Positions 1 through 64,000 of a stretch of 64,000 bases of DNA are shown here, one piece after another. The DNA is from Novosphingobium sp. Gsoil 351 (lineage in GTDB: Bacteria > Pseudomonadota > Alphaproteobacteria > Sphingomonadales > Sphingomonadaceae), in contig NZ_CP046120.1 of NCBI RefSeq assembly GCF_009707465.1, positions 1,207,501 to 1,271,500 of the forward strand, in the 5' to 3' direction. A program made the translations under genes and the position numbers. Below the pieces are notes generated by a model. The model had not been told where the DNA came from. It saw only the letters and a list, made by a program, of their open reading frames with translations, and made no database searches. The stretch's first letter is position 1, and each line of letters begins with the position of its first letter.

Positions 1-2
1 AG

Positions 3-122
3 AAAGATCGCCGCCAAAGGCTTATTGTTCTCACCCGAAAGGGCCGCGACGTCCTCGAGCGGTTGTCAGTCATAAACCGGGGGAAATCGATCGCCTACGC
101 CCGATTCTTGAAGCGATGCTAG
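3..122 (+). CDS. MarR-type winged-helix regulator, C-terminal fragment (cut by window edge)
   Basis: Only the last 39 residues are inside the window. They begin near DRRQRLIVLTRKGRDVLERL, which is the wing and following helix typical of MarR-family DNA-binding regulators. This frame stops at 122. In another frame the sequence GEIDRLRPILEAMLDTL runs on to a TGA at 134-136 and also looks like a MarR C-terminal helix, so a small frameshift around 75-85 is possible. The gene lies just upstream of the PQQ dehydrogenase on the same strand and could regulate it; that role is inference from position only. Confidence 0.5.
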   Translation, partial: KDRRQRLIVLTRKGRDVLERLSVINRGKSIAYARFLKRC

Positions 123-170
123 ATACGCTGACCTGATCAAGCCGGACAGGCTTGCCGGATATATCGCTCT

Positions 171-2180
171 ATGACATATCTCGGCAAGAGAGGCACTCCT
201 ATGTTAGCATCCGGATCGCTTTCCTGTGGCCACATTAAAAGCGAGATTGCCGCGGCCAGCCTCTCGGCACGCTTTCCTCGACCCCGGCGCGCGCGAGCTG
301 GGGGTCAGACGAAAGGACGCGGAGTGGCCGCGATCTTGTTAGCTCTGATACTGATCCCTCCATTGGCGGCCTGCTCCAAAAGTGACCACGTACCCCGCCA
401 ATCGACTAGCCTAACTTCGCATGCCGAGAGAGCGGGTTCCTTCAACGCCGCACCAGGTGGAAATGACGGCGACTGGACGAGCCAAGCAAAGGACTTCGCC
501 AATAGCCGGTACTCCACGCTCGATGACATCAATGTGGCGAATGTTTCCCAGCTGAAGGTCGCTTGGACGTTTTCAGATGGCGCCCTTTACGGGCACGAGG
601 GTGCGCCTCTCGTTCAAGGCGACGCCATGTATCTTGTCTCGCCTTTCCCGGATCGCGCTTACGCGCTCGACCTTACAAAGCCGGGATCCCCCATAAAGTG
701 GGCGTTTTCTCCCAATCCATCACCGATGGCCATCGGCAAAGCTTGTTGCGACGCGGTACTCCGCGGCTGGGCCATCGGAGGAGGAAAGTTAGTCTACAGC
801 CTCCTCGACGCCCATGTCGTCGCAGTCGATCTTAAGACGGGCAAAGAAGTTTGGCGCACCAAGATGGCGGACGTCGCCAAGGGCGTCACGATGACTAGCC
901 CAGCATTTATAGCGGGCGACAAAGTCTTCGTGGGCAATTCGGGCGGAGAAATGGGGGTCGCCGGCTGGATGGCCGCACTTGATCTGGGAACCGGTAAGGA
1001 GCTGTGGCGCGCCTATTCGGTCGGCAACGACCAGCAGGTGAAAATCGGAGCGCGGTTCAAACCTTTCTACCCGCAACTGCGCGGAAAAGACCTTGGTATC
1101 ACCTCCTGGCCCGTGGGTATGGCGCAGCACGGCGCTGGTGCCGCTTGGGGCTTCTTCAGCTACGATCCTGAAACAAACCTGGTTTTCTACGGCACGTCCA
1201 ACCCCGGTCCGCGCGTTCCCGTGCAGCGCCCGGGCGATAACTTGTTCTCCAGCGCCGTGTTTGCACGGGACGCTGACACGGGAGAAGCGGTCTGGGCCTA
1301 CCAGTTCACCCCGCACGATGAATGGGACTACGACGGCGTCAACGAGATGATGCTGCTCGACCTTCCGATCAACGGCCGGATGCGTAAGACCATTGTGCAC
1401 TTCGATCGTAACACCTTTGCCTATGTACTAGATCGCCAGACAGGCGAGGTCATCAGAGCAGACAATTTCGCCTACCAGAACTGGTCGACCGGGTTCGACT
1501 ACAAGACCGGCCGCCCGATCGTGAACCAGGCCAGTGAACCGCATCCCGAAAAGGCGCTCGACCGGGTCTGCCCGCCCGATATCGGCCAGAAGGACTGGGA
1601 GCCGCCGGCCTTCAGCCCGCAGACGGGGCTCGTCTACGTCGGCGCGTTCAATATCTGCATGAAGCTGACCGATCACAAAGTGAGCTACATCGCCGGCACT
1701 CCCTATGACGGAATGGAAATGAAGCGCATGAGCGTCGACGGTCCGGACGGCGACTGGGGCCAGCTGATCGCATGGGATCCCGTCAAGGGTCGCGCGGCTT
1801 GGCGTATCCCTGAACGGTTCATGGTAATGTCCGGCACGCTGGCGACCGCGGGTCACCTAGTCTTCTACGGTACCAGTGATGGCTGGTTCCGCGCGGTCGA
1901 CGCGCGGATCGGCAAGATCCTTTGGCAGCAGAAGCTATCGAGCGGAATCATTGGCCAGCCCATGACTTATCGGGGTCCGGATGGAACTCAGTATGTGGCT
2001 ATCGCCAGTGGGGTGGGTGGCGCTGCGGGCGTTCAAGCCGCCCGCGACGGGTATCCGCCGCGCGGGTCCACGCTTTACGTCTTCTCGATCGACGGCAAGA
2101 GCGTTTCCGGCACGCAAAGCGGCGCCTCCCGACCACAGGGCGATACGGTGTCGGGTCAGGGACCGGGGAGCCGCGGCTGA
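171..2180 (+). CDS. PQQ-dependent alcohol dehydrogenase-like lipoprotein with lanthanide-type active site
   Basis: Quinoprotein dehydrogenase of the methanol/ethanol family, an eight-bladed propeller that oxidises alcohols or aldehydes in the periplasm. Visible marks: vicinal Cys192-Cys193 in GKACCDAV (the PQQ-site disulfide), Glu260 in GNSGGEMG, Asn344 in GTSNPGP, and catalytic Asp386 followed two residues later by Asp388 in HDEWDYDGVNE. The extra Asp is the known signature of lanthanide-dependent XoxF/PedH-type enzymes, where calcium enzymes have Ala or Ser. There is no fused haem domain. The N-terminus has a hydrophobic run ending in LAAC (Cys68), a lipobox, so it is probably a membrane-anchored lipoprotein. 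The start is unsure: ATG at 171 or 201 gives an unusually long leader. The stop overlaps the start of the next cytochrome gene, suggesting electron transfer to it. The substrate cannot be read from sequence. Confidence 0.88.
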   Translation: MTYLGKRGTPMLASGSLSCGHIKSEIAAASLSARFPRPRRARAGGQTKGRGVAAILLALILIPPLAACSKSDHVPRQSTSLTSHAERAGSFNAAPGGNDGDWTSQAKDFANSRYSTLDDINVANVSQLKVAWTFSDGALYGHEGAPLVQGDAMYLVSPFPDRAYALDLTKPGSPIKWAFSPNPSPMAIGKACCDAVLRGWAIGGGKLVYSLLDAHVVAVDLKTGKEVWRTKMADVAKGVTMTSPAFIAGDKVFVGNSGGEMGVAGWMAALDLGTGKELWRAYSVGNDQQVKIGARFKPFYPQLRGKDLGITSWPVGMAQHGAGAAWGFFSYDPETNLVFYGTSNPGPRVPVQRPGDNLFSSAVFARDADTGEAVWAYQFTPHDEWDYDGVNEMMLLDLPINGRMRKTIVHFDRNTFAYVLDRQTGEVIRADNFAYQNWSTGFDYKTGRPIVNQASEPHPEKALDRVCPPDIGQKDWEPPAFSPQTGLVYVGAFNICMKLTDHKVSYIAGTPYDGMEMKRMSVDGPDGDWGQLIAWDPVKGRAAWRIPERFMVMSGTLATAGHLVFYGTSDGWFRAVDARIGKILWQQKLSSGIIGQPMTYRGPDGTQYVAIASGVGGAAGVQAARDGYPPRGSTLYVFSIDGKSVSGTQSGASRPQGDTVSGQGPGSRG

Positions 2181-2740
2181 TGCGCCCGGCTTGCGTGGTG
2201 GCGATCGCGCTGGCGTCCGCGGCCTTCGGCGCGGCGGTCAGCGGCTGGATCCTGCGGACCGCGCCTGACACGCGGCTAAGTGCCGCCGTTCTCTCCAACA
2301 CCGGATACCAGGGGCCGGCATCGGTGCCGCTGGGCGATATGGCCGGCGGAGCCGCAGCGCATGGCGCGATCGATATGCCCAATCCCCGTGGCGACTCGGA
2401 CGCGGTGGTCGCCGAGGGCAAGCAACTATTCCGCCAGATGAATTGCGCGGGCTGCCACGGCTATGACGGCGGCGGCGGCATGGGACCGCCGCTAAACGAC
2501 GAATACTGGCGCTATGGCGGCAAACCGGCCCAAGTCTACAAGACATTGTTCGAAGGGCGCCCGCAGGGCATGCCCGCCTGGGGCGTTGCGCTGCCTCCCG
2601 ACAAGTTGTGGGCACTCACCGCCTATGTCGAGTCGCTCGGCGGGGGCATCGAGCCGAAGGCCGGCGTAGCGGCGCGCGATGGCGATGAGCGCAAAGGCAG
2701 CACCGCAAAGGGCGGTTCGCCGATCCTGGAAGGCCAATGA
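2180..2740 (+). CDS. membrane-anchored monohaem cytochrome c
   Basis: A 186-residue class I cytochrome c. An N-terminal hydrophobic segment (RPACVVAIALASAAFGAAV) anchors or exports it. The haem-binding motif CAGCH lies in the middle and a likely axial Met is in QGMPAWG. The ATG at 2180 overlaps the TGA of the PQQ dehydrogenase, and its own stop overlaps the oxidase subunit II start, so the genes are translationally coupled. It most likely carries electrons from the quinoprotein to the CuA/cytochrome c subunit of the oxidase. An upstream in-frame ATG at 1922 would lie deep inside the dehydrogenase gene and is not favoured. Confidence 0.85.
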   Translation: MRPACVVAIALASAAFGAAVSGWILRTAPDTRLSAAVLSNTGYQGPASVPLGDMAGGAAAHGAIDMPNPRGDSDAVVAEGKQLFRQMNCAGCHGYDGGGGMGPPLNDEYWRYGGKPAQVYKTLFEGRPQGMPAWGVALPPDKLWALTAYVESLGGGIEPKAGVAARDGDERKGSTAKGGSPILEGQ

Positions 2741-3768
2741 GCGGCAGCGCTCCGCTCAGCTACATGGCGGGCGGCGGCAGCCGAAGCGCCCAGACGCTGC
2801 AGACGCTGGCGTGGGGCTTTAGCGCGATCTGCACCGCGGTCGTGGTCATTGTCGCGGTGCTTATCCTGATCTCAATCCGCCGCTCGCGCCGCGCGGCCAT
2901 TGTGGGCCCGGACGGAATCGCGGGCGAGGGCGACGGTCTGATGCTGATCTGGTGGGGCCTGGGCCTGTCTTTCCCGGTGCTGGCGGCGATGGCGGTGTGG
3001 AACTTTCTGGTCACCCGCCAGCTGGCGGAACCGCCGAGCAAGCCGGGTGTGACGATCGAGGTAACCGCTCACCAGTGGTGGTGGAGCGTGCGCTATCTTG
3101 CGGGGGGCGCAAACATCTCTGCCGCCAACGAGGTGGTCATCCCCACCGGCGTTCCAGTTCGGCTCCAGCTCGCCAGCAACGACGTGATCCACGATTTCTG
3201 GGTGCCAAAGCTGGGCCCCAAGATGGACATGATCCCGGGCCAGACGAACCAGACCTGGCTCGAAGCGGACCGGCCTGGCGTCTATCGCGGCCAGTGCGCT
3301 GAATACTGCGGGCTCGAGCACGCGCGCATGGCTTTCACGGTGCGCGCGGTCACGCCCGCCCTCTTCCGACAATGGCTGGCGCACGAGGCGCAGCCCGCCT
3401 ACGGCACGAACGCGGCGTTCGACAATGCGGCGCATTCGCCGCCCAGTGGAATGTCCCCGTCAGGTGTTCCGTCCGAGGGCCCCGGCGCAATGCTTCCGGA
3501 ACAAACCATCCAGGCGACTTTTGAAAGCCGCTGCGGCGCCTGCCACGCCGTGCGCGGCACATCAGCCGGAGGCATCGCGGGGCCGGACTTGACGCACTTC
3601 GGCTCGCGCGGAACGATCGCTGCCGGATGGATGGCGAACACCCTGGCCAATCTCGATCGCTGGCTCCAGGATCCGCAGGCGGTGAAGCCCGGCGTCAAGA
3701 TGCCGCGGGTGCAACTGACGCCTAATGAGCGCGGGCGGATGGCCGCGTGGCTCGAACGCCTGTCATGA
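2737..3768 (+). CDS. ctaC: cytochrome c oxidase subunit II with fused cytochrome c domain (caa3 type)
   Basis: Subunit II of an aa3-type haem-copper oxidase, 343 residues. After a first membrane segment (about residues 25-47) and a second (about 70-90) comes the cupredoxin domain with HQWWW and the CuA ligand cluster GQCAEYCGLEHARM (two Cys, His, Met). A C-terminal cytochrome c domain with CGACH is fused, the hallmark of caa3 enzymes. CuA accepts electrons from cytochrome c at the periplasmic face and passes them to haem a. The start overlaps the preceding cytochrome gene by four bases. No lipobox is evident. Confidence 0.93.
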   Translation: MSGSAPLSYMAGGGSRSAQTLQTLAWGFSAICTAVVVIVAVLILISIRRSRRAAIVGPDGIAGEGDGLMLIWWGLGLSFPVLAAMAVWNFLVTRQLAEPPSKPGVTIEVTAHQWWWSVRYLAGGANISAANEVVIPTGVPVRLQLASNDVIHDFWVPKLGPKMDMIPGQTNQTWLEADRPGVYRGQCAEYCGLEHARMAFTVRAVTPALFRQWLAHEAQPAYGTNAAFDNAAHSPPSGMSPSGVPSEGPGAMLPEQTIQATFESRCGACHAVRGTSAGGIAGPDLTHFGSRGTIAAGWMANTLANLDRWLQDPQAVKPGVKMPRVQLTPNERGRMAAWLERLS

Positions 3769-3774
3769 TCAGAC

Positions 3775-5754
3775 CTGAACGCACCGCTCCGGAATCGCGG
3801 CGCGCGCGCGCACGGCCCGGTCGACACCAAGCCGCCCCTTTCGCCGATCCCTGCCGATATCGGCGAGGCTCTGGAGGCATCCTGGGGGGAGGCGCCCGGG
3901 CTAAAAGGTTGGTTCGGCACGGTCGATCACAAGGCGATCGGCATCCGCTACCTGATCACGGCCTTCGTCTTCCTTATCATCGGCGGGCTCGAAGCGCTGA
4001 TCATGCGCATCCAGCTGGCCGAAGCCGACAACACGCTGCTCACGCCCGAACAGTACAATCAACTGTTCTCGATGCACGGCGTGACGATGATTTTCCTCTA
4101 CGCGCTGCCCATCCTCTCGGGCTTCTCAAACTACCTTTGGCCGCTGATGCTGGGAAACCGCGATATGGCGTTCCCCCGGCTCAACGCGCTGAGCTACTGG
4201 CTTTTCTTGGCCGCAGGACTGTTCCTCTACATCAGCTTCCCGCTGGGCGCGGCACCGAACAGCGGCTGGTTCGACTACGTCCCCCAGGCTTCCGCGGAGT
4301 TTAATCCGGGCCCGAACATCGATGTGTATTGTATCGGCCTGATATTCCTGGGCATTTCCACCACTGTAGGCTCGGCCAACTTCGTAGTGACGCTGCTGCG
4401 GATGCGCGCGCCGGGCATGAGCATCAACCGGCTTCCCATCATCGTCTGGGGCACGTTGACGGGATCAGTCGCCAATCTGTTCGCGGTCCCCGCGGTCAGC
4501 CTGGCTTGCGTGATGCTGTTCATGGACCGCAACCTGGGCACCCACTTCTTCGAAGTGTCGGGCGGGGGCCAGCCGCTGCTGTGGCAGCACCTCTTCTGGA
4601 TGTTCGGTCACCCCTGGGTCTACGCCATCGTGCTGCCGGCGATGGGCATGGTCAGCGATGGCTTGCCGGTCCACTGCCGGCGCCCGCTCGTGGGCTACAC
4701 GTTCGTCGCGATGGCGACCGTGGCGACGATGGTCGTCGGGTTCGGCGTGTGGGTCCACCACATGTTCGCGACCGGCCTGCCGACGCTGGCAATGAGCTTC
4801 TTTTCGGCCGCCAGCTTCGTGATCGCGATCCCCAGCGCGATATCGGTTTTCGCCTGGATCGCCACGATCGCGACGGGCCGCGTGCGGATCACCACGCCGT
4901 TCCTGTTTTTCGCCTCGGTCATCCTGCTGTTCGTGATCGGAGGCGTTTCAGGCGTGATGACCGCCAGTCTCGCGCTCGATTGGCAGCTGACCGACACCTA
5001 CTTCATCGTCGCGCACCTTCATTACGTGCTGATCGGCATCAATCTCTTCGCGGTCGTGGGCGGGATCTATCACTGGTTTCCGAAGATGACGGGACGGATG
5101 ATGGACGAACGCGCGGGCAAGTGGGTCTTTGCTCTGATGTTCACGGGTTTCAACGTGGCGTTCCTGCCCATGCACTGGCTGGGCATGTTGGGAATGCCGC
5201 GGCGGGTCTACACCTACGCCGCCGGGATGGGCTTCTCCGGCGTCAACATGGTGATCACCGTGGGCGCGTTCCTATTCGCGCTGGGGCTGCTGTGGTTCTT
5301 CATCGAGATCGCCCGCGCGCGCATCTCCGGGCGGCTCGCCGGGCCCAACCCGTGGGACGCTCCGACGCTGGAGTGGTCGATGACCTCACCCCCGCCGATC
5401 TACAATTTCGCGATCATTCCCGTCGTCGCATCACGGCATCCTTTGTGGGAAGACCGGCTTGAAGGGGGCGACGAGCGATCGGTCTTTGCCGAGGGTTTCT
5501 TGCTTGATCGCGGCAAGGAAACGCTTGCGGTCACGCCCCTGGACGGGGAACCGGACGTGATCCTCAAGATGCCCGGCGACAGCTTGCTACCGGTGTTCCT
5601 GTCGCTGGCACTGTTCGTGACCTTCGGCGGGATGCTGTTGCTCTCGCCCTGGATCGGCGGGCTGGGGATGCTCGCGGTGCTGGTTGTGCTGGCAGTCTGG
5701 TTCCGGCCCCATGCGGTGACCGCGGGCACCGAGGATGTGCGAGTCTATGGCTGA
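3775..5754 (+). CDS. ctaD: cytochrome c oxidase subunit I; start codon damaged or non-canonical
   Basis: Catalytic subunit of the oxidase, reducing O2 at the haem a3-CuB centre. Seen are the family N-terminal motif GTVDHKAIG (near 3919), the haem ligand motif MHGVTM, the CuB region FGHPWVYAIVLP and WVHHMF, and haem ligands in AHLHYVLIGIN. Two oddities stand out. First, the reading frame that carries DHKAIG has no ATG, GTG or TTG between the subunit II stop (3768) and ATG 4003. An ATG at 3765 overlapping that stop is in another frame, and dropping one base after it would give M-SDLNAPL, so a one-base indel or a CTG start (3775) is likely; starting at 4003 would delete the first helix. Second, the usual D-channel Glu in GHPEVY is Trp here, and the alternative YSHP motif is also absent. 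Confidence 0.9.
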   Translation: MNAPLRNRGARAHGPVDTKPPLSPIPADIGEALEASWGEAPGLKGWFGTVDHKAIGIRYLITAFVFLIIGGLEALIMRIQLAEADNTLLTPEQYNQLFSMHGVTMIFLYALPILSGFSNYLWPLMLGNRDMAFPRLNALSYWLFLAAGLFLYISFPLGAAPNSGWFDYVPQASAEFNPGPNIDVYCIGLIFLGISTTVGSANFVVTLLRMRAPGMSINRLPIIVWGTLTGSVANLFAVPAVSLACVMLFMDRNLGTHFFEVSGGGQPLLWQHLFWMFGHPWVYAIVLPAMGMVSDGLPVHCRRPLVGYTFVAMATVATMVVGFGVWVHHMFATGLPTLAMSFFSAASFVIAIPSAISVFAWIATIATGRVRITTPFLFFASVILLFVIGGVSGVMTASLALDWQLTDTYFIVAHLHYVLIGINLFAVVGGIYHWFPKMTGRMMDERAGKWVFALMFTGFNVAFLPMHWLGMLGMPRRVYTYAAGMGFSGVNMVITVGAFLFALGLLWFFIEIARARISGRLAGPNPWDAPTLEWSMTSPPPIYNFAIIPVVASRHPLWEDRLEGGDERSVFAEGFLLDRGKETLAVTPLDGEPDVILKMPGDSLLPVFLSLALFVTFGGMLLLSPWIGGLGMLAVLVVLAVWFRPHAVTAGTEDVRVYG

Positions 5755-6352
5755 GGTGCGCACGCTGAAGCAGACGTTGCCCGTCCACGGCCAAGGGCTT
5801 GTGGGCACGCCGTGGTGGGGCATGCTGTGCCTGATCGCGACCGAAGGCATCCTCTTCGTCTACCTGATCTTTTCCTACGCCTATCTGGCGACGCAAGGTC
5901 CGGCCGGGCCCTGGCCAACGACCGGCGGTTCCCCGTCGCTGACGCTCGCCATTCCGGCGACGTTGATCCTCCTGGGGTCGAGCGTAACCGCAGAGTGGGG
6001 CAAGCGCACCGCCCGCCTGGGCAAGCTGGGGACCGCGCGGCTGGCCTACGGCCTGACGATTTTGCTTGGCCTGGTCTTCATGGGGCTCAGTGCCAGGGAA
6101 TGGGCGGACAAGCCCTTCGGGCTGGGCGACAGCAGCTACAGCTCGATCTATTTCCTGCTCACCGGAACGCATCTCAGCCACGTCGCCATCGGCCTGGTCG
6201 CGTTGATCGTCATGCTGGTCTGGAGCCTGCGTGGCAAGATCCACGCGGGGCATGACCAACACCGCACGCTGGCGACCCTGTACTGGCACTTCGTCGATGC
6301 GGTGTGGATCTTCGTCTTCATCACCATCTACGTGTCGCCGCGGATCGCATGA
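5747..6352 (+). CDS. ctaE: cytochrome c oxidase subunit III
   Basis: A 201-residue membrane protein with about five hydrophobic segments. The C-terminal part (HVAIGLVALIVML, then YWHFVDAVWIFVF) matches the conserved end of subunit III, which stabilises the catalytic core and proton uptake. It lacks the first two helices of the seven-helix mitochondrial type, as is usual for short bacterial versions. ATG 5747 overlaps the subunit I stop; an in-frame ATG at 5735 is possible but would overlap more. Confidence 0.9.
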   Translation: MAEVRTLKQTLPVHGQGLVGTPWWGMLCLIATEGILFVYLIFSYAYLATQGPAGPWPTTGGSPSLTLAIPATLILLGSSVTAEWGKRTARLGKLGTARLAYGLTILLGLVFMGLSAREWADKPFGLGDSSYSSIYFLLTGTHLSHVAIGLVALIVMLVWSLRGKIHAGHDQHRTLATLYWHFVDAVWIFVFITIYVSPRIA

Positions 6353-6783
6353 GCGACCTGCACCCTCTCATCAGCGCCGTGTCGCACCCCGCGCCGCTCA
6401 AGGGCACCCTGCCGCGCTGGCGTATCGTTCTCGGTCTGGTACTGGCGCCGGGCGCCTTCGCCGCGCAGGTGATCGTCAGCTACGCCCTCGCCGCCATTTC
6501 GTGCGACGGGGGCGGCGCGTCGCGCCCCATCATCACGGGGGTCAATCTCCTCGCTCTTGTCGTGATCGCGACCGGTCTTATCGTTTCGGCCGGAAATTTC
6601 CGCCGCACTCGCGGTGAAGGCAAGGGAGGCCATCGCAAGGTTCAAAGTGAGGGCGATGGGCGGACGCGATTTCTCGCGTATTTCGGCCTATGTGCCAGCA
6701 TCGTCTTCGCCCTGGCCGTTATTGTCCAGTTGACCTCGCTCATTATTCTCCATCGATGCCTCGGCCTGCCCACCTTGCCCTGA
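6349..6783 (+). CDS. small membrane protein of the oxidase operon
   Basis: A 144-residue protein with three predicted membrane helices (about residues 24-48, 58-78 and 108-132), separated by a short basic loop rich in Arg, Gly and Lys. I do not recognise a named family. Its ATG overlaps the subunit III stop and its end overlaps the ctaG start, so it belongs to the oxidase operon and may be an accessory or assembly subunit; that is inference from context. Confidence 0.75.
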   Translation: MSDLHPLISAVSHPAPLKGTLPRWRIVLGLVLAPGAFAAQVIVSYALAAISCDGGGASRPIITGVNLLALVVIATGLIVSAGNFRRTRGEGKGGHRKVQSEGDGRTRFLAYFGLCASIVFALAVIVQLTSLIILHRCLGLPTLP

Positions 6784-7628
6784 TCGCGGTTGGGGTCCTG
6801 TGGCCGCTCCGGGCGCTGGCGCATGGAGGCGAGGCGCCCGCCCCCTGGAGCGTCGAACCAGTTGCGCTCGCTCTCCTACTCATGTCGGTGACGCTTTACG
6901 CAGCCGGTCTCGCGCGGATGGGACCGCGGCAGCGCGCCGCCATCGCTCCGCGGAGACGAGTCCTAGCGTATGCTGGCGGCGTCGCCACTATCATCGTCGC
7001 GCTCTTTTCACCGATCGACGAACTCGCGGATGCCAGTTTTGCGTGGCACATGGCGCAGCATCTCTTGCTGATGCTGGTGGCTGCGCCCCTTATGTCGATG
7101 GGCAACGCCCATCTCGTCGCGCTGATGGCCTTCCCTATAGCTCCACGTCGAAGGATCGGACGCACGGTCAACCGCACGCCCGGCGTACGTTGCGGCGGAT
7201 CAAGTCGCGCCGCACCCCCGCTCGCGGGGCTGGCCTTCGCAGCCGGGCTATGGTTGTGGCACGCCCCGCGCATGTACGACGCTGCGCTAGCCGATCCTAC
7301 ATTGCACACGATCGAGCATCTGACGTTCCTGGTGACCTCGGCGGTTTTCTGGCGGATGATTTCGACCGCTGGCGACCGACGGCTTGATGGACTGAGTGCC
7401 GTCGTCATTGTCACTCTCATCGGCCTTCAAGGCAATTTGCTCGCCGCTCTGATTACGCTTGCGCCACTGCCACTTTACCTCCCCTACGCCGCGAACGGGC
7501 TTTCAGATCAGCAGGTGGCTGGCCTTTTGATGTGGCTGCCGGCCGGGATGCTGTATCTCGCATCCTCACTCCGTGCGATTTTGATGATACAGTCCGAGCG
7601 TTCGCAGATGAGACGCCCTGAAAGTTAA
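6756..7628 (+). CDS. ctaG: CtaG-type cytochrome c oxidase assembly protein (caa3_CtaG family)
   Basis: A 290-residue polytopic membrane protein. It starts with a signal-like segment ending ALAHGGE and carries the conserved WHMAQHLLLMLVAAPLM stretch and a later LWHAPRMYDAAL motif, which I associate with the caa3_CtaG family needed for oxidase copper-centre assembly in caa3 systems. The start at ATG 6756 overlaps the preceding gene by 28 bases and gives a proper membrane N-terminus. It is the last gene of the respiratory operon. The next 180 bases to the IS3 end hold no recognised gene. Confidence 0.85.
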   Translation: MPRPAHLALIAVGVLWPLRALAHGGEAPAPWSVEPVALALLLMSVTLYAAGLARMGPRQRAAIAPRRRVLAYAGGVATIIVALFSPIDELADASFAWHMAQHLLLMLVAAPLMSMGNAHLVALMAFPIAPRRRIGRTVNRTPGVRCGGSSRAAPPLAGLAFAAGLWLWHAPRMYDAALADPTLHTIEHLTFLVTSAVFWRMISTAGDRRLDGLSAVVIVTLIGLQGNLLAALITLAPLPLYLPYAANGLSDQQVAGLLMWLPAGMLYLASSLRAILMIQSERSQMRRPES

Positions 7629-7890
7629 AGGTGAGGCTCCGATCATTTTCACGAAACTAGAATCATCAACGGCACTCGCAGTAATTCGCACTTGCAAGCG
7701 CGAGGCAAAACTAATCCTTCCCTTCTCGAAGTAGGCACTTTTGTCCTTCCCTAAAAGGGCATGCCGGATAATGAGGTAGATGCCCGCCGCTTTCGGGGAC
7801 GGAAAGTGGTGCTCTGCCACCTGAAAACTGGATCGTTTTGAGCTAGAGTCTTTGGCCTCAGATTTCCTTGGCTGGGCAAGGAGGCGTGGC

Positions 7891-8157
7891 ATGAAGGCAT
7901 CGAAGTTTACGGATGCGCAGAAGGCGTTTGTGATTAAGCAGGGCGAGGAGGGAACGCCGGTGGCGGAGGTCTGCGGCAAGGCGGGGATCAGCCAGGCGAC
8001 CTACTTCAACTGGAAGAAGAAGTACGCGGGGCTGTTGCCGACCGAGATGCGGCGGCTGCGCGAACTCTAGGAGGAGAACGGCCGCCTCAAGCGGATCGTC
8101 GCTGACCTGACGCTCGACCGGGAGATGCTGCAGGATATCATTCGCCGAAAGCTCTGA
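7891..8157 (+). pseudogene. IS3-family transposase orfA, broken by an in-frame TAG
   Basis: The DNA-binding half of an IS3-type transposase. The helix-turn-helix is visible (FTDAQKAFVIKQGEEG, then VAEVCGKAGISQATYFNWKK). The frame is stopped by TAG at 8068-8070, yet the next codons read EENGRLKRIVADLTLDREML, the usual leucine-zipper-like continuation, down to a TGA at 8155-8157. A normal copy would read ELEEEN, so one nonsense change (probably GAG to TAG) has inactivated it. The ATG at 7891 has AAGGAGG 7 bases upstream. Confidence 0.85.
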
Positions 8158-8791
8158 GGCCGGATCGCAAGCGCGAGCTGGTCGGCGGGATGCTGGCGGA
8201 CTGGGGCGTATCGATCCGGAGGGCTTGCAAGGTCCTGCCGTTCGACACCTCGAGCTACCACTACAAATCCCGCCGCACCGATCCGGCCGTACTCAAGAAG
8301 CGCATCAAAGCCATCTGCGAGACGCACGTCCGCTACGGCTATCGCCGCGTCTATCACATCCTCCGCCGGGAAGGCTGGGTCGTGAACGCCAAGAAGGTCT
8401 ACAGGCTTTACAGGGAGTTGGGCCTGCAGCTGCGCAACAAGACGACCAAGCGGCGGGTGAAGGCGAAGTTGCGCGAGGATCGTGCGCCGGCCATCCGGCC
8501 GAACGATGTGTGGGCCATGGACTTCGTCCATGACCAACTAGCGACAGGTCGCAAGCTGCGCATCCTGACCGTGGTCGACACGTTCAGCCGGTTCTCGCCG
8601 GTGATCGATGCGCGGTTCAGTTACCGTGGCGAGGATGTCGTGGCAACGCTCGAGGCGGCCTGCCGGACGGTGGGCTATCCAAGGACGATCAGGGTGGACA
8701 ATGGCAGCGAGTTCGTCTCGCGGGACATGGATCTATGGGCTTATCAGAGGGGTGTGACGCTCGACTTCTCGCGGCCTGGGAAGCCGACAGA
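8157..8791 (+). pseudogene. IS3-family transposase orfB, N-terminal part
   Basis: Integrase-core half of the transposase, normally made by frameshifting from orfA. The helix-turn-helix-like IRRACKVLPF segment, the first catalytic Asp in WAMDFVHD and the second in IRVDNGSEF are present. After RPGKPTD (8790) the frame runs into the IS110 element, so the third catalytic residue (Glu) is missing here; it is found at 10293 onwards. An independent ATG occurs at 8190. Confidence 0.88.
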
Positions 8792-8815
8792 CACGGATGT
8801 TGTAGAAAAGCCCTT

Positions 8816-10048
8816 TCATGCAGATGCTGGCATTTTCCTCTCCATGCGTGATCTGGTGCGAGGCCTGGTTCGCCACTGGGAGGTGAAGTCGGCGTACGAC
8901 TCTTCTGCCTTCTCGACGCGCACTCGCTCGGCCGCTCGCTTCTCCGGGATGTTATAATCGTAGGCCGCGCCGCGCTTGGCGTGCTCGGGCGGCAAGCCTG
9001 CCTTGAGCTCGATGCTGCGGAACTTGCGAGCGAGCAAGGCCGGCCGCACCCAGATGTAATCCTCGCCTTTGGTGAGCATATGCCAGATGATCATTGCGAG
9101 CTTGCGCGCAGTGGCGACCGCAGCGATCGGCTTGCCCCGCTTCGCCGCCACGCGCTGGAAGAACGCGCGCAATGGGCCCGGCGATCGCGCTGGAGCCCAT
9201 GCGGCTTCGACGAGCATTCCGCGCGCTTGGCCGCGACCCTGCTTGGTGATGCGCCCATGGTAGGCGGGCCCTTCGCCAGACTGGCGCGTACTCGGGTTGA
9301 GGCCGAGATAGCCGACCAGCTTCGTTGGATCGCCGAAGCGCCGAACGTCCCCGATGGCCGCAGCTACGCCCGAAGCGACCGCCATATCGACGCCCGGTAG
9401 CGTCATCAGCCGCCGGATGACCGGATCAGACATGGTGGCCCTTGCGATGTCGGCCTCCACGTCCTTGAGCGATCCTTCGATGAGATCGATCTGCGCTAAG
9501 TGGCGCTGGACTGCGGCGCGTTCGTCGTCGGGCAGGTACTGGGCGGCGATCCACTTTCGCCCGCTGATACCGGTAAGGTTGCCATGCGGGCACGGTGGGA
9601 TCAGATGCGCGTGCAGGATCGACTGGATGAGGTTCTTCAACCGCACTCGCTGGCGGATCAGTTGCGTGCGGCGCGCCACCTGTCGTCGGAGGGCGAGCGT
9701 TGCCTCGTCGGGAATCCACACCTCCGGTAGGAAGCCGGTTGCGTACAGTTTGGCGAGCACCGCGGCATCGATAGCGTCGGTCTTGATCTTGGCATGCGCA
9801 ATCAGTCTCACCTGCTTCGGGTTGGCGATGACGACGCGTTCGACGTGAGGGGCCAGCAGCTCGACGACGGCCGCTGCGTTACCTGTGGCCTCGACAATCA
9901 GGTGGTCGTCATGCGTGAGCTCCCTCCTGGCGAACTCCTCTAGCCGCTCGCGTAGCATGGGGATGCGGCCGAGCTTCTCCAACTTGCCATCGAGCAGCGC
10001 CACGGCCTCGGCCGCTACCCGGTGGATGTCCATGCCAACAATCCGCAT
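8816..10048 (-). CDS. IS110-family transposase (DEDD recombinase)
   Basis: A 410-residue transposase. The N-terminal RuvC-like domain shows GMDIH (first Asp), IVEATG (Glu) and KIKTDAIDAAVLA (the Asp pair). A coiled middle region follows, and the C-terminal Tnp_20 domain begins near LPGVDMAVASGVAAAIGDV and contains the conserved serine region GYLGLNPSTRQSGEG. The ATG at 10048 has an excellent ribosome site, AAGGAGGAGG, directly before it. The protein looks intact and could act in trans. IS110 enzymes of this group use a bridge RNA encoded next to the gene; see the noncoding feature upstream. Confidence 0.93.
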   Translation of the reverse strand: MRIVGMDIHRVAAEAVALLDGKLEKLGRIPMLRERLEEFARRELTHDDHLIVEATGNAAAVVELLAPHVERVVIANPKQVRLIAHAKIKTDAIDAAVLAKLYATGFLPEVWIPDEATLALRRQVARRTQLIRQRVRLKNLIQSILHAHLIPPCPHGNLTGISGRKWIAAQYLPDDERAAVQRHLAQIDLIEGSLKDVEADIARATMSDPVIRRLMTLPGVDMAVASGVAAAIGDVRRFGDPTKLVGYLGLNPSTRQSGEGPAYHGRITKQGRGQARGMLVEAAWAPARSPGPLRAFFQRVAAKRGKPIAAVATARKLAMIIWHMLTKGEDYIWVRPALLARKFRSIELKAGLPPEHAKRGAAYDYNIPEKRAAERVRVEKAEESYADFTSQWRTRPRTRSRMERKMPASA

Positions 10049-10292
10049 AACCTCCTCCTTGGTCCAACAAGGTTGAGGGAGCTGGCGGGCAACACGACAA
10101 TTACGGATCCGCGCTCGCAGCGCATCCGGGCTAGTCGCAGGGGCGGCCAGATAACGACCTCGAGCTCGCAGCTCATGTCAGTGCGACGGCCTGCCCGCAC
10201 TCTCTGTGCTCCCGGTGCCCCATGGCCCGGATCAGCGGAACCTAGCAGTTGCCACTGACGTCAGGAACGGGTCACCGTCATGCATCATGCCG
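10049..10292 (-). ncRNA. candidate IS110 bridge RNA region
   Basis: This 244-base gene-free stretch precedes the IS110 transposase. IS110-group elements are known to encode a structured bridge RNA here that pairs with donor and target DNA. Several short inverted repeats are visible (for example CGAGCTCG near 10160 and GCGCTCGCAGCGC near 10111). The 7-mer CAGATAA at 10148-10154 equals the reconstructed target junction in IS3 orfB (GACAGATAATG), as a target-binding loop would. One 7-base match may be chance; the RNA itself is inferred from family and position. Confidence 0.45.
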
Positions 10293-10541
10293 GATAATGC
10301 GTTCGTGGAATCGTTCAACGGTCGCCTGCGCGACGAATGCTTTAACACGCACTGGTTCCTGTCGTTGGAAGACGCTTGCGAGAAGCTGGACCGCTGGCGT
10401 AGACACTACAACGAAGAGCGACCGCACAGCGCGATCGGGAATATCCCTCCGATCATGCTGGCAAACCCGGCCGGGGCCACCAGCCTCCCGGACCTGGGCC
10501 AGGCGGAAAACTCTAGACCAGAGTGGTCCAAGGTTGGGTAG
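10293..10541 (+). pseudogene. IS3-family transposase orfB, C-terminal part
   Basis: Continuation of the orfB cut at 8791. It begins DNAFVESFNGRLRDECF, containing the third catalytic residue (Glu) of the DDE core, and ends with RRHYNEERPHSAIGNIPP, a typical IS3 orfB tail. The reading frame agrees with the left part once the IS110 insert is removed. It has no start of its own next to a ribosome site, so it is a severed fragment. Confidence 0.9.
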
Positions 10542-10638
10542 CAGTGCACCTTGGGGCAGACTCTACATCAGATCGAGGGAGCCAGCGGGGGGCAGGTCAC
10601 GCGCAGAGACCTTCTTCGGATCGGTTCTTTGGGGCGGG

Positions 10639-10884
10639 ATGAGCGCGATCATGATAATCGGCGCCACGCGCCGGGCAGACGTCCCTACCAACAGCTTTCT
10701 TTTCTTTCGCCTGTTGGCAATCGCGTTCCTGGTCCTCGATCTCTTGAAAGGCGTGGCGACCGGGGAGTGGGCCGGGATCGAGTTTTTGCTCTTTGTCCTC
10801 ACAGCAGAATATGCGGCGATAATTCGCACAATCCCACCGAGGGAAGCAGGCAAGTCGGCCAGAAAGATAGTTACGGCCAAGTAG
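10639..10884 (+). CDS. small two-helix membrane protein, hypothetical
   Basis: An 81-residue protein starting at ATG 10639 behind a GGGGCGG purine run. Two hydrophobic segments are seen, FLFFRLLAIAFLVLDLL and WAGIEFLLFVLTAEYAAII, followed by a basic tail (AGKSARKIVTAK). I recognise no family. It lies alone between the IS3 element and a leftward small gene. The coding call rests on start context and the coherent two-helix pattern. Confidence 0.5.
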   Translation: MSAIMIIGATRRADVPTNSFLFFRLLAIAFLVLDLLKGVATGEWAGIEFLLFVLTAEYAAIIRTIPPREAGKSARKIVTAK

Positions 10885-11087
10885 GCCCGAATAGATTGGT
10901 CGGCGCACGGTGGTTGCCCAACATCGCAGCGCCGCAATTGATCCGGCCGCACGTGCCCGCCCGAGGCTTACAGAGGTTATGATAAGGGCGGTGACGACTG
11001 TTCCCAGGTTTTCGGGATAGGCATCTTATCTCGCTGCCTTGTATTCAGTCGGTCCAAGGGCAGAGAGCGCTGCTTCCACTAGTTCGC

Positions 11088-11258
11088 TCAGTTCTCCTCG
11101 TGGCGAAGGGATCGTTGGCGGCGACGATCCAGGTAAGGCACGACCTGTTCGCCGGATTTAACCCACCGCAATGCCTCTTGGTGCGAAGCCAGGACGATCC
11201 GCTCGCCCACGTCGTCGCAAAGCGGTTTTCCTTCGGCGTCGATGATTATGAACGGCAT
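11088..11258 (-). CDS. small soluble hypothetical protein
   Basis: A 56-residue protein, MPFIIIDAEGKPLCDDVGER and on to a basic tail (PYLDRRRQRSLRHEEN). It has the look of a small alpha/beta protein with amphipathic segment ASHQEALRWVKSG. Five more residues (MMARA) are available from 11273. No family is recognised. The 200 bases to its left and the 388 bases to its right hold no other gene that I can support. Confidence 0.55.
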   Translation of the reverse strand: MPFIIIDAEGKPLCDDVGERIVLASHQEALRWVKSGEQVVPYLDRRRQRSLRHEEN

Positions 11259-11273
11259 CGCTCTTGCCATCAT

Positions 11274-11646
11274 ATGCGAGGGCGGCTGAGGTGTTTCGCC
11301 TACCCCAACCGCCCACGCGTGCCCCGGCAGTGCTACGACCCAAGGGCCGGGCGTTCAACCGAAGTGACACGGAAAACGGTCGGATCACATTACGACTCAT
11401 CAAGTTCGGGCCGGTTCCCATGCTGAGAGGCCTCAGCAATTTCGGGCCGGGGCCAGAAACGGAAGGCCCCACCAGCGGTGACAGCGGTCGGCGAAGAGGT
11501 GGAATTCGATGTGCGGGTCTCGGGTTCCGAAAGCGAGGTATCGTCCCTCACAGAAGAATGACCCTTCGACCCTCTAAGCAGTCGCGTCGTTTGTTGAAAC
11601 AGTCGACCGCCTCCCGAGCCGTGCTCGCGAGGCGGGCGACTGTCCA
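11274..11646. other. gene-poor spacer
   Basis: I find no reading frame here on either strand with start context, composition or family resemblance that would make a convincing gene. The stretch separates the small leftward gene ending at 11088 from the metallothionein gene at 11647-11766. It contains runs of GGCCGGGGCC-type sequence but no clear repeat or terminator. Confidence 0.4.
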
Positions 11647-11766
11647 TCACCGCTTGCCGGTGCAGGATGGTCCGCACTTGCATGTCGGGCCGCACTTGCA
11701 AGCGTTCGGTTGAGTCGAGCACTGGCAGGTGGGAGAGCAAGCGCAGGGATTGCATTTGCAGGTCAT
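11647..11766 (-). CDS. metallothionein-like cysteine-rich protein
   Basis: A 39-residue protein with 11 cysteines, arranged mostly as C-x-C and C-x-x-C pairs: it begins MTCKCNPCACSPTCQC and contains a repeated CKCGPTCKCGPSC block. Such spacing is what metal-thiolate cluster proteins show; it would bind Zn, Cd or Cu in the cytoplasm. It has no histidine and no aromatic residue. A strong AAGGAG ribosome site lies 7 bases before the ATG at 11766. The gene is divergent from an AraC-type regulator (start 11866), 99 bases away, which may control it. Because it is so short it is easily missed by gene callers. Confidence 0.82.
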   Translation of the reverse strand: MTCKCNPCACSPTCQCSTQPNACKCGPTCKCGPSCTGKR

Positions 11767-11865
11767 TGGTGAACTCCTTTCGTCGGGCCTTGGGAGCTAG
11801 CCTTTTAATTCGTCTCCAATCCGGACGATTGAACGTAGCGGCTGACGGGGCGAGTATATTTTGCG

Positions 11866-12771
11866 ATGCCATCGCTTCCCGGGGCGACGCCGCCAGGATT
11901 GAAGGACAAGATCATCGCACTTGTGGGCCGTGGCCAGATCGTCGTGTGGGAGGGAGCTGCTCTGTGGCTGCTCGAGGGCACGCAAGACAGAGCTGAGCTC
12001 CGGCCGCATTCCCACCACGCGATCCAGGTCACTTTTGCTCTAAAAGGCGATTTCAAGATTGGCGTTGCTGGTGAGGACCTTTCGGGTCCGGTTGCTGCGG
12101 TTGATGCAGATGCAAGCCACACCTTCGAGGCAACCGGCGTCGCTGCCTTCCTGTTCGTTGCGCCCGAGAGCGCCGCGGGCAGAGCGCTCCAGCAAGGCAT
12201 CCTTGCGGGCAGGCACGCGGCTAGCGTCACGACCGGGCCCTTGGCATCGGCCCTCGGCGGGCTTCGCAATTGTTATGAGGGCGGCGCCAGTGGTGCGGAG
12301 ATCCGGCAACTGGGGCAAGACATCGTCGATGCGCTCCCGACCGCGGACGAGGGGAGTTTGCCCGATCCCCGTGTCCAGGCCATGATCGACTATGCTCGAA
12401 ACCATCTGGACGGTTCGATCACCCTGCCCACTGCAGCACGCCTTGCCCAACTGTCCGACGACCGCGCGCGGCATTTGTTCGTCAAACACACTGGTCTGCC
12501 ATTCAAGACCTTCGTGCTTTGGCTGCGGCTCGAGCGCGCGGTCGCAAAATATGCAGGCGGAAGCTCGTTGACCGAGGCTGCCCACGACGCCGGGTTCGCG
12601 GATTCTGCGCACCTCAGCCGGACTTTCCGGCGCACGTTCGGTTTGCCGGCTGCGGCGCTTCGGCTCGTCCAAGCGCTGGCGACGATTCCAGTGACTGCAA
12701 ATCGAACCCATGAAGGGCGGTACTTCCATTTCCAGCGTGCGACAGCTGCCATGCCGGAAACGGCCGCGTAG
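11866..12771 (+). CDS. AraC-family transcriptional regulator
   Basis: A 301-residue regulator. The N-terminal half is a cupin-like sensor domain (HSHHAIQVTFALKGDFKI, with a His pair that could bind metal or ligand). The C-terminal half is the paired helix-turn-helix domain, with LARLAQLSDDRARHLFVKHT-like first motif (in fact ARLAQLSDDRARHLF) and AHDAGFADSAHLSRTFRRTF as the second. It faces away from the metallothionein gene. A shared divergent promoter of 99 bases separates them, so metallothionein control is a reasonable guess but unproven. Confidence 0.88.
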   Translation: MPSLPGATPPGLKDKIIALVGRGQIVVWEGAALWLLEGTQDRAELRPHSHHAIQVTFALKGDFKIGVAGEDLSGPVAAVDADASHTFEATGVAAFLFVAPESAAGRALQQGILAGRHAASVTTGPLASALGGLRNCYEGGASGAEIRQLGQDIVDALPTADEGSLPDPRVQAMIDYARNHLDGSITLPTAARLAQLSDDRARHLFVKHTGLPFKTFVLWLRLERAVAKYAGGSSLTEAAHDAGFADSAHLSRTFRRTFGLPAAALRLVQALATIPVTANRTHEGRYFHFQRATAAMPETAA

Positions 12772-12839
12772 CTGCAATTCCTGTCCGCCCAGATCACCAA
12801 TTTGCCGTTCATTAACCATGTTCAGCTAACGGACCTGGC

Positions 12840-13169
12840 ATGATCGAGGGGCAGGCTCAAGCGCGGATATATCAAGCGTTATGCGCTGTCGGCGTGGGCG
12901 ACGCCCTGCCGCCTGGTGCGCTGGGCGCAATCTACGGCGAACTGTCCCACTTGCGCTGCGCCGGCGGCCCACCCGATCGAGCCGACATCGCCGAAAGGAT
13001 CCCCGTGAAGCTGTTGCGACTGGAATGGGCCTTGCGGCTCAGGAACAAGCCGGGTGTGGAACGATATCGCGACGATCTGCGCCAGCTATGGTGGGAGTGG
13101 CTCAACCAGCCCATCCACGCCACTCTGCGTGCGGCAGAGCGCGAGGACGCGATCGGCCCAGCTAGCTAG
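12840..13169 (+). CDS. hypothetical protein
   Basis: A 109-residue protein, rich in Leu, Arg and Trp, with a predicted helical second half (LLRLEWALRLRNKPGVERYR, then LRQLWWEWLNQP). It has no signal peptide or membrane segment. No family is recognised. It starts a run of short rightward genes (to 14856) that resembles the small hypothetical genes scattered in sphingomonad genomes. Confidence 0.5.
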   Translation: MIEGQAQARIYQALCAVGVGDALPPGALGAIYGELSHLRCAGGPPDRADIAERIPVKLLRLEWALRLRNKPGVERYRDDLRQLWWEWLNQPIHATLRAAEREDAIGPAS

Positions 13170-13258
13170 CCCGATCTCCAAGCCTCCTGGCGGTCTCGGC
13201 CCCGAAGCGGCCTATGTACCAACTCGCCTAGATGTTCCGTTTATGTTCTCATCATGGC

Positions 13259-13450
13259 ATGCGACTCGATCCTGACATTCTCGCCGACACCCTTCTCCTC
13301 AAGTCGCCGGGGTGGGCTCGTGTCGGCCTGACCGCGCCCGATCCAGGGATGCGGCACCAAGCGGCCCAGGAACTCGCCCGCGTGATCATCGATGAGATCG
13401 GTGACGATCGCGCCGCGCCCGATCCGGCGCAACTCGGGCTGGCCGTGTAA
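13259..13450 (+). CDS. short hypothetical protein, DUF6771-like
   Basis: A 63-residue protein beginning MRLDPDILADTLLLKSPGWA and continuing RVGLTAPDPGMRHQAAQELA. The pattern of a short amphipathic N-terminus, PGWARVGLTAP and a closing helix resembles small proteins annotated as DUF6771 in sphingomonads; this is from memory and not checked. The ATG at 13259 is chosen because family-like sequence starts there, although a frame from 13232 is open. The next gene follows closely. Confidence 0.55.
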   Translation: MRLDPDILADTLLLKSPGWARVGLTAPDPGMRHQAAQELARVIIDEIGDDRAAPDPAQLGLAV

Positions 13451-13475
13451 TGTGGCGCGCTGGTCGGCGTCCGGG

Positions 13476-13778
13476 ATGCTCGAGGCAACGACGATCCTCG
13501 AGACGGCGATCCAGTCCCGCGCGGTGCTCGTCACCTGCGGCTGCGGACGCAGCGCGCGCTACTGGGCGCCCGGCCTGTGGTGGTGGTTTCATCGATGCGG
13601 CTGGAACGATGAGTTCGGCCAGGCGCTCGCGCGCTTCCGGTGCCGGAGCTGTAGTGAAAGGGCGGGCCATCGGATCAGGCCGCAACGCATCGAAGTGGTG
13701 CGCGAAGGACCGGGCGAGATTCTGTTGCCCGAGCCCGAGCCGCGGGCATGGAAGCGCGCGCTGTCGCGCTTCCGGTAA
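13476..13778 (+). CDS. cysteine- and tryptophan-rich hypothetical protein
   Basis: A 100-residue protein. Residues 18-60 carry CGCGRSARYWAPGLWWWFHR, then CGW and CRSC, four or five cysteines suited to a zinc site. The C-terminus is proline- and arginine-rich (EPEPRAWKRALSRFR). The ATG at 13476 is chosen because the frame upstream lacks sensible composition. No named family is recognised. Other frames over the same stretch are open too because of the high GC content, so the coding frame is inferred from cysteine spacing. Confidence 0.5.
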   Translation: MLEATTILETAIQSRAVLVTCGCGRSARYWAPGLWWWFHRCGWNDEFGQALARFRCRSCSERAGHRIRPQRIEVVREGPGEILLPEPEPRAWKRALSRFR

Positions 13779-13999
13779 ACGGGAGCCCGTCGATGTCCGT
13801 TGATCCTGCTGTCGATGGGCCGGGCAAGCTGGCCAAGGTCCACCTTTTCCGTCGCGACGGAAATGATGCCGCGATTGCCGTGACGCGAAACTAGAAAACC
13901 AGGCAATATGGTTCCATTCCGTGCTTTGCGCTGCGGGGGCGGTGACGTCCAACCGAACACTTTTCCTGCGCGTGCGACGGGTCAAACGGGATCGATCTA

Positions 14000-14458
14000 A
14001 TGAGCGTGGCATTCCGGCGTGACAGTGACGAGGAACATCTCGAGCCAAAGTTCGAGCTGCCGATCCCGGCTGGCCCTAATCTGGTGACAAAACGCGGCCT
14101 GGAACTCATCGCCAGTCGGGTAGCGGAACTGGAATCCGAGATTGACCATGCTGAAGAGGACGCTCTTCCGGCGCTCAAGCGGGACCTGCGCTATTGGCAG
14201 ACCCGCCAGATCACGGCGGAAGTGATGCCCCCGCCGGCTTCGGACAACGTGGAATTCGGGTCGAAGGTCACCATCTCGCTGAATGGCACACCCAAGACAT
14301 TTCAGATCGTGGGCAGCGACGAGGCCGAACCCGCGGCTGGCCTCGTCTCGTTCACCGCGCCGCTCTCCCGCGCGGTCGTCGGAGCAGCGGTTGGCGAGGT
14401 GCTCCCGTTTGGCGCTGTTGCCGACGCAATCAGAATCCTCGAGATCAGCTCGCCATGA
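14000..14458 (+). CDS. GreA/GreB-family transcript cleavage factor-like protein
   Basis: A 152-residue protein with the two-domain layout of the Gre family: an N-terminal region with the coiled-coil sequence TKRGLELIASRVAELESEID, and a C-terminal FKBP-like domain beginning VEFGSKVTISLNGTPKTFQIVG and ending VGEVLPFGAVADAIRILEI. Gre factors bind the RNA polymerase secondary channel and rescue backtracked complexes; close relatives act as other channel regulators (Rnk type). The coiled coil here is short, so the tip residues are uncertain and a regulator role other than cleavage is possible. Confidence 0.85.
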   Translation: MSVAFRRDSDEEHLEPKFELPIPAGPNLVTKRGLELIASRVAELESEIDHAEEDALPALKRDLRYWQTRQITAEVMPPPASDNVEFGSKVTISLNGTPKTFQIVGSDEAEPAAGLVSFTAPLSRAVVGAAVGEVLPFGAVADAIRILEISSP

Positions 14459-14517
14459 CCTTCCCCCAAAGCAAATCACGCTGGCTGGGCAGCGCGACAC
14501 TTGGCAGGGCCTGAGGC

Positions 14518-14856
14518 ATGAGCCGTAAGAATTCGAAACGTGACCCATATGAGAACGTTGATCGCGTCGCGGAGCCTTCAGCGGCGATAGAACCTTGCTG
14601 GCTGTGTCGCCGGCCCCTTGGCAAGACCACCGTCTGGCATCATCCGGTACCGAAAAGCCGGGGTGGCCGCGATGTCGTTCCCATGCATCCGATTTGCCAA
14701 CAGGCGCTGGTCGCCAATTTCACCAATTCTGAACTGCAGCGCCATGCGATGGATGTGGAGGCCCTTCTGGCCAATCCAAACGTGCGCAAATTTGTCGATT
14801 GGGTCGCCAAGAAGGACCCAGACTTCACTGCCACCACCTCAAAAAAGCAGCGCTAA
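14518..14856 (+). CDS. HNH-nuclease-like zinc protein with altered motif
   Basis: A 112-residue protein with CWLCRRPLGKTTVWHHPVPK followed by SRGGRDVVPMHPICQQALVA. This is the HNH fold: CxxC zinc pair, HH catalytic pair and a later IC. In relatives the sequence after IC is normally His (ICH), which here is Gln. Loss of that histidine could reduce nuclease activity. It follows the Gre-like gene on the same strand after 60 bases. No partner gene points to a role. Confidence 0.7.
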   Translation: MSRKNSKRDPYENVDRVAEPSAAIEPCWLCRRPLGKTTVWHHPVPKSRGGRDVVPMHPICQQALVANFTNSELQRHAMDVEALLANPNVRKFVDWVAKKDPDFTATTSKKQR

Positions 14857-15089
14857 TCGGCTGAATAGAGACCGAATTCCGTCCGACAGGTTTCGGATTC
14901 GTTTGTCACTAACCGGACGCCAAGGCATCCCCTCAGTGGGGGAGAACGATAGACTATTGGCGATGATTGCGTCCTGTGAAGTCGTTTGAACGCCAATCAG
15001 GGTCGCCGCATCCGACGCACGGTGCTTACGAGGTCGACGCCACGCTTTCCCGCCTGTATCGAACGTATCACCATGCAGCCTTCGCACGA

Positions 15090-15362
15090 TCAGTCGGGCG
15101 GTGCGAACTCGGCAGGGGTTGACCAAACGCCCGCGCTCGTGGCGCCATCAGGTGCCTTGGTACTGGCGGGGTCAGCAGCAGCGAACGGCGTCGCCAACGG
15201 CAGTGGACTCCATGCGGGAGGATTGGCTGGGCCGATCTGGACCAGACCCGCAGCACGACCGGCAGGAATTTCCGGAGGGCGCATTGCGATCAGCCCGCCG
15301 AGCCCCAATGCCAGGATCGCCGCGCCAGTGGCGATCATTCCGACGACCGCCTTAGCGCTCAT
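15090..15362 (-). CDS. small membrane-anchored hypothetical protein
   Basis: A 90-residue protein starting MSAKAVVGMIATGAAILALG, a single N-terminal membrane anchor, followed by a proline- and alanine-rich tail with no recognisable domain. Its ATG overlaps the end of the PD40 gene by 11 bases, so the two are translationally coupled. The role is unknown; coupling suggests a periplasmic partner of the propeller protein. The 230 bases to the left (14857-15089) hold nothing I can support. Confidence 0.6.
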   Translation of the reverse strand: MSAKAVVGMIATGAAILALGLGGLIAMRPPEIPAGRAAGLVQIGPANPPAWSPLPLATPFAAADPASTKAPDGATSAGVWSTPAEFAPPD

Positions 15363-16296
15363 AACCCTTGAGCTTCGAGCGCGTCGCGACGTAGATGTCC
15401 GCTTGGCCTTCACCTCCGGGCTTGCCCACCGATCCGACCAGGAGGAAGGTGCCGTCCCACGAAAGCGACGCGCGGGTATCGTTTCCAGGGCCACTCACCA
15501 CCCCGAGGTGCTGCGGAGGTGACCAGGGGTCGCTGGTCGAAGCGCGCTCCGAGGTCCACACGTCCTGCCCGCCCAAGCTCGATGCCCGGCCCGAGTCGAA
15601 TACGATCTCGCGGCCGTCCTTTCGGACGTTTGGTCGCGCCGCATCTCCACCGATACTGAGTTCGCCGACGAGTTGCGCGGGTCTGGAATTGACACTGGCA
15701 TAGATGCTGTGTGGACCGCCAGCGGGCCCTGTCGTGCGCGAGAAATACAATACGTCGTTGCCGTCGTCGTCAGTGAAGAGCGAGGGGCTCCACTCCTGCG
15801 CGGTGCTATTGATCGTGTCGGGCAGACGCTCGGGCGTATCCCAACCGTCCTGGCTTAGCCGGCTGCGGAAGATGTCCCCATTGTTGGTCCCTGCGGGCGC
15901 GCGGACAAACAGCAGGCCCTTTCCGCGTAACGGCGACGGACAATATTCATTGTCGGAGGTGTTAATCGGAGCGGGCAATTCCACCGGCGCCCCCCATCCC
16001 GACGTCGTCGTCTCGCGACGCGCAACCCAAATATTCAGATCGGGAAACGGATCACCAGGAAATTCGGGCCGGTTGGTTGCCATGTACAGACTAAGGCCGT
16101 CGGGTGAGAGGATCGGGCAGCCATCATTGAATAGGGTATTGAGCGACGGGTCCGAGCCTTCCTCGGCGCTCACCGGCACGCTCCATTCGCTGAACGCGGC
16201 GGCATAAAGCGCCCCGCCAAGCGCGGTCGAGGCCAAGATCGCACAGGCGGTGCTGAATACGAGGCGCCGAGTCAGATATGATCGAGAAGAACGCAT
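15352..16296 (-). CDS. PD40/TolB-like beta-propeller exported protein
   Basis: A 314-residue protein with an N-terminal signal or anchor (RRLVFSTACAILASTALGGALYAA) and repeated propeller motifs of the PD40 type: GCPILSPDGLSLYMATNRP, EWSPSLFTDDDGNDVLYFSR, RPNVRKDGREIVFDSGRAS and ASLSWDGTFLLVGS. Such propellers bind proteins or glycans in the periplasm. The start at 16296 is preferred over 16419 because it gives a proper signal sequence. It is divergent from the winged-helix/TPR regulator, which may respond to or control it. Confidence 0.78.
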   Translation of the reverse strand: MRSSRSYLTRRLVFSTACAILASTALGGALYAAAFSEWSVPVSAEEGSDPSLNTLFNDGCPILSPDGLSLYMATNRPEFPGDPFPDLNIWVARRETTTSGWGAPVELPAPINTSDNEYCPSPLRGKGLLFVRAPAGTNNGDIFRSRLSQDGWDTPERLPDTINSTAQEWSPSLFTDDDGNDVLYFSRTTGPAGGPHSIYASVNSRPAQLVGELSIGGDAARPNVRKDGREIVFDSGRASSLGGQDVWTSERASTSDPWSPPQHLGVVSGPGNDTRASLSWDGTFLLVGSVGKPGGEGQADIYVATRSKLKGYER

Positions 16297-16536
16297 CGCT
16301 TGTATCCCTTCGGCAGTTCGTCCGGACGAGGCTTGGTAGCGTCTGTTTGTGTCGCCGTCCTGTTCGGATCGGTTCTGCCTCCGACAATGGGCCCAGTATC
16401 GGAAAAGTCCTGTTGGCATGCCGACAGAAAGCTGACTTCTTGCCGACTTTTCCCGAACTGCACGTCACGCCGCACCGAAATCGTTCGAAACATGCGGAAA
16501 TCAGCGTTATCCTCAGCGCGAAGGAGGACAGCGCAG

Positions 16537-18483
16537 GTGGGCGACGAAAAGCTGGCGTTCGACTTCAGCGGGGTTTCCACACCGGCTCCTGTACCATTGG
16601 CACATGTCCCACGGTTTCAGCTGGGGCGTTTGATCGTCGAGCCAGCTCTGCGCCAGGTGCGCTCCAGCTTCGGGCGCACCCAAACGCTCGAACCCTTAGT
16701 ATTGCAATTAATGATTGCGCTGAGGGCTTCACTGGGAAGCACGCTTAGCCGAGACGATTTGATCGCGGCATGCTGGAATGGGCGGATCGTGAGCGACGAC
16801 GCAGTCAACCGCGTGGTCTCGAAGCTGCGCCGCGTTCTGATCGAACTTGGCGAGGGCGCTGTCCGATTGGAGACGGTCCCCAAGGTAGGCTACCGGATCG
16901 TCGCCGACCCTGTTGATCCTCCGCTCGTGCGTGCAGAGATGGAGACCCCAGAACCGCGCGCCCAATCGCCGCGGCCACGCCAGCGGGTGCTTAGCGCACT
17001 TGCGCTCGTTGCAGCGGTCAGCTTGGGAGGTGGGTTCTGGGCTTACGCGACGCAAACCCGCGCCAGCGAATCGCTAACGATTGGCGTCGAGCCCGTGGCC
17101 AGCACGGCTGGCGACCGCGAAGTCCAGGCATTCGCCAGCGCGCTCACCGGCGATCTCGCGCAAATGGCCGGCGCGATCAGCCGGGTATCGTTCGTCGAAA
17201 ACGTGCCCTCTGGCCGTCGCGCCAAGGAAGACCTTGTGGTGCGTATCGCGATCGAGCGCGAGGGCGGGAGATTGGTTGCGCGACCCCGCCTAGTCGACGG
17301 GGCGAACGGCGCGGTGCTTTGGTCGGACCGGTTCGAAAGCGACGTCCGCACCCCAGACCGATTGCGGCAGCAGGTCGCGATGGCGACCGCCGGCGTGATG
17401 CGCTGTGGGCTCGAACGTTCGGCAAAGGTGCTTGGCGATGCTGCATCGATCCGCTTGTTTTTTAGCGCTTGCAACGCGGTCATGCAGGGCGACCCAGCGC
17501 GTGGGGCAAGCTTTGCGCATGAAATCGTGGCGCGTCGACCAGATGTCGCTGCAGGCTGGGCATGCCTCGCGTTGACCACGCTCTATTCCAACTCCGCACC
17601 AGGTAACTCGACAGAAAAGTCGGCTGCAACGGCTGAGGCGACGAGATATGCGCTCAAAGCCCTCGAGCTCGATCCCAAGATCGGGCGCGCGTATCAAGCG
17701 CTTGCGGTGGCGGCGGCGCAAGGCAGCGTCGAGCAGTTCTCGATCATCGAAAAGGGTATTGCCGTCGATCCCGAGCTCCCGGCCCTGCATCGTGTTCACT
17801 CGTATGCCCTGCTCGATGCGGGCTATGTCCGTGCGAGCGTCGTCGCCGCGCAACGCGCACTTGCGCTTGATCCGACCTCAATGGCTGAATTTGGTAATGT
17901 CGAGCTCCGTCTCATGGCTGTAGGCCGGTTGGACGAGGCTCGCGCGATGCAGGCTAAGGCGGAGCGGCTATGGCCGAGCGAACCGTGGGTTGCGGGCATG
18001 CGAGAGTCCCTCCTCGTATATGACCCTGACCCGCGCCGCGCTCTCGCGGAAATGGAGACGATCGAAGCGAAGGCCCATGGCAAAGGACTGTCGCCGCTTC
18101 TCCGACGCGAAATGCGCTGGCGCTTCGATCCCGCTTCACGAAACCTCGCGTCTCTCGAACAAGAAGCCGAATCTGCCTTTGCTGCCGACCCGACTAACGC
18201 TTGGGAAAATGCGGCGACTTTTGCTCACCTTGGCTTGCTGGATGCCGCCTTCGCGTGGATGGCGCGCGCGCGCCGGAGCGAGAGGGACTACCAATGGTCA
18301 CTGCTCTTCCGGCCAGAGAGCGCCGCCCTCCGCCGCGACCCACGTTTCTTTGCGGCGATGGCGCGGATCGGGCTAGCCGACGTTTGGCGCGCTCGTGGGC
18401 AGTGGCCCGACTTCTGCTCGGAGCCAGGGCTACGTTACGATTGTCGCACCGAAACGGCCCGCATCAGCGGCGTTAAGGCCTGA
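16537..18483 (+). CDS. membrane-bound winged-helix regulator with TPR sensor domain
   Basis: A CadC/ToxR-like one-component regulator. The N-terminal OmpR-type winged helix (about residues 20-125, with SRDDLIAACWNGRIVSDDAV and VETVPKVGYRIVAD-like LETVPKVGYRIVAD) is followed by a membrane segment (VLSALALVAAVSLGGGFWAY) and a large periplasmic part with tetratricopeptide-like repeats (for example ALKALELDPKIGRAYQALAV and AQRALALDPTSMAEFG). GTG 16537 is chosen as start because AAGGAGG lies 9 bases before it; the open frame reaches back to 16300. It is divergent from the PD40 operon, its probable target. Confidence 0.82.
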   Translation: MGDEKLAFDFSGVSTPAPVPLAHVPRFQLGRLIVEPALRQVRSSFGRTQTLEPLVLQLMIALRASLGSTLSRDDLIAACWNGRIVSDDAVNRVVSKLRRVLIELGEGAVRLETVPKVGYRIVADPVDPPLVRAEMETPEPRAQSPRPRQRVLSALALVAAVSLGGGFWAYATQTRASESLTIGVEPVASTAGDREVQAFASALTGDLAQMAGAISRVSFVENVPSGRRAKEDLVVRIAIEREGGRLVARPRLVDGANGAVLWSDRFESDVRTPDRLRQQVAMATAGVMRCGLERSAKVLGDAASIRLFFSACNAVMQGDPARGASFAHEIVARRPDVAAGWACLALTTLYSNSAPGNSTEKSAATAEATRYALKALELDPKIGRAYQALAVAAAQGSVEQFSIIEKGIAVDPELPALHRVHSYALLDAGYVRASVVAAQRALALDPTSMAEFGNVELRLMAVGRLDEARAMQAKAERLWPSEPWVAGMRESLLVYDPDPRRALAEMETIEAKAHGKGLSPLLRREMRWRFDPASRNLASLEQEAESAFAADPTNAWENAATFAHLGLLDAAFAWMARARRSERDYQWSLLFRPESAALRRDPRFFAAMARIGLADVWRARGQWPDFCSEPGLRYDCRTETARISGVKA

Positions 18484-18633
18484 CTGGAGCTTCATCGAAC
18501 TTTCTGAAAATGGGATCTGCCGACCAGCATCGTCGGTCGCATTTCGGGCCTGACCGCTTTCGCGAGGTCCGTAACGGGGCCGACAGCGGATTGGCAGGTA
18601 TTTCAAGATCTCGGTTGAATGCAGCCCTTCAAT

Positions 18634-18828
18634 CTAGCGCTTGACGCAGCGGAACCCGATATGGCTGGTCGAGGTATCAATCGTTTCCGGGTGACGTGCT
18701 GCCGGGCGGAAGCGTCGGCAGTAGTTCTCAGCACAGAGGTGCGAACCTCCATTGAGGACCTTACGGCCGAACTTCACATGGGACTGCGTTGGGTCGAAGC
18801 TCTCGCGCAGGACGTCATGTAACGACAA
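18634..18828 (-). pseudogene. C-terminal fragment of a formylglycine-generating enzyme
   Basis: About 50 residues match the end of the full FGE at 44418-45395: FGRKVLNGGSHLCAENYCRR here against IGRKVIKGGSHLCAENYCRR there, then RPAARHPETIDTSTSHIGFR in both. The two active-site cysteines are retained but the whole N-terminal fold is missing. The open frame starts at a TTG overlapping the DUF1501 stop. The DNA is clearly diverged from the full gene, so it is an old paralogous remnant and not a recent duplication. Function alone is unlikely. Confidence 0.8.
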
Positions 18829-19966
18829 GCCCTTCGCTCGCCTGACTGGTGCCTCCGGGAAACAGCGTTTTCATCGCCAGCGCCGGGTCTAGCGCGAAGT
18901 GTTGGGCCACTGCACCGGCGATCGTCGCATCCAGCGACGCGGTCGGCCTTAGGTCGCGGCCTTCGTAGAGGCTGGCGGTGGCGAGGCCGGGCCAGTCGGC
19001 TACGATCCGACCGCCCACCACCGTTCCTCCCAGCAGCATCGCCAGGCTCGCGGTGCCGTGATCGGTGCCGCCGGTGCCATTGACGGCCGCGGTGCGTCCG
19101 AATTCGGTCGCGACCACGACGAGCGTATCGGCCCAGGCCGGTCCCAGCCCCACCTGGAGGGCGCCGATCAGCGCGTCCAGCCCGACAAGCTGGGCGCGCA
19201 GCCGGGCAAGCTGGCCGGCGTGGGTGTCCCAGCCGCCGGTCTCGATCATCACCACGCGCGCGCCCTGATCGCCGGTCATCAGCGAGGCGGCAAGCGCGCC
19301 GGTCGCCGCCGCACCCCTGCCGCCGTCCGCGGCGAGGTCGCCGGCCATCGCCCGGGTCGCCATCGCCTCTGCCCACAGCGGGTGGAGCAGGGCGTCGCCT
19401 TGGTAGAGCTGGGTCACCCGGTTCAAAAGGTCGTCGCTCGCCCTGGGCAGGTTCGAAGGGGCGTAGCTCGCGACCTGCGCCGGGCCGCGCAGCGCGGCCG
19501 GGATGGTCGCCGAAATCGCCAGCGCGCGCGCCTCGCTCGCTGGGAGCAGCCCGACCAGCCGGTTGAGCCAGCCCGACTTGACGTCGTACGGCATGTTTCC
19601 GCCGGTCTCGAGCACGTTCTGCCCGTCGAAATGCGAACGATCGCGATAGGGCGATGCCGCCGCGTGGACGAACAGAGCCTGCTTCGCGCCATGGAGCTTG
19701 GCCACTTGCGCCAGGGCGGGATGCAGCGCGAACATGCCGCCCAGTTGCTGCGCGTCGGCGAAGTCGGCGGCGAGCGCGCCTCGCAGTCCGGCATAGGCGG
19801 GGTCGCCGGTGGGAGCGAGGGTGCCAAGCCCGTCTGCGGCGCCGCGCTGGATCACGAACACCAGTCGGCGCTGGGTCGAGGCGCGGGCGAGCGCGATCCG
19901 CGGCGCGAACAATAGACCGGTCCCGGCGAGCGAACCGCTGACAATCAGCGAGCGGCGATCTAGCAT
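18815..19966 (-). CDS. DUF1501 family exported protein
   Basis: A 383-residue protein with a signal sequence containing RRSLIVSGSLAGTGLL, Tat- or Sec-like. The body belongs to the alkaline-phosphatase/sulfatase-like DUF1501 group: VFVIQRGAADGL, RSHFDGQNVLETG, MIETGGWDTHAGQ and VVATEFGRTAAVNGTGGTDHG are characteristic metal-binding-like motifs. It is almost always paired with DUF1800, as here, four bases downstream. The pair is often found in polysaccharide loci, and its exact role is not known. Confidence 0.88.
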   Translation of the reverse strand: MLDRRSLIVSGSLAGTGLLFAPRIALARASTQRRLVFVIQRGAADGLGTLAPTGDPAYAGLRGALAADFADAQQLGGMFALHPALAQVAKLHGAKQALFVHAAASPYRDRSHFDGQNVLETGGNMPYDVKSGWLNRLVGLLPASEARALAISATIPAALRGPAQVASYAPSNLPRASDDLLNRVTQLYQGDALLHPLWAEAMATRAMAGDLAADGGRGAAATGALAASLMTGDQGARVVMIETGGWDTHAGQLARLRAQLVGLDALIGALQVGLGPAWADTLVVVATEFGRTAAVNGTGGTDHGTASLAMLLGGTVVGGRIVADWPGLATASLYEGRDLRPTASLDATIAGAVAQHFALDPALAMKTLFPGGTSQASEGLVVT

Positions 19967-19970
19967 CGGA

Positions 19971-21383
19971 TTATCTCCGCATCATTTCGGGCGAAGCGAG
20001 CAATAGCGCCAGCCCCTGCGCCGGGCTCTCGGCGCGCTGGATCGCGGTGCGCGTCGTCTCGGCTAGCGCGCCCGGAAACAGCTTCTCGGCAAGCGCGCGG
20101 GGATCGGCGGGGGTGGTCACCCTTCCGGCGATTCTGTCGGCCAACTCGACCCGGCGGACGAGCGCGTCGGGACCGGCCCAGCTCGCGGCAATGTCGTCCC
20201 ACCCCGCGGGCGAGCCGGGTTTCCACACCGCCTGTCCGAGCTGGACGAAAGCGCCCGCCGCTGCCCGATCCTCGAGATGCCGAACCCCCGCTGCGCGCAT
20301 CGCGGCGATGCCCCAGTCCCAAGGAGTGCGAAACTTTGCCGCGGTTTCGTCCCACCCCTCGGGTGCCGCTACCAGCGCGCGATAGACGGTAGGCAAATCG
20401 CCGCGTGAGGTGAGGAATGCCTGCTCGAGCCGCGCCACCAGCGTCGGGGGTGGATCATCGGCGGAGAAATGGCGGGCGAGCTTGGTCGCGATGTGCCGTG
20501 CGGTCGCCGGGTGCGCAGCCAGATCGGCGAGCACCGCCTGCGCTTGCTCTTCCCCGTCTTCACCATAGCGCTTGCCCATGATCGCCCGCGCACCGGGCTC
20601 GTGGAGCGGCGGGGCGTAGAGAAAGCCGCCCTGAGTCCCGCGCAGGAAAGGGAGGCGGCCGAGCCCGCCCACGGTCCACCCGGTCAGCGCGCGGGCAAAT
20701 TCGGTCACGTCGGCCTGGGTGTAGACCGTGCGCACCCCCAGCGTGTGCAGTTCCATGATCTCGCGTGCGAGATTTTCGTTGAGGCCGCGCTGGCGTCCAT
20801 TGCGTGCCGCGCGCTGGCCGAGCGGGCTGTCTGGGCCGATCGACTGCGCCTGATCGAGATAGAGCAGCATCGCCGGGTGGCGTTCGACGGCGCCGAGCAG
20901 ATCGGCGAAGCTGCCCAACACGTGCGGACGGATCGCCTCGAACTCGAGCGCGCCGGCCAGACCGATCGAGACCTGCTTGTCGACCGACACCGCGAAGTGG
21001 TTGGCCCAAAAATGGACCAGCCGCTCGACGAACGGTGTTTCGCTGACCAGCGCCACATTGGTGCGCGCGCCAACCGCCGCAAGATAGGCTTGGCGCAGTC
21101 CGCGGCCGAGACCCGCGCCGGGCATCGCCGTGGCGGTCCGCAATTCGCCGTTCATTGCGGGTTCGGGTGTGGCCGTTGCTGCGCGCCGTTCCTGCCGCGC
21201 CTCGCGCAGGTCGGCCAGCAACGCCACAAGCGCAGGGGTTCCGGGCAGCGCGGCAATCGGGGCGGGACGGATCGCAAAGCGAGCGAGCTGATCCGTCAGC
21301 CAGCGGTGCGGATCGGAAGGCGGCGCCTCATCGTCCCGTGCGCCGAGGCCAAATCGGTTCAGGGCAATCCTTGCAGCGCTCAT
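19971..21383 (-). CDS. DUF1800 family protein
   Basis: A 470-residue protein, mostly helical. It shows the family N-terminus (ALNRFGLGARDDEA), the central FVERLVHFWANHFAVS segment and LNENLAREIMELHTLGV, followed by DVTEFARALTGWTVGG. The start at 21383 is preferred over 21431 because it begins at the family N-terminus. It forms an operon pair with the DUF1501 gene and is the penultimate intact gene of the leftward carbohydrate arm. No enzymatic residue assignment is possible. Confidence 0.88.
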   Translation of the reverse strand: MSAARIALNRFGLGARDDEAPPSDPHRWLTDQLARFAIRPAPIAALPGTPALVALLADLREARQERRAATATPEPAMNGELRTATAMPGAGLGRGLRQAYLAAVGARTNVALVSETPFVERLVHFWANHFAVSVDKQVSIGLAGALEFEAIRPHVLGSFADLLGAVERHPAMLLYLDQAQSIGPDSPLGQRAARNGRQRGLNENLAREIMELHTLGVRTVYTQADVTEFARALTGWTVGGLGRLPFLRGTQGGFLYAPPLHEPGARAIMGKRYGEDGEEQAQAVLADLAAHPATARHIATKLARHFSADDPPPTLVARLEQAFLTSRGDLPTVYRALVAAPEGWDETAAKFRTPWDWGIAAMRAAGVRHLEDRAAAGAFVQLGQAVWKPGSPAGWDDIAASWAGPDALVRRVELADRIAGRVTTPADPRALAEKLFPGALAETTRTAIQRAESPAQGLALLLASPEMMRR

Positions 21384-21493
21384 CGGCCTCTCCGCCTGAT
21401 GTTGGCCGGACGGTGCAGGACGCTGGGACACAAGTCACGTCGCGAAATGTATCCGAATGTCACTTGAACGGTCTCTGAAATGCAGGTCGGACG

Positions 21494-23212
21494 TCAGCGG
21501 CCGATCGAGGGCGGAGGCCCGCCTGCACCGTCGGCTCCGATATTCGTAGGCGCATCTTGCTTGAGCTCGTTCCCGAAGAAGTCGGTGACCGGCGATTCGC
21601 TCACCTCTGCAAAGACGCTTTTGCCAGCGTCGGGAAACGGTGGGTGCGCGACAGCCGTTCCGGCGCCGATGGCAGCGCTCCCAGGCAGGAGACGGTATCC
21701 CTCGGGCGAAGTCGCTCCAGGATTGGCAATATTCGGGTTGGCCGAGACGACACCGGAACCCATGGCCAGGAGTTCTGCATTCGTCTTGCCGAAAAACAGG
21801 TTGTTGCGCAGGTCTAGCGGCGGCCCCCGCAGATCGAGCTTCAACTGTTCGCCGATCATGGCATGGGGCGATACGTAAAAGATGTTGTTCCAAACGTGAG
21901 CGTTCAATACGGAGAACGAGAGGTCGGGAAAGAGGCCGGACCTTATAAATACAGTATTATTATAGATATAGACTTCGTCGGACGGATTTTTGCGCGGCGA
22001 CCATGTGCTGATCCACAAGGTATTTCCGTCCTTTTCGCGCAGACCGTCATTTACACTGATATTATAGCGCCAAATGATATTGCGGTTATTCCCCAGGATC
22101 TCGACGAAGCCGCCTTCACTGTCTTCCGAGTAGTTGTATTGGTAGAGGACATTGAGATTGCCGAAGTCGACGTGCATCCCGTACGAGTCCTTGTATCCGC
22201 GGACATGGCGCGAACGATTGCGCTGCGCGACGATGTCCCGAGAATTGACCACCCAGGCTCCACTGCCGCGTCCCACCATCCGATCGGGTCTCGCGCTAGA
22301 GCCGCAATAGTCGAAATCGTTGTTCTCGATCAGCGCATCGCGCGCGCCGGCCAGTTGCACTGCCGAACCGCCCAGCTCGAAGAACTTGTTTTCGGCGATG
22401 ACGATGTCTCGGTTGAAGCCCGTCTCGGGATCGCGCGATTGGGCGTCCCCGGCTCCTCGACTGCGCGGACCGGCGTTGCTGATCTGCACCCCAAAACGCC
22501 CGGTATGCTCGATCCGGTTCCCCGAAATGCGGATATCCCGAAAGTACGACGGCGCCGCCCGCGTTTGCCTGTCGGTTGTCTCGAAGCGAATGCCGCTCAC
22601 GGTCACCCGGTTGAACTGATCCTCGGTGGTATGGGTGACGGCCTTCGCGAACACGTCGTGGACGTGGAGGTCGGTCATCCGGATATGCTCGAGCACCCCG
22701 CCGCCGTCGTTGACGAACAGAATGCCCGCAGCGGTGTCCTCCGCCTCGCCCGGGCGCGGGCGGTCGACGCTGTTGCTGATTTCGAGCCCGCGGATCTCGA
22801 TGTGGTGTTGATTGCGGACCAGAATTGCCGCCGCGTAGGCTCCCCCACTGCCGCCGGCGCCATCGATGCGGGGACGCGCACCAGCGCCGTACGTGGCGAC
22901 GATCAGCGGCTTACCGGGGTTACCCGACGACCGAATCTGCAACTGCCCGTTGAAAATATCTCCAGCCTTGAACAGGATCTGATCGCCAGCTTCAAAGGTC
23001 TGCGCGTTGACGCGCTCGAGCGAGGCCCAAGGGCACGATGGAGCGGTCGCAAGGCAATTGTCCCGACCTTCGGAACTGCTTACGTAGAAGACGCGGCCGT
23101 GCGGCGAGATGGGCGGATTGGCGGCAATCGCAGCGCCACACGGAAGGCACGCAAAACCGGTGGCGAGCGCGACCGCGAACGCGACCGCGCACGACATGAC
23201 TTCATGCCTCAT
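21494..23212 (-). CDS. secreted right-handed parallel beta-helix protein (candidate glycosidase or lyase)
   Basis: A 572-residue protein with a signal peptide (CAVAFAVALATGFACLPCGAA). From about residue 60 on, short repeating strands such as HHIEIRGLEISNS, YFRDIRISGNRIEHTGRFGV, DIVIAENKFFELGGSAVQL and ALIENNDFDYC build a parallel beta-helix, the fold of polysaccharide lyases and of GH28, GH82 and GH110 enzymes. In a sulfated-galactan locus a carrageenase- or galactosidase-type activity is possible, but no family can be assigned by eye. ATG 23212 overlaps the esterase stop by four bases. Confidence 0.82.
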   Translation of the reverse strand: MRHEVMSCAVAFAVALATGFACLPCGAAIAANPPISPHGRVFYVSSSEGRDNCLATAPSCPWASLERVNAQTFEAGDQILFKAGDIFNGQLQIRSSGNPGKPLIVATYGAGARPRIDGAGGSGGAYAAAILVRNQHHIEIRGLEISNSVDRPRPGEAEDTAAGILFVNDGGGVLEHIRMTDLHVHDVFAKAVTHTTEDQFNRVTVSGIRFETTDRQTRAAPSYFRDIRISGNRIEHTGRFGVQISNAGPRSRGAGDAQSRDPETGFNRDIVIAENKFFELGGSAVQLAGARDALIENNDFDYCGSSARPDRMVGRGSGAWVVNSRDIVAQRNRSRHVRGYKDSYGMHVDFGNLNVLYQYNYSEDSEGGFVEILGNNRNIIWRYNISVNDGLREKDGNTLWISTWSPRKNPSDEVYIYNNTVFIRSGLFPDLSFSVLNAHVWNNIFYVSPHAMIGEQLKLDLRGPPLDLRNNLFFGKTNAELLAMGSGVVSANPNIANPGATSPEGYRLLPGSAAIGAGTAVAHPPFPDAGKSVFAEVSESPVTDFFGNELKQDAPTNIGADGAGGPPPSIGR

Positions 23213-24729
23213 TTCGCAGATTTTCTCAGATCGGTCGAGAACGGTCCCAACGGCAGGCCGGAACTGTCGAATACGTTGCAGATCGGCGCGGCTGCGTAGC
23301 AATAACGGACAGTATCGGCCTTGACGCCGGCGGGCACGGCGACGCGGATTCGCTCACCGTCGAATTCCGCGTCGGCGAATTGGCAGACATTCTGACTGCT
23401 TTTCGTGCCACAGACCATGAAGGGTCCCGGCCTGCCCCATGAAGCGGAGATCAGTGGCTCCGAGGCCCCAGCAATCTCAATGAAGACCGAGCTGCCATCC
23501 AGCCGTGCGGCCCCGAGTTCCGGGCCCGTCTTCACCATCTCTCCATACACGAGCCTGCGCAAACCCATCGCGGCCCGGCGGGCAACGGGAAGCTTGAGCG
23601 GAGGGTGTATGTCGAGCCGCTCGCCGACATCGATCGTGACCACCAGAGCGGTCCGCGGGTCGTTTGCTACGACCTGGCGTTGGGCTTCGCGAACCTGTGC
23701 CCAGTTGTTGTCCTCCGCCATGGCGCTCAAGGGGCCGAAGCTGGCCAGTTGTACGATGACGAAGGGCAGATCGGCGTGGAATTGGCGGCGCCAACTCGCA
23801 AGCATGGCAGTGAGCTTTGCGCGATAGACCTGCGTCCCGTCGCGGCGGCCGGCGTTGTTCTCGCCCTGATACCAAAGCGCCCCGGCAAGGCCGTAGTCTG
23901 CGAGCGGCGCTATCATTGCGTTGTATAGGTTCGCATAACCGATGCGACCGCCCGATTCCGAAGGCGCGTTCCAGCGAGCGTCCAGCATGGCGCCATACCG
24001 AGCTTCTGCAGCTGCCGGGGCGGCGCGAAAGGCCTCCAGAATAGCGAGTTCGGGCTGCATGCCTCCCGCAGCCGCGAGACCGGTTGCAGGCGTCCACGAT
24101 TCAATCGCGGTTCCACCCCAGGAGGAATCGATCAGCCCCACCACGACCTTCTGCCGAGCGGCGATCTCACGTCCCGTCAGGAAGCAAACGGCAGAGAAAT
24201 CCTGGCCAGCCTCATCGGCGGTTTGCCAGGCAGGGGGCTTTAGGAAGGTGACGAGAGGCAGCCTCGCCTGGCTCTGCGGGACCGTCAGCAAGCGAAGCGC
24301 GGCATCGCCTGGCTGCTTGCGATCCTTGGGCTGTAGCGCGGTCTCGGACATGGCGAACTGCATGTTCGACTGGCCCGAGCACAGGAAGACGTCGCCAATC
24401 GCAATGTCCCTGGCCGCAATCGTCTCGCCGCCCGAGCGGGCGACGATCGCTTGGCCCGTCGCCGCCTGCTGGCGGGGGAAGAGCGCGCGCCATTCGCCCT
24501 GCCGGTCGGTCAGAACGGTCCGGGTCATCCCGGCGAATTCGATGGAGACCTTCGCTCCCGCGTGGGCGTGGCCACGGATCGCGATGTCCTGGCCGCGCTG
24601 GATGACCGCGTGGTCGGCGAACGGGGCATGCAGGACGAAGTCCTGACCTTGGGCCCGGGCGGGCGCCGCTGCCGAAGCAGTCCAAATCGCAACTGCGACT
24701 GTGGCGAGAATGAGCGGCGCGACCTTCAT
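23209..24729 (-). CDS. exported SGNH-type acetylesterase (sialate O-acetylesterase family)
   Basis: A 506-residue protein with a signal peptide ending ARAQG. The SGNH hydrolase signature is present: nucleophile block LCSGQSNMQF, the SSWGGTAIESW block and LWYQGENN, and a late DIHPPLK that may hold the catalytic Asp-x-x-His. The family removes O-acetyl groups from sugars. Here it would deacetylate or de-esterify the polysaccharide before or after sulfatase action. The start overlaps the sulfatase stop (ATGA), in a chain of such overlaps along the operon. Confidence 0.86.
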   Translation of the reverse strand: MKVAPLILATVAVAIWTASAAAPARAQGQDFVLHAPFADHAVIQRGQDIAIRGHAHAGAKVSIEFAGMTRTVLTDRQGEWRALFPRQQAATGQAIVARSGGETIAARDIAIGDVFLCSGQSNMQFAMSETALQPKDRKQPGDAALRLLTVPQSQARLPLVTFLKPPAWQTADEAGQDFSAVCFLTGREIAARQKVVVGLIDSSWGGTAIESWTPATGLAAAGGMQPELAILEAFRAAPAAAEARYGAMLDARWNAPSESGGRIGYANLYNAMIAPLADYGLAGALWYQGENNAGRRDGTQVYRAKLTAMLASWRRQFHADLPFVIVQLASFGPLSAMAEDNNWAQVREAQRQVVANDPRTALVVTIDVGERLDIHPPLKLPVARRAAMGLRRLVYGEMVKTGPELGAARLDGSSVFIEIAGASEPLISASWGRPGPFMVCGTKSSQNVCQFADAEFDGERIRVAVPAGVKADTVRYCYAAAPICNVFDSSGLPLGPFSTDLRKSAK

Positions 24730-26171
24730 TTTCCGAACAAAGCCTTTCTCTCGGCGATATTTTCTTTGGCGACGTGATCGGCGGAATATCGGCGCACGTC
24801 CTCCTGCGACCAGAAGGTTCCGGTGTGCCAGCGCGGATGCTCGAGGGTGCCTTCCCACGCAAACAGGCGCTTCATCATCGAGCGCACGCGTTCGGGATCG
24901 GCATCGGCAAGATTGCGCGTCTCGCCGATGTCGCCGACGAGATCGTAAAGCTCGGGCGGCCGATCCGGATACCGCAGCAGCTTCCACCGCCCGTCACGCA
25001 TCGCCGCCATGTTGTCGTAGCGCCAATACAGCGGGCGCGCGGCGAGCTTCGCCGGATCGGACAACAGCGAGAGGCCGTCGAGCGACTGCGGCACTTGCGC
25101 GCCGCTCAACTCAAGCGCCGTCGGCAGGACATCCAGCAGTGAGACGGGAGCCGTCACTTTCGTCCCTGCGCGTCCGCGATCGGGCAAGCGGACGATCAAC
25201 GGCACTCTGATACCGCCTTCCAGAAGCGTGCCCTTCGTGCCCCGCAGGGGCGTGTTGTAGGCACCGATCCCCACCCGGTCGCCTCCGTTGTCGTTGGCGA
25301 AGACGATCAGCGTGTTGCGATCCGCGCCGGTCCGCCGGAGTGTCTCGATCACCTTCCCCACCGCGCGGTCCAGCGCCCAGCTCATCGCCGCTAGCCGTCG
25401 CCGCTGCGGATCTTTGATCGCCGGGAACCGCGCTTCATCGGCAGCGAGCGCGTCCATCGGAGCATGGACCGCGTTGAACGCGAGATAGAGCAGGAAGGGC
25501 CGGTCCTTGCTCTCCTCGATGTCGCGTGCCGCCTCTTCGCCGAACTGGTCGGTCAGATAGCGGCCCGGCGTCTCAGGAGCACCGTCGCGCTGGATCGCCG
25601 CGGCCGCGATCCTGTTTGGAAAATAGCTGCTGCCGCCTCCCAGAAAACCATAGAAGTGATCGAACCCGCGGGTTCGCGGATCGAACTGCGGCTGTTCCCC
25701 CACATGCCATTTGCCGACGGCGTAGGTCGCGTAGCCGGCGGCACGGAACAGGTCGGCTGCGGTCCGCTCGCCGGTATCGAGGCCCATGAAGCGCGCCTCC
25801 ACGCCTTTGGGCGGAGCTTGGGTCAGGTTGAACTCGTACCCGAAGCGCTGGGTATAGCGGCCCGTCAGCAATCCGGCGCGCGATGGGCTGCAGAACGGCA
25901 TCGAGGCATAGGCATCCGAATAGACGATGCCTTGACGGGCCAGCGCGTCGATATTGGGGGTGCTGATTTCGCGGCTGCCCTGGAAGCCGAAGTCGCGATA
26001 GCCCGCGTCGTCGGCGAGGATGATCACGACATTGAGCCTTGCCGGTTTGGAGGACGCAGCCGCAGGCGTGTACGCCGACAAGAGAGCGGTCGTACCCAGG
26101 CAGGCGGCCGCCGCCAGGCGGAGGCTTCGGCGAAGTCGCGGTCCGCTAGTCCTCGCCGGCGAAGCGATCAT
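24726..26171 (-). CDS. exported sulfatase, Cys-type (S1 family), copy C
   Basis: A 481-residue arylsulfatase-like enzyme with signal sequence (RLAAAACLGTTALLSAYTPAAA). The active-site motif CSPSRAGLLTGR contains the Cys that FGE converts to formylglycine. Metal ligands are visible in ILADDAGYRDFG, the GKWHVG block and FANDNGGDR. It hydrolyses sulfate esters of carbohydrates in the periplasm or outside. Its stop overlaps the esterase start and its own start overlaps the end of sulfatase B. The target sulfate position is unknown. Confidence 0.92.
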   Translation of the reverse strand: MIASPARTSGPRLRRSLRLAAAACLGTTALLSAYTPAAASSKPARLNVVIILADDAGYRDFGFQGSREISTPNIDALARQGIVYSDAYASMPFCSPSRAGLLTGRYTQRFGYEFNLTQAPPKGVEARFMGLDTGERTAADLFRAAGYATYAVGKWHVGEQPQFDPRTRGFDHFYGFLGGGSSYFPNRIAAAAIQRDGAPETPGRYLTDQFGEEAARDIEESKDRPFLLYLAFNAVHAPMDALAADEARFPAIKDPQRRRLAAMSWALDRAVGKVIETLRRTGADRNTLIVFANDNGGDRVGIGAYNTPLRGTKGTLLEGGIRVPLIVRLPDRGRAGTKVTAPVSLLDVLPTALELSGAQVPQSLDGLSLLSDPAKLAARPLYWRYDNMAAMRDGRWKLLRYPDRPPELYDLVGDIGETRNLADADPERVRSMMKRLFAWEGTLEHPRWHTGTFWSQEDVRRYSADHVAKENIAERKALFGK

Positions 26172-27763
26172 CGCAAGCCCCCGGTCCGCGCGGGCTCGGC
26201 GATCCGGCGCGCTTCGACTGCCCTCAGCTCCGCTGCGAGGCGCGCGGCCAGCGCCGGTCGGGCGGATGCCAAATTGCGCCGCTCGCTAGGGTCGCGCCGG
26301 AGGTCGTAGAGTTGCGGCGACGCGCTTGCCCCGCCTTCGATCCCCTTGCCGGCGATGAAGGCGGCGGTCGCGGGGTACCGGGCGGGGGCGATATACTTGA
26401 ACGCGCCCGAGCGGATAGCTCTGGTCGGAACCGATTCGGTGAAAAGATAGTCGCGTCCCTTGCGATCGGTGCCCAGCAGTGCGGACAGCATGTTGCGGCT
26501 GTCGATCGCCTGCTCCGGAGCGAGCCGCGCCTTGACCAGCCTGGCGCACGTTGCAAGCAAATCGACATGGGACAAAAGCGCCGGACTCGTCCCCGGGCGG
26601 ATATGGCCCGGCCAATACGCGATCAGGGGAACTCGCGTACCGGCCTCGAAGGCGCTGTACTTGCCGCCGCGGTAAATCCCGCCCGGCCGGTGATCGCCCA
26701 GCTGCTGGACCGCGCCGTCCTCGTACCCGTCGTTGAGCACGGGGCCATTGTCGCTCGACAGGATCACCAGAGTATCGCGCTCGAGACCCTGCGCGCGCAG
26801 TTCGGCCATGACCTGCCCGACGATCCAGTCCATTTCGACGATCGCGTCCCCGCGGGGCCCCATGCCGGTCTTGCCCGCGAATTCCTTACCCGGAAGGCGG
26901 GGGACGTGCGGATCGGGAATGGGGAAGTAGAGGAAGAACGGCCGCTCGCGGTTGTCGCGGATGAAGCCACGCGCTTTGCTGGCGAGCACGGTGTGAATGT
27001 CCTCGTCGACCCATTCGGCGGACTTGCCGCCACGCATGTAGCCGATGCGCGAAACGCCGTTGATGATACTGTCCGAATGCTGGTCGTCCGCCTTGTAGCG
27101 CAGCATTTCAGGATGCTCGCGTCCAACCGGGCGGCCAGGCAGGGGAGCCGCATAACTGACCGAGATTGGATCGGCGCGATCGAGGCCGACCACGCCCTGG
27201 TCCTCCAGATAGACGGTCGGTACGCGATCGAGCGTCGCCGGCAGCAGAAATGAGTAGTCGAAGCCGATTTCCTTCGGGCCGGGAGCGACGCGGGAATTCC
27301 AGTCCACCGTGCCCCCGCCCAGGCCGAGATGCCATTTGCCCACCACCGCGGTACGGTAACCCCGGCTCTTTAGCACCGAGGCGATCGTGGTCGTGCCCGG
27401 CCGGATCAGTGCCGGCGCATCGCCGGGCAGGATTTCCGCATTGCTGCGAAAGCCGTATTCTCCGGTCAGCAGGGCATAGCGCGAAGGCGTGCAGGTGGCC
27501 GCCGGGGCATAGGCATCGGTAAAGCGCAGGCCCCTGGCCGCAAGTCTGTCGCTATGGGGCGTCGCTACCCGCCTCGCGCCGTACGATCCCAGATCGCCAT
27601 ATCCCAGATCGTCGGCATAGAGGATGACGATGTTGGGGGTTCGCGCGGAGGGCCGGTCCGCAGCCTGACCGGATCCGGCCCGCACCGGCGCGAAGGCGCC
27701 CAGCGCTGCGCCTAGCGCCAGCAGTCCGGCCAGCGCGCGGCGCCGGGACGATGCGGGTTTCAC
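26168..27763 (-). CDS. exported sulfatase, Cys-type (S1 family), copy B
   Basis: A 531-residue sulfatase from GTG 27763: a basic start (VKPASSRRRALAGLLALGAA) and signal peptide, then ILYADDLGYGDLGSYG, the FGly motif CTPSRYALLTGEYG, VVGKWHLGLGGG and LSSDNGPVLNDGYEDGA. The GTG has a GGGGGAGGG run 8-16 bases upstream. The same frame stays open upstream through the end of sulfatase A, so a fused 806-codon frame exists; I take the GTG as the native start because a signal peptide follows it. It differs clearly in sequence from copies A and C, implying another sulfate position. Confidence 0.85.
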   Translation of the reverse strand: MKPASSRRRALAGLLALGAALGAFAPVRAGSGQAADRPSARTPNIVILYADDLGYGDLGSYGARRVATPHSDRLAARGLRFTDAYAPAATCTPSRYALLTGEYGFRSNAEILPGDAPALIRPGTTTIASVLKSRGYRTAVVGKWHLGLGGGTVDWNSRVAPGPKEIGFDYSFLLPATLDRVPTVYLEDQGVVGLDRADPISVSYAAPLPGRPVGREHPEMLRYKADDQHSDSIINGVSRIGYMRGGKSAEWVDEDIHTVLASKARGFIRDNRERPFFLYFPIPDPHVPRLPGKEFAGKTGMGPRGDAIVEMDWIVGQVMAELRAQGLERDTLVILSSDNGPVLNDGYEDGAVQQLGDHRPGGIYRGGKYSAFEAGTRVPLIAYWPGHIRPGTSPALLSHVDLLATCARLVKARLAPEQAIDSRNMLSALLGTDRKGRDYLFTESVPTRAIRSGAFKYIAPARYPATAAFIAGKGIEGGASASPQLYDLRRDPSERRNLASARPALAARLAAELRAVEARRIAEPARTGGLR

Positions 27764-32489
<4,726 letters not shown>

Positions 32490-32493
<4 letters not shown>

Positions 32494-33368
32494 CGAATTG
32501 CACCTTTGCGCTGGTAGACACGGACGTAATCGACCTCAAACCGGGACGGCAGCTGCGTGTCGCGGAGAGGCCCGCCTTTGGCGCTACCCAGCGCCAGGTT
32601 CATGATCAGGTATTGCGGCTTGTGGAACGGGTTGATGCCGCCCGGGGCTTCGCGGTTGCGGACTTTGGCGAGGTCCAGCCGATTGATCTCGCGACCGTCC
32701 AGACCCAGGCTGATCCTGCGTTCATCCCAATCCATCGTCCAGATGTGAAACTTCTCGTCCCAGCCGGGATTGCCGGCGAGTTCGGCGACGGGAATCCGGA
32801 CGCTGTTCCAGACCGGATGCCCGGGCACGCGCGAAGCCCAGGCGAAGTTCGCGAGAATGTGGCCCTGATAGAATTCCATCAGGTCGATCTCGCCGCAGGC
32901 GGGCCACCTTCCATCCGTGCCGACAAACCACAGCGCAGGCCACAGGCCCTGTTCCGCAACAAGTTTGGCTCGGATTTCGAAGCGTCCATAAGTCCAGCTT
33001 TGCAGCCCCTTGGTCGACAGGCTCGCCGAGGTGAAGTTGATCGACTTGCGCTCACGAAAGGGCGGCTTGAGCGTAGGCGATCCGAATTGCGGGTTCGGCT
33101 TGCGCTCGCGCCGCCCCTCGATGATCAGGCGCCCGTCCGCGACGCGTGCATTGTCTGGCTGATACCACTGCATCTCGCCGTTTCGCACGAACCCTCGTTC
33201 GAACGTCCACTTCGCCGGATCCGGCGCGCCCTCTCTGTCAAACTCGTCCGACCACACGAGCGCATAGCCCGGTGGACGCAGTAGCGGGTCAGGCCCTGTA
33301 TCTGCTGCCACGCCGGCCGCCAGGCACCCGAAGGCCGACAAGGTCACCACAGACGTCAAGTAACGCAA
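32490..33368 (-). CDS. GH16 family endo-acting glycosidase
   Basis: A beta-jelly-roll endoglycosidase with signal sequence. The catalytic block is GEIDLMEF (Glu nucleophile, Asp, Glu acid/base), preceded by WTYGRFEIRAK and GLWPALWF. GH16 enzymes cleave beta-1,3 or beta-1,4 glucans or galactans (laminarin, agar, porphyran, kappa-carrageenan). Substrate within the family cannot be fixed by eye, but every downstream gene points to galactose. The TTG at 33368 is chosen as start because AGGAG lies 6 bases before it; a GTG at 33416 is the alternative. Confidence 0.87.
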
Positions 33369-33431
33369 CTTCCGCTCCTGCGCAGGTTGTTGCGGGGCGC
33401 GGCTAGGAAAAGCCACGCCCCGCGCAATCGT

Positions 33432-36400
33432 TCAAAAGCTGACCGAGACGCCGAAATTGTATTTGCGGCCGGCGTAGGCGAGATAGTTCACTAGTTGCGG
33501 ATACTTGATATAGCGAAACGTGCCGGTGTTGGTCAGATTGATCGCGTTGAAGGTGAAGCGGATGTTCTTGTTCACCTTGTAGCGCAATGCCAGGTCAAGC
33601 TGGTCCCGCGCCGCCTCAGTTTCCGGCAGCGTCTCGGGCCGGGCAAAGCCGAGCGCGACATTTTCCCGCCGAGTGAAGTCGCTCCGCCAGTTGTAGGCGA
33701 GGCGTGCGCTGAACTTGCCGTCGTCGTAGTAGGCGCCAAGATTGGCCGCCTTGGTCGACAAGTCGCGCCGGCTGACCGGATCGCCTTCCTGGTCCACGAG
33801 GTCGCTGGATTCATCGACGATCGTGTAGTTGGCGGTCACCCCCAGGTGTGACAGGAATCCCGGCAGGTAGTTGAAGGCGTGCGCCATCCCCAGCTCGATG
33901 CCCTTGATCTTGGTGCCGCCGAAGTTGTCATAGGTGCGTACCGCGAAGACCTCGTTGCCGATCTGTAGCGGCACCTGGGCCGACCCGAGGAAGATGGTCG
34001 GATCGATGTTCTTCATGAACGCCGCGACGGAAACGAAGCTGCCCTTGTCGTAGTACCATTCGAGCGAAGCATCGAAATTGTTCGAATGGACCGGCTCGAG
34101 ATCGGGATTGCCCGCGGTGCCGAAGCCGTCGAAGTTGGGATCGACGTCGCTGCGGGTGATGGAGAGTCCCGGCGAAATGATCGACAGGCCGGGCCTGCCC
34201 AGCGAACGGGTATAGGCAGCACGAAGGATGATGTCCCGGGTGAGCGCGAAGTTGAGATTGGCTGAGGGAAGCCAGTCATCGTACTTGCCCGGCAGCTTCA
34301 CCGTGTCGAATGCGCCCGTCGTGGTCGCACTGGGAATGTACCCGCCAGAGGTGGTCTTGGTCTTGACGTAACGGACGCCGACGTTGCCGAACAGATCGAT
34401 GCCGCTAAACGTGGTGCTGAAATCGGCCCGAAGATAGGCGGCAAGCGTCTCTTCGCTCACATCGAAGCGCTGTGCGACCTGCTCGTAATAGCCGGCGCCT
34501 GTCGCCGGGTTGACCGCCCGGATGTCGATCAGGTTGAAGTAGGCCTCCACCGCCTTCAGATCGCAGCCGGCGGTCGATCCGAATACGCGGGGAAGATTGC
34601 TGTCGAACTGAGCCAGCAGGCCGGCGCGCCCGGCCGAGTTGATGCACGGCTGAAGAAAGACGGAAGTCGCCGCGGCGCCGGCGTCTGTGGTCGACGCGGG
34701 ATTCACCGGGATGCGCTGGATATTGACCAACTGGGCCGGCGCGCGCACCCCGTCGAAGGCGGTGAAGACGCCCGCGTTCTGGTTGGGGTTCTGATAGACC
34801 GCGCGCTGGAAGCTTCGCTCGGCCCAGCGCCCGCCGAGCTTGAATGCCTTGAAGAAGCTCGAGCCTGGATCCCAAGTGAGATCGAAGCGCACCGAATCGT
34901 CGCGGTTTTTGGTGTCGGACGCATTGCGCTGATATTGGAAATAACGCTGGCGTACGTAGTTGATGTCGGCGGGGTTGAGGGCCTTGAGGGCGGTCGGCGC
35001 GACCACGGCGTTAACCCCGTATGCGGGCGAGGGAAACGGATCCTCGTAGAAAGTGACATTCGGGATTTTTCCCTGTGACTGGTCGAAATCGACGAAGTTG
35101 TAGAAGTCCTGCGCGTTGAACGTCGTGTTGGCGCCGCCTTGCTGTTCGATGCCGGTGCTGAGCTGCGCCTGGATGTCGGTGTTCGCCTTGCCACGTGAAG
35201 TCGAACCCTTGGCGTAAAAGGTCAGCGAAGAGGTGACGTCCCAGGTCGCCTCGAGCGAATATTGCTGAGACTTACGATTGACCGTGTTCACCGACGGCGC
35301 GGCGCCGACGCGGTTGGTCGCCGAAGCTATGCGACCGGATTGCAGGTAGTACACCGAGCCAAGCGCCGGCGTATCCTCGAGCTTGGTATAGACGTTGCCC
35401 GGGCCGCCGATCAGCGGGCCCGCACGCGGCACGTTGAAGTTGATCGAGTAGTTCGCCCCGGTCAGATTTTCCTCGATATCGGTCAAGACCGTGTCGAAGC
35501 GGATCCTGAGGTTGTTCGCCGGCTTCCATTCGAGCGAACCGTTGAACGACTTCTTTGTATCGTCACGAGTGCGTTCGAAAAACCCGAACTGGCCGGGAAT
35601 ATAGTAGATGTCATTGGAATCGCTCACGCCGTCCTTGTTCGGATCCTCGGCGAGATCATAGCGATAGGGGTTGGCCTGCCCGGAAATCGTGGGCTGAAAG
35701 AAGAAGTTGAAATTGGCGTTGGTCGAAGTCGGATTGTTCTGCGGAACATCCGCCCCGGTCTTGCGAATCCAGATCGCCGGAGCTTCCTCGAAATCGCCGC
35801 CGCCATAGACCTCGGCGACGCTCGCGGTTTCCTTGTAGCCGAAATTGACAAGCACACCGATGTCGCCGATCGGCGTGTCGCGAAATTGCTTGATCGCCAG
35901 CACCGACGCGTCCTGGTTCCAGAGCCTTCCGATCTCGGCATGCTTCTGCGTGGCAGTGGCGTTGAAGACGAAGTCCTTCTTGCCGTCGAGCGGTGCGCGG
36001 GTCTTCAGGTTGATGGTGCCGCCCAGTGAGCCTTCGATCGCATCCGCGGTCGGCGATTTGAGGATTTCGACCCCCGAAAACAGCTCGGCGCCCAGATCCT
36101 GGAAGTTCACGCCGCGCTCGGCAGCGGTGCCCGAGATCGTCTCGCCGTTGAGCTGGACGTTGTTTTCCGAAAGGCCGCGGATCTGGACACCCCGGCCTTC
36201 GCCGTCGTCGCTGCGGTTGACCTGCACCCCGGCGATGCGTTGGAGTGCTTCGGAGATATTGTCGTTGGCGAGCTGCCCGATATCCTCGGCGGTGATCGAA
36301 TCCTTGATTTCGGTCGACCGCCGCTTGTCGTCGATCGCGCTCTCGATGCTCTGGCGTACGCCGGAAACGACGATCACGTTTTCACTAGGCTTGGGTTCAT

Positions 36401-36515
36401 CGGGCGTAGCCGCCGGCTTGTCCGCCGTCTGGGCCCAAGCTGTCCCGCTGGACGCGCTCAAGCAGGCGATCGCCAAAGCCCATGTGCACGCCGATTGCCC
36501 CAGAACCTGACGCAT
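33432..36515 (-). CDS. TonB-dependent receptor for oligosaccharide uptake
   Basis: A 1,027-residue outer-membrane receptor. Signal peptide (ALAIACLSASSGTAWAQ), a plug domain starting with VIVVSGVRQSIESAIDDKRR and containing RIAGVQVNRSDDGEGRGVQI, then the 22-strand barrel ending in the aromatic terminus KYNFGVSVSF. The plug sequence is of the large sugar-transporting TonB receptor class found in Caulobacter and Xanthomonas-type loci. It heads the glycosidase/sulfatase series on the leftward strand. ATG 36515 follows GAGAGG; 36539 is an alternative. A palindrome lies directly upstream. Confidence 0.92.
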   Translation of the reverse strand: MRQVLGQSACTWALAIACLSASSGTAWAQTADKPAATPDEPKPSENVIVVSGVRQSIESAIDDKRRSTEIKDSITAEDIGQLANDNISEALQRIAGVQVNRSDDGEGRGVQIRGLSENNVQLNGETISGTAAERGVNFQDLGAELFSGVEILKSPTADAIEGSLGGTINLKTRAPLDGKKDFVFNATATQKHAEIGRLWNQDASVLAIKQFRDTPIGDIGVLVNFGYKETASVAEVYGGGDFEEAPAIWIRKTGADVPQNNPTSTNANFNFFFQPTISGQANPYRYDLAEDPNKDGVSDSNDIYYIPGQFGFFERTRDDTKKSFNGSLEWKPANNLRIRFDTVLTDIEENLTGANYSINFNVPRAGPLIGGPGNVYTKLEDTPALGSVYYLQSGRIASATNRVGAAPSVNTVNRKSQQYSLEATWDVTSSLTFYAKGSTSRGKANTDIQAQLSTGIEQQGGANTTFNAQDFYNFVDFDQSQGKIPNVTFYEDPFPSPAYGVNAVVAPTALKALNPADINYVRQRYFQYQRNASDTKNRDDSVRFDLTWDPGSSFFKAFKLGGRWAERSFQRAVYQNPNQNAGVFTAFDGVRAPAQLVNIQRIPVNPASTTDAGAAATSVFLQPCINSAGRAGLLAQFDSNLPRVFGSTAGCDLKAVEAYFNLIDIRAVNPATGAGYYEQVAQRFDVSEETLAAYLRADFSTTFSGIDLFGNVGVRYVKTKTTSGGYIPSATTTGAFDTVKLPGKYDDWLPSANLNFALTRDIILRAAYTRSLGRPGLSIISPGLSITRSDVDPNFDGFGTAGNPDLEPVHSNNFDASLEWYYDKGSFVSVAAFMKNIDPTIFLGSAQVPLQIGNEVFAVRTYDNFGGTKIKGIELGMAHAFNYLPGFLSHLGVTANYTIVDESSDLVDQEGDPVSRRDLSTKAANLGAYYDDGKFSARLAYNWRSDFTRRENVALGFARPETLPETEAARDQLDLALRYKVNKNIRFTFNAINLTNTGTFRYIKYPQLVNYLAYAGRKYNFGVSVSF

Positions 36516-36536
36516 TATCCTCTCCCCAACCCGACT

Positions 36537-36567
36537 CATATCTTAATGATACGATAAATAAGATATG
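36537..36567. promoter_or_regulatory. candidate operator: 9-bp inverted repeat before the TonB receptor
   Basis: CATATCTTA (36537-36545) and TAAGATATG (36559-36567) are perfect inverted arms 13 bases apart in an AT-rich patch that stands out from the GC-rich surroundings. It sits 21 bases from the receptor start on the leftward strand. The core TCTTAATGATACGATAAATA resembles an AT-rich stretch in the divergent dgoK-symporter gap. The FCD-type GntR regulator encoded at 42793 would bind such a palindrome; this pairing is inferred. Confidence 0.5.
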
Positions 36568-36652
36568 AGCTAGTTCGGCGAGGCTGTCAACGATGCTTTT
36601 GAAGATCAGACGAGCCTTGACCGGCGATCAGTCCGGCGGCCTCGGACAACAC

Positions 36653-38473
36653 TCAGTGGCTGTCGCGCGGTATGCCGAAGGTTCTGTCGATACGCTGGTA
36701 GAGTTCGGCGCCTTCGAGCACTGCCCCCTCGGCAAGCCCGCCGACCCGCTGCCGTTGCAGTTCCTGCCAAGGCGTTTGGGAGGCTGGGTAGCGATACCCC
36801 CCGGCCGCGGTCAGTTGCTCCCGCCGCCGTTCCATTTCGGCCTGGTCGATCAAGACATCGACGCGTCGCTGTCTAAGGTCGATCCGCATCCGGTCATACG
36901 TTTCGAGAAGCGCAATGCCGCCGCCACTAGCTGCCTCGGGAGTGACGTGAAGGATCGAAGGCGAGGCGCTGGTCCCTGACTGTCTGCCGTCTCCGAGGCA
37001 GGCCATTTGCATGACGCCCTCACGGATGAGGTAGTCGGGTGGGCGCATGTTGACGACCTCTGCCGCGCCCGGAAAGCCGACCGGTCCGCAGCCCCGGATG
37101 ACCAAGATGTCTGAAGGTTGCACTGCCAAAACGGGATCGTCGATCCGATGATGGTAATCCTCGCTGCCATCGAACACGATCGCGCGTCCTTCGAAGACTT
37201 CCGGATGGTCGGGATCCGAAAGGTATCGCTTGCGGAACTCCTCGGAAATGACGCTGGTCTTCATGATCGCGCTCGAGAAGAAATTGCCGTTCAGCACGAT
37301 GAACCCCGCCTGCTGGCGCAGGGGGTCGTGGAAATGACGGATGACCTCGGGCAGCGCGGTCGTCGTTCCGCGATAGTTGTCGCCGATGCTGCGCCCGGTA
37401 ACGGTCAGCGCCTCTTCGCGGATCATCCCTACGTCGATGAGTTGGCCGACCACGGCGGGAACGCCGCCCGCGTGATAGTAGTCCTCGCCGAGATACTCGC
37501 CGGCTGGCTGGAGATTGACGAGTAGCGGCACATCATGGCCGACCCGCTGCCAGTCGCTGAGATCGAGCTCTACACCCGCATGCCTGGCGATCGCCGCGAG
37601 ATGGACCGGAGCGTTGGTGGATCCGCCGATCGCCGAATTCACCACGATCGCGTTGAGGAAGGCGTCGCGCGTCAGGATCGCCGATGGACGCAGGTCTTCG
37701 CGCACCATGTCGACAATGCGCTTGCCGGTACGATAGGCCATTTCCTGGCGCTGCCGGTAAGGCGCAGGAATGGCAGCCGACCCAGGCAACTGCATTCCCA
37801 GAGCCTCGCACAACGAATTCATCGTGGTGGCGGTGCCCATCGTGTTGCAGTAGCCGGTCGAGGGGGCCGAGGCAGCCACCATGTCGACGAATCCTTCGTA
37901 GTCGATTTCACCGGCTGCCAGCTTCTTGCGGGCCTCCCAGATGATCGTTCCGGATCCCACGCGCCGATTGCCCTGGCGGCCGTTCAGCATGGGCCCGACC
38001 GAAAGCGCAATCGCCGGAATGTCGACCGTCGCCGCCGCCATAAGCAAGGCTGGGGTGGTCTTGTCGCAGCCGATCGTAAGGACCACGCCGTCGAGCGGGT
38101 AGCCGTAAAGCAGTTCGACGAGTCCAAGGTACGCAAGGTTGCGATCGAGACCCGCGGTCGGTCTCTTGCCCGTCTCCTGAATGGGGTGAACCGGGAATTC
38201 GATGGCGATGCCACCGGCCTCGCGAATGCCTTCACGGATGCGCTCGGCAAGAACGAGGTGATGGCGATTGCACGGACTGAGATCACTTCCGGTCTGCGCG
38301 ATGCCGATAATCGGACGGGACGATTGCAGCTCGTCACGGCTGAGCCCGAAGTTGAGATAACGCTCGAGATACAGCGCGGTCATGTCGGGGTTGGCGGGGT
38401 TGTCGAACCAGGACCGCGACCGCAACCGGGGAGCTTCGACCGCGCCGTTATCGATGGGGCTGCTCTTGCTCAT
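36653..38473 (-). CDS. IlvD/Edd family sugar-acid dehydratase, probably galactonate dehydratase
   Basis: A 606-residue Fe-S dehydratase. The cluster cysteines lie in SDLSPCNRHH, TIGCDKTTP and GYCNTMGTATTMN. The family includes dihydroxyacid, phosphogluconate, arabonate, xylonate and galactonate dehydratases. Neighbours (KDPGal aldolase and 2-keto-3-deoxygalactonate kinase) imply the D-galactonate to 2-keto-3-deoxygalactonate step, which in other bacteria is done by the unrelated enolase-family DgoD. ATG 38473 overlaps the aldolase stop. Starting at 38629 would add an arginine-rich stretch unlike the family, so it is rejected. Confidence 0.88.
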   Translation of the reverse strand: MSKSSPIDNGAVEAPRLRSRSWFDNPANPDMTALYLERYLNFGLSRDELQSSRPIIGIAQTGSDLSPCNRHHLVLAERIREGIREAGGIAIEFPVHPIQETGKRPTAGLDRNLAYLGLVELLYGYPLDGVVLTIGCDKTTPALLMAAATVDIPAIALSVGPMLNGRQGNRRVGSGTIIWEARKKLAAGEIDYEGFVDMVAASAPSTGYCNTMGTATTMNSLCEALGMQLPGSAAIPAPYRQRQEMAYRTGKRIVDMVREDLRPSAILTRDAFLNAIVVNSAIGGSTNAPVHLAAIARHAGVELDLSDWQRVGHDVPLLVNLQPAGEYLGEDYYHAGGVPAVVGQLIDVGMIREEALTVTGRSIGDNYRGTTTALPEVIRHFHDPLRQQAGFIVLNGNFFSSAIMKTSVISEEFRKRYLSDPDHPEVFEGRAIVFDGSEDYHHRIDDPVLAVQPSDILVIRGCGPVGFPGAAEVVNMRPPDYLIREGVMQMACLGDGRQSGTSASPSILHVTPEAASGGGIALLETYDRMRIDLRQRRVDVLIDQAEMERRREQLTAAGGYRYPASQTPWQELQRQRVGGLAEGAVLEGAELYQRIDRTFGIPRDSH

Positions 38474-39135
38474 CGCACAACCGCCTCGCTCTTGGGGACT
38501 CCAGCGGGCGTTATGTCCATCCACGCTTCGACCAGCCCCTCGGCATTCCTCGCGATTTCCTCGATAGACATGCTCGGACGGAACAGGGCGCCGCCGACAC
38601 CGATTCCCTCGGCGCCGGCTTCCAGCCACGAATGGAGCGAACTGGCGTCGGTGCCGCCCACCGCCCAGACGCTGGTCCCCGCAGGAAGCACTTCACCAAG
38701 CGCTTTGAGATAGCCGGGTCCCAGCGGTGCTGCGGGAAACAGCTTGAGACGGCGCGCGCCAGCCGCAACCGCGCTGAATGCGTCGGTTGGCGTAGCGATG
38801 CCGGGCATCGCTTCCATGCCGCATTCGATCGCCTGGGCAATCACCGCAGGATTGGTATTCGGGGAGACGACGAGCTTGCCGCCCGCTTGGGCGACGTGTT
38901 CGACTGCGGCAATGTCCAGGACTGTGCCAGCGCCGCATACGGCTCGATCCCCGACGGCCTCCACCAACCGGGAGATCGACAGAAGCGGGTCGGGCGAATT
39001 CAACGGGACCTCGATGATCCTGATACCGGCCTCGACGAGTGCCTCTCCAACAGTGGCTGCCGTGTTCGGAGTCACGCCTCGCAAAATAGCGACCAGAGGC
39101 GGAGCTCCGCCATTCAGCAGGTCCGTGATCGTCAT
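38470..39135 (-). CDS. dgoA: 2-dehydro-3-deoxy-6-phosphogalactonate aldolase
   Basis: A 221-residue class I aldolase of the KDPG/KDPGal family, splitting KDPGal into pyruvate and glyceraldehyde 3-phosphate. It shows ILRGVTPNTA, IIEVPLNSPDP (the KDPGal-type version of the active-site Glu loop), GAGTVLD and the Schiff-base lysine in RRLKLFPA. ATG 39135 overlaps the kinase stop by four bases. With the kinase upstream and dehydratase downstream it completes the lower half of galactose breakdown. Confidence 0.93.
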   Translation of the reverse strand: MTITDLLNGGAPPLVAILRGVTPNTAATVGEALVEAGIRIIEVPLNSPDPLLSISRLVEAVGDRAVCGAGTVLDIAAVEHVAQAGGKLVVSPNTNPAVIAQAIECGMEAMPGIATPTDAFSAVAAGARRLKLFPAAPLGPGYLKALGEVLPAGTSVWAVGGTDASSLHSWLEAGAEGIGVGGALFRPSMSIEEIARNAEGLVEAWMDITPAGVPKSEAVVR

Positions 39136-40028
39136 TTCGCTTGTTCCTCGCAAATTTTGGCGAGCCGACCCAGGCCCGCGATCACACAGGCGTCGCCATC
39201 GTAAAGGGTCATGGTGAGGCCCAGTTGCTTGCCGGCCTGAAGGTACAATGCCGACAGCGAAGGGTCGCCGATCACCGTCAAGGTCGTTGCGGCTTCTCCG
39301 ATCAGCGCGCGCGCCTCGCCAAGCTCGCCGCCGATCAGCAATCCGGACAGGAAGCCGAGGCCCCACCCGTGGGTGCGACCGTCGACCAGCTGGGCTGCGC
39401 GGGCGGCGAAGAGTCCTGCCAGCGAATGGCGCAGTCCCTGGGTCACCCCGGCTTCGAACCCGGCATCGACATCGCCTGGATCCGCGCCGGCACGGACCAG
39501 GGTGGAATGGTCGCGCAGCAGCGCGAACAGCTCGCCCGTCGGGAAGGTGTGAAAGCTGCGTATCGTCCCGCCAGCGGTGACGACCCACTTGCTGTGCGTC
39601 CCGGGCAACACCATCACATGTTCGCCGCAGGCAAGCCTGGGCTCGATGACCATCGCCCCGAACACCTGAGTTTCCTCCCCGCGCATGACGTCAGGCAGGT
39701 AAGCAAAATTCGCCCCCTTCAACCCCGTCGCCACGCGAACCGGATAGGCAAATCCCTCGACGATCCCGACCTGGGCGCTCCAATCGTCGAAGCCGACGGG
39801 ACACTCGACGTAGCCCAAGTCGATCAGACCGTTGCGCGAGCCGGCCATCCCACACAGCAAGACACCGCTCTCTAGGGCTGGTTCGGTCCACGGCTCAAGC
39901 ATGGCCGCCAACGTCTGGGAGGGCGAGGCGCGCAACTGCCCGATTCCCGGACCGACCAGCTTGTCGGCGTCCGCCCTCGCCGATCGGAACATTCGCAGGC
40001 GCGTCGTTCCCCAGTCGCCCACGATCAT
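39132..40028 (-). CDS. dgoK: 2-dehydro-3-deoxygalactonokinase
   Basis: A 298-residue sugar-acid kinase phosphorylating 2-keto-3-deoxygalactonate at C6. Family motifs: the N-terminal phosphate loop GDWGTTRLRMF, CGMAGSRNG, PDVMRGEETQVFGA, VLPGTHSKWV and FHTFPTGELFALL, which are distinctive for DgoK. It is the first gene of the leftward arm and shares a 136-base divergent promoter region with the symporter. Confidence 0.93.
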   Translation of the reverse strand: MIVGDWGTTRLRMFRSARADADKLVGPGIGQLRASPSQTLAAMLEPWTEPALESGVLLCGMAGSRNGLIDLGYVECPVGFDDWSAQVGIVEGFAYPVRVATGLKGANFAYLPDVMRGEETQVFGAMVIEPRLACGEHVMVLPGTHSKWVVTAGGTIRSFHTFPTGELFALLRDHSTLVRAGADPGDVDAGFEAGVTQGLRHSLAGLFAARAAQLVDGRTHGWGLGFLSGLLIGGELGEARALIGEAATTLTVIGDPSLSALYLQAGKQLGLTMTLYDGDACVIAGLGRLAKICEEQAK

Positions 40029-40090
40029 CGTGCCCGCCTCCCAGAATATTTCCCGCTCGAATCATGCCAACGGGGTATCGTACTTTTCCC

Positions 40091-40112
40091 TTCTAATAAT
40101 AATATAAATATG
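40091..40112. promoter_or_regulatory. AT-rich motif in the divergent dgoK / symporter promoter
   Basis: TTCTAATAATAATATAAATA at 40091-40110 is the most AT-rich point of the gap between the two divergent arms. It aligns with TCTTAATGATACGATAAATA in front of the TonB receptor at about 15 of 20 positions. It could hold a promoter -10 element, a common operator, or both. The symporter has a strong GGGGGAGGA ribosome site further right. Confidence 0.4.
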
Positions 40113-40164
40113 CTTCAAGAGCAGAGATGCCGACGTCGTCCGATCGGCAGGGGGAGGACCTAGG

Positions 40165-41766
40165 ATGCCACTTCAACCCATCGACGTCGCGGTCATCGCC
40201 GCTTACGCGATCTTCATTTTCGGCCTCGCGCAATGGGTTAGCCGCGACAAGCTGGGAGCGGGCCCGAAAAACACCACCGACTACTTCCTCGCTTCGCGCA
40301 ATCTGCCTTGGTGGGCGATCGGTGCGTCGCTGATTGCCGCGAACATCTCAGCCGAACAGATCGTGGGAATGTCGGGGTCGGGCTACGCGATCGGACTTGC
40401 CATTGCGTCCTATGAATGGATGGCCGCGGCGACCTTGCTGATCGTCGGAAAATTCTTCCTCCCGATTTTCCTCCGCAATGAGATCTACACGATGCCGCAG
40501 TTTCTCGAGCGGCGTTATGGCCCTTCGATCCGGACGCTCATGGCCGTCTTTTGGCTGGCACTTTACGTCTTCGTGAATCTGACATCGATTATCTGGTTGG
40601 GCTCGATCGCGGTCACGAAGGTGGCCGGAGTCGATCAGGATTTCGCCCTCGTCATCCTCGGGTCGTTCGCTCTGCTCTATCAAATACGTGGTGGGCTAAA
40701 GGCGGTCGCACTGACGGACATCGTGCAGGTTACGCTGCTCGTGCTCGGCGGGCTGATTATCGCCGGGCTCACCCTTTCCGAACTGGGCGAAGGCGCCGGC
40801 ATAGTAGCCGGCTGGGTTCGCCTGACTTCCGCAGCCCCCGATCACTTTCACATGATTCTCGAGCCTGGCAATCCTCACTATATGGACCTGCCGGGGCTTT
40901 CGGTCCTGATGGGCGGCATGTGGATCGCAAACCTGAGTTACTGGGGGTTCAACCAGTATATCATCCAGCGAGCGCTCGCGGCCAAATCCTTGGATGAGGC
41001 GCAGCGCGGCATCCTGTTCGCAGCGTTCCTGAAACTGTTGATGCCGATCATCATCGTGCTTCCGGGGATCGCCGCGGTCATTCTTGCACCTGACCTGGCT
41101 AAGCCCGACGAGGCCTATCCAACGATGATGCGGCTGCTGCCCCCGGGTCTCCTCGGCCTTGTTTTCGCCGCGCTCATTGCCGCGATAATCGCTTCGACCG
41201 CGTCGAAGATCAACTCGATCGCAACGATCTTCACGCTCGACGTTTATGCGAAGGCGCGCAAATTGAAGACTCACGCGGAAGATCAAACCGTCGGTCATGG
41301 CGCCAACGAACGCCACCTCGTTATGGTTGGACGGATTGCCGCGACAAGCGCCATCCTCATCGCGATCTTCACCGCACGGCCGCTGCTGGGATCAAGCGAA
41401 CAGGCGTTTCAGTTCATCCAGGAGTTTACCGGCTTTTTCACCCCCGGGATTACCGTGATCTTCCTTTTGGGCCTGTTCTGGAAGCGAGCCAACGAAACGG
41501 GCGCGATTGCCGGCGCGATTGCTTCCGTCGCCTTGTCCTGGCTGTTCAAGGTATGGCTGTCGGGTGTGCCGTTTCTTGACAGGATGGGCATCGTATTCCT
41601 CCTCTCGTTCGGCTTGGCGGTGGTGGCTTCGCTTCTCACGGCGCCGTCCGCACAGCGAGACACGATCGAAGCCGTTGGGGTGAGCTTTGTTACCCGCCGG
41701 GCTTTCAACGTGGGGGGCGTCGCGGTTCTGCTGATCCTCGTTGCCCTCTATGCTACGTTTTGGTGA
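40165..41766 (+). CDS. SglT-like sodium/galactose symporter (SSS family)
   Basis: A 533-residue membrane protein with about 14 helices. It strongly resembles the Vibrio Na+/galactose transporter vSGLT: NTTDYFLASRNLPWWAIGAS, LIAANISAEQIVGMSGSGYA, SYEWMAAATLLIVGKFFLPI and YVFVNLTSIIWLGSIA. It would bring galactose released in the periplasm across the inner membrane. First gene of the rightward arm; the next gene starts one base after its stop. Confidence 0.92.
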   Translation: MPLQPIDVAVIAAYAIFIFGLAQWVSRDKLGAGPKNTTDYFLASRNLPWWAIGASLIAANISAEQIVGMSGSGYAIGLAIASYEWMAAATLLIVGKFFLPIFLRNEIYTMPQFLERRYGPSIRTLMAVFWLALYVFVNLTSIIWLGSIAVTKVAGVDQDFALVILGSFALLYQIRGGLKAVALTDIVQVTLLVLGGLIIAGLTLSELGEGAGIVAGWVRLTSAAPDHFHMILEPGNPHYMDLPGLSVLMGGMWIANLSYWGFNQYIIQRALAAKSLDEAQRGILFAAFLKLLMPIIIVLPGIAAVILAPDLAKPDEAYPTMMRLLPPGLLGLVFAALIAAIIASTASKINSIATIFTLDVYAKARKLKTHAEDQTVGHGANERHLVMVGRIAATSAILIAIFTARPLLGSSEQAFQFIQEFTGFFTPGITVIFLLGLFWKRANETGAIAGAIASVALSWLFKVWLSGVPFLDRMGIVFLLSFGLAVVASLLTAPSAQRDTIEAVGVSFVTRRAFNVGGVAVLLILVALYATFW

Positions 41767-41767
41767 C

Positions 41768-42715
41768 ATGGTGGACGGGCCAAGAACTCCCGCGCCAATC
41801 GCCCTCGGCCTGATTGGCGTGGGCAAGATTGCGCGCGATCAACATCTTCCGGCCATTGCCCAGGAACGCTCCTTCAGACTGGTTGCCATGGCAAGCCGGG
41901 ACGCGGCCGATCAGCAGGACGTGATCTACTCTTCGCTGACCGAGCTTCTTGCGGGCACCCCCGAGGTCACCGCGATTTCGCTTGCTTCACCACCAGTTGG
42001 TCGCGCGGATCTCGCCCGCGAAGCGTTGTTGGCGGGGAAGCATGTCATGCTGGAAAAGCCACCCTGCGCATCGCTCGGCGAAGCCCATGCCTTGGAAGCC
42101 TTGGCCAGGCAGAAGGCGTTGACGTTGTTCGCGACGTGGCATTCGCGGGAGGCCGCCGGGGTTGCCGGCGCGCGAGCTTGGCTGGCGGACAAGCGGATTA
42201 CGGGCGGACAGATTGCCTGGCGCGAGGATGTTCGGGTGTGGCACCCGGGTCAGAACTGGATTTTCGCCCCCGGCGGCATGGGAGTCTTCGATCCGGGTAT
42301 CAATGCGTTGTCGATCCTGACCGAGATCTTGCCCGGCGCGCTTACTTTGCGTTCAGCAGACCTCGAGGTGCCTGAAAATCTGCACGGCCCAATCCGCGCG
42401 CGGATCGAAATGATCCATGACTTTGATGTGCCGATGGCCGGTCAGTTTGATTTTCTCTACGAGGGCGTCCCCCATTGGACGATCGATATCCACACAGATC
42501 AGGGTTCATTGAGACTTGACCGGGGTGGCTCACGCCTGACGATCGCCGAGGCGGAGGTCGATTGTGGCGAAGATCGCGAATATCGCCGGCTTTATAGGCG
42601 TTTCGCGAGGATGGTCCTCGGCGGAACGAGCGAGGTCGATCTGCGACCGCTGGTCCTGGTCGCTGACGCAATGCTTGTCGGTGACCGCAACAAAGCTCCT
42701 CCCTTCCATTTCTAA
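41768..42715 (+). CDS. Gfo/Idh/MocA family oxidoreductase, probably D-galactose 1-dehydrogenase
   Basis: A 315-residue NAD(P)-dependent dehydrogenase: Rossmann motif GLIGVGKIARDQHLPAI, then VAMASRDA, and the catalytic EKPPCASLGEA with its conserved Lys. Size, the WHSREA segment and context match the Pseudomonas/Caulobacter type D-galactose dehydrogenase that makes galactono-lactone. ATG 41768 is chosen over 41741, which overlaps the symporter. Other pentose or hexose substrates remain possible. Confidence 0.85.
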   Translation: MVDGPRTPAPIALGLIGVGKIARDQHLPAIAQERSFRLVAMASRDAADQQDVIYSSLTELLAGTPEVTAISLASPPVGRADLAREALLAGKHVMLEKPPCASLGEAHALEALARQKALTLFATWHSREAAGVAGARAWLADKRITGGQIAWREDVRVWHPGQNWIFAPGGMGVFDPGINALSILTEILPGALTLRSADLEVPENLHGPIRARIEMIHDFDVPMAGQFDFLYEGVPHWTIDIHTDQGSLRLDRGGSRLTIAEAEVDCGEDREYRRLYRRFARMVLGGTSEVDLRPLVLVADAMLVGDRNKAPPFHF

Positions 42716-42792
42716 GATAAATGAGTTGATTGTTCTGGCAGGATCAGCAGGATGACAGCGGTTGCCGATTTCGAGGATTTCAGAGCATTTTC

Positions 42793-43524
42793 ATGATCGG
42801 CGCAGGACAACCGCGGCACCAACTAGGCCGCAATCTCACTTATGGGATGCTCGATGCGCTAGGCAGGGCCATCGTCACCGGTGCTTACGACAACGCTCCG
42901 TTTCCGACCGAAGCCGAACTTGCCAAGCAACAGGGCGTCAGCCGGTCGGTTACGCGTGAGGCGGTCAAGATGCTTACCGCCAAGGGCTTACTGAGTGCGC
43001 GTCCTCGCCAAGGCACGATCGTGCAACCCATCAGTTCATGGAACTTGTTTGATCCTGATGTCCTGAGCTGGCTGCTCGATCGCCGCTTTTCGATCGACCT
43101 CTTACGCGAATTCAACCAGCTCAGGATTGCGATTGAGCCGGAGGCCGCAGCACTGGCCGCAACGGTTGCCGGAGACAGCGACAAGGCCAAGATCCGCAAA
43201 GGCTTAGACCGGATGATCGCGGCCGAAGCTGGCGACGACGACCCACTTGAAAGCGACATCGCATTTCATGTGGCAATCCTCCAGGCGTCGAACAATGCGT
43301 TCTTCGCGCAATTCCGCGATGTGGTTGGCGCCGCGCTGCGCACCTCGATTCGCTTTACCAACCGGGTCGTGGGCCGAACTGCCAGCGTTCCTGATCACGC
43401 CGCGGTGTTCCAGGCGATTAGCGCAGGCGATCCCCATCGGGCGCGCGCCGCCATGCGCCACCTAATTTCCGACGTGCTTACTTTGATCGGAAACTCAGAC
43501 CCCGTCCCAGATCCAGCAATCTGA
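42793..43524 (+). CDS. FadR-type GntR transcriptional regulator
   Basis: A 243-residue regulator. N-terminal winged helix (PTEAELAKQQGVSRSVTREA, then VKMLTAKGLLSARPRQGT) and a C-terminal FCD ligand domain with FNQLRIAIEPEAAALAA and, later, the metal-site histidines in DIAFHVAILQAS and DHAAVF. FCD regulators respond to sugar acids, so a galactonate-pathway intermediate is the likely effector. ATG 42793 gives the family N-terminus. It probably controls both arms of the locus through AT-rich palindromes. Confidence 0.88.
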   Translation: MIGAGQPRHQLGRNLTYGMLDALGRAIVTGAYDNAPFPTEAELAKQQGVSRSVTREAVKMLTAKGLLSARPRQGTIVQPISSWNLFDPDVLSWLLDRRFSIDLLREFNQLRIAIEPEAAALAATVAGDSDKAKIRKGLDRMIAAEAGDDDPLESDIAFHVAILQASNNAFFAQFRDVVGAALRTSIRFTNRVVGRTASVPDHAAVFQAISAGDPHRARAAMRHLISDVLTLIGNSDPVPDPAI

Positions 43525-43545
43525 CGAATCCCGGCAAGATCTTTC

Positions 43546-44436
43546 GTGACAAGCGATCCATTGTGTCTCGAACCCGCAGGCCAAGTTTCCGTCGGCAACC
43601 GGTTGGGCGAGGGAATCGTGTGGGATTCACTCTCGGAATCCTTCCTCTGGACCGACATTCACAAGCGAAAGTTCTATCGGCTGCAGTGGCCGACAATGAG
43701 GTTGGAACAGTTCTCTTTGCCGCACAGGCTCGGTTCTTTCGGGTTGACACGACTACCCAACCTGATTCTAGCCGCCTTCGAGGCTGGTTTTGCCTCGTAC
43801 GACTTCGAGCGCGAAACGTGCGAATGGATCTGCCGCCCGGTGTTGCCGCCTGGCGTGCGCTTCAACGATGGCAGGGTCGACCGGGCCGGCCGGTTCGTTG
43901 CCGGGACGATGGTCGAGGACCCGGTGGCGGCGGGAAGCCCAACGGCCGGCGCCCTCTTTCGCCTCGAGACATCTGGTCGCGTGACCGAGCTCCTTTCCGG
44001 TATCGGTATCACCAACTCCCTTTGCTGGTCGCCCGACGGATCAATTATGTATCACGCGGACAGCACGGTCGGAGCGCTCAACGCATACGACTATGGGACT
44101 CAGTGTGATTGGCGATGCGAACTATCCAGAGCGCACGCGCCATCCACGCCAGACGGCGCAACAGTCGATGCACAAGGGCGGATTTGGGTGGCAATGTGGG
44201 GTGGTGCTCGGGTGGCGGTCTTTGCCGCAGACGGCACGCTGCTCGACCAGCTTCCGGTGCCCGTCACGCAGCCGACATGCGTTGCGCTCGGTGGGCAGGA
44301 ACTCGACGTGCTGGCGGTCACGAGTGCCCATGATGGCCTCAATTCTGTCTCTCTGGCCAAGGAGACGGCGGCAGGGGACGTGTTCTTCTACCGCACGGCG
44401 ATCCAAGGCTTGGAAGAATGCCGGGTGACCGTGTGA
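43546..44436 (+). CDS. SMP-30/gluconolactonase family lactonase, probably galactonolactonase
   Basis: A 296-residue six-bladed propeller lactonase. Metal-site residues are visible in LGEGIVWDSL (Glu), GVRFNDGRVDRAGRF (Asn), GITNSLCWSPDG (Asn) and the catalytic Asp in STPDGATVDAQGR. It hydrolyses galactono-lactone to galactonate, between the dehydrogenase and the dehydratase. The start is GTG 43546. It sits between the regulator gene and FGE in the rightward arm. Confidence 0.88.
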   Translation: MTSDPLCLEPAGQVSVGNRLGEGIVWDSLSESFLWTDIHKRKFYRLQWPTMRLEQFSLPHRLGSFGLTRLPNLILAAFEAGFASYDFERETCEWICRPVLPPGVRFNDGRVDRAGRFVAGTMVEDPVAAGSPTAGALFRLETSGRVTELLSGIGITNSLCWSPDGSIMYHADSTVGALNAYDYGTQCDWRCELSRAHAPSTPDGATVDAQGRIWVAMWGGARVAVFAADGTLLDQLPVPVTQPTCVALGGQELDVLAVTSAHDGLNSVSLAKETAAGDVFFYRTAIQGLEECRVTV

Positions 44437-45395
44437 CGCTGCCTGGCGGTTCGCACATCGCGGATGGTGGCGAGGTGATTGCGTTGCCCGGCGGCACGTT
44501 CCTGATGGGGTCCGACCACTTCTATCCCGAGGAAGCTCCGCGCCGCCGGGTGAGCGTCGACCCGTTCCGGATCGATGCCTGCCCCGTAACGAATGCCGAG
44601 TTCGCAAGGTTCGTCAACGCCACGGGCCATGTGACCTTGGCCGAGACTGCGCCTGACGGGAAAGACTACCCGGGCATGATACCGGAGATGGCGCGCGCCG
44701 GATCGCTGGTCTTCCACAAGACTGCGGGGCCCGTGCCCATTGACGAGATCCATCGCTGGTGGCGCTTCGAATTCGGTGCGGACTGGCGCCATCCATACGG
44801 CCCCGACAGCAGTCTCGCCGGGTTGGACGACCATCCGGTAGTCCACGTCGCATGGCAGGATGCCGCCGCGTACGCGCTATGGGCCGGAAAGGCTCTGCCG
44901 ACCGAAGCCGAGTGGGAATATGCGGCACGCGGGGGCCTCGAAGATGCGGACTACGCCTGGGGTGACGAACTGGCACCCGGCGGTGCCATGCTCGCCAATT
45001 ACTGGCAGGGCCTCTTCCCCTTCGCCAACCAATGCCTGGATGGCTGGGAACGAACCTCTCCGGTGCGATCGTTCCCCGCCAATCCCTACGGGCTATACGA
45101 CATGATCGGCAACACCTGGGAATGGACGGACGACTGGTATTCAGAGCCTGTCGCAATCCGCAAAAGTCAGCCCGGCACCTGCTGCACGCTCAAGAATCCG
45201 CGAGGGGGAACCCGGAAACGAAGCGTCGACCCACTTCACCCGGAGATCAAGATCGGCCGCAAGGTCATCAAGGGCGGTTCGCATCTTTGCGCTGAAAATT
45301 ACTGCCGCCGCTACAGACCTGCGGCGCGCCATCCTGAAACAATCGACACATCGACCAGCCACATCGGCTTTCGCTGCGTCCTGCGGGGACTTTGA
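44418..45395 (+). CDS. formylglycine-generating enzyme (sulfatase activation)
   Basis: A 325-residue FGE-sulfatase domain protein. The fold signature is seen in GGTFLMGSDHFYPEEAPRR, CPVTNAEFARFV, LPTEAEWEYAARGG and NTWEWTDDWYS. The two copper-binding cysteines are in GGSHLCAENYCRRYRPAARH. It oxidises the Cys of CxPSR motifs in the three sulfatases of the locus, acting in the cytoplasm before export. The start overlaps the lactonase end by 19 bases, so it belongs to the rightward operon and its level is tied to galactose catabolism. Confidence 0.92.
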   Translation: MPGDRVTLPGGSHIADGGEVIALPGGTFLMGSDHFYPEEAPRRRVSVDPFRIDACPVTNAEFARFVNATGHVTLAETAPDGKDYPGMIPEMARAGSLVFHKTAGPVPIDEIHRWWRFEFGADWRHPYGPDSSLAGLDDHPVVHVAWQDAAAYALWAGKALPTEAEWEYAARGGLEDADYAWGDELAPGGAMLANYWQGLFPFANQCLDGWERTSPVRSFPANPYGLYDMIGNTWEWTDDWYSEPVAIRKSQPGTCCTLKNPRGGTRKRSVDPLHPEIKIGRKVIKGGSHLCAENYCRRYRPAARHPETIDTSTSHIGFRCVLRGL

Positions 45396-45698
45396 ATTTG
45401 TACGGGCCTCAGTCGTCATATCTATGATGGTCAACTACCGTATAGCCTTGGCCTACTGCCGCTAGCGCGGAAAATCCTTGACCGGCCGACCCGCATCACC
45501 CCGTAGGGTAAGGCCGGGCTTGCTTGACTGGATGGTGGAATTACGTCGACCACACTATACTCATTCCGCTTCTGATCCCAGCCAGTCGGCGGCTTCCATA
45601 TGGCTGCGGTCGCCGCAAAGGTAACCAGGCTGCCGCTTTTGGTGTGGTCAGAATGGAAGTGAATGGCGTGTTTGCGGGCGCATTGCGGCCTGACCGCT
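45396..45698. other. spacer between FGE and the interrupted gene
   Basis: No supported gene is seen in these 303 bases. Open frames on the minus strand here lack start context and run against the fragment at 45699. The region marks the right border of the carbohydrate locus. Confidence 0.4.
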
Positions 45699-45773
45699 TC
45701 AGTGGTGCGCCAACGCCAGATCCCAGAGCTCACCAGGTAACTCTACTTTCAGGAACCACTTAGGTTCAAACTC
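45699..45773 (-). pseudogene. C-terminal end of a gene interrupted by the IS1595-type transposon
   Basis: If the transposon 45774-48625 and one copy of the 8-bp repeat are removed, the minus strand reads without a break from the right flank (GGQLAHWEFE) into PKWFLKVELPGELWDLALAH and a TGA at 45699-45701. Codon phase across the junction is kept. This shows that the element landed in a gene about 25 codons before its end. The product family is not recognised. Confidence 0.65.
45766..45773 (+). repeat. 8-bp target site duplication, left copy
   Basis: TCAAACTC directly outside the left inverted repeat. The same eight bases follow the right inverted repeat at 48626-48633. Eight-bp duplications are the usual product of IS1595-family transposition. 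Confidence 0.9.
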
Positions 45774-45800
45774 GGCGATGTTACACTTGACATACCACGC
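45774..45800 (+). repeat. left terminal inverted repeat of the IS1595-type transposon
   Basis: 27 bases, 24 identical to the reverse complement of 48599-48625. Shared blocks are GGCGATG, TACACTT and CATACCACGC. Confidence 0.9.
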
Positions 45801-45835
45801 GCAGCATGTAGGATGGCGGCCATAGGAGAGTTTCC

Positions 45836-46780
45836 GTGGCCAAGTCTGTTTTCGACGCCCCGCAGTTCAAGACCGAAGAAGGCGCTTTCGCCTACGTCGA
45901 AGCGAAGCTCTGGTCGAACGGCCCGGTGTGCCCGAAGTGCGGCAACTGCGAGGCCGCGCGCATCCGCAAGATGCAGGGCGAGACGACGCGCCTCGGCCTC
46001 TACAAGTGCAATGAGTGCCGTAAGCCCTTCACCGTTCGCATGGGCACCATCTTCGAATCCTCGCACCTGGCCCTGCATTTGTGGCTGCAAGTCATTCACC
46101 TGATCTGCGCCAGCAAGAAGGGCATCAGCACCCGCCAAATCCAGCGTATGCTCCAGTGCAGCATGAAAACCGCGTGGTTCCTGACCCAGCGCATCCGCGA
46201 GGCGATGCGGGACAGCGGCCTCGATATGTTCGGCGGCGAAGGCGACGTGGTGATGGCCGACGAAACGTGGATTGGTAACAAGCCCGGCGTGGAGCGCGCG
46301 CGGGGCGGCTTCCGCCACAAGATGAAGGTGGTCGCCCTTCTCGACAAGCGCACGGGTCGCACCCGTTCGATCCATGCTGGCGAGATGGTTGCCAACGAAG
46401 TGGCGAACATCGTGCGCGCCAACGTGGACCGTGAAAGCATCCTCGTGACCGACGAAGCACGCCACTACTGGAAAGTCGGTAAGGAATCTGCCGACCATCG
46501 CCGCGTGTTCCACGGCATCGGCAACTACGCCAAGGACGGCTTCTCGACCAACCAGATCGAAGGCTATTTCAGCATCTTCAAGCGCGGGATGCGGGGCATC
46601 TACCAGCATTGCGCCGAGCAGCATCTGCACCGCTACCTTGCCGAGTTCGATTTCCGTTACAGCAACCGTTCGGCGCTCGGCGTCGAGGATGCAGAGCGCG
46701 CCGAGATCGCGCTACGCGGGGTGATCGGCAAGCGGCTCACCTATAAGTCAGCTAACGGCCTTCAAGCCGTCTGCGCCTAA
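45836..46780 (+). CDS. IS1595-family transposase
   Basis: A 314-residue transposase. N-terminal zinc ribbon (CPKCGNCEAARIRK and, later, YKCNECRKPF), a helical segment with STRQIQRMLQCSMKTAWFLT, then the catalytic domain with VMADETWIG (first Asp), ILVTDEARHYW (second Asp) and the N/H and E residues in HGIGNYAKDGFSTNQIEGYF. The GTG start at 45836 follows AGGAGA. The protein looks complete, so the transposon may still be mobile. Confidence 0.93.
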   Translation: MAKSVFDAPQFKTEEGAFAYVEAKLWSNGPVCPKCGNCEAARIRKMQGETTRLGLYKCNECRKPFTVRMGTIFESSHLALHLWLQVIHLICASKKGISTRQIQRMLQCSMKTAWFLTQRIREAMRDSGLDMFGGEGDVVMADETWIGNKPGVERARGGFRHKMKVVALLDKRTGRTRSIHAGEMVANEVANIVRANVDRESILVTDEARHYWKVGKESADHRRVFHGIGNYAKDGFSTNQIEGYFSIFKRGMRGIYQHCAEQHLHRYLAEFDFRYSNRSALGVEDAERAEIALRGVIGKRLTYKSANGLQAVCA

Positions 46781-46898
46781 GCCAGAGAAGCGGAACCGCA
46801 GTCGATGGCGCACCAAGCCGCACCGAAGAAAACCCCCGGAAAAGACTGCTTTACCGGCCGATTCCCGGTGCGTAGAATCCTCGCCGGAGGCGCGTGAG

Positions 46899-47747
46899 AT
46901 GACGAAGCCGGTTCGGCTGACGATCAAAGGGGCCGGTGATGCTGGCGACAACGCGCCCACGGTCGATGACCTGCTTGGGCAGGTTGCGGATTTCGTTGAG
47001 ATTCTGAAGGGCGTCGAAAAGGCGCTTGGCGACGACCACGGCAATCAGATCGTTTGGCGGGTGACTGACGCAGAGCGACAGAACCCGATTACATTCGAGC
47101 TTACCCCGACGCCAATCAGGGCGGGGATAATCATTGATGACCGGGCCATCAACGTAGAGCGGATCGCGCGCGCGGGCTTCGCGGCGCTCCGCAATGGTGA
47201 TGCTCGACCGCCATTCTTCACTGACGAAATTATGACCAAGGCGCGTCAGATGCACGCGCGCGTTCGCAATGGTCTTGTTGACACGATCATCGATTCGCCT
47301 GACGCTTCCGAGCCTATCGTCATCGACACGGTTGCGGCGGGCGGCGCGGAGCGAACCTTTGCGGCTCAGAAGGCCGCCGCGCCGAAACCCTACCGCGAGC
47401 TTGGCAGTATCGAAGGGTTTGTGTCGAAGGCCGAGCTGGACGGATTTAGCCGGGCGGTCCTGCGCTTTTGGGCGCGGACCAATGGCGCGGAGATCAAGGC
47501 CGTTGCGACCGGAGAGGCGTTCAAGCAGCTAGAGGAAATGCGCCTGTCCGATGTTTGGCATGGGGTGCGCGTGCGTGTTTACGGCACGATCAGCTACAAG
47601 AGCCTTGGTATTATCGACAGCATGACCGCGACGGGAATCGAAGTTCTCGACCGGAGCCATCTACCGGGGATCGACGAAATCGTTGACCCCAACTTCACGG
47701 GCGGCTTGTCGGTCGAAGAATTTTTGGCAGAACAACGCCGTGATTAA
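46899..47747 (+). CDS. transposon passenger protein, unknown function
   Basis: A 282-residue soluble protein. The N-terminal half has alternating strands and helices (TIKGAGDAGDNAPTVDDLLG, FELTPTPIRAGIIIDDRAIN), and a second part has WHGVRVRVYGTISYKSLGII, which looks like a small beta domain. No signal peptide or membrane helix. It overlaps the PIN gene by eight bases, so the two are co-translated. An antitoxin-like or nucleic-acid-binding role is conceivable only from this pairing. The family is not recognised. Confidence 0.8.
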   Translation: MTKPVRLTIKGAGDAGDNAPTVDDLLGQVADFVEILKGVEKALGDDHGNQIVWRVTDAERQNPITFELTPTPIRAGIIIDDRAINVERIARAGFAALRNGDARPPFFTDEIMTKARQMHARVRNGLVDTIIDSPDASEPIVIDTVAAGGAERTFAAQKAAAPKPYRELGSIEGFVSKAELDGFSRAVLRFWARTNGAEIKAVATGEAFKQLEEMRLSDVWHGVRVRVYGTISYKSLGIIDSMTATGIEVLDRSHLPGIDEIVDPNFTGGLSVEEFLAEQRRD

Positions 47748-48255
47748 GCATCCGCCCCGCATCTACTGGGACGCTTGCGCGTGGATATCCTACATCAACA
47801 AGGAAATGCCGGGGCCGGGCAAGAACTTCACGGACGCGCGCTTTGATATGTGCCGTGAGACGCTGAAGGCTGCGGAGGCCGGGGAGATCGAGATCGTCAC
47901 ATCGGCGTTCACGCTGGCCGAAGTCTGCAAACGCGCGCCCGATCCAACATCGCCCGCGATCAACCTGCCCGCGTTCTTTGACCAGTCTTACATCCTGCTT
48001 GTGCCGGTCGATAAGGCTATCGGACAGCGCGCGCAGAACTTGCAGTTGGCAGGACTATTCGGGGTCAAGCCGCCCGACGCGGTGCACCTTGCATCGGCGC
48101 TCGTTCACAGTGTCCCGGTGCTGCACTCGTTCGACACCGATCTACTCGACTTAGATATGCGGCTCACGCTCGACGACGGCAACCAACTCAAAATCTGCAG
48201 GCCGACGCACGAGAAGCCGACTCCAGGCTTGCTGGAAAAGATGCGCGATGGCTAA
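47740..48255 (+). CDS. PIN-domain nuclease, VapC-like
   Basis: A 171-residue PIN protein from GTG 47740. The acidic catalytic set is complete: Asp in IYWDACAWISYI, Glu in TLAEVCKR, Asp in VKPPDAVHLASAL and Asp in LHSFDTDLLDLD. PIN toxins cut RNA; partners are normally small antitoxins encoded directly upstream, but here the upstream gene encodes 282 residues. It overlaps both neighbours. A small basic/acidic 53-residue protein follows and is another candidate partner. Confidence 0.87.
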   Translation: MIKHPPRIYWDACAWISYINKEMPGPGKNFTDARFDMCRETLKAAEAGEIEIVTSAFTLAEVCKRAPDPTSPAINLPAFFDQSYILLVPVDKAIGQRAQNLQLAGLFGVKPPDAVHLASALVHSVPVLHSFDTDLLDLDMRLTLDDGNQLKICRPTHEKPTPGLLEKMRDG

Positions 48256-48409
48256 CCCTAAGAAACCGCCCCTGACCGACGCCGAGCGCCACAAGCGCTT
48301 CAAGGACATGGCTCGCGAAGTCGAAGCGGTCGATGCGCCCGATGCTTTTGACCGCGCCTTCAGGCGTGTCGTCCCGCTCGACAAGCCAGCGCCGGGCAAG
48401 TCAGAGTGA
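48248..48409 (+). CDS. 53-residue charged passenger protein
   Basis: ATG 48248 overlaps the end of the PIN gene and TGA 48407-48409 overlaps the start of the next gene. The protein begins MANPKKPPLTDAERHKRFKD and continues MAREVEAVDAPDAFDRAFRR, a charged, probably helical peptide. The double overlap and codon pattern argue that it is real. It could be an antitoxin for the PIN protein placed downstream, which is unusual. Confidence 0.72.
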   Translation: MANPKKPPLTDAERHKRFKDMAREVEAVDAPDAFDRAFRRVVPLDKPAPGKSE

Positions 48410-48588
48410 GCCAGTGGGACGGCAACAATTACCAGTTATACACCCAGATTTTGATCGGCGGTTGCGTCATCTGCCTTCTGGTCGATCGGTTTGCCGCCAC
48501 CGGTGACGGATCGCTTTTTGGCCTAGCCATCCTGTTCCTGATCGTTGGCATCTTCCTAGTGCCGGAAGGCCCGCAGCCACCGAACTAG
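48406..48588 (+). CDS. 60-residue two-helix membrane protein
   Basis: Starts at GTG 48406, overlapping the previous stop (GTGA). Hydrophobic stretches ILIGGCVICLLVDRF and SLFGLAILFLIVGIFLV form two membrane helices with a short loop. It is the last passenger gene, ending 10 bases before the right inverted repeat. No family recognised. Confidence 0.68.
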   Translation: MSQWDGNNYQLYTQILIGGCVICLLVDRFAATGDGSLFGLAILFLIVGIFLVPEGPQPPN

Positions 48589-48598
48589 CCCATATGGT

Positions 48599-48625
48599 GC
48601 GTGGTATGCGAAGTGTATCATCGCC
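48599..48625 (-). repeat. right terminal inverted repeat of the IS1595-type transposon
   Basis: Reads GCGTGGTATGCGAAGTGTAT then CATCGCC on the plus strand and mirrors the left end. Outside it lies the second TCAAACTC target copy (48626-48633). Confidence 0.9.
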
Positions 48626-48937
48626 TCAAACTCCCAATGAGCGAGCTGCCCGCCCACCCATGAACCTAAATAGGAGACCCAGTCACCGTCGTTGAACAGT
48701 CGGGCGCCCGGAACCGGACACCTAGCCGCATCAAGAAATCCGACCTCACGCAGCTGAGGAAGCAATAGCCCGACCGGGGTCCAAATCGTTGGTTTTTCCC
48801 AAACTCAAGCTCATAGAACCGTTCTTGGGTGTCGGCGTCAAAGCCGCCAAAGTCGGCCGTGCCGTCACCGTTCCTTTTGGAGGAAAGGACACTAGGGCCA
48901 TGCTGAGCGAGCGCTTCCGTGAGGAGCACTCTGGCAA
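48626..48937 (-). pseudogene. N-terminal part of the interrupted gene, also frameshifted
   Basis: On the minus strand, LLTEALAQHGPSVLSSKRNG leads to FDADTQERFYELEFGK in one frame, then PTIWTPVGLLLPQLREVGFL and LFNDGDWVSYLGSWVGGQLA in another. One extra base in the T5 run at 48793-48797 would join them. The second frame runs straight into the left fragment at 45699-45773 once the transposon is removed. The start is undetermined and the family unknown. It stands just downstream of the integrase gene. Confidence 0.5.
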
Positions 48938-49197
48938 AGCGGAAAGCAGGCGCGCGCAACTTTAAGAAAGACCAGATTCGTCGGCCAAGTGATAACTCAG
49001 TCGACGTTGACCTATGGCGGGGTCCGACTCCCACTTCGCGACCATTTTCCCACATGAAATTAGATTGTGAACTGCTCGTTGGACTTGGAACCTGTGAGCT
49101 CGATCCCCGAGCTGGGTCGTCGCCCTCCGCCATGGGGAAACCAAGGGCCGCATACCGACCATTTTGTGAAAGTACTCGTGCACTTCGGCACTCCTGA

Positions 49198-50361
49198 TTA
49201 GCTGATCTGAAGAAGGAATGAGGACCATTCAGCCATGAGTGCGCGCCGCTGCTCGAGCGCGTCACCTCGGCGGTAAGCCCGCTCGACTTCGTTGCCGACC
49301 TGGTGAGCCAGAGCCTGCTCCGCGATCTCGCGCGGGTAAGTGGTGGTCTCGCCGGCCCAGTCGCGGAACGACGAGCGGAAGCCGTGGACGGTAACTCCAA
49401 GGCACTTCATCCGGCGCAGCAGCATGGCCATCGCCATGTTGGACATCGGCCTTTCGGGGTCGGCGCCGGGGAATACCAGCGGCCCTGTCCGCGTCAGGCT
49501 GTTCAGCAGATCGACCGCGGGCTTGCTGAGCGGAACGCGATGCTCCTTGCCCGCTTTCATCCGCTCGGCAGGCACGATCCAGATGGCGCGGTCGAGATCG
49601 AACTCCTCCCACCGCGCCTCGAGAATTTCGGAGGTACGCGCCGCGGTTAGGATCAGCAGCTCGAGCGCCAACGACGACGTGCCGGGCAGCTTGCGCAATC
49701 GCGCGACGAACGCTGGCACGTCCTCAAACGCCATCGCGTCGTGATGCTTTTTAGGACCCTTGCGCGGCTTCGGCATGAGCAACGCGAGGTTGCCGCGCCA
49801 CGCGGCTGGGTTCTCGCCGGTGCGCAAGCCGCGGACCTTGGCTGCGTCGAGCACAGCCTCGATCCTCCCCCGAACCCGACTTGCCGTTTCAGGCTTGGTC
49901 CTCCAGATCGGGCTCAGGATTGCCACCAGGTCGTCGACCGCTACCGCGTCAATCGGTCGCTCCCAGATCGGTGCAGCGTAGGTCTTGAGGGTGTTGCGCC
50001 ACTGCTGGCGGTGCTTGGTGTTCTTCCAGCCTTCATCACGGCTTTCGATCAGTTCGAGGGCGACCTTTCCGAAAGTCGGCGCTCCCTGCTCGACGCGGCG
50101 CCAGTGCTGCCGGGGATCGATGTCCTGTGCGCGAAGCGACGCCGCGTCCTGGGCCCGTTCCCGAGCTTGAGCCAGAGTTACAGCTCGTGCCGGACCCAGG
50201 CCCAGCTCAACGCGCTTGTTACGCCAGCGGTAGACCAGTGCCCAGGACTTCGCGCCAGTCTTACTGACCGAGAGGTAGAGCCCGTTGCCGTCTGCATGCA
50301 GCCCCGGCGCATCGAGCGCCTTGACCTTGAGCGGGTTGAGCCGGTTGATTGTACGCGCCAT
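49198..50361 (-). CDS. tyrosine recombinase (integrase) of a P4-like element
   Basis: A 387-residue phage-type integrase. The N-terminal DUF4102-like arm-binding domain is visible (DAPGLHADGNGLYLSVSKTG, SWALVYRWRNKRVELGLG). The catalytic domain shows TAARTSEILEARW (first Arg), HGFRSSFRDWA (His-x-x-Arg), and LAHQVGNEVERAYRRGD with the Tyr nucleophile. It starts at ATG 50361, three bases after which the AlpA stop overlaps. It would integrate and excise the element that extends to the right. No tRNA target was found beside it. Confidence 0.93.
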   Translation of the reverse strand: MARTINRLNPLKVKALDAPGLHADGNGLYLSVSKTGAKSWALVYRWRNKRVELGLGPARAVTLAQARERAQDAASLRAQDIDPRQHWRRVEQGAPTFGKVALELIESRDEGWKNTKHRQQWRNTLKTYAAPIWERPIDAVAVDDLVAILSPIWRTKPETASRVRGRIEAVLDAAKVRGLRTGENPAAWRGNLALLMPKPRKGPKKHHDAMAFEDVPAFVARLRKLPGTSSLALELLILTAARTSEILEARWEEFDLDRAIWIVPAERMKAGKEHRVPLSKPAVDLLNSLTRTGPLVFPGADPERPMSNMAMAMLLRRMKCLGVTVHGFRSSFRDWAGETTTYPREIAEQALAHQVGNEVERAYRRGDALEQRRALMAEWSSFLLQIS

Positions 50362-50363
50362 GA

Positions 50364-50537
50364 TCAAGTTGCCAAGTTGCGCTCGAGCAGGGCTTCGAGA
50401 TCGCTGTGACGGATGAGTGTCCGGGTTCCGATCTTGACCGGCCTGAGTTGCTCGGCCTTGATCAAGTCGTAGATGGTCGTACGACCGATACCCGATACTT
50501 CGGCGGCTTCGCGTATGCTGTATGACAACTTGTGCAC
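50364..50537 (-). CDS. AlpA/excisionase-type helix-turn-helix protein
   Basis: A 57-residue protein from GTG 50537: KLSYSIREAAEVSGIGRTTI then YDLIKAEQLRPVKIGTRTLI and a closing helix DLEALLERN. This is the MerR-like winged helix of AlpA regulators and excisionases, which control integrase direction or expression in P4-like islands. It ends three bases before the integrase start, so the two form an operon. It is below the length usually reported by gene callers. Confidence 0.85.
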   Translation of the reverse strand: MHKLSYSIREAAEVSGIGRTTIYDLIKAEQLRPVKIGTRTLIRHSDLEALLERNLAT

Positions 50538-50610
50538 TTGATGATCCCTGATTGCTTCTGCACCCGCTTTCGCAAGAACTACGAAACTGATCTAGGGAAA
50601 GTGCTATGTA

Positions 50611-50621
50611 AGCCCAGGGCT
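50611..50621. promoter_or_regulatory. palindrome AGCCCAGGGCT, copy 1 (before alpA-int)
   Basis: AGCCCAGGGCT is followed after 13 bases by CATACGGACCG (50635-50645). The same two blocks in the same order occur at 56107-56117 and 56143-56153 before the tandem paralogues, and a related GCCCTGGGTTTA lies at 51320-51331. All three stand in gaps upstream of transcription units of the element, as an element-specific operator would. Confidence 0.5.
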
Positions 50622-50679
50622 AGATGTCTGGTGCCATACGGACCGGCCCGCCGTAGCGGCGCCGGTCGCAGGGTAAGGG

Positions 50680-50985
50680 TCAGACGAGGAGTTCGCCGAG
50701 CTCGGCGCCGAGGTCGGAGAGATCCTCGAGGATCAGACGCTTTTCCTCGCTGGCCTGATCGAACCCGTCGAGCTCAGCTTCCCAGAGCACTTCGAGCTTG
50801 ATCCGCACGGCAGCGAGAGTGGGGGAGCTGAGGTCGAGGAGCTCGTCCTGTTGCGCCGCCACGGCCCGTTCGAGAGCTTCAGCTTCGGGGCCCTGGGCCT
50901 GAGCCAGCTTCTGGCTCAGATCGGTGTAGGTGGCGAGGGCGCTATTCCATTTGGAACGGCGAGTGGTAGTGGCTTGGTTAGTCAT
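50680..50985 (-). CDS. coiled-coil hypothetical protein of the integrative element
   Basis: A 101-residue, acidic, strongly helical protein: TYTDLSQKLAQAQGPEAEAL, then LERAVAAQQDELLDLSSPTL, and an acidic end LEDLSDLGAELGELLV. ATG 50985 is preferred to 51150 because upstream codons lack protein-like composition. It lies between the primase gene and the alpA-int operon. No family is recognised; such small acidic helical proteins are common beside P4-like primases. Confidence 0.68.
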   Translation of the reverse strand: MTNQATTTRRSKWNSALATYTDLSQKLAQAQGPEAEALERAVAAQQDELLDLSSPTLAAVRIKLEVLWEAELDGFDQASEEKRLILEDLSDLGAELGELLV

Positions 50986-51219
50986 CGAGTCGATCCTTTC
51001 GCGATCGGTTTTGTGGTTAGGATCGGCGTTGGTGTTGGTAGCACCGCGTCGATCCGCTTTCTTTTGGAACCTGCTTGAGGTTTGGCTTCGCCCAGGTCCC
51101 GTCAGTGGGCTACGAGTCCGGGAGTCTGAGGTCAAGCACGAACAGGCCACATTTTGTGGCGTAATTATGTTTCCATTTCTTGTTCTTTATTAGCTAGGTT
51201 ACATATCTCCTGGGCTCGA

Positions 51220-51400
51220 GTCTAGAACGTGAGTTTCAGATGGGTAGCGGTATAGTCGGAAGCTCGTGAAGAAAATTCTTCAATTTTATCCGCTATAGTC
51301 AAGTTTCAAATCGCCCATGCCCTGGGTTTAGATCATTTAATGTGTTGAGTTTCAAAAAGCCTTATTTCTAGGACATATCTCATTTGAGACTTGACTATGG
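51220..51400. other. AT-rich repeat cluster, candidate replication origin of the element
   Basis: The gap between the primase-helicase stop and the small gene is unusually AT-rich. It contains four copies of a T-T/C-G/A-AGTTTCAAA-like motif: TGAGTTTCAGA at 51230, TCAAGTTTCAAA at 51299, TTGAGTTTCAAA at 51345, and one inverted (51382-51394). TAGTCAAGTTTCAAA (51296) and TTTGAGACTTGACTA (51383) form a long inverted repeat. P4-type elements replicate from repeats near the primase-helicase gene. The assignment is inference. Confidence 0.45.
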
Positions 51401-51449
51401 TGGTCGACCTCGGCCTCAGGAAATCTTGAAGGCCGAGGAGGCGCATGGC

Positions 51450-53876
51450 CTACGCGGCCTTCCTCTCGTATTTGACCAAGCCCGTGACGATGTAGTCGCC
51501 AATCAGGTCGCGCTTGACTGTGAGATTGAGGTCGCCGAGCATCTGCATGAACTGTTCGAACGCCACGGGCATCGCACGGCCGACGTCCCGCATGTGGAAC
51601 GAGTAGGCATCGTAAACCTCCCGGCATTTGCTGTGACCCTCACCAACCACGAAGCCAGTGTTATCCTCGAGGAAAGCCTGGACCGAGTTGTTGATCCGCC
51701 GCATCTGGGCCACCCGACTGTCATGGCTGGCGGGTAAGGTGAAACCGTTCTGATCGAGTAGCCGGCGAACCCCCTCGAGAGCCCACGCAGCAATCGCCTC
51801 GCGTTCCTCCGCCACGATGATCTCGGCCAGGTTCTTGACTTGATCTTTTTCAGCCACCGGGTGGTTAAAGTCGAGGATCAACCAACGCCGAATGAATCCG
51901 CGCGAGCTGTCTCGCGAGACCGGCAGGTAGTTCGAGGCGAACCAATGCGCACAAATCGGTGTGAAGCCGAAGGGGTCCTTGCCTTTGAATTCGCACCGCT
52001 GCGGGGCTCCCTCAACCACCTCCTTGAAACTGCTGCCGGTGATCATCCCATTCTCCGGCAACTCGCCGACGATGTTGGCAGTCTTGCCGATCAGGTCGGT
52101 CAGTGTGAAACGCTCACTCCAAGTCTGTGGACCCAATTGCGCCACTGCATCGGGTGGCAGCAACGCTCGCAGCACCCTTAGCATGACGGTCTTCCCTGTC
52201 CCTGCCCGCCCAAACAGCAGGAACGCGCGCTGATATGACGGCGCTATGCCGAACAGAGTCGCCGCAAACATCTCTTGGAGGGCCATCACACGCTGCTTAA
52301 AGTCGGGTTCACCGCCCCAACAGGAAGCGAGAAACTCAAGCCACCGGTTACAGCGGGTCGCGCTATAGCGGTCGTATTCGAACGGCAGAGTGAAGGTTGC
52401 CCCGAACTTGGGGTCGTGGCTGACTATCGACAGGTCCTCCCCGACGTAGCCGTTCGCGAAATTCAGCCCCCGATCATGGCATTGAACCAGCTTCTTTTTG
52501 CACATGCGCTCCAAAACCTGGACGATAGCGTTGTAGTCGCTGTTGCGCCGGACAAGCGCTGAGTGCGTGACGTTTTTCGCTACGTGCAGATAAATCAGGT
52601 CTTCGTCGAGCCTGGCGAAGCACGCCCCGTTCCACTGCCAGAAGTAGCCTTGATCGTAGCGGATCTCGCCGGAGTGCTCGAGGTACGACAGGACATGAGC
52701 GGCAATCTCAGCATGGTTGTCGACGTCCAAGCCTTCTGACTGGCTCCGCTTCGCATTGAGCAAGGTTGTGAGGTCTCGTTTGCCATATCCCAGAGTTTTT
52801 GAATGTCGCCGGATGTGAGCGATTAGTGCGTCACGGTGTGGGTCGGAAAAATGATCGTCCTTGGCGATTTCCGTGAAAAGAAGGTCGATTGAAGTTGCGA
52901 GCCAGTCATCGCTTAGGGGATTTTCTGCAATACGGCCGTCAAACCACGCTTTGGCTCGTTCATATGTCCAGCTTTGGTCAATATTGGCGGCCGCGATCTT
53001 AACGACCTCTGCGTGCTCGCGCCAGTCGTCGGGAAGCCCAGCATCCCAGCCCGGAGGCATTGTGCGACCCTTCTCGAGATCCTTGATCAGGAACTCGAGC
53101 AGCTTGGCGACACCCTTCTGGGGGTCCATCGCGTCGCCCGAGACCTTGGCGGTGAAAGCCTCGACCCAGTGGTACATCTGCTGGATGGCGTCGAAGAGCG
53201 AGAAGACGGCCGAGCGGTCGATGCCGAGAACTACCCGCGCCAGATACCCGGCGTGGCGGACCATCATCACGTCGCGCTCCCCCGAAGGGATCACGTCGAG
53301 TGGCGAGGAACGTCCACCACTACCGATCTCGAAGCCCTTCGCGCCGAGCAGCGCCCGCAGCTTGTCTTCGATGTCCTCGCCCAGACAGGTCAGCTCATCC
53401 ATCACTTCCCACAGATTGGTGTTCGAGGTGTAGGGGCGGCCAGTGTCGGGGTGGATCGAAGGGGGGACTACACATTGGTTCCCCTGGCCGAGGAACTCGC
53501 ACAGCATCCCGCCGTCCGCAGCACGAAGCTTGAAGTTGCGTTGGTTTTCGAAGCGATAGGCAAGGGCCATCCCTTTCTTTCCGACGCGCACCCACGGGCT
53601 GGGACCGCAGATCTCGCGGATCGCGGCGATCAGCATCTCGTCTTCAGTATCGACGTCAATGATCGCCATACCCGAGGCCGAACCCAGAGGAAGGCCGATG
53701 TTGCCGTAGGGGAACGACTCCATCCAGTGGTTCATCTCCAGCTGGTCGGGCATCCGGGTGCCGAAAGTCGACCAACCCGAAATATCTGGCATCTTGTTGC
53801 GCTGGCGTAGGGGGATCACAGGTAGGCCCGAGTTCCAATACTGGGGGGCAAACTGCTCAAAGATGCGGTCAGTCAC
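51450..53876 (-). CDS. primase-polymerase / SF3 helicase replication protein (P4 alpha-like)
   Basis: An 808-residue two-part replication protein. The N-terminal bifunctional prim-pol domain shows GLPVIPLRQRNKMPDISGWS and the metal-binding AIIDVDTEDE, with later QCVVPPSIHPDTGRPY. The C-terminal half is a D5/SF3 helicase with Walker A GRAGTGKTVMLR, the GELPENG block, and KGKDPFGFTPICAHWFASN. It would start and drive replication of the integrative element. The ATG region follows a short gap after the first paralogue gene. Length and domains look complete. Confidence 0.92.
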   Translation of the reverse strand: MTDRIFEQFAPQYWNSGLPVIPLRQRNKMPDISGWSTFGTRMPDQLEMNHWMESFPYGNIGLPLGSASGMAIIDVDTEDEMLIAAIREICGPSPWVRVGKKGMALAYRFENQRNFKLRAADGGMLCEFLGQGNQCVVPPSIHPDTGRPYTSNTNLWEVMDELTCLGEDIEDKLRALLGAKGFEIGSGGRSSPLDVIPSGERDVMMVRHAGYLARVVLGIDRSAVFSLFDAIQQMYHWVEAFTAKVSGDAMDPQKGVAKLLEFLIKDLEKGRTMPPGWDAGLPDDWREHAEVVKIAAANIDQSWTYERAKAWFDGRIAENPLSDDWLATSIDLLFTEIAKDDHFSDPHRDALIAHIRRHSKTLGYGKRDLTTLLNAKRSQSEGLDVDNHAEIAAHVLSYLEHSGEIRYDQGYFWQWNGACFARLDEDLIYLHVAKNVTHSALVRRNSDYNAIVQVLERMCKKKLVQCHDRGLNFANGYVGEDLSIVSHDPKFGATFTLPFEYDRYSATRCNRWLEFLASCWGGEPDFKQRVMALQEMFAATLFGIAPSYQRAFLLFGRAGTGKTVMLRVLRALLPPDAVAQLGPQTWSERFTLTDLIGKTANIVGELPENGMITGSSFKEVVEGAPQRCEFKGKDPFGFTPICAHWFASNYLPVSRDSSRGFIRRWLILDFNHPVAEKDQVKNLAEIIVAEEREAIAAWALEGVRRLLDQNGFTLPASHDSRVAQMRRINNSVQAFLEDNTGFVVGEGHSKCREVYDAYSFHMRDVGRAMPVAFEQFMQMLGDLNLTVKRDLIGDYIVTGLVKYERKAA

Positions 53877-53936
53877 TTTATTTTCCTTAGAACATGAAGG
53901 CCCCCCTTCAGGTTTCGTGGACTTCCGGATGGAAGA

Positions 53937-54482
53937 TCAGGCTGCGTTGAAGACGAGCGCACCCTCGAGCTCGTAGAATCCTCGAACAGTGGCTGGATCT
54001 CGCACGACGCGGTCAACCCGAGCCGGGTATTGATTGAAGGCTCTCTTGAGGTCGCCGCTAGGATCGGTGAGGACGTTGTCGAAGAGGTCGAGGAAGTCCT
54101 CCCGATCCACGCTCCGACCCGAAGTAAGGTGGAAGTAGCTGTCGTGACCCTCGACGTAGATCCACTCGTGGCACATCTCGATCCAGCAACCTCGACTGTA
54201 GCCCGCCCACTCCCAGGCAAGAGCAAGGAGGCGGTGAATCTTGGCAGGCGGCATGTCGGTTTTGCGGGCGGCTTCAGCGTACCTCCGGGCAATCGGCTCC
54301 CATTCAGCACCGCTGGCGAAGACCTCGGCTGCAATTGCGGCCGCCCCGGGGAGAAAGTTCCAGGCGTGGCACCCGCCTTGGATTTCGTAGCTCCAGTGGT
54401 CGAGGGTAAATTCGATGGCGTCGTTGAAGTGAGCATGGTCGAGATGGACCCTGCCATTGTGGGTCAAAGTAGGAATGTTCAC
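53937..54482 (-). CDS. tandem paralogue 1, unknown function
   Basis: A 181-residue soluble protein starting MNIPTLTHNGRVHLDHAHF from GTG 54482. Conserved features with paralogue 2: EVFASGAEWEPIARRYAEAA, LALAWEWA, the central WIEMCHEWIYVEG, then TSGRSVDREDFLDLF and a C-terminal RDPATVRGFYELEGALVFN. No signal or membrane helix. The leader GGAAATACACC before the GTG is the same as in paralogue 2, and a perfect hairpin (54516-54532) stands further upstream. No family recognised. Confidence 0.82.
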   Translation of the reverse strand: MNIPTLTHNGRVHLDHAHFNDAIEFTLDHWSYEIQGGCHAWNFLPGAAAIAAEVFASGAEWEPIARRYAEAARKTDMPPAKIHRLLALAWEWAGYSRGCWIEMCHEWIYVEGHDSYFHLTSGRSVDREDFLDLFDNVLTDPSGDLKRAFNQYPARVDRVVRDPATVRGFYELEGALVFNAA

Positions 54483-54515
54483 GGTGTATTTCCTTTGTTG
54501 GCGTGCGCCAATGGA

Positions 54516-54532
54516 GCCGCTCGGATAGCGGC
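54516..54532 (-). repeat. leader hairpin before paralogue 1
   Basis: GCCGCT and AGCGGC are perfect arms around CGGAT. A similar GCCGCTC-based hairpin lies at the same relative place before paralogue 2 (CTCCCGGGAG, 55148-55157) and paralogue 3 (GCTCAC-GG-GTGAGC, 55816-55829). A leader RNA structure or protein-binding site common to the family is possible. Confidence 0.45.
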
Positions 54533-54565
54533 AGCCGATGGCGACGATCGAGTTGGCGTTGGGGC

Positions 54566-55108
54566 TCAGCTAAGTTCGTTAAATGCGAGCATTCCATCCA
54601 CTTCGTGGAAACCGCGAGCCAGGCTGGCGTCGAAGATCAATTGTTCGACGTATACCAAGTGAAGTAGGAAAATTGCCGCTGCTCGTTCCGACTCTGCAAT
54701 GTCTCGAAAAAGCAAGATGAAGTCATTGGCGTCCACCGCGCGGCGGGTCGCGAGGTTATAAAAGAAGCCGCCTTCCACAACCCGTATCCATTCCCGACAC
54801 ATCTCAATCCACCAGGTTAGTCGGAAGCTGGCGTACTCCTCGGCGAGGGCAAGGTGTCGGCCAATGACCTCCGCGGGGATGCCATGGTCCACGGCAGCCT
54901 GACTGAAGCGACGGGAGACCGGCTCCCATTCGATGCCGGCGGCGAAGACTTCGGCCGCCAGCGTGGAAGCGCTGGTGAGGATACTCAGTTGCGAGGCGTC
55001 GACCCTCATATCTGCAACGCGACGCTCGAGCGAAGTCTCGATGGCATTGACGAATAGGTGGGGAGGCCGATCGACACGGCCATCAGAATTCAGGGTAGGA
55101 ATGTTCAC
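54566..55108 (-). CDS. tandem paralogue 2, unknown function
   Basis: A 180-residue homologue of paralogue 1: MNIPTLNSDGRVDRPPHLFV, EVFAAGIEWEPVSRRFSQAA, LALAEEYA, WIEMCREWIRVVEG, TRRAVDANDFILLF and a C-terminal GFHEVDGMLAFN. Starts at GTG 55108 with the same leader sequence. Divergence between the copies is large while the central WIEMC-x-EWI block is retained, which suggests that this block is functional. Gene order and spacing imply one operon running into the primase gene. Confidence 0.82.
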   Translation of the reverse strand: MNIPTLNSDGRVDRPPHLFVNAIETSLERRVADMRVDASQLSILTSASTLAAEVFAAGIEWEPVSRRFSQAAVDHGIPAEVIGRHLALAEEYASFRLTWWIEMCREWIRVVEGGFFYNLATRRAVDANDFILLFRDIAESERAAAIFLLHLVYVEQLIFDASLARGFHEVDGMLAFNELS

Positions 55109-55147
55109 GGTGTATTTCCCAGTGTTAGGTGTGCGTCTCCGGCGCCG

Positions 55148-55157
55148 CTCCCGGGAG
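55148..55157 (-). repeat. leader palindrome before paralogue 2
   Basis: CTCCCGGGAG is a perfect 10-bp palindrome embedded in GCGCCGCTCCCGGGAGAGC, in the same position as the hairpins before paralogues 1 and 3. The sequence just outside (GTGTGCGTCTCCGG) also resembles the one before paralogue 3. Confidence 0.45.
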
Positions 55158-55212
55158 AGCAGCAGAGACAGAACGTGATCGGTGGGCGGTGGCCCGCCCT
55201 GAGGCAGAAGGC

Positions 55213-55776
55213 TCAGGCGTAGTTGAACACGAGCAGATCATCGCGGATGAAAAACTGCTTCGCGATGGTTGGGTCGCGCTCGATGGCCTCGACCCGATAG
55301 ATCAGGTCTTCCGCAATGAGGAATTCTGTCATGCCGAAGCCCGACAGTGGGCAGTATTTGTCAACGCGCTGATCGAACTGCTCAGGACAAAGACGTTCCC
55401 CCGTGTTTACGTTGAACAGGGTGTCCGCGACCTGGTCCCAGATGAACCACCTTGGCAGCATCATCCATGCAGTGGGGTTCTGACGTCCCCACCGCCAAGC
55501 TTCGGCAAGGATTGGCGTTGCGGTCTCGGTCGGGAGACCGTTCTCGCGAGCCACCTTACTCAACCCTGCGGAGACGCGCTCCCAGTCGAAGTTCGCGGTT
55601 ACGGCATCTGCAGCAGGTGCAGCACCAGCAACCCGAAGGCGCCATTCCACGCTGGTGTGCGATGGATCGGAGAGTCGGTCCATCCCTCGCGACAGCCTGT
55701 GGTCGATAATCCAATGTTCAAAAAATTCGGGTGGACAGTGAACTTGCCCTAAGGCAGTAAGAGCGGGGTATTCCAA
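55213..55776 (-). CDS. tandem paralogue 3, divergent, unknown function
   Basis: A 187-residue protein from TTG 55776, with GGAG eight bases before it. It begins LEYPALTALGQVHCPPEFFE, which aligns with the MNIPTL-x-x-x-GRV start of the other two. The middle is more diverged (WERVSAGLSKVARENGLP, LAEAWRWGRQNPTAWMML, WFIWDQVADTLFNVNTGERL), and the C-terminus ends RDPTIAKQFFIRDDLLVFNY, like paralogue 1. An earlier in-frame start at 55893 would cover the leader hairpin and is not favoured. It is the first gene of the tandem set. Confidence 0.75.
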   Translation of the reverse strand: MEYPALTALGQVHCPPEFFEHWIIDHRLSRGMDRLSDPSHTSVEWRLRVAGAAPAADAVTANFDWERVSAGLSKVARENGLPTETATPILAEAWRWGRQNPTAWMMLPRWFIWDQVADTLFNVNTGERLCPEQFDQRVDKYCPLSGFGMTEFLIAEDLIYRVEAIERDPTIAKQFFIRDDLLVFNYA

Positions 55777-55815
55777 TGTAGATCTCCAATATTTGAGGCA
55801 CACATCTCTAACGCC

Positions 55816-55829
55816 GCTCACGGGTGAGC
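55816..55829 (-). repeat. leader hairpin before paralogue 3
   Basis: GCTCAC-GG-GTGAGC, a perfect 6-bp stem, inside ACGCCGCTCACGGGTGAGCAG. It matches the positions of the palindromes before the other two paralogues. Confidence 0.45.
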
Positions 55830-55893
55830 AGTCGGGATGGCAGTTTGTGTGGTGGACCAGCCAGCTAAGCCCGCGAGTCCGGCGGTAGTTCAA

Positions 55894-56734
55894 CTTGAGC
55901 AGAAGTCGCCGTCGATCGACTAGCTGGTCAGAGTACGTGCGGTGCGTCCGTAAATCGTGTAAGTATGTGGGCTAGGGCGGGGGCAGAGCTTGGCCCTCGC
56001 GGGGCCGTGTAGTTTTTGTCATTGTTTCAATCCTCAATGGTGTTGGCCAGCTGGTGAATGGTCTTTGGCGGAACACTGACTTCTTGAGAATGGTCTACTC
56101 TACTAAAGCCCAGGGCTTACCGCGGTTTGATAAATTCGAGCTCATACGGACCGAAGTGTTTATGGACGCTCGACCCCACCTTGGGTGGACATGTGTCCGC
56201 TCCAGTCGCCGAGGCTGCCTGTGGACTGCCGGGTCGAACTGTAGCCCTCGGGGGCTGGCCGTAGGTCAATTGCCGCATGGAAGCGGGAATCGGGGGCTGA
56301 GGGTTGGAACCCCACTCCGATCTGCAGCGAGCGGGATTACGCCCCGGGGCCCGCGGCGAAGTGTCCTTCCCCGCTCGAAACAGGCAGTGATCGGCTATGC
56401 ATTGCTCGAGCGATCGCACCATGCCCGTTCCGCCTGACCACTGCTGTGAATCGACCGAACCCCTCATCCCGCACCATTCTGTCGGGGACGCTGATAACTC
56501 TCAGGTTGAGGGCTGCTTCCGCTCGAGACGTCAGGTCCGCCAGCGAACAATGGCTCTGTGTCGCCTGATCCAGAACCCCAGTCGAATCAGTCGCCTGCTG
56601 GGTCGGGCAGGCGGTGCGAGGCAGATCGCAGTGCGCTGCGAGCCCAGAGTTGGATGGAGTGTGGACCCCAAGGGATCTCACGATGCAGTGACGCATGCCG
56701 CCAATCCGAGGGGATCGTGTCCCACCATGTGGTG
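55894..56734. other. long gene-free stretch at the right side of the integrative element
   Basis: I find no convincing gene in about 840 bases. It contains the second AGCCCAGGGCT / CATACGGACCG pair (56107-56153), probably part of the promoter of the leftward paralogue operon. A sequence resembling a tRNA T-arm (near 56299-56316) is too imperfect to call. Open frames here have no family features. Confidence 0.4.
56107..56117. promoter_or_regulatory. palindrome AGCCCAGGGCT, copy 2 (before the paralogue operon)
   Basis: Identical to the block at 50611-50621 and followed by the same CATACGGACCG, here after 25 bases (56143-56153). It lies about 330 bases upstream of paralogue 3 on the leftward strand. 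Confidence 0.45.
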
Positions 56735-58060
56735 TAGGTTCGCTGGCGTAGTCGCAGCGATCTCCGGCCAAGCCGGATTGATCATGCCGCCATGGCTGGC
56801 AACCTGATGATGGTGTTATCGCTTAATCCCGAGACGCTTTCCAGCGTCATGTAGCGGCAGCGCTGAACGGCCCACTCGTCATTCTGTTCGAGCAGGATCG
56901 CGCCGACGAGACGGGTTATGGCCTCCTCGTTGGGGAAGATGCCGACGACGTCGGTGCGCCGCTTGATCTCGCCATTGAGGCGCTCGATGGGATTGTTGGA
57001 GTGCAGCTTGGTGCGATGCTGCGCGGGGAAGGTCATGTAGGCCAGCACATCGTCCTCGGCGCTGTCCATCAGCGCCGCCAGCTTGGGCACGGTCGGCCTG
57101 AGCTGATCAGCCACGCTGCGCCACTGGGCCTTGGCGGTCTCGGGTGTTTCCTGGGCGAAGGCGGTGGCGATGAACGCCGAGACGACCCGGCGCCCACTCT
57201 TGCCGGCATGGGCCAGGGCGTTGCGCATGAAGTGGACGCGGCAGCGCTGCCAGGTTGCGCTGAAGACCTTGGCGACCGATGCCTTGATGCCTTCATGGGA
57301 GTCGGAGATCACCAGCTTCACGCCGCGCAGGCCGCGGCGGGCAAGGCTGCGCAGGAAGTCCGTCCAGAACACCTCGGCTTCGGAATGCCCGATCGCCATG
57401 CCGAGGACTTCGCGCCGGCCGTCATTGTTGACACCGACCGCGACGATGACGGCGACCGAGACGATCCGGCCGGCTCGCCGGACCTTGATGTAGGTGGCAT
57501 CCATCCAGACATAGGGCCAGTCGCCTTCGATCGGACGCTCGAGGAACGCCTTCACGCGGCCGTCGATCTCTTCGCACAGCCGGCTGACCTGGCTCTTCGA
57601 GATGCCGCTCATCCCCATCGCCCTGACAAGATCGTCGACCGAGCGCGTCGAGATGCCCTGGATGTAGGCCTCCTGGATCACAGCCGTCAGAGCTTTCTCC
57701 GCCATGCGGCGGGGCTCGAGAAAGCCCGGGAAGTAACTGCCCTTCCTGAGCTTTGGGATCCGCAGCTCGACGGTGCCGGCGCGGGTCTCCCAGTCCCGGT
57801 CCCGATAGCCGTTGCGCTGCGCGAGCCGCTCGGCATCCTTCTCGCCGTAGGCCGCACCCGTCAGGCCGCCGACCTCCAGCTCCATCAACCGCTGCGCGGC
57901 AAAACCAATCATGTCGCGCAGGAAATCGCCGTCGGCAGTCTTCCCAACCAGCGCGTGCAGGTCCATCTTGTCGTTGGTCATCGGTGTCTCCGTAAGTTGA
58001 GTTTCGCAACCCAAGCTTATCCGAAGTTCGCCGATGACCACCCGCGAAACTGACCGGCCG
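56735..58060 (-). mobile_element. IS256-family insertion sequence (ends approximate)
   Basis: The transposase gene is flanked by imperfect inverted sequences: near 56737 GGTTCGCTGGCG ending in CGGCCAAGC, and at 58015-58054, read on the other strand, AGTTTCGCGGGTGG ending in CGGATAAGC. Both contain GCGA-x-CT-x-CGG-x-x-AAGC. No target duplication could be fixed, so the outer limits may be off by some bases. It separates the P4-like element from the ParB-methyltransferase group. Confidence 0.72.
56782..57981 (-). CDS. IS256-family transposase (mutator type)
   Basis: A 399-residue transposase from ATG 57981. N-terminal DNA-binding region with [20 protein letters not shown] and [19 protein letters not shown]; catalytic Asp in [11 protein letters not shown], second Asp in [14 protein letters not shown], the C/H motif [12 protein letters not shown], and Glu in [18 protein letters not shown]. 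It looks intact. A start at 58041 would extend into the terminal repeat and is rejected. Confidence 0.94.
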
Positions 58061-59184
58061 CTACAGCGCTAGTTGGGGAGCGCGCGTCCGGTCAGCTTCG
58101 CTACCCTCGAAACCTACACCACGCCCGGGGGCACGACCTCCGAGGGCGCGATCGAGTGCGACGACACCGGTGTTGGCGAAGAGAGCTATCGGGATGTGGT
58201 TGGGGGGCATGCTCGACGGGGGTCGGCCCATTCTGCATATTCACGCTCAACGATGCTCCGCGCCTGCTGGTCGAGATCAGCGGCGGGGACGCTGATGGGC
58301 CGCACCCCTGGATCGGGTGATCTTCGCCAGTGGTTCGCGTCCCCTACGGCCCGCTGGTCCCGTCAACCCAGAGCTTGAGGTCAAACCCGCGCCCGAACCC
58401 GCGACCGAGCCGGAACAATTATCTGGGAGTGCACCGGGTCACGAACTTGGAACCCCGGCGAGCGCGGCTTTAAGGGGCGTTTGGCCTTCCGTGAGAAGGG
58501 TACCATGGCTATTTCTAGCCCGGATTGGTGGCAGCGGATGACAGTGGTCCGACGATTCCGCAGAAAATTTTCAGATTTCTGACCCTAACACCGACCCTAA
58601 CACCTTGCCGTAACACGTACGATTGCGTCCGAACTCCAGTGAACGAAAAGCACCAAATTCTGCGGTTGCGCTAATCCGGGTGTGTCCACACGAGTACGCT
58701 GGAACGGCTGGGTGGCGGAGGAGGCGGTCCGATGCGAACTGCTCTCTCAGGCGAAATTCCCGTGCGACGGGAATTTCCCGGTCCTATGGCGGTCGAACAC
58801 TCCAACCAGGCCCGAAATTCGACGGCACGACAACGACTTAGGACTCCAAATCGCTAAGATCACGAAGCCATTCGACGGGAACTTTTTACCGCATGCACGG
58901 GATTTCGTGTCTCCGAACGGGCCCACCGACGATTGATTCTCACCAGCGACCTTCCAAAAGTCCCTCTCCCCCCTATAACAAAAAACTGATTTACCTTATA
59001 AAAATCTGTTGACGCCAGACTTCACATTCGGCTTGTTAGGCAGCGGAAGGCGGATGACCGACCCAGACCAGCTCTTTACGGGCTGGCGTGTCTCCCCGGC
59101 CGAGGAAGTCAGCTCGGCGTCTACCACACATCAAATCAATGCACCAGCCATGCGCTGGGAACATTAACATGTGCGGGGGGCACC
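58061..59184. other. gene-poor region between IS256 and the DUF5681 gene
   Basis: About 1.1 kb without a gene that I can support. It holds a tandem pair of GACCCTAACACC (58581-58604) and a perfect hairpin AAATTCCCGT-GCG-ACGGGAATTT (58754-58776). From about 58960 the sequence becomes AT-rich, as is the following gene. This may be decayed mobile-element DNA. Confidence 0.4.
58754..58776. repeat. perfect 10-bp inverted repeat
   Basis: AAATTCCCGT and ACGGGAATTT surround a GCG loop. No run of T follows on either strand, so it is not a classical terminator. GACGGGAA recurs at 58877. It could be a protein-binding site or a relic of a mobile element end. Confidence 0.5.
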
Positions 59185-59955
59185 GTGGATAATTCGGACG
59201 AAGAGGCTGTTGGCTACAAAAAGCCGCCAAAGAAAACCCGTTTTTCGAGCAAGTATCAACCGAATCGAAATCCGGCTAAACAAGTCGATGCCGATTGTAC
59301 ACTCGATATGCGTGAGACTCTTCGTGATATTTTAATGCAGGTGTGCAAGATTCCTCGGAACGGTCGGAATACCAGGATTTCTATTGCGGCAGTGCTTGGC
59401 GAGAAATTTGTAAAGGCCGGACTCAACGGTGATATAGACGATATGGCAAAGGTGATGAAGATCCTCAAGGAATTTGGGGTCTTCGAAGATGCGGGCAAAC
59501 TTAAATATTTGCAGCGTGAATGGGAGGCCGAACGCGAGACGCTCGACGCGACTATTGTTAAGTTGAGTGACGCCGTGGCTGGCCTGCTTCAATTCTTCCG
59601 TGAGATAAACTCGGAGTGCATTTGGCTCGCAGAGAAATATATGGAGGCGAACTCCAAATGTAATTGTGAGGCTTTTAGCGATGATGTTGAGCTTATACAA
59701 GCCATACGGCAGCTGGCGGATGGCGCACGAGAGGCAATAGCCTTAGACCCGCAAGATGGACCAGAGATGGGTCACTGGGGCGGCTTCCAGTCAGACCCGG
59801 CATTGAATACTTCCAGGCGATCCCAACGGGGTGGAAATGGGAGGTCTGACAGCGAGCCCTGTTTGGAGGATGAGCTCAAGAACGAGTTCTACACCGGAAT
59901 GCTGGGTGCCGACGACCCCATCCCGCCCGCGGGCGACGATGACGGGGAGGATTGA
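59185..59955 (+). CDS. DUF5681-domain protein
   Basis: A 256-residue protein starting at GTG 59185. The N-terminal VGYKKPPKKTRFSSKYQPNR then NPAK is the short basic DUF5681 motif, found in phage- and island-borne genes often next to ParB-methyltransferases, as here. The rest is helical and acidic, ending PPAGDDDGED. Its codons are visibly more AT-rich than both neighbours, which suggests transfer from another source. The molecular role is unknown. Its stop is three bases before the next ATG. Confidence 0.78.
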   Translation: MDNSDEEAVGYKKPPKKTRFSSKYQPNRNPAKQVDADCTLDMRETLRDILMQVCKIPRNGRNTRISIAAVLGEKFVKAGLNGDIDDMAKVMKILKEFGVFEDAGKLKYLQREWEAERETLDATIVKLSDAVAGLLQFFREINSECIWLAEKYMEANSKCNCEAFSDDVELIQAIRQLADGAREAIALDPQDGPEMGHWGGFQSDPALNTSRRSQRGGNGRSDSEPCLEDELKNEFYTGMLGADDPIPPAGDDDGED

Positions 59956-59957
59956 TC

Positions 59958-61386
59958 ATGGGCAGCTTCGTTATCACCCGGAAGAGCACTTTCCAGAAGC
60001 AGAGCCTCGCCAAGACCACCGGGCGGCGCAAGAAAAACGTCGCCAAAGTCGAGCTGCAAGCGCTGACCGCGCATACTCCGCTCAACGACATTGCCCCGGA
60101 CATCAAGATCAGTTGGCGCAACACCGATGAGCTGAAAGACGCCCGGCGCAAGGTGCGCAAAATCGAGGATCGGCACGTTGCTGACCTGGTTCGCGCCATC
60201 TCGCATTTCGGGTTCGTCAGCCCGATCATCGTGCGCGGCAATCGGGTGGTCGATGGGCACACCCGACTTGCGGCCGCGCGCGCTTGCCATGCCCAAGGTG
60301 CCGTGCATCGACGTCAGCCACCTGTCAGAGGACAAAGTCCGGCTGCTGACGATCAGCCTTAACCGGTTGGCTGAGAAAAAGACGTGGGATCTGGCCGAGC
60401 TCAAGTTCGAGCTGGAAGAGCTCGAAATCATGGAGTTCGACCTCACCCTAACCGGGTTCACCATGCCGGAGATCGACATCATCTTCGGGGACGAGGCTGA
60501 GGACAAGGACAAGGAAGATGCGGTCCCTGAGGCACCGGAAGTGCCGGTCACCATCGAGGGCGACCTTTGGTTGCTGGGGACACACCGCGTGCTGTGCGGT
60601 AGTGCGCTGGCGGCTGCCGACTACGAAAGGTTGATGTCCGGCGACCTGGCTGCCGCGGCACTGACTGACCCGCCCTACAATGTGGTGATCGCAGGGAACG
60701 TCAGCGGGCTGGGCAAGACCAAGCACGGCGAATTCAAAATGGCCTCGGGGGAGATGACCCGCGAGCAGTTCGAAGAATTCCTGACGGTCTACCAGGTGCA
60801 TTGCCGACGCTACTTGCTGGCGGGTGCGGTGGCCTTCGGGTTCATGGATTGGCGCTCGATTGATCTATTGACCAATGCTGCGCGCAAAGCCGGTCTCAAG
60901 CACATAAACACCGCGACCTGGAACAAGGGTTCGGGCGGTATGGGTTCGCTTTACCGCTCGGCGCACGAGTTCGTCGGCGTGTTCTGCAACGGGGATGTTC
61001 CGCGGGTGAACAACGTCGAGCTCGGCAAGCATGGTCGCGACCGGACCAACGTCTGGACTTATCCTGGCGCCAACAAGCCCGGCACCTCGGGCGCCAAGGC
61101 GCTCAAGGACCACCCCACGCCGAAAAACCTGGAGATGTGCGCCGATGCCTTGCGTGACGTTACCCGGCGCGGGGAGATCGTGATCGACCCGTTTCTGGGC
61201 TCGGGCACCACGCTGATCGCGGCCGAACAGACGGCACGCGTGTGCTACGGGCTCGAACTCGAACCCAAGTTCGTCGATGTCATCGTCCGCCGCTGGGAGA
61301 AATTGACCGGCAACCAGGCCGTTCACGCGGAGAGCGGCGAGACGTTCCAGCACACCGGCGAGGAGCGGCTCGCAAGCGAGGAATGA
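59958..61386 (+). pseudogene. ParB-domain DNA methyltransferase, frameshifted at a CG repeat
   Basis: N-terminal ParB/Srx domain (RHVADLVRAISHFGFVSPII, VVDGHTRLAAARA) fused to a beta-class adenine or cytosine-N4 methyltransferase with motif IV TDPPYNV and motif I FLGSGTTLIAAEQ. The start frame fails after AAARA at 60283 and ends at 60362; the second frame carries LAMPKVPCIDVSHLSEDKVR onwards. Two missing bases in a short CG run (60275-60282) account for it exactly. ATG 59958 has GGAGG seven bases before it. The gene is either off by slippage, dead, or misread. Confidence 0.85.
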
Positions 61387-61453
61387 ACGTCAAGGCCGGT
61401 TGGTGCGCGCAAAACCACTCGCCTTGCCCCTCCTTCCAAGCCATGCCGGCTAC

Positions 61454-62910
61454 ATGAGAACGAGCCATACCCACCCCTTGCAGATCGCCTCGGTCGAGGT
61501 CGCGCCCGGCTTTGGCCGGGTGGGTCTGACGCTGTGCCCGGGCAAGCACCAGGTCTCCGGCCTGACCGGGCCGTGGCAGCGTGATCTGGCGGTCGACGTG
61601 GCAGCGATCGCCGCGTTCGGTGCGGCGGCCGTGGTCACGCTGATCGAGGATCATGAGTTCGAGGCTTTGCGGGTGCAAGGCCTTGGTGCAGCGGTGAGCA
61701 GCCAGCATATGGAATGGCTGCACTTGCCGATCTCTGACAGGGGCGTGCCCGGCGATGCGTTCGAGGCGCAATGGCGATGCGTTGCACCGGGCCTGCGCGC
61801 GCGGCTGCGCGACGGGTTCGATGTGGTGGTCCATTGTATGGGCGGGCTGGGCCGCGCCGGCACGATCGCATCGCGGCTGCTGGTCGAGCTGGGCATGGCT
61901 CCCGATGATGCGATAGCCCGGGTCCGCGAAGTTCGCCCCGGTGCGCTGGAGACCGCCGAGCAGGTCAGGTTCATTGAATCGCTCGGCCCGGTTCACGATC
62001 CATTGCCCGCGAGCGATGCGGATGGTGTCCGCGACCGCGCCAGGGGAGCGCTGCTCGGCCTGGCCGTGGGCGATGCGATCGGCACCACGCTCGAGTTCAC
62101 ATGCCGCGATAGTTATGCGCCGCTCACCGACATGGTCGGCGGCGGACCGTTCGGGCTCGAGCCCGGACAATGGACCGACGATACTGCGATGGCGCTGGCG
62201 CTCGCCGATAGCCTCGACCAGGACGATGGCTTCGCTCCGCATGATCTGTCGCATGGCGCCGCGAGGGTGCGTATTCGTGCACTGGCAGCTGCTTCGATAT
62301 CGGCGTCACCACCGCGCAGGCACTTTCCCGATTCGAGCGCAATGACGACCCATTCGCCGGCTCGCTCGATCCCGGCACCGCGGGCAACGGCTCGCTGATG
62401 CGGCTCGCCCCGGTGGCGGTCCGCCATTGGAACGATCGCGATACCTTGCGCCAGGTCGCGATCGATCAGAGCCGCACCACCCACGGTGCTTCGGAAGCAG
62501 TCGGTGCTTGTGCCGCCTATAGCGAGATGCTGGCCGAGGCGATCGCCGGGGTTCCGCGCAAGGCCGTGCTTACGCCCTCACCTCTCGCCTATTCCGGAGC
62601 CATCGCCAGCATTCTGCGCGGCTCGTGGCGCGGCAAGTCCCGGGCTTCGATCCGCTCGGGCAGCTATGTGGTGGAATCGCTCGAAGGCGCATTGTGGTCG
62701 ATCGGGCGGACCGGCGATTTCCGTTCCGCGGTGCTGACCGCGGCCAACCTGGGCGACGATGCCGATACCACCGCGGCGATTGCCGGGCAGCTGGCCGGTG
62801 CCATCTACGGCGCCTCGGGCATCCCGGCCCAGTGGCTTGTCAGGCTGGCCTGGCGCGAGCGGATCGAGGGAATGGCGGATCGGCTGTTTGCGAGATCCGT
62901 CGATCGCTGA
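61454..62910 (+). pseudogene. dual-specificity phosphatase / ADP-ribosylglycohydrolase fusion, broken by a small deletion
   Basis: N-terminal protein-tyrosine-phosphatase-like domain with the P-loop [18 protein letters not shown], then an ADP-ribosylglycohydrolase domain starting [20 protein letters not shown], with [15 protein letters not shown] and a distal NLGDDADTTAAIAGQLAGAI that bind the Mg ions. Near 62246 the frame is lost: after FAPHDL, the next family-like sequence [19 protein letters not shown] is in another frame and a few residues (about 10-13 bases) are missing. The second part then stays open to 62910. Phosphatase and glycohydrolase fusions may reverse ADP-ribosylation signals. 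The start at ATG 61454 is chosen over 61400. Confidence 0.82.
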
Positions 62911-63055
62911 CCCGGATTCGGTTGCGGTGGTCAGGCTGAGCTACAGCCATACCATGCAGAAAGCGCAAGGCTGGACCGTTTCTCACGCCCGATCGTTTGT
63001 CATGCAATGTCACCGGGGCCGCCGCCGAGCGGCTTTGCCGAAGGGGAACTCAGTC
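62911..63055 (+). other. remnant resembling a TraA/RecD helicase motif
   Basis: In the frame leading into the next gene the sequence VVRLSYSHTMQKAQGWTVSH resembles the T-x-HK-x-QG-x-T motif near the end of SF1 helicases, as in conjugative relaxase TraA. The match is short and the histidine-lysine pair is not kept. It may be a decayed piece of a conjugative gene or chance. Confidence 0.25.
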
Positions 63056-63499
63056 ATGCACCACCGTCTCATCTTAGGGTTGGCTGCCGCGACAGTTCTG
63101 ATCGCGCAGCCGGCTGCTGCCCAGTACTCGAGCCAGGATCAAAGCCGGGTTGGCCGGGTTTCTGGCGAGATCGCGCGAACCGTCGAGGAAGCCGCTCGGG
63201 CCATAGGCACCGTCACCGATGCGTTCGATCGCAGTGTGTACCAAGCGCGGTATCGCGGCCCGGAACTTTACGCGATCGATGCCTGCCGTCCGCAAGTTGA
63301 ACGCTACGGGCGCATGCGGGTCGACGATGTGCGGCCCTACAGTAGGAGCAGCTTCAGGGTCTATGGCGTCACCGAGGGCTATCGCAGCGTTTATGGCGAT
63401 CGTTACCGCAGCGACGACTTCGGACCGCGAAGCTTCAAGTGCACCGTTGATCGTGACGGACGGGTGAAGGTCAAAACCAAGCGGCTCCGGCGCTATTGA
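63056..63499 (+). CDS. secreted hypothetical protein
   Basis: A 147-residue protein with a clear signal peptide (RLILGLAAATVLIAQPAAAQ). The mature part has a helical region (RVSGEIARTVEEAARAIGTV) and a tyrosine- and arginine-rich end (VYGVTEGYRSVYGDRYRSDD, VKVKTKRLRRY) with two cysteines, CRPQ and FKCTVD. It starts at ATG 63056. No family recognised. Confidence 0.72.
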   Translation: MHHRLILGLAAATVLIAQPAAAQYSSQDQSRVGRVSGEIARTVEEAARAIGTVTDAFDRSVYQARYRGPELYAIDACRPQVERYGRMRVDDVRPYSRSSFRVYGVTEGYRSVYGDRYRSDDFGPRSFKCTVDRDGRVKVKTKRLRRY

Positions 63500-63579
63500 G
63501 CGGTCTGGCCGGCGACCCCTGCGTGAGGCTTAATGGAGCAGATTAGATTTGCCTGAGCGGTCGTGCGATCGGCCGATGG

Positions 63580-64000
63580 TCATCGTTCTGAGTGGGCGTA
63601 AGCGACCCCCAGCTCGATGGCTACGGTGCTTGCTGGTCTGGGCGTGGAAGTGGCGGCAGCAAGCCAAGTGGGATCCACTTCTACTTCCTCGCGCCGTCCC
63701 ATACCCTCGAGCCAGTTGGTCAGGTAGGACTGCCCGCGGTCTGCGGCGTAGAACTGGCCGGTACTAGCCGAGCAGTCGAGCGCGTACTCCCAGTTGTTGG
63801 CGCGCATGCAGACGGTGCCTTCCGCACCATAAGGCCGCAGCGCGAGTGCGATTATGTGCTCCGCGCTGTTTGCATCGAGCGGTCGATAGGCTGCCAGACG
63901 CAAGCGACCATCTTCGCGCGATGCCATCGCTGCGATCAGCGCCTCGCCGCGCTGGATGGTCACTATCGGGCCCGTCAGATCAACCGGAGCGATCTCGATC
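63580..64000 (-). CDS. hypothetical protein, N-terminus beyond the window
   Basis: The frame is open to the right edge and reads IEIAPVDLTGPIVTIQRGEA into MASREDGRLRLAAYRPLDAN and TVCMRANNWEYALDCSASTG. A GTG at 63963 could start it, but the good coding character continues upstream, so the gene is probably cut. About 140 residues are seen. No family recognised; two cysteines and several aromatic residues suggest a compact domain. Confidence 0.6.
   Translation of the reverse strand, partial: IEIAPVDLTGPIVTIQRGEALIAAMASREDGRLRLAAYRPLDANSAEHIIALALRPYGAEGTVCMRANNWEYALDCSASTGQFYAADRGQSYLTNWLEGMGRREEVEVDPTWLAAATSTPRPASTVAIELGVAYAHSER

Follow-up and report, generated by a model that had tools for sequence, protein, structure and literature searches.

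A candidate locus joining sulfated galactan utilisation to galactose catabolism in Novosphingobium sp. Gsoil 351

The locus among described systems

The breakdown of red-algal galactans has already been mapped in detail, gene clusters of this kind are known in seaweed-degrading bacteria, and green algae such as Codium contain 3-linked beta-galactans sulfated at positions 4 and 6. The window, the whole 64,000-nt stretch of DNA analysed here, holds two divergent gene runs as delimited by ORF coordinates. The minus-strand run (18,815–40,028) contains DUF1501, DUF1800, beta-helix, SASA esterase, three S1 sulfatase, GH2, GH16 and TonB receptor genes, as well as galactonate dehydratase, KDPGal aldolase and KDGal kinase; the plus-strand run (40,165–45,395) contains an SSF symporter, galactose dehydrogenase, GntR regulator, lactonase and formylglycine-generating enzyme (FGE).

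The carrageenan PULs (CarPULs) of Pseudoalteromonas (Pseudomonadota) carry De Ley–Doudoroff genes, according to the available part of PMC6923384. Those of strains PS47, U2A and carrageenovora share with the window S1_19 and S1_15 sulfatases, TonB receptors, GH16, GH2, a sodium/sugar symporter, De Ley–Doudoroff genes and GntR regulators, a likeness based on annotated plasmid regions of P. carrageenovora and on the portions of PMC6923384 and PMC12549532 available to us. The GH16 enzyme, however, is GH16_3-like here, whereas carrageenases are found there, and no anhydrogalactose genes were seen in the window's cluster. The P. carrageenovora region has mandelate-racemase-type enzymes where the window has an IlvD-type dehydratase, and the window also differs in its beta-helix/esterase/DUF1501/DUF1800 tail and in having FGE inside the galactose operon. 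The carrageenan regulon of Zobellia galactanivorans (Bacteroidota) likewise includes an S1_19-type sulfatase and a galactose-freeing GH2 step, but its DauA–D anhydrogalactose genes (PMC5698469, in the part available) and its GH127/129 enzymes were not found in the window cluster.

Within the window's own family, where the galactose cassette is ordinary, one genome (G248, C2, about 226–272 kb) has the same divergent arrangement, with aldolase–IlvD facing SSF–lactonase–GntR, beside FGE, GH2, TonB receptor and S1_19-like sulfatase genes. It differs in having GH95, PhoD-like and GH109-like genes and two tandem LacZ-like GH2 genes; in the stretches read, there is no GH16 or beta-helix match and the S1_15-like query is nowhere the best sulfatase match. 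The sequence-only reading described such systems as well known in Bacteroidota and a sphingomonad version as unusual, which holds in part, given that both the Pseudoalteromonas CarPULs (PMC6923384, available portion) and the G248 locus are comparable. A second genome, G278 of the same genus, was considered as a carrier from S1_19-like matches, a 31% S1_15-like match and a 71% FGE match. It was not supported: by Pfam, ten ORFs of its stretch L142–L143 carry TonB receptor, alkylsulfatase, DUF3604, aminotransferase, sulfotransferase, ABC, acetyl-CoA hydrolase and acyl-CoA dehydrogenase domains, and none is a glycosidase.

The closest relatives of the GH16 enzyme lie in Bacteroidota loci with DUF2264, GH88, BNR_4 and GH115 neighbours, all of which are missing from the window, and the substrate may therefore differ from that of these relatives. 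A search with the window sulfatases found no relatives in those loci. Linked orthologues were sought in the Bacteroidota/PVC GH16 loci without success: L009–L022, L024 and L026 are matched by GH16 alone, and L023 adds one weak lactonase match (41 bits). Galactan PULs joined to De Ley–Doudoroff genes are known from Pseudoalteromonas and a comparable locus exists in G248, while the set of parts assembled here points away from agar and carrageenan. Judged by titles and the openings of abstracts, none of the papers listed for Codium-type or sulfated (arabino)galactan concerns a utilisation locus for green-algal beta-galactan sulfates.

Gene content and enzyme assignments

Every family named in the sequence-only reading was found in its place and above the curated Pfam cut-offs; several of the stricter NCBIfam equivalog cut-offs were missed, for example by the symporter (333 of 401 bits). 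The De Ley–Doudoroff set is present in full. On the minus strand are the 2-keto-3-deoxy-galactonokinase (39,132–40,028; PF05035, 237 bits), the 2-dehydro-3-deoxy-6-phosphogalactonate aldolase (38,470–39,130, start approximate; NF006600, 253 bits, cut-off 207) and the IlvD/Edd-type D-galactonate dehydratase (36,653–38,450, start approximate; PF00920, 348 bits), whose best chain is 7m3k, 'Galactonate dehydratase' (978 bits). The plus strand carries the Gfo/Idh/MocA 1-dehydrogenase (41,741–42,715; PF01408, 61 bits), matched best by L-arabinose 1-dehydrogenase 6jnj (316 bits) and D-galactose-1-dehydrogenase 4ew6 (280 bits), and the SMP-30/gluconolactonase-type lactonase (43,546–44,436; PF08450, 217 bits). 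Together, the 7m3k, 6jnj and 4ew6 matches and the complete set of families give strong support to the proposed route from galactose to pyruvate. The SSF sodium/sugar symporter (40,165–41,766; PF00474, 223 bits; TIGR00813, 335 bits) and the GntR/FCD regulator (42,730–43,524; PF07729, PF00392) lie on the same strand. Inspection of the intergenic region that separates the two runs (40,029–40,164, from ORF coordinates and sequence reading) revealed no convincing operator motif.

The FGE gene (44,418–45,395, plus strand; PF03781, 265 bits, cut-off 23) encodes a cysteine pair within the C-terminal stretch GGSHLCAENYC, which we take to be the catalytic pair. Because its frame overlaps that of the lactonase by 19 bases, FGE is part of the galactose operon, just as the sequence-only reading had proposed.

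All three sulfatases, encoded on the minus strand, have the Cys-type C-x-P-S-R motif and both S1 signatures, C-x-P-S-R and G-[YV]-x-[ST]..GK, as given in the available text of PMC5066984; sulfatase A deviates in having F before the cysteine, where that pattern allows LIVMST. Subfamilies were assigned by nearest solved relative. Sulfatase A (24,726–26,171; PF00884, 183 bits; C-S-P-S-R) is closest to the exo-4S-kappa-carrageenan sulfatase 6prm (E 3.4e-116). Sulfatase B (26,168–27,780, start approximate; PS00523), corresponding to residues 316–795 of ORF 26168–28588, matches eight chains over nearly its full length at E 2.4e-132 or better, headed by 9bas, S1_15A (E 4e-173). Sulfatase C (27,838–29,264, ends approximate; C-A-P-S-R) is read in two frames, with the N-terminal half nearest to 9hh3 (S1_19) and the C-terminal half to 6prm. 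By this comparison, A and C would be S1_19-like (galactose-4-sulfate type) and B S1_15-like (galactose-6-sulfate type). The proposal of three distinct Cys-type sulfatases thus stands as to the type, but not as to their distinctness, since two of them are S1_19-like paralogues.

The GH2 LacZ-type beta-galactosidase gene (29,261–32,493, minus strand, two frames; NF052611) provides the only match to the GH2 TIM-barrel in the whole genome. On the same strand follow the TonB-dependent receptor (33,432–36,539; TIGR01782, 563 bits) and, toward the other end, genes for a DUF1501 protein (18,815–19,966; PF07394, 122 bits), a DUF1800 protein (19,971–21,431; PF08811, 401 bits), the right-handed beta-helix protein (21,494–23,302; PF13229, 38 bits) and the SASA/SGNH-type carbohydrate acetylesterase (23,209–24,987; PF03629, 79 bits). 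The last two coordinates are those of the longest ORFs; the start probably lies downstream in the beta-helix gene and near 24.73 kb in the esterase gene. The beta-helix protein has by eye a hydrophobic, export-like stretch near its N terminus, and its single-sequence model, built without homologues, is unusable (pLDDT 36). Its best chains are 7v6m (94 bits) and 6kqs (92 bits). Genome searches scored few candidates per genome (two for the TonB receptor, at most four for the beta-helix protein and five for sulfatase A), and on this scale relatives of the beta-helix protein within the family and class are partial, weak matches only. The relatives compared are the best 80 of 163, and records very near the window's genome may be missing from them. 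Distant relatives covering at least 80% of the length of the beta-helix protein occur on 17 of 50 matching plasmids, the best at 36% in Flammeovirga, and no galactan genes are annotated in the region read.

The GH16 enzyme and the choice of substrate

The GH16 endo-hydrolase gene (32,490–33,416, minus strand) is the sole GH16 match in a genome-wide search, and both sequence comparison and the model place its product nearest to GH16_3-type enzymes. Its top structural match is 6t2n, an O-glycanase entry that we take to be the Amuc_0724 chain, with beta-1,3-glucanases 1.4 Z behind; the VIA-align and Foldseek rows serve as ranks only, and absence from a listing was never taken as exclusion. Beta-1,3-glucanases also head the sequence matches in the PDB, and for these two reasons beta-1,3-glucan may be a GH16 substrate. 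By the patterns in the available part of PMC6827312, the GH16_3 motif E-x-D-x-x-E is present as EIDLME, and WPA ... WXX ... WPX is matched by WPALWFVGTDGRWPA, with WFV as the middle motif, where M or L is usual. The closest relatives (43–51% identity in alignment A1) form with it a clade that stands apart from the laminarinase-like rows and reads ILANxAW where many of those rows have His, although the register is uncertain. Eight of 17 other clade members have DUF2264, GH88, BNR_4 or GH115 neighbours and nine have none, a finding favoured by the fact that the neighbour queries were themselves drawn from loci of this clade. A grouping with laminarinases, named beforehand as evidence against a galactan role, is therefore seen in one respect, the proximity to GH16_3-type enzymes, but not in the other, the separate position of the clade.

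The analysis shows the families, their catalytic motifs, the order of the genes and the nearest structures, and from these we infer the polymer, its linkage, the location and order of the steps and their regulation. We put the chances at about even that the locus serves a 4-/6-sulfated D-galactan that lacks 3,6-anhydrogalactose and whose backbone is most likely beta-1,3-linked, like that of the Codium galactans. GH16 would cleave the chain outside the outer membrane and the TonB receptor would bring in the oligosaccharides. Desulfation would follow in the periplasm, with 4-sulfate taken off by the two S1_19-like sulfatases and 6-sulfate by the S1_15-like enzyme; there the esterase may strip acetyl groups, and GH2 would free galactose from the desulfated end. 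The beta-helix protein probably cleaves a side linkage. Galactose taken up by the symporter would then pass through dehydrogenase, lactonase, IlvD-type dehydratase, kinase and aldolase to pyruvate and glyceraldehyde-3-phosphate. Activation of the sulfatases by FGE, whose gene is coupled to that of the lactonase, would take place in the cytoplasm; GntR probably responds to an intermediate of the pathway and exerts its control at the divergent junction. The placement of the sulfatases (6prm/9hh3 S1_19 and 9bas S1_15A), together with the De Ley–Doudoroff enzymes, supports the earlier proposal that sulfated-galactan use and galactose catabolism are joined.

Two other classes of substrate need to be considered. 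The sequence-only reading proposed an algal-type sulfated galactan. A target among the red-algal galactans (kappa-, iota- or lambda-carrageenan, their precursors, or agar/porphyran), with GH16 as a divergent galactanase of that route, draws on the sulfatases: the nearest solved relatives of all three belong to carrageenan PULs, and the top plasmid matches of sulfatase A include Pseudoalteromonas carrageenovora and a Phocaeicola plasmid where the match lies beside agarases. GH16 does not follow them: the NCBIfam model for kappa-carrageenase (GH16_17 type) requires 350 bits and GH16 reaches 23, and its 34 PDB sequence matches include no entry named as a carrageenase, agarase or porphyranase, so that by sequence it is best regarded as a GH16_3-like clade member and not a carrageenase. 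Since the Pfam and NCBIfam matches of the cluster genes also include no GH82, GH110, GH127/129, GH150, GH167 or anhydrogalactose catabolism family, we regard a red-algal target as doubtful. A host-type sulfated glycan, such as mucin O-glycan or keratan sulfate, would fit the O-glycanase entry 6t2n, the sialate O-acetylesterase 9ega as best chain of the esterase, the GH136 (lacto-N-biosidase) likeness of the beta-helix protein and the GalNAc-6-sulfate activity of some S1_15 members (PMC12549532, available portion). The GH136 likeness is distant and weak, however (7v6m, 94 bits), S1_19 is associated with carrageenan in the available parts of PMC6923384 and PMC5066984, the catabolic half suits galactose, and the cluster matches include no GH20, GH33, GH29/95 or N-acetylhexosamine catabolism, making such a substrate decidedly improbable.

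Frame breaks and the integrity of the locus

The sequence-only reading called the locus complete, overlooking two frame breaks. In GH2, the break lies near 31,390, between an N-terminal half at 31,327–32,493 (positions 3–340 of NF052611) and a C-terminal half at 29,261–31,540 (positions 340–1004); in sulfatase C, it lies near 28,590, between an N-terminal half in ORF 28,338–30,017 and a C-terminal half in ORF 26,168–28,588. If these were true pseudogenes, the locus would be a decaying relic, and the FGE C-terminal remnant at its edge (18,640–18,804, minus strand; PF03781 positions 201–255, 35 bits), which is 77% identical in amino acids to residues 267–323 of the intact FGE and 79.5% identical in DNA over 132 bases, would mark an edge deletion. 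IS elements and an integrase module close by are compatible with this view. Nevertheless, each gene has a single break and its two open frames jointly span the domain models, the catalytic motifs of the sulfatases, GH16 and FGE are intact, and similar-looking switches occur elsewhere in the genome. A codon-usage scan, some of whose candidates are surely false, gave seven same-strand frame switches in the window and 15 in eight control stretches of 20 kb; of five control switches checked by Pfam, one clearly splits a conserved oxidoreductase domain (POR_N 7–115/117–171), one probably splits an FtsI-type protein and three gave no clear call. Given these control breaks, assembly error is likelier than decay, and a relic is unlikely. 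A composite-transposon origin was rejected because the nearest IS elements found on either side belong to different families, IS110 (8,816–10,048) and IS1595 (45,836–46,780).

Returning to the green-algal-type galactan, a more far-reaching version can be proposed, though it is less likely than not: a route for 4-/6-sulfated beta-1,3-D-galactan in which GH16 founds a group of sulfate-tolerant endo-beta-1,3-galactanases, the beta-helix protein is a new galactan-active enzyme and a PVC/Bacteroidota polymer module has been plugged into the family's galactose cassette. If the basic reading as a galactan locus of this type is right, it would offer a small enzyme set for green-algal beta-galactan sulfate, ready for testing, and a sphingomonad would have won a new diet by combining a foreign polymer module with its resident galactose cassette.

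Gene content and two broken frames

The window comes from a single-contig genome of 3.82 Mb. The one 16S match in this genome shows, in the eight best rows against plasmid-borne rRNA copies, 94.6% identity to Novosphingobium and 93–94% to Sphingobium and Sphingomonas records; one more record matches at 99% or above outside those rows, presumably over a short length. The label sphingomonad is a reasonable one. Pfam finds in the window all of the families listed in the sequence-only reading, which proposed a sulfated-galactan locus joined to a galactose-to-pyruvate pathway. The cluster consists of two divergent gene runs. In transcription order, the minus run encodes a KDGal kinase, KDPGal aldolase, IlvD/Edd dehydratase, TonB receptor, GH16 and GH2, followed by sulfatases C, B and A, a SASA esterase, a beta-helix protein, DUF1800 and DUF1501; the plus run encodes an SSF symporter, Gfo/Idh dehydrogenase, GntR/FCD regulator, SMP-30 lactonase and FGE, with a 19-base overlap between the lactonase and FGE frames. 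Export-like N-terminal stretches were recognized, by eye and without a predictor, in the three sulfatases, GH2, GH16, the esterase, the beta-helix protein and the receptor. Overlapping the receptor gene start is a perfect 11-base inverted repeat (CTCATATCTTA / TAAGATATGAG, 13-base spacer; 36,535–36,569), possibly an operator or a hairpin. A single ORF at 61,400–62,398 combines a DSP/PTP-type phosphatase domain with an ADP-ribosylglycohydrolase domain represented by its N-terminal part.

Two genes of the minus run are interrupted. GH2 is broken near 31,390, where its N half (NF052611 positions 3–340) and C half (340–1004) lie in different frames, and sulfatase C is broken near 28,590, with 9hh3 the best match for the N half and 6prm for the C half. 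Decay and assembly error were compared by a codon-usage frame scan of the window and eight 20-kb control stretches, which gave 7 and 15 candidate frame switches, respectively, some of them surely false. When five control switch pairs were checked with Pfam, one proved a clear split within a conserved domain (POR_N 7–115 / 117–171), in another an FtsI-type protein had its PBP_dimer and transpeptidase domains in separate frames, and the other three gave no clear verdict. The apparent breaks in this FtsI-type protein and in the oxidoreductase, a 2-oxoacid:acceptor type, are those of L151 and L152. Because similar breaks occur in the controls, leftover assembly indels are the likelier cause of the GH2 and sulfatase C breaks and real mutations the less likely one; uncorrected indels may be numerous in this genome sequence.

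Sulfatases and probable substrate

The whole genome has six S1 sulfatase genes, three of them in the cluster (seven Pfam matches, two being the halves of sulfatase C). Closest to sulfatase A is 6prm, the exo-G4S kappa-carrageenan S1_19 enzyme (PMC6923384); PMC12549532 gives the PDB code of S1_19B. Sulfatase B is closest to 9bas, S1_15A, described in PMC12549532 as an exo-galactose-6-sulfate sulfohydrolase of the lambda-carrageenan cascade. Both halves of sulfatase C are S1_19-like, and the DNA of C is 66% identical to that of A over 332 alignment columns. Elsewhere in the genome (G000:C1 3,335,475–3,351,954; sites L003–L006), four FGE/sulfatase-modifying-factor-like genes share a region of under 17 kb where the genome-wide Pfam scan placed no sulfatase.

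The combination of 4-sulfatases, a 6-sulfatase, a beta-galactosidase, a GH16 that by sequence is no carrageenase, D-galactose catabolism and a lack of anhydrogalactose genes in the cluster fits, without proving, a target D-galactan that is 4- and 6-sulfated and free of anhydro sugars. Green-algal 3-linked beta-D-galactans with C-4 and C-6 sulfate are described for Codium and Acetabularia (PMC7550628). Carrageenan precursors and sulfated arabinogalactans are also possible targets.

The joined architecture is already known, as the Pseudoalteromonas CarPULs link S1_19/S1_15 sulfatases to De Ley–Doudoroff genes (PMC6923384; annotated plasmid regions of P. carrageenovora). The present cluster differs in its enzyme set, IlvD-type dehydratase, FGE coupling and probable substrate.

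Distribution and build of the cluster

Symporter relatives at E 1e-150 or better were found in 47 of the 297 other family genomes sampled. For the 27 such loci at ~69% identity or more, neighbors within 1.5 kb were considered. At least one galactose-cassette gene lies in that span in 22 of these, at least two in 20 and none in five; the cassette is therefore ordinary in the family. No match to the sulfatases, GH16, GH2, FGE or the receptor lies within 1.5 kb at the 27 loci; in the window itself, too, these genes lie beyond such a distance from the symporter. By themselves, S1_19-like sulfatases are no rarity in the family: 48 of the 297 other genomes have a match to sulfatase A at E 1e-60 (best 47%).

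The polymer module is rare in the family. None of the 297 other family genomes matches the TonB receptor at E 1e-100, the beta-helix protein has weak partial matches only (3/297 family and 2/336 class genomes) and matches to GH16 occur in 19 of 60 relatives, the best at 40% over 254 residues. G248, another genome of the family, has the same divergent cassette, with aldolase–IlvD opposite SSF–lactonase–GntR, and also FGE, several GH2, receptor and S1_19-like genes; it differs in having GH95 and PhoD-like genes, and GH16 had no match in the G248 stretches read.

The surroundings of the cluster include IS elements (IS110, IS1595), a Mutator-type transposase and a tyrosine integrase accompanied by a primase, and the far end of the cluster holds an FGE remnant. 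The integrase, with an Arm-binding domain, and the Prim-Pol/DUF5906 primase occupy 49,198–53,876 next to the cluster, a stretch read as either a phage satellite or an integrative element. Acquisition of the polymer module is likely in view of the mobile genes, the FGE remnant and the GH16 tree. An ordinary cassette, a rare polymer module and the same cassette beside a partly different gene set in G248 suggest a modular build, in which a resident galactose cassette is combined with an exchangeable polymer module.
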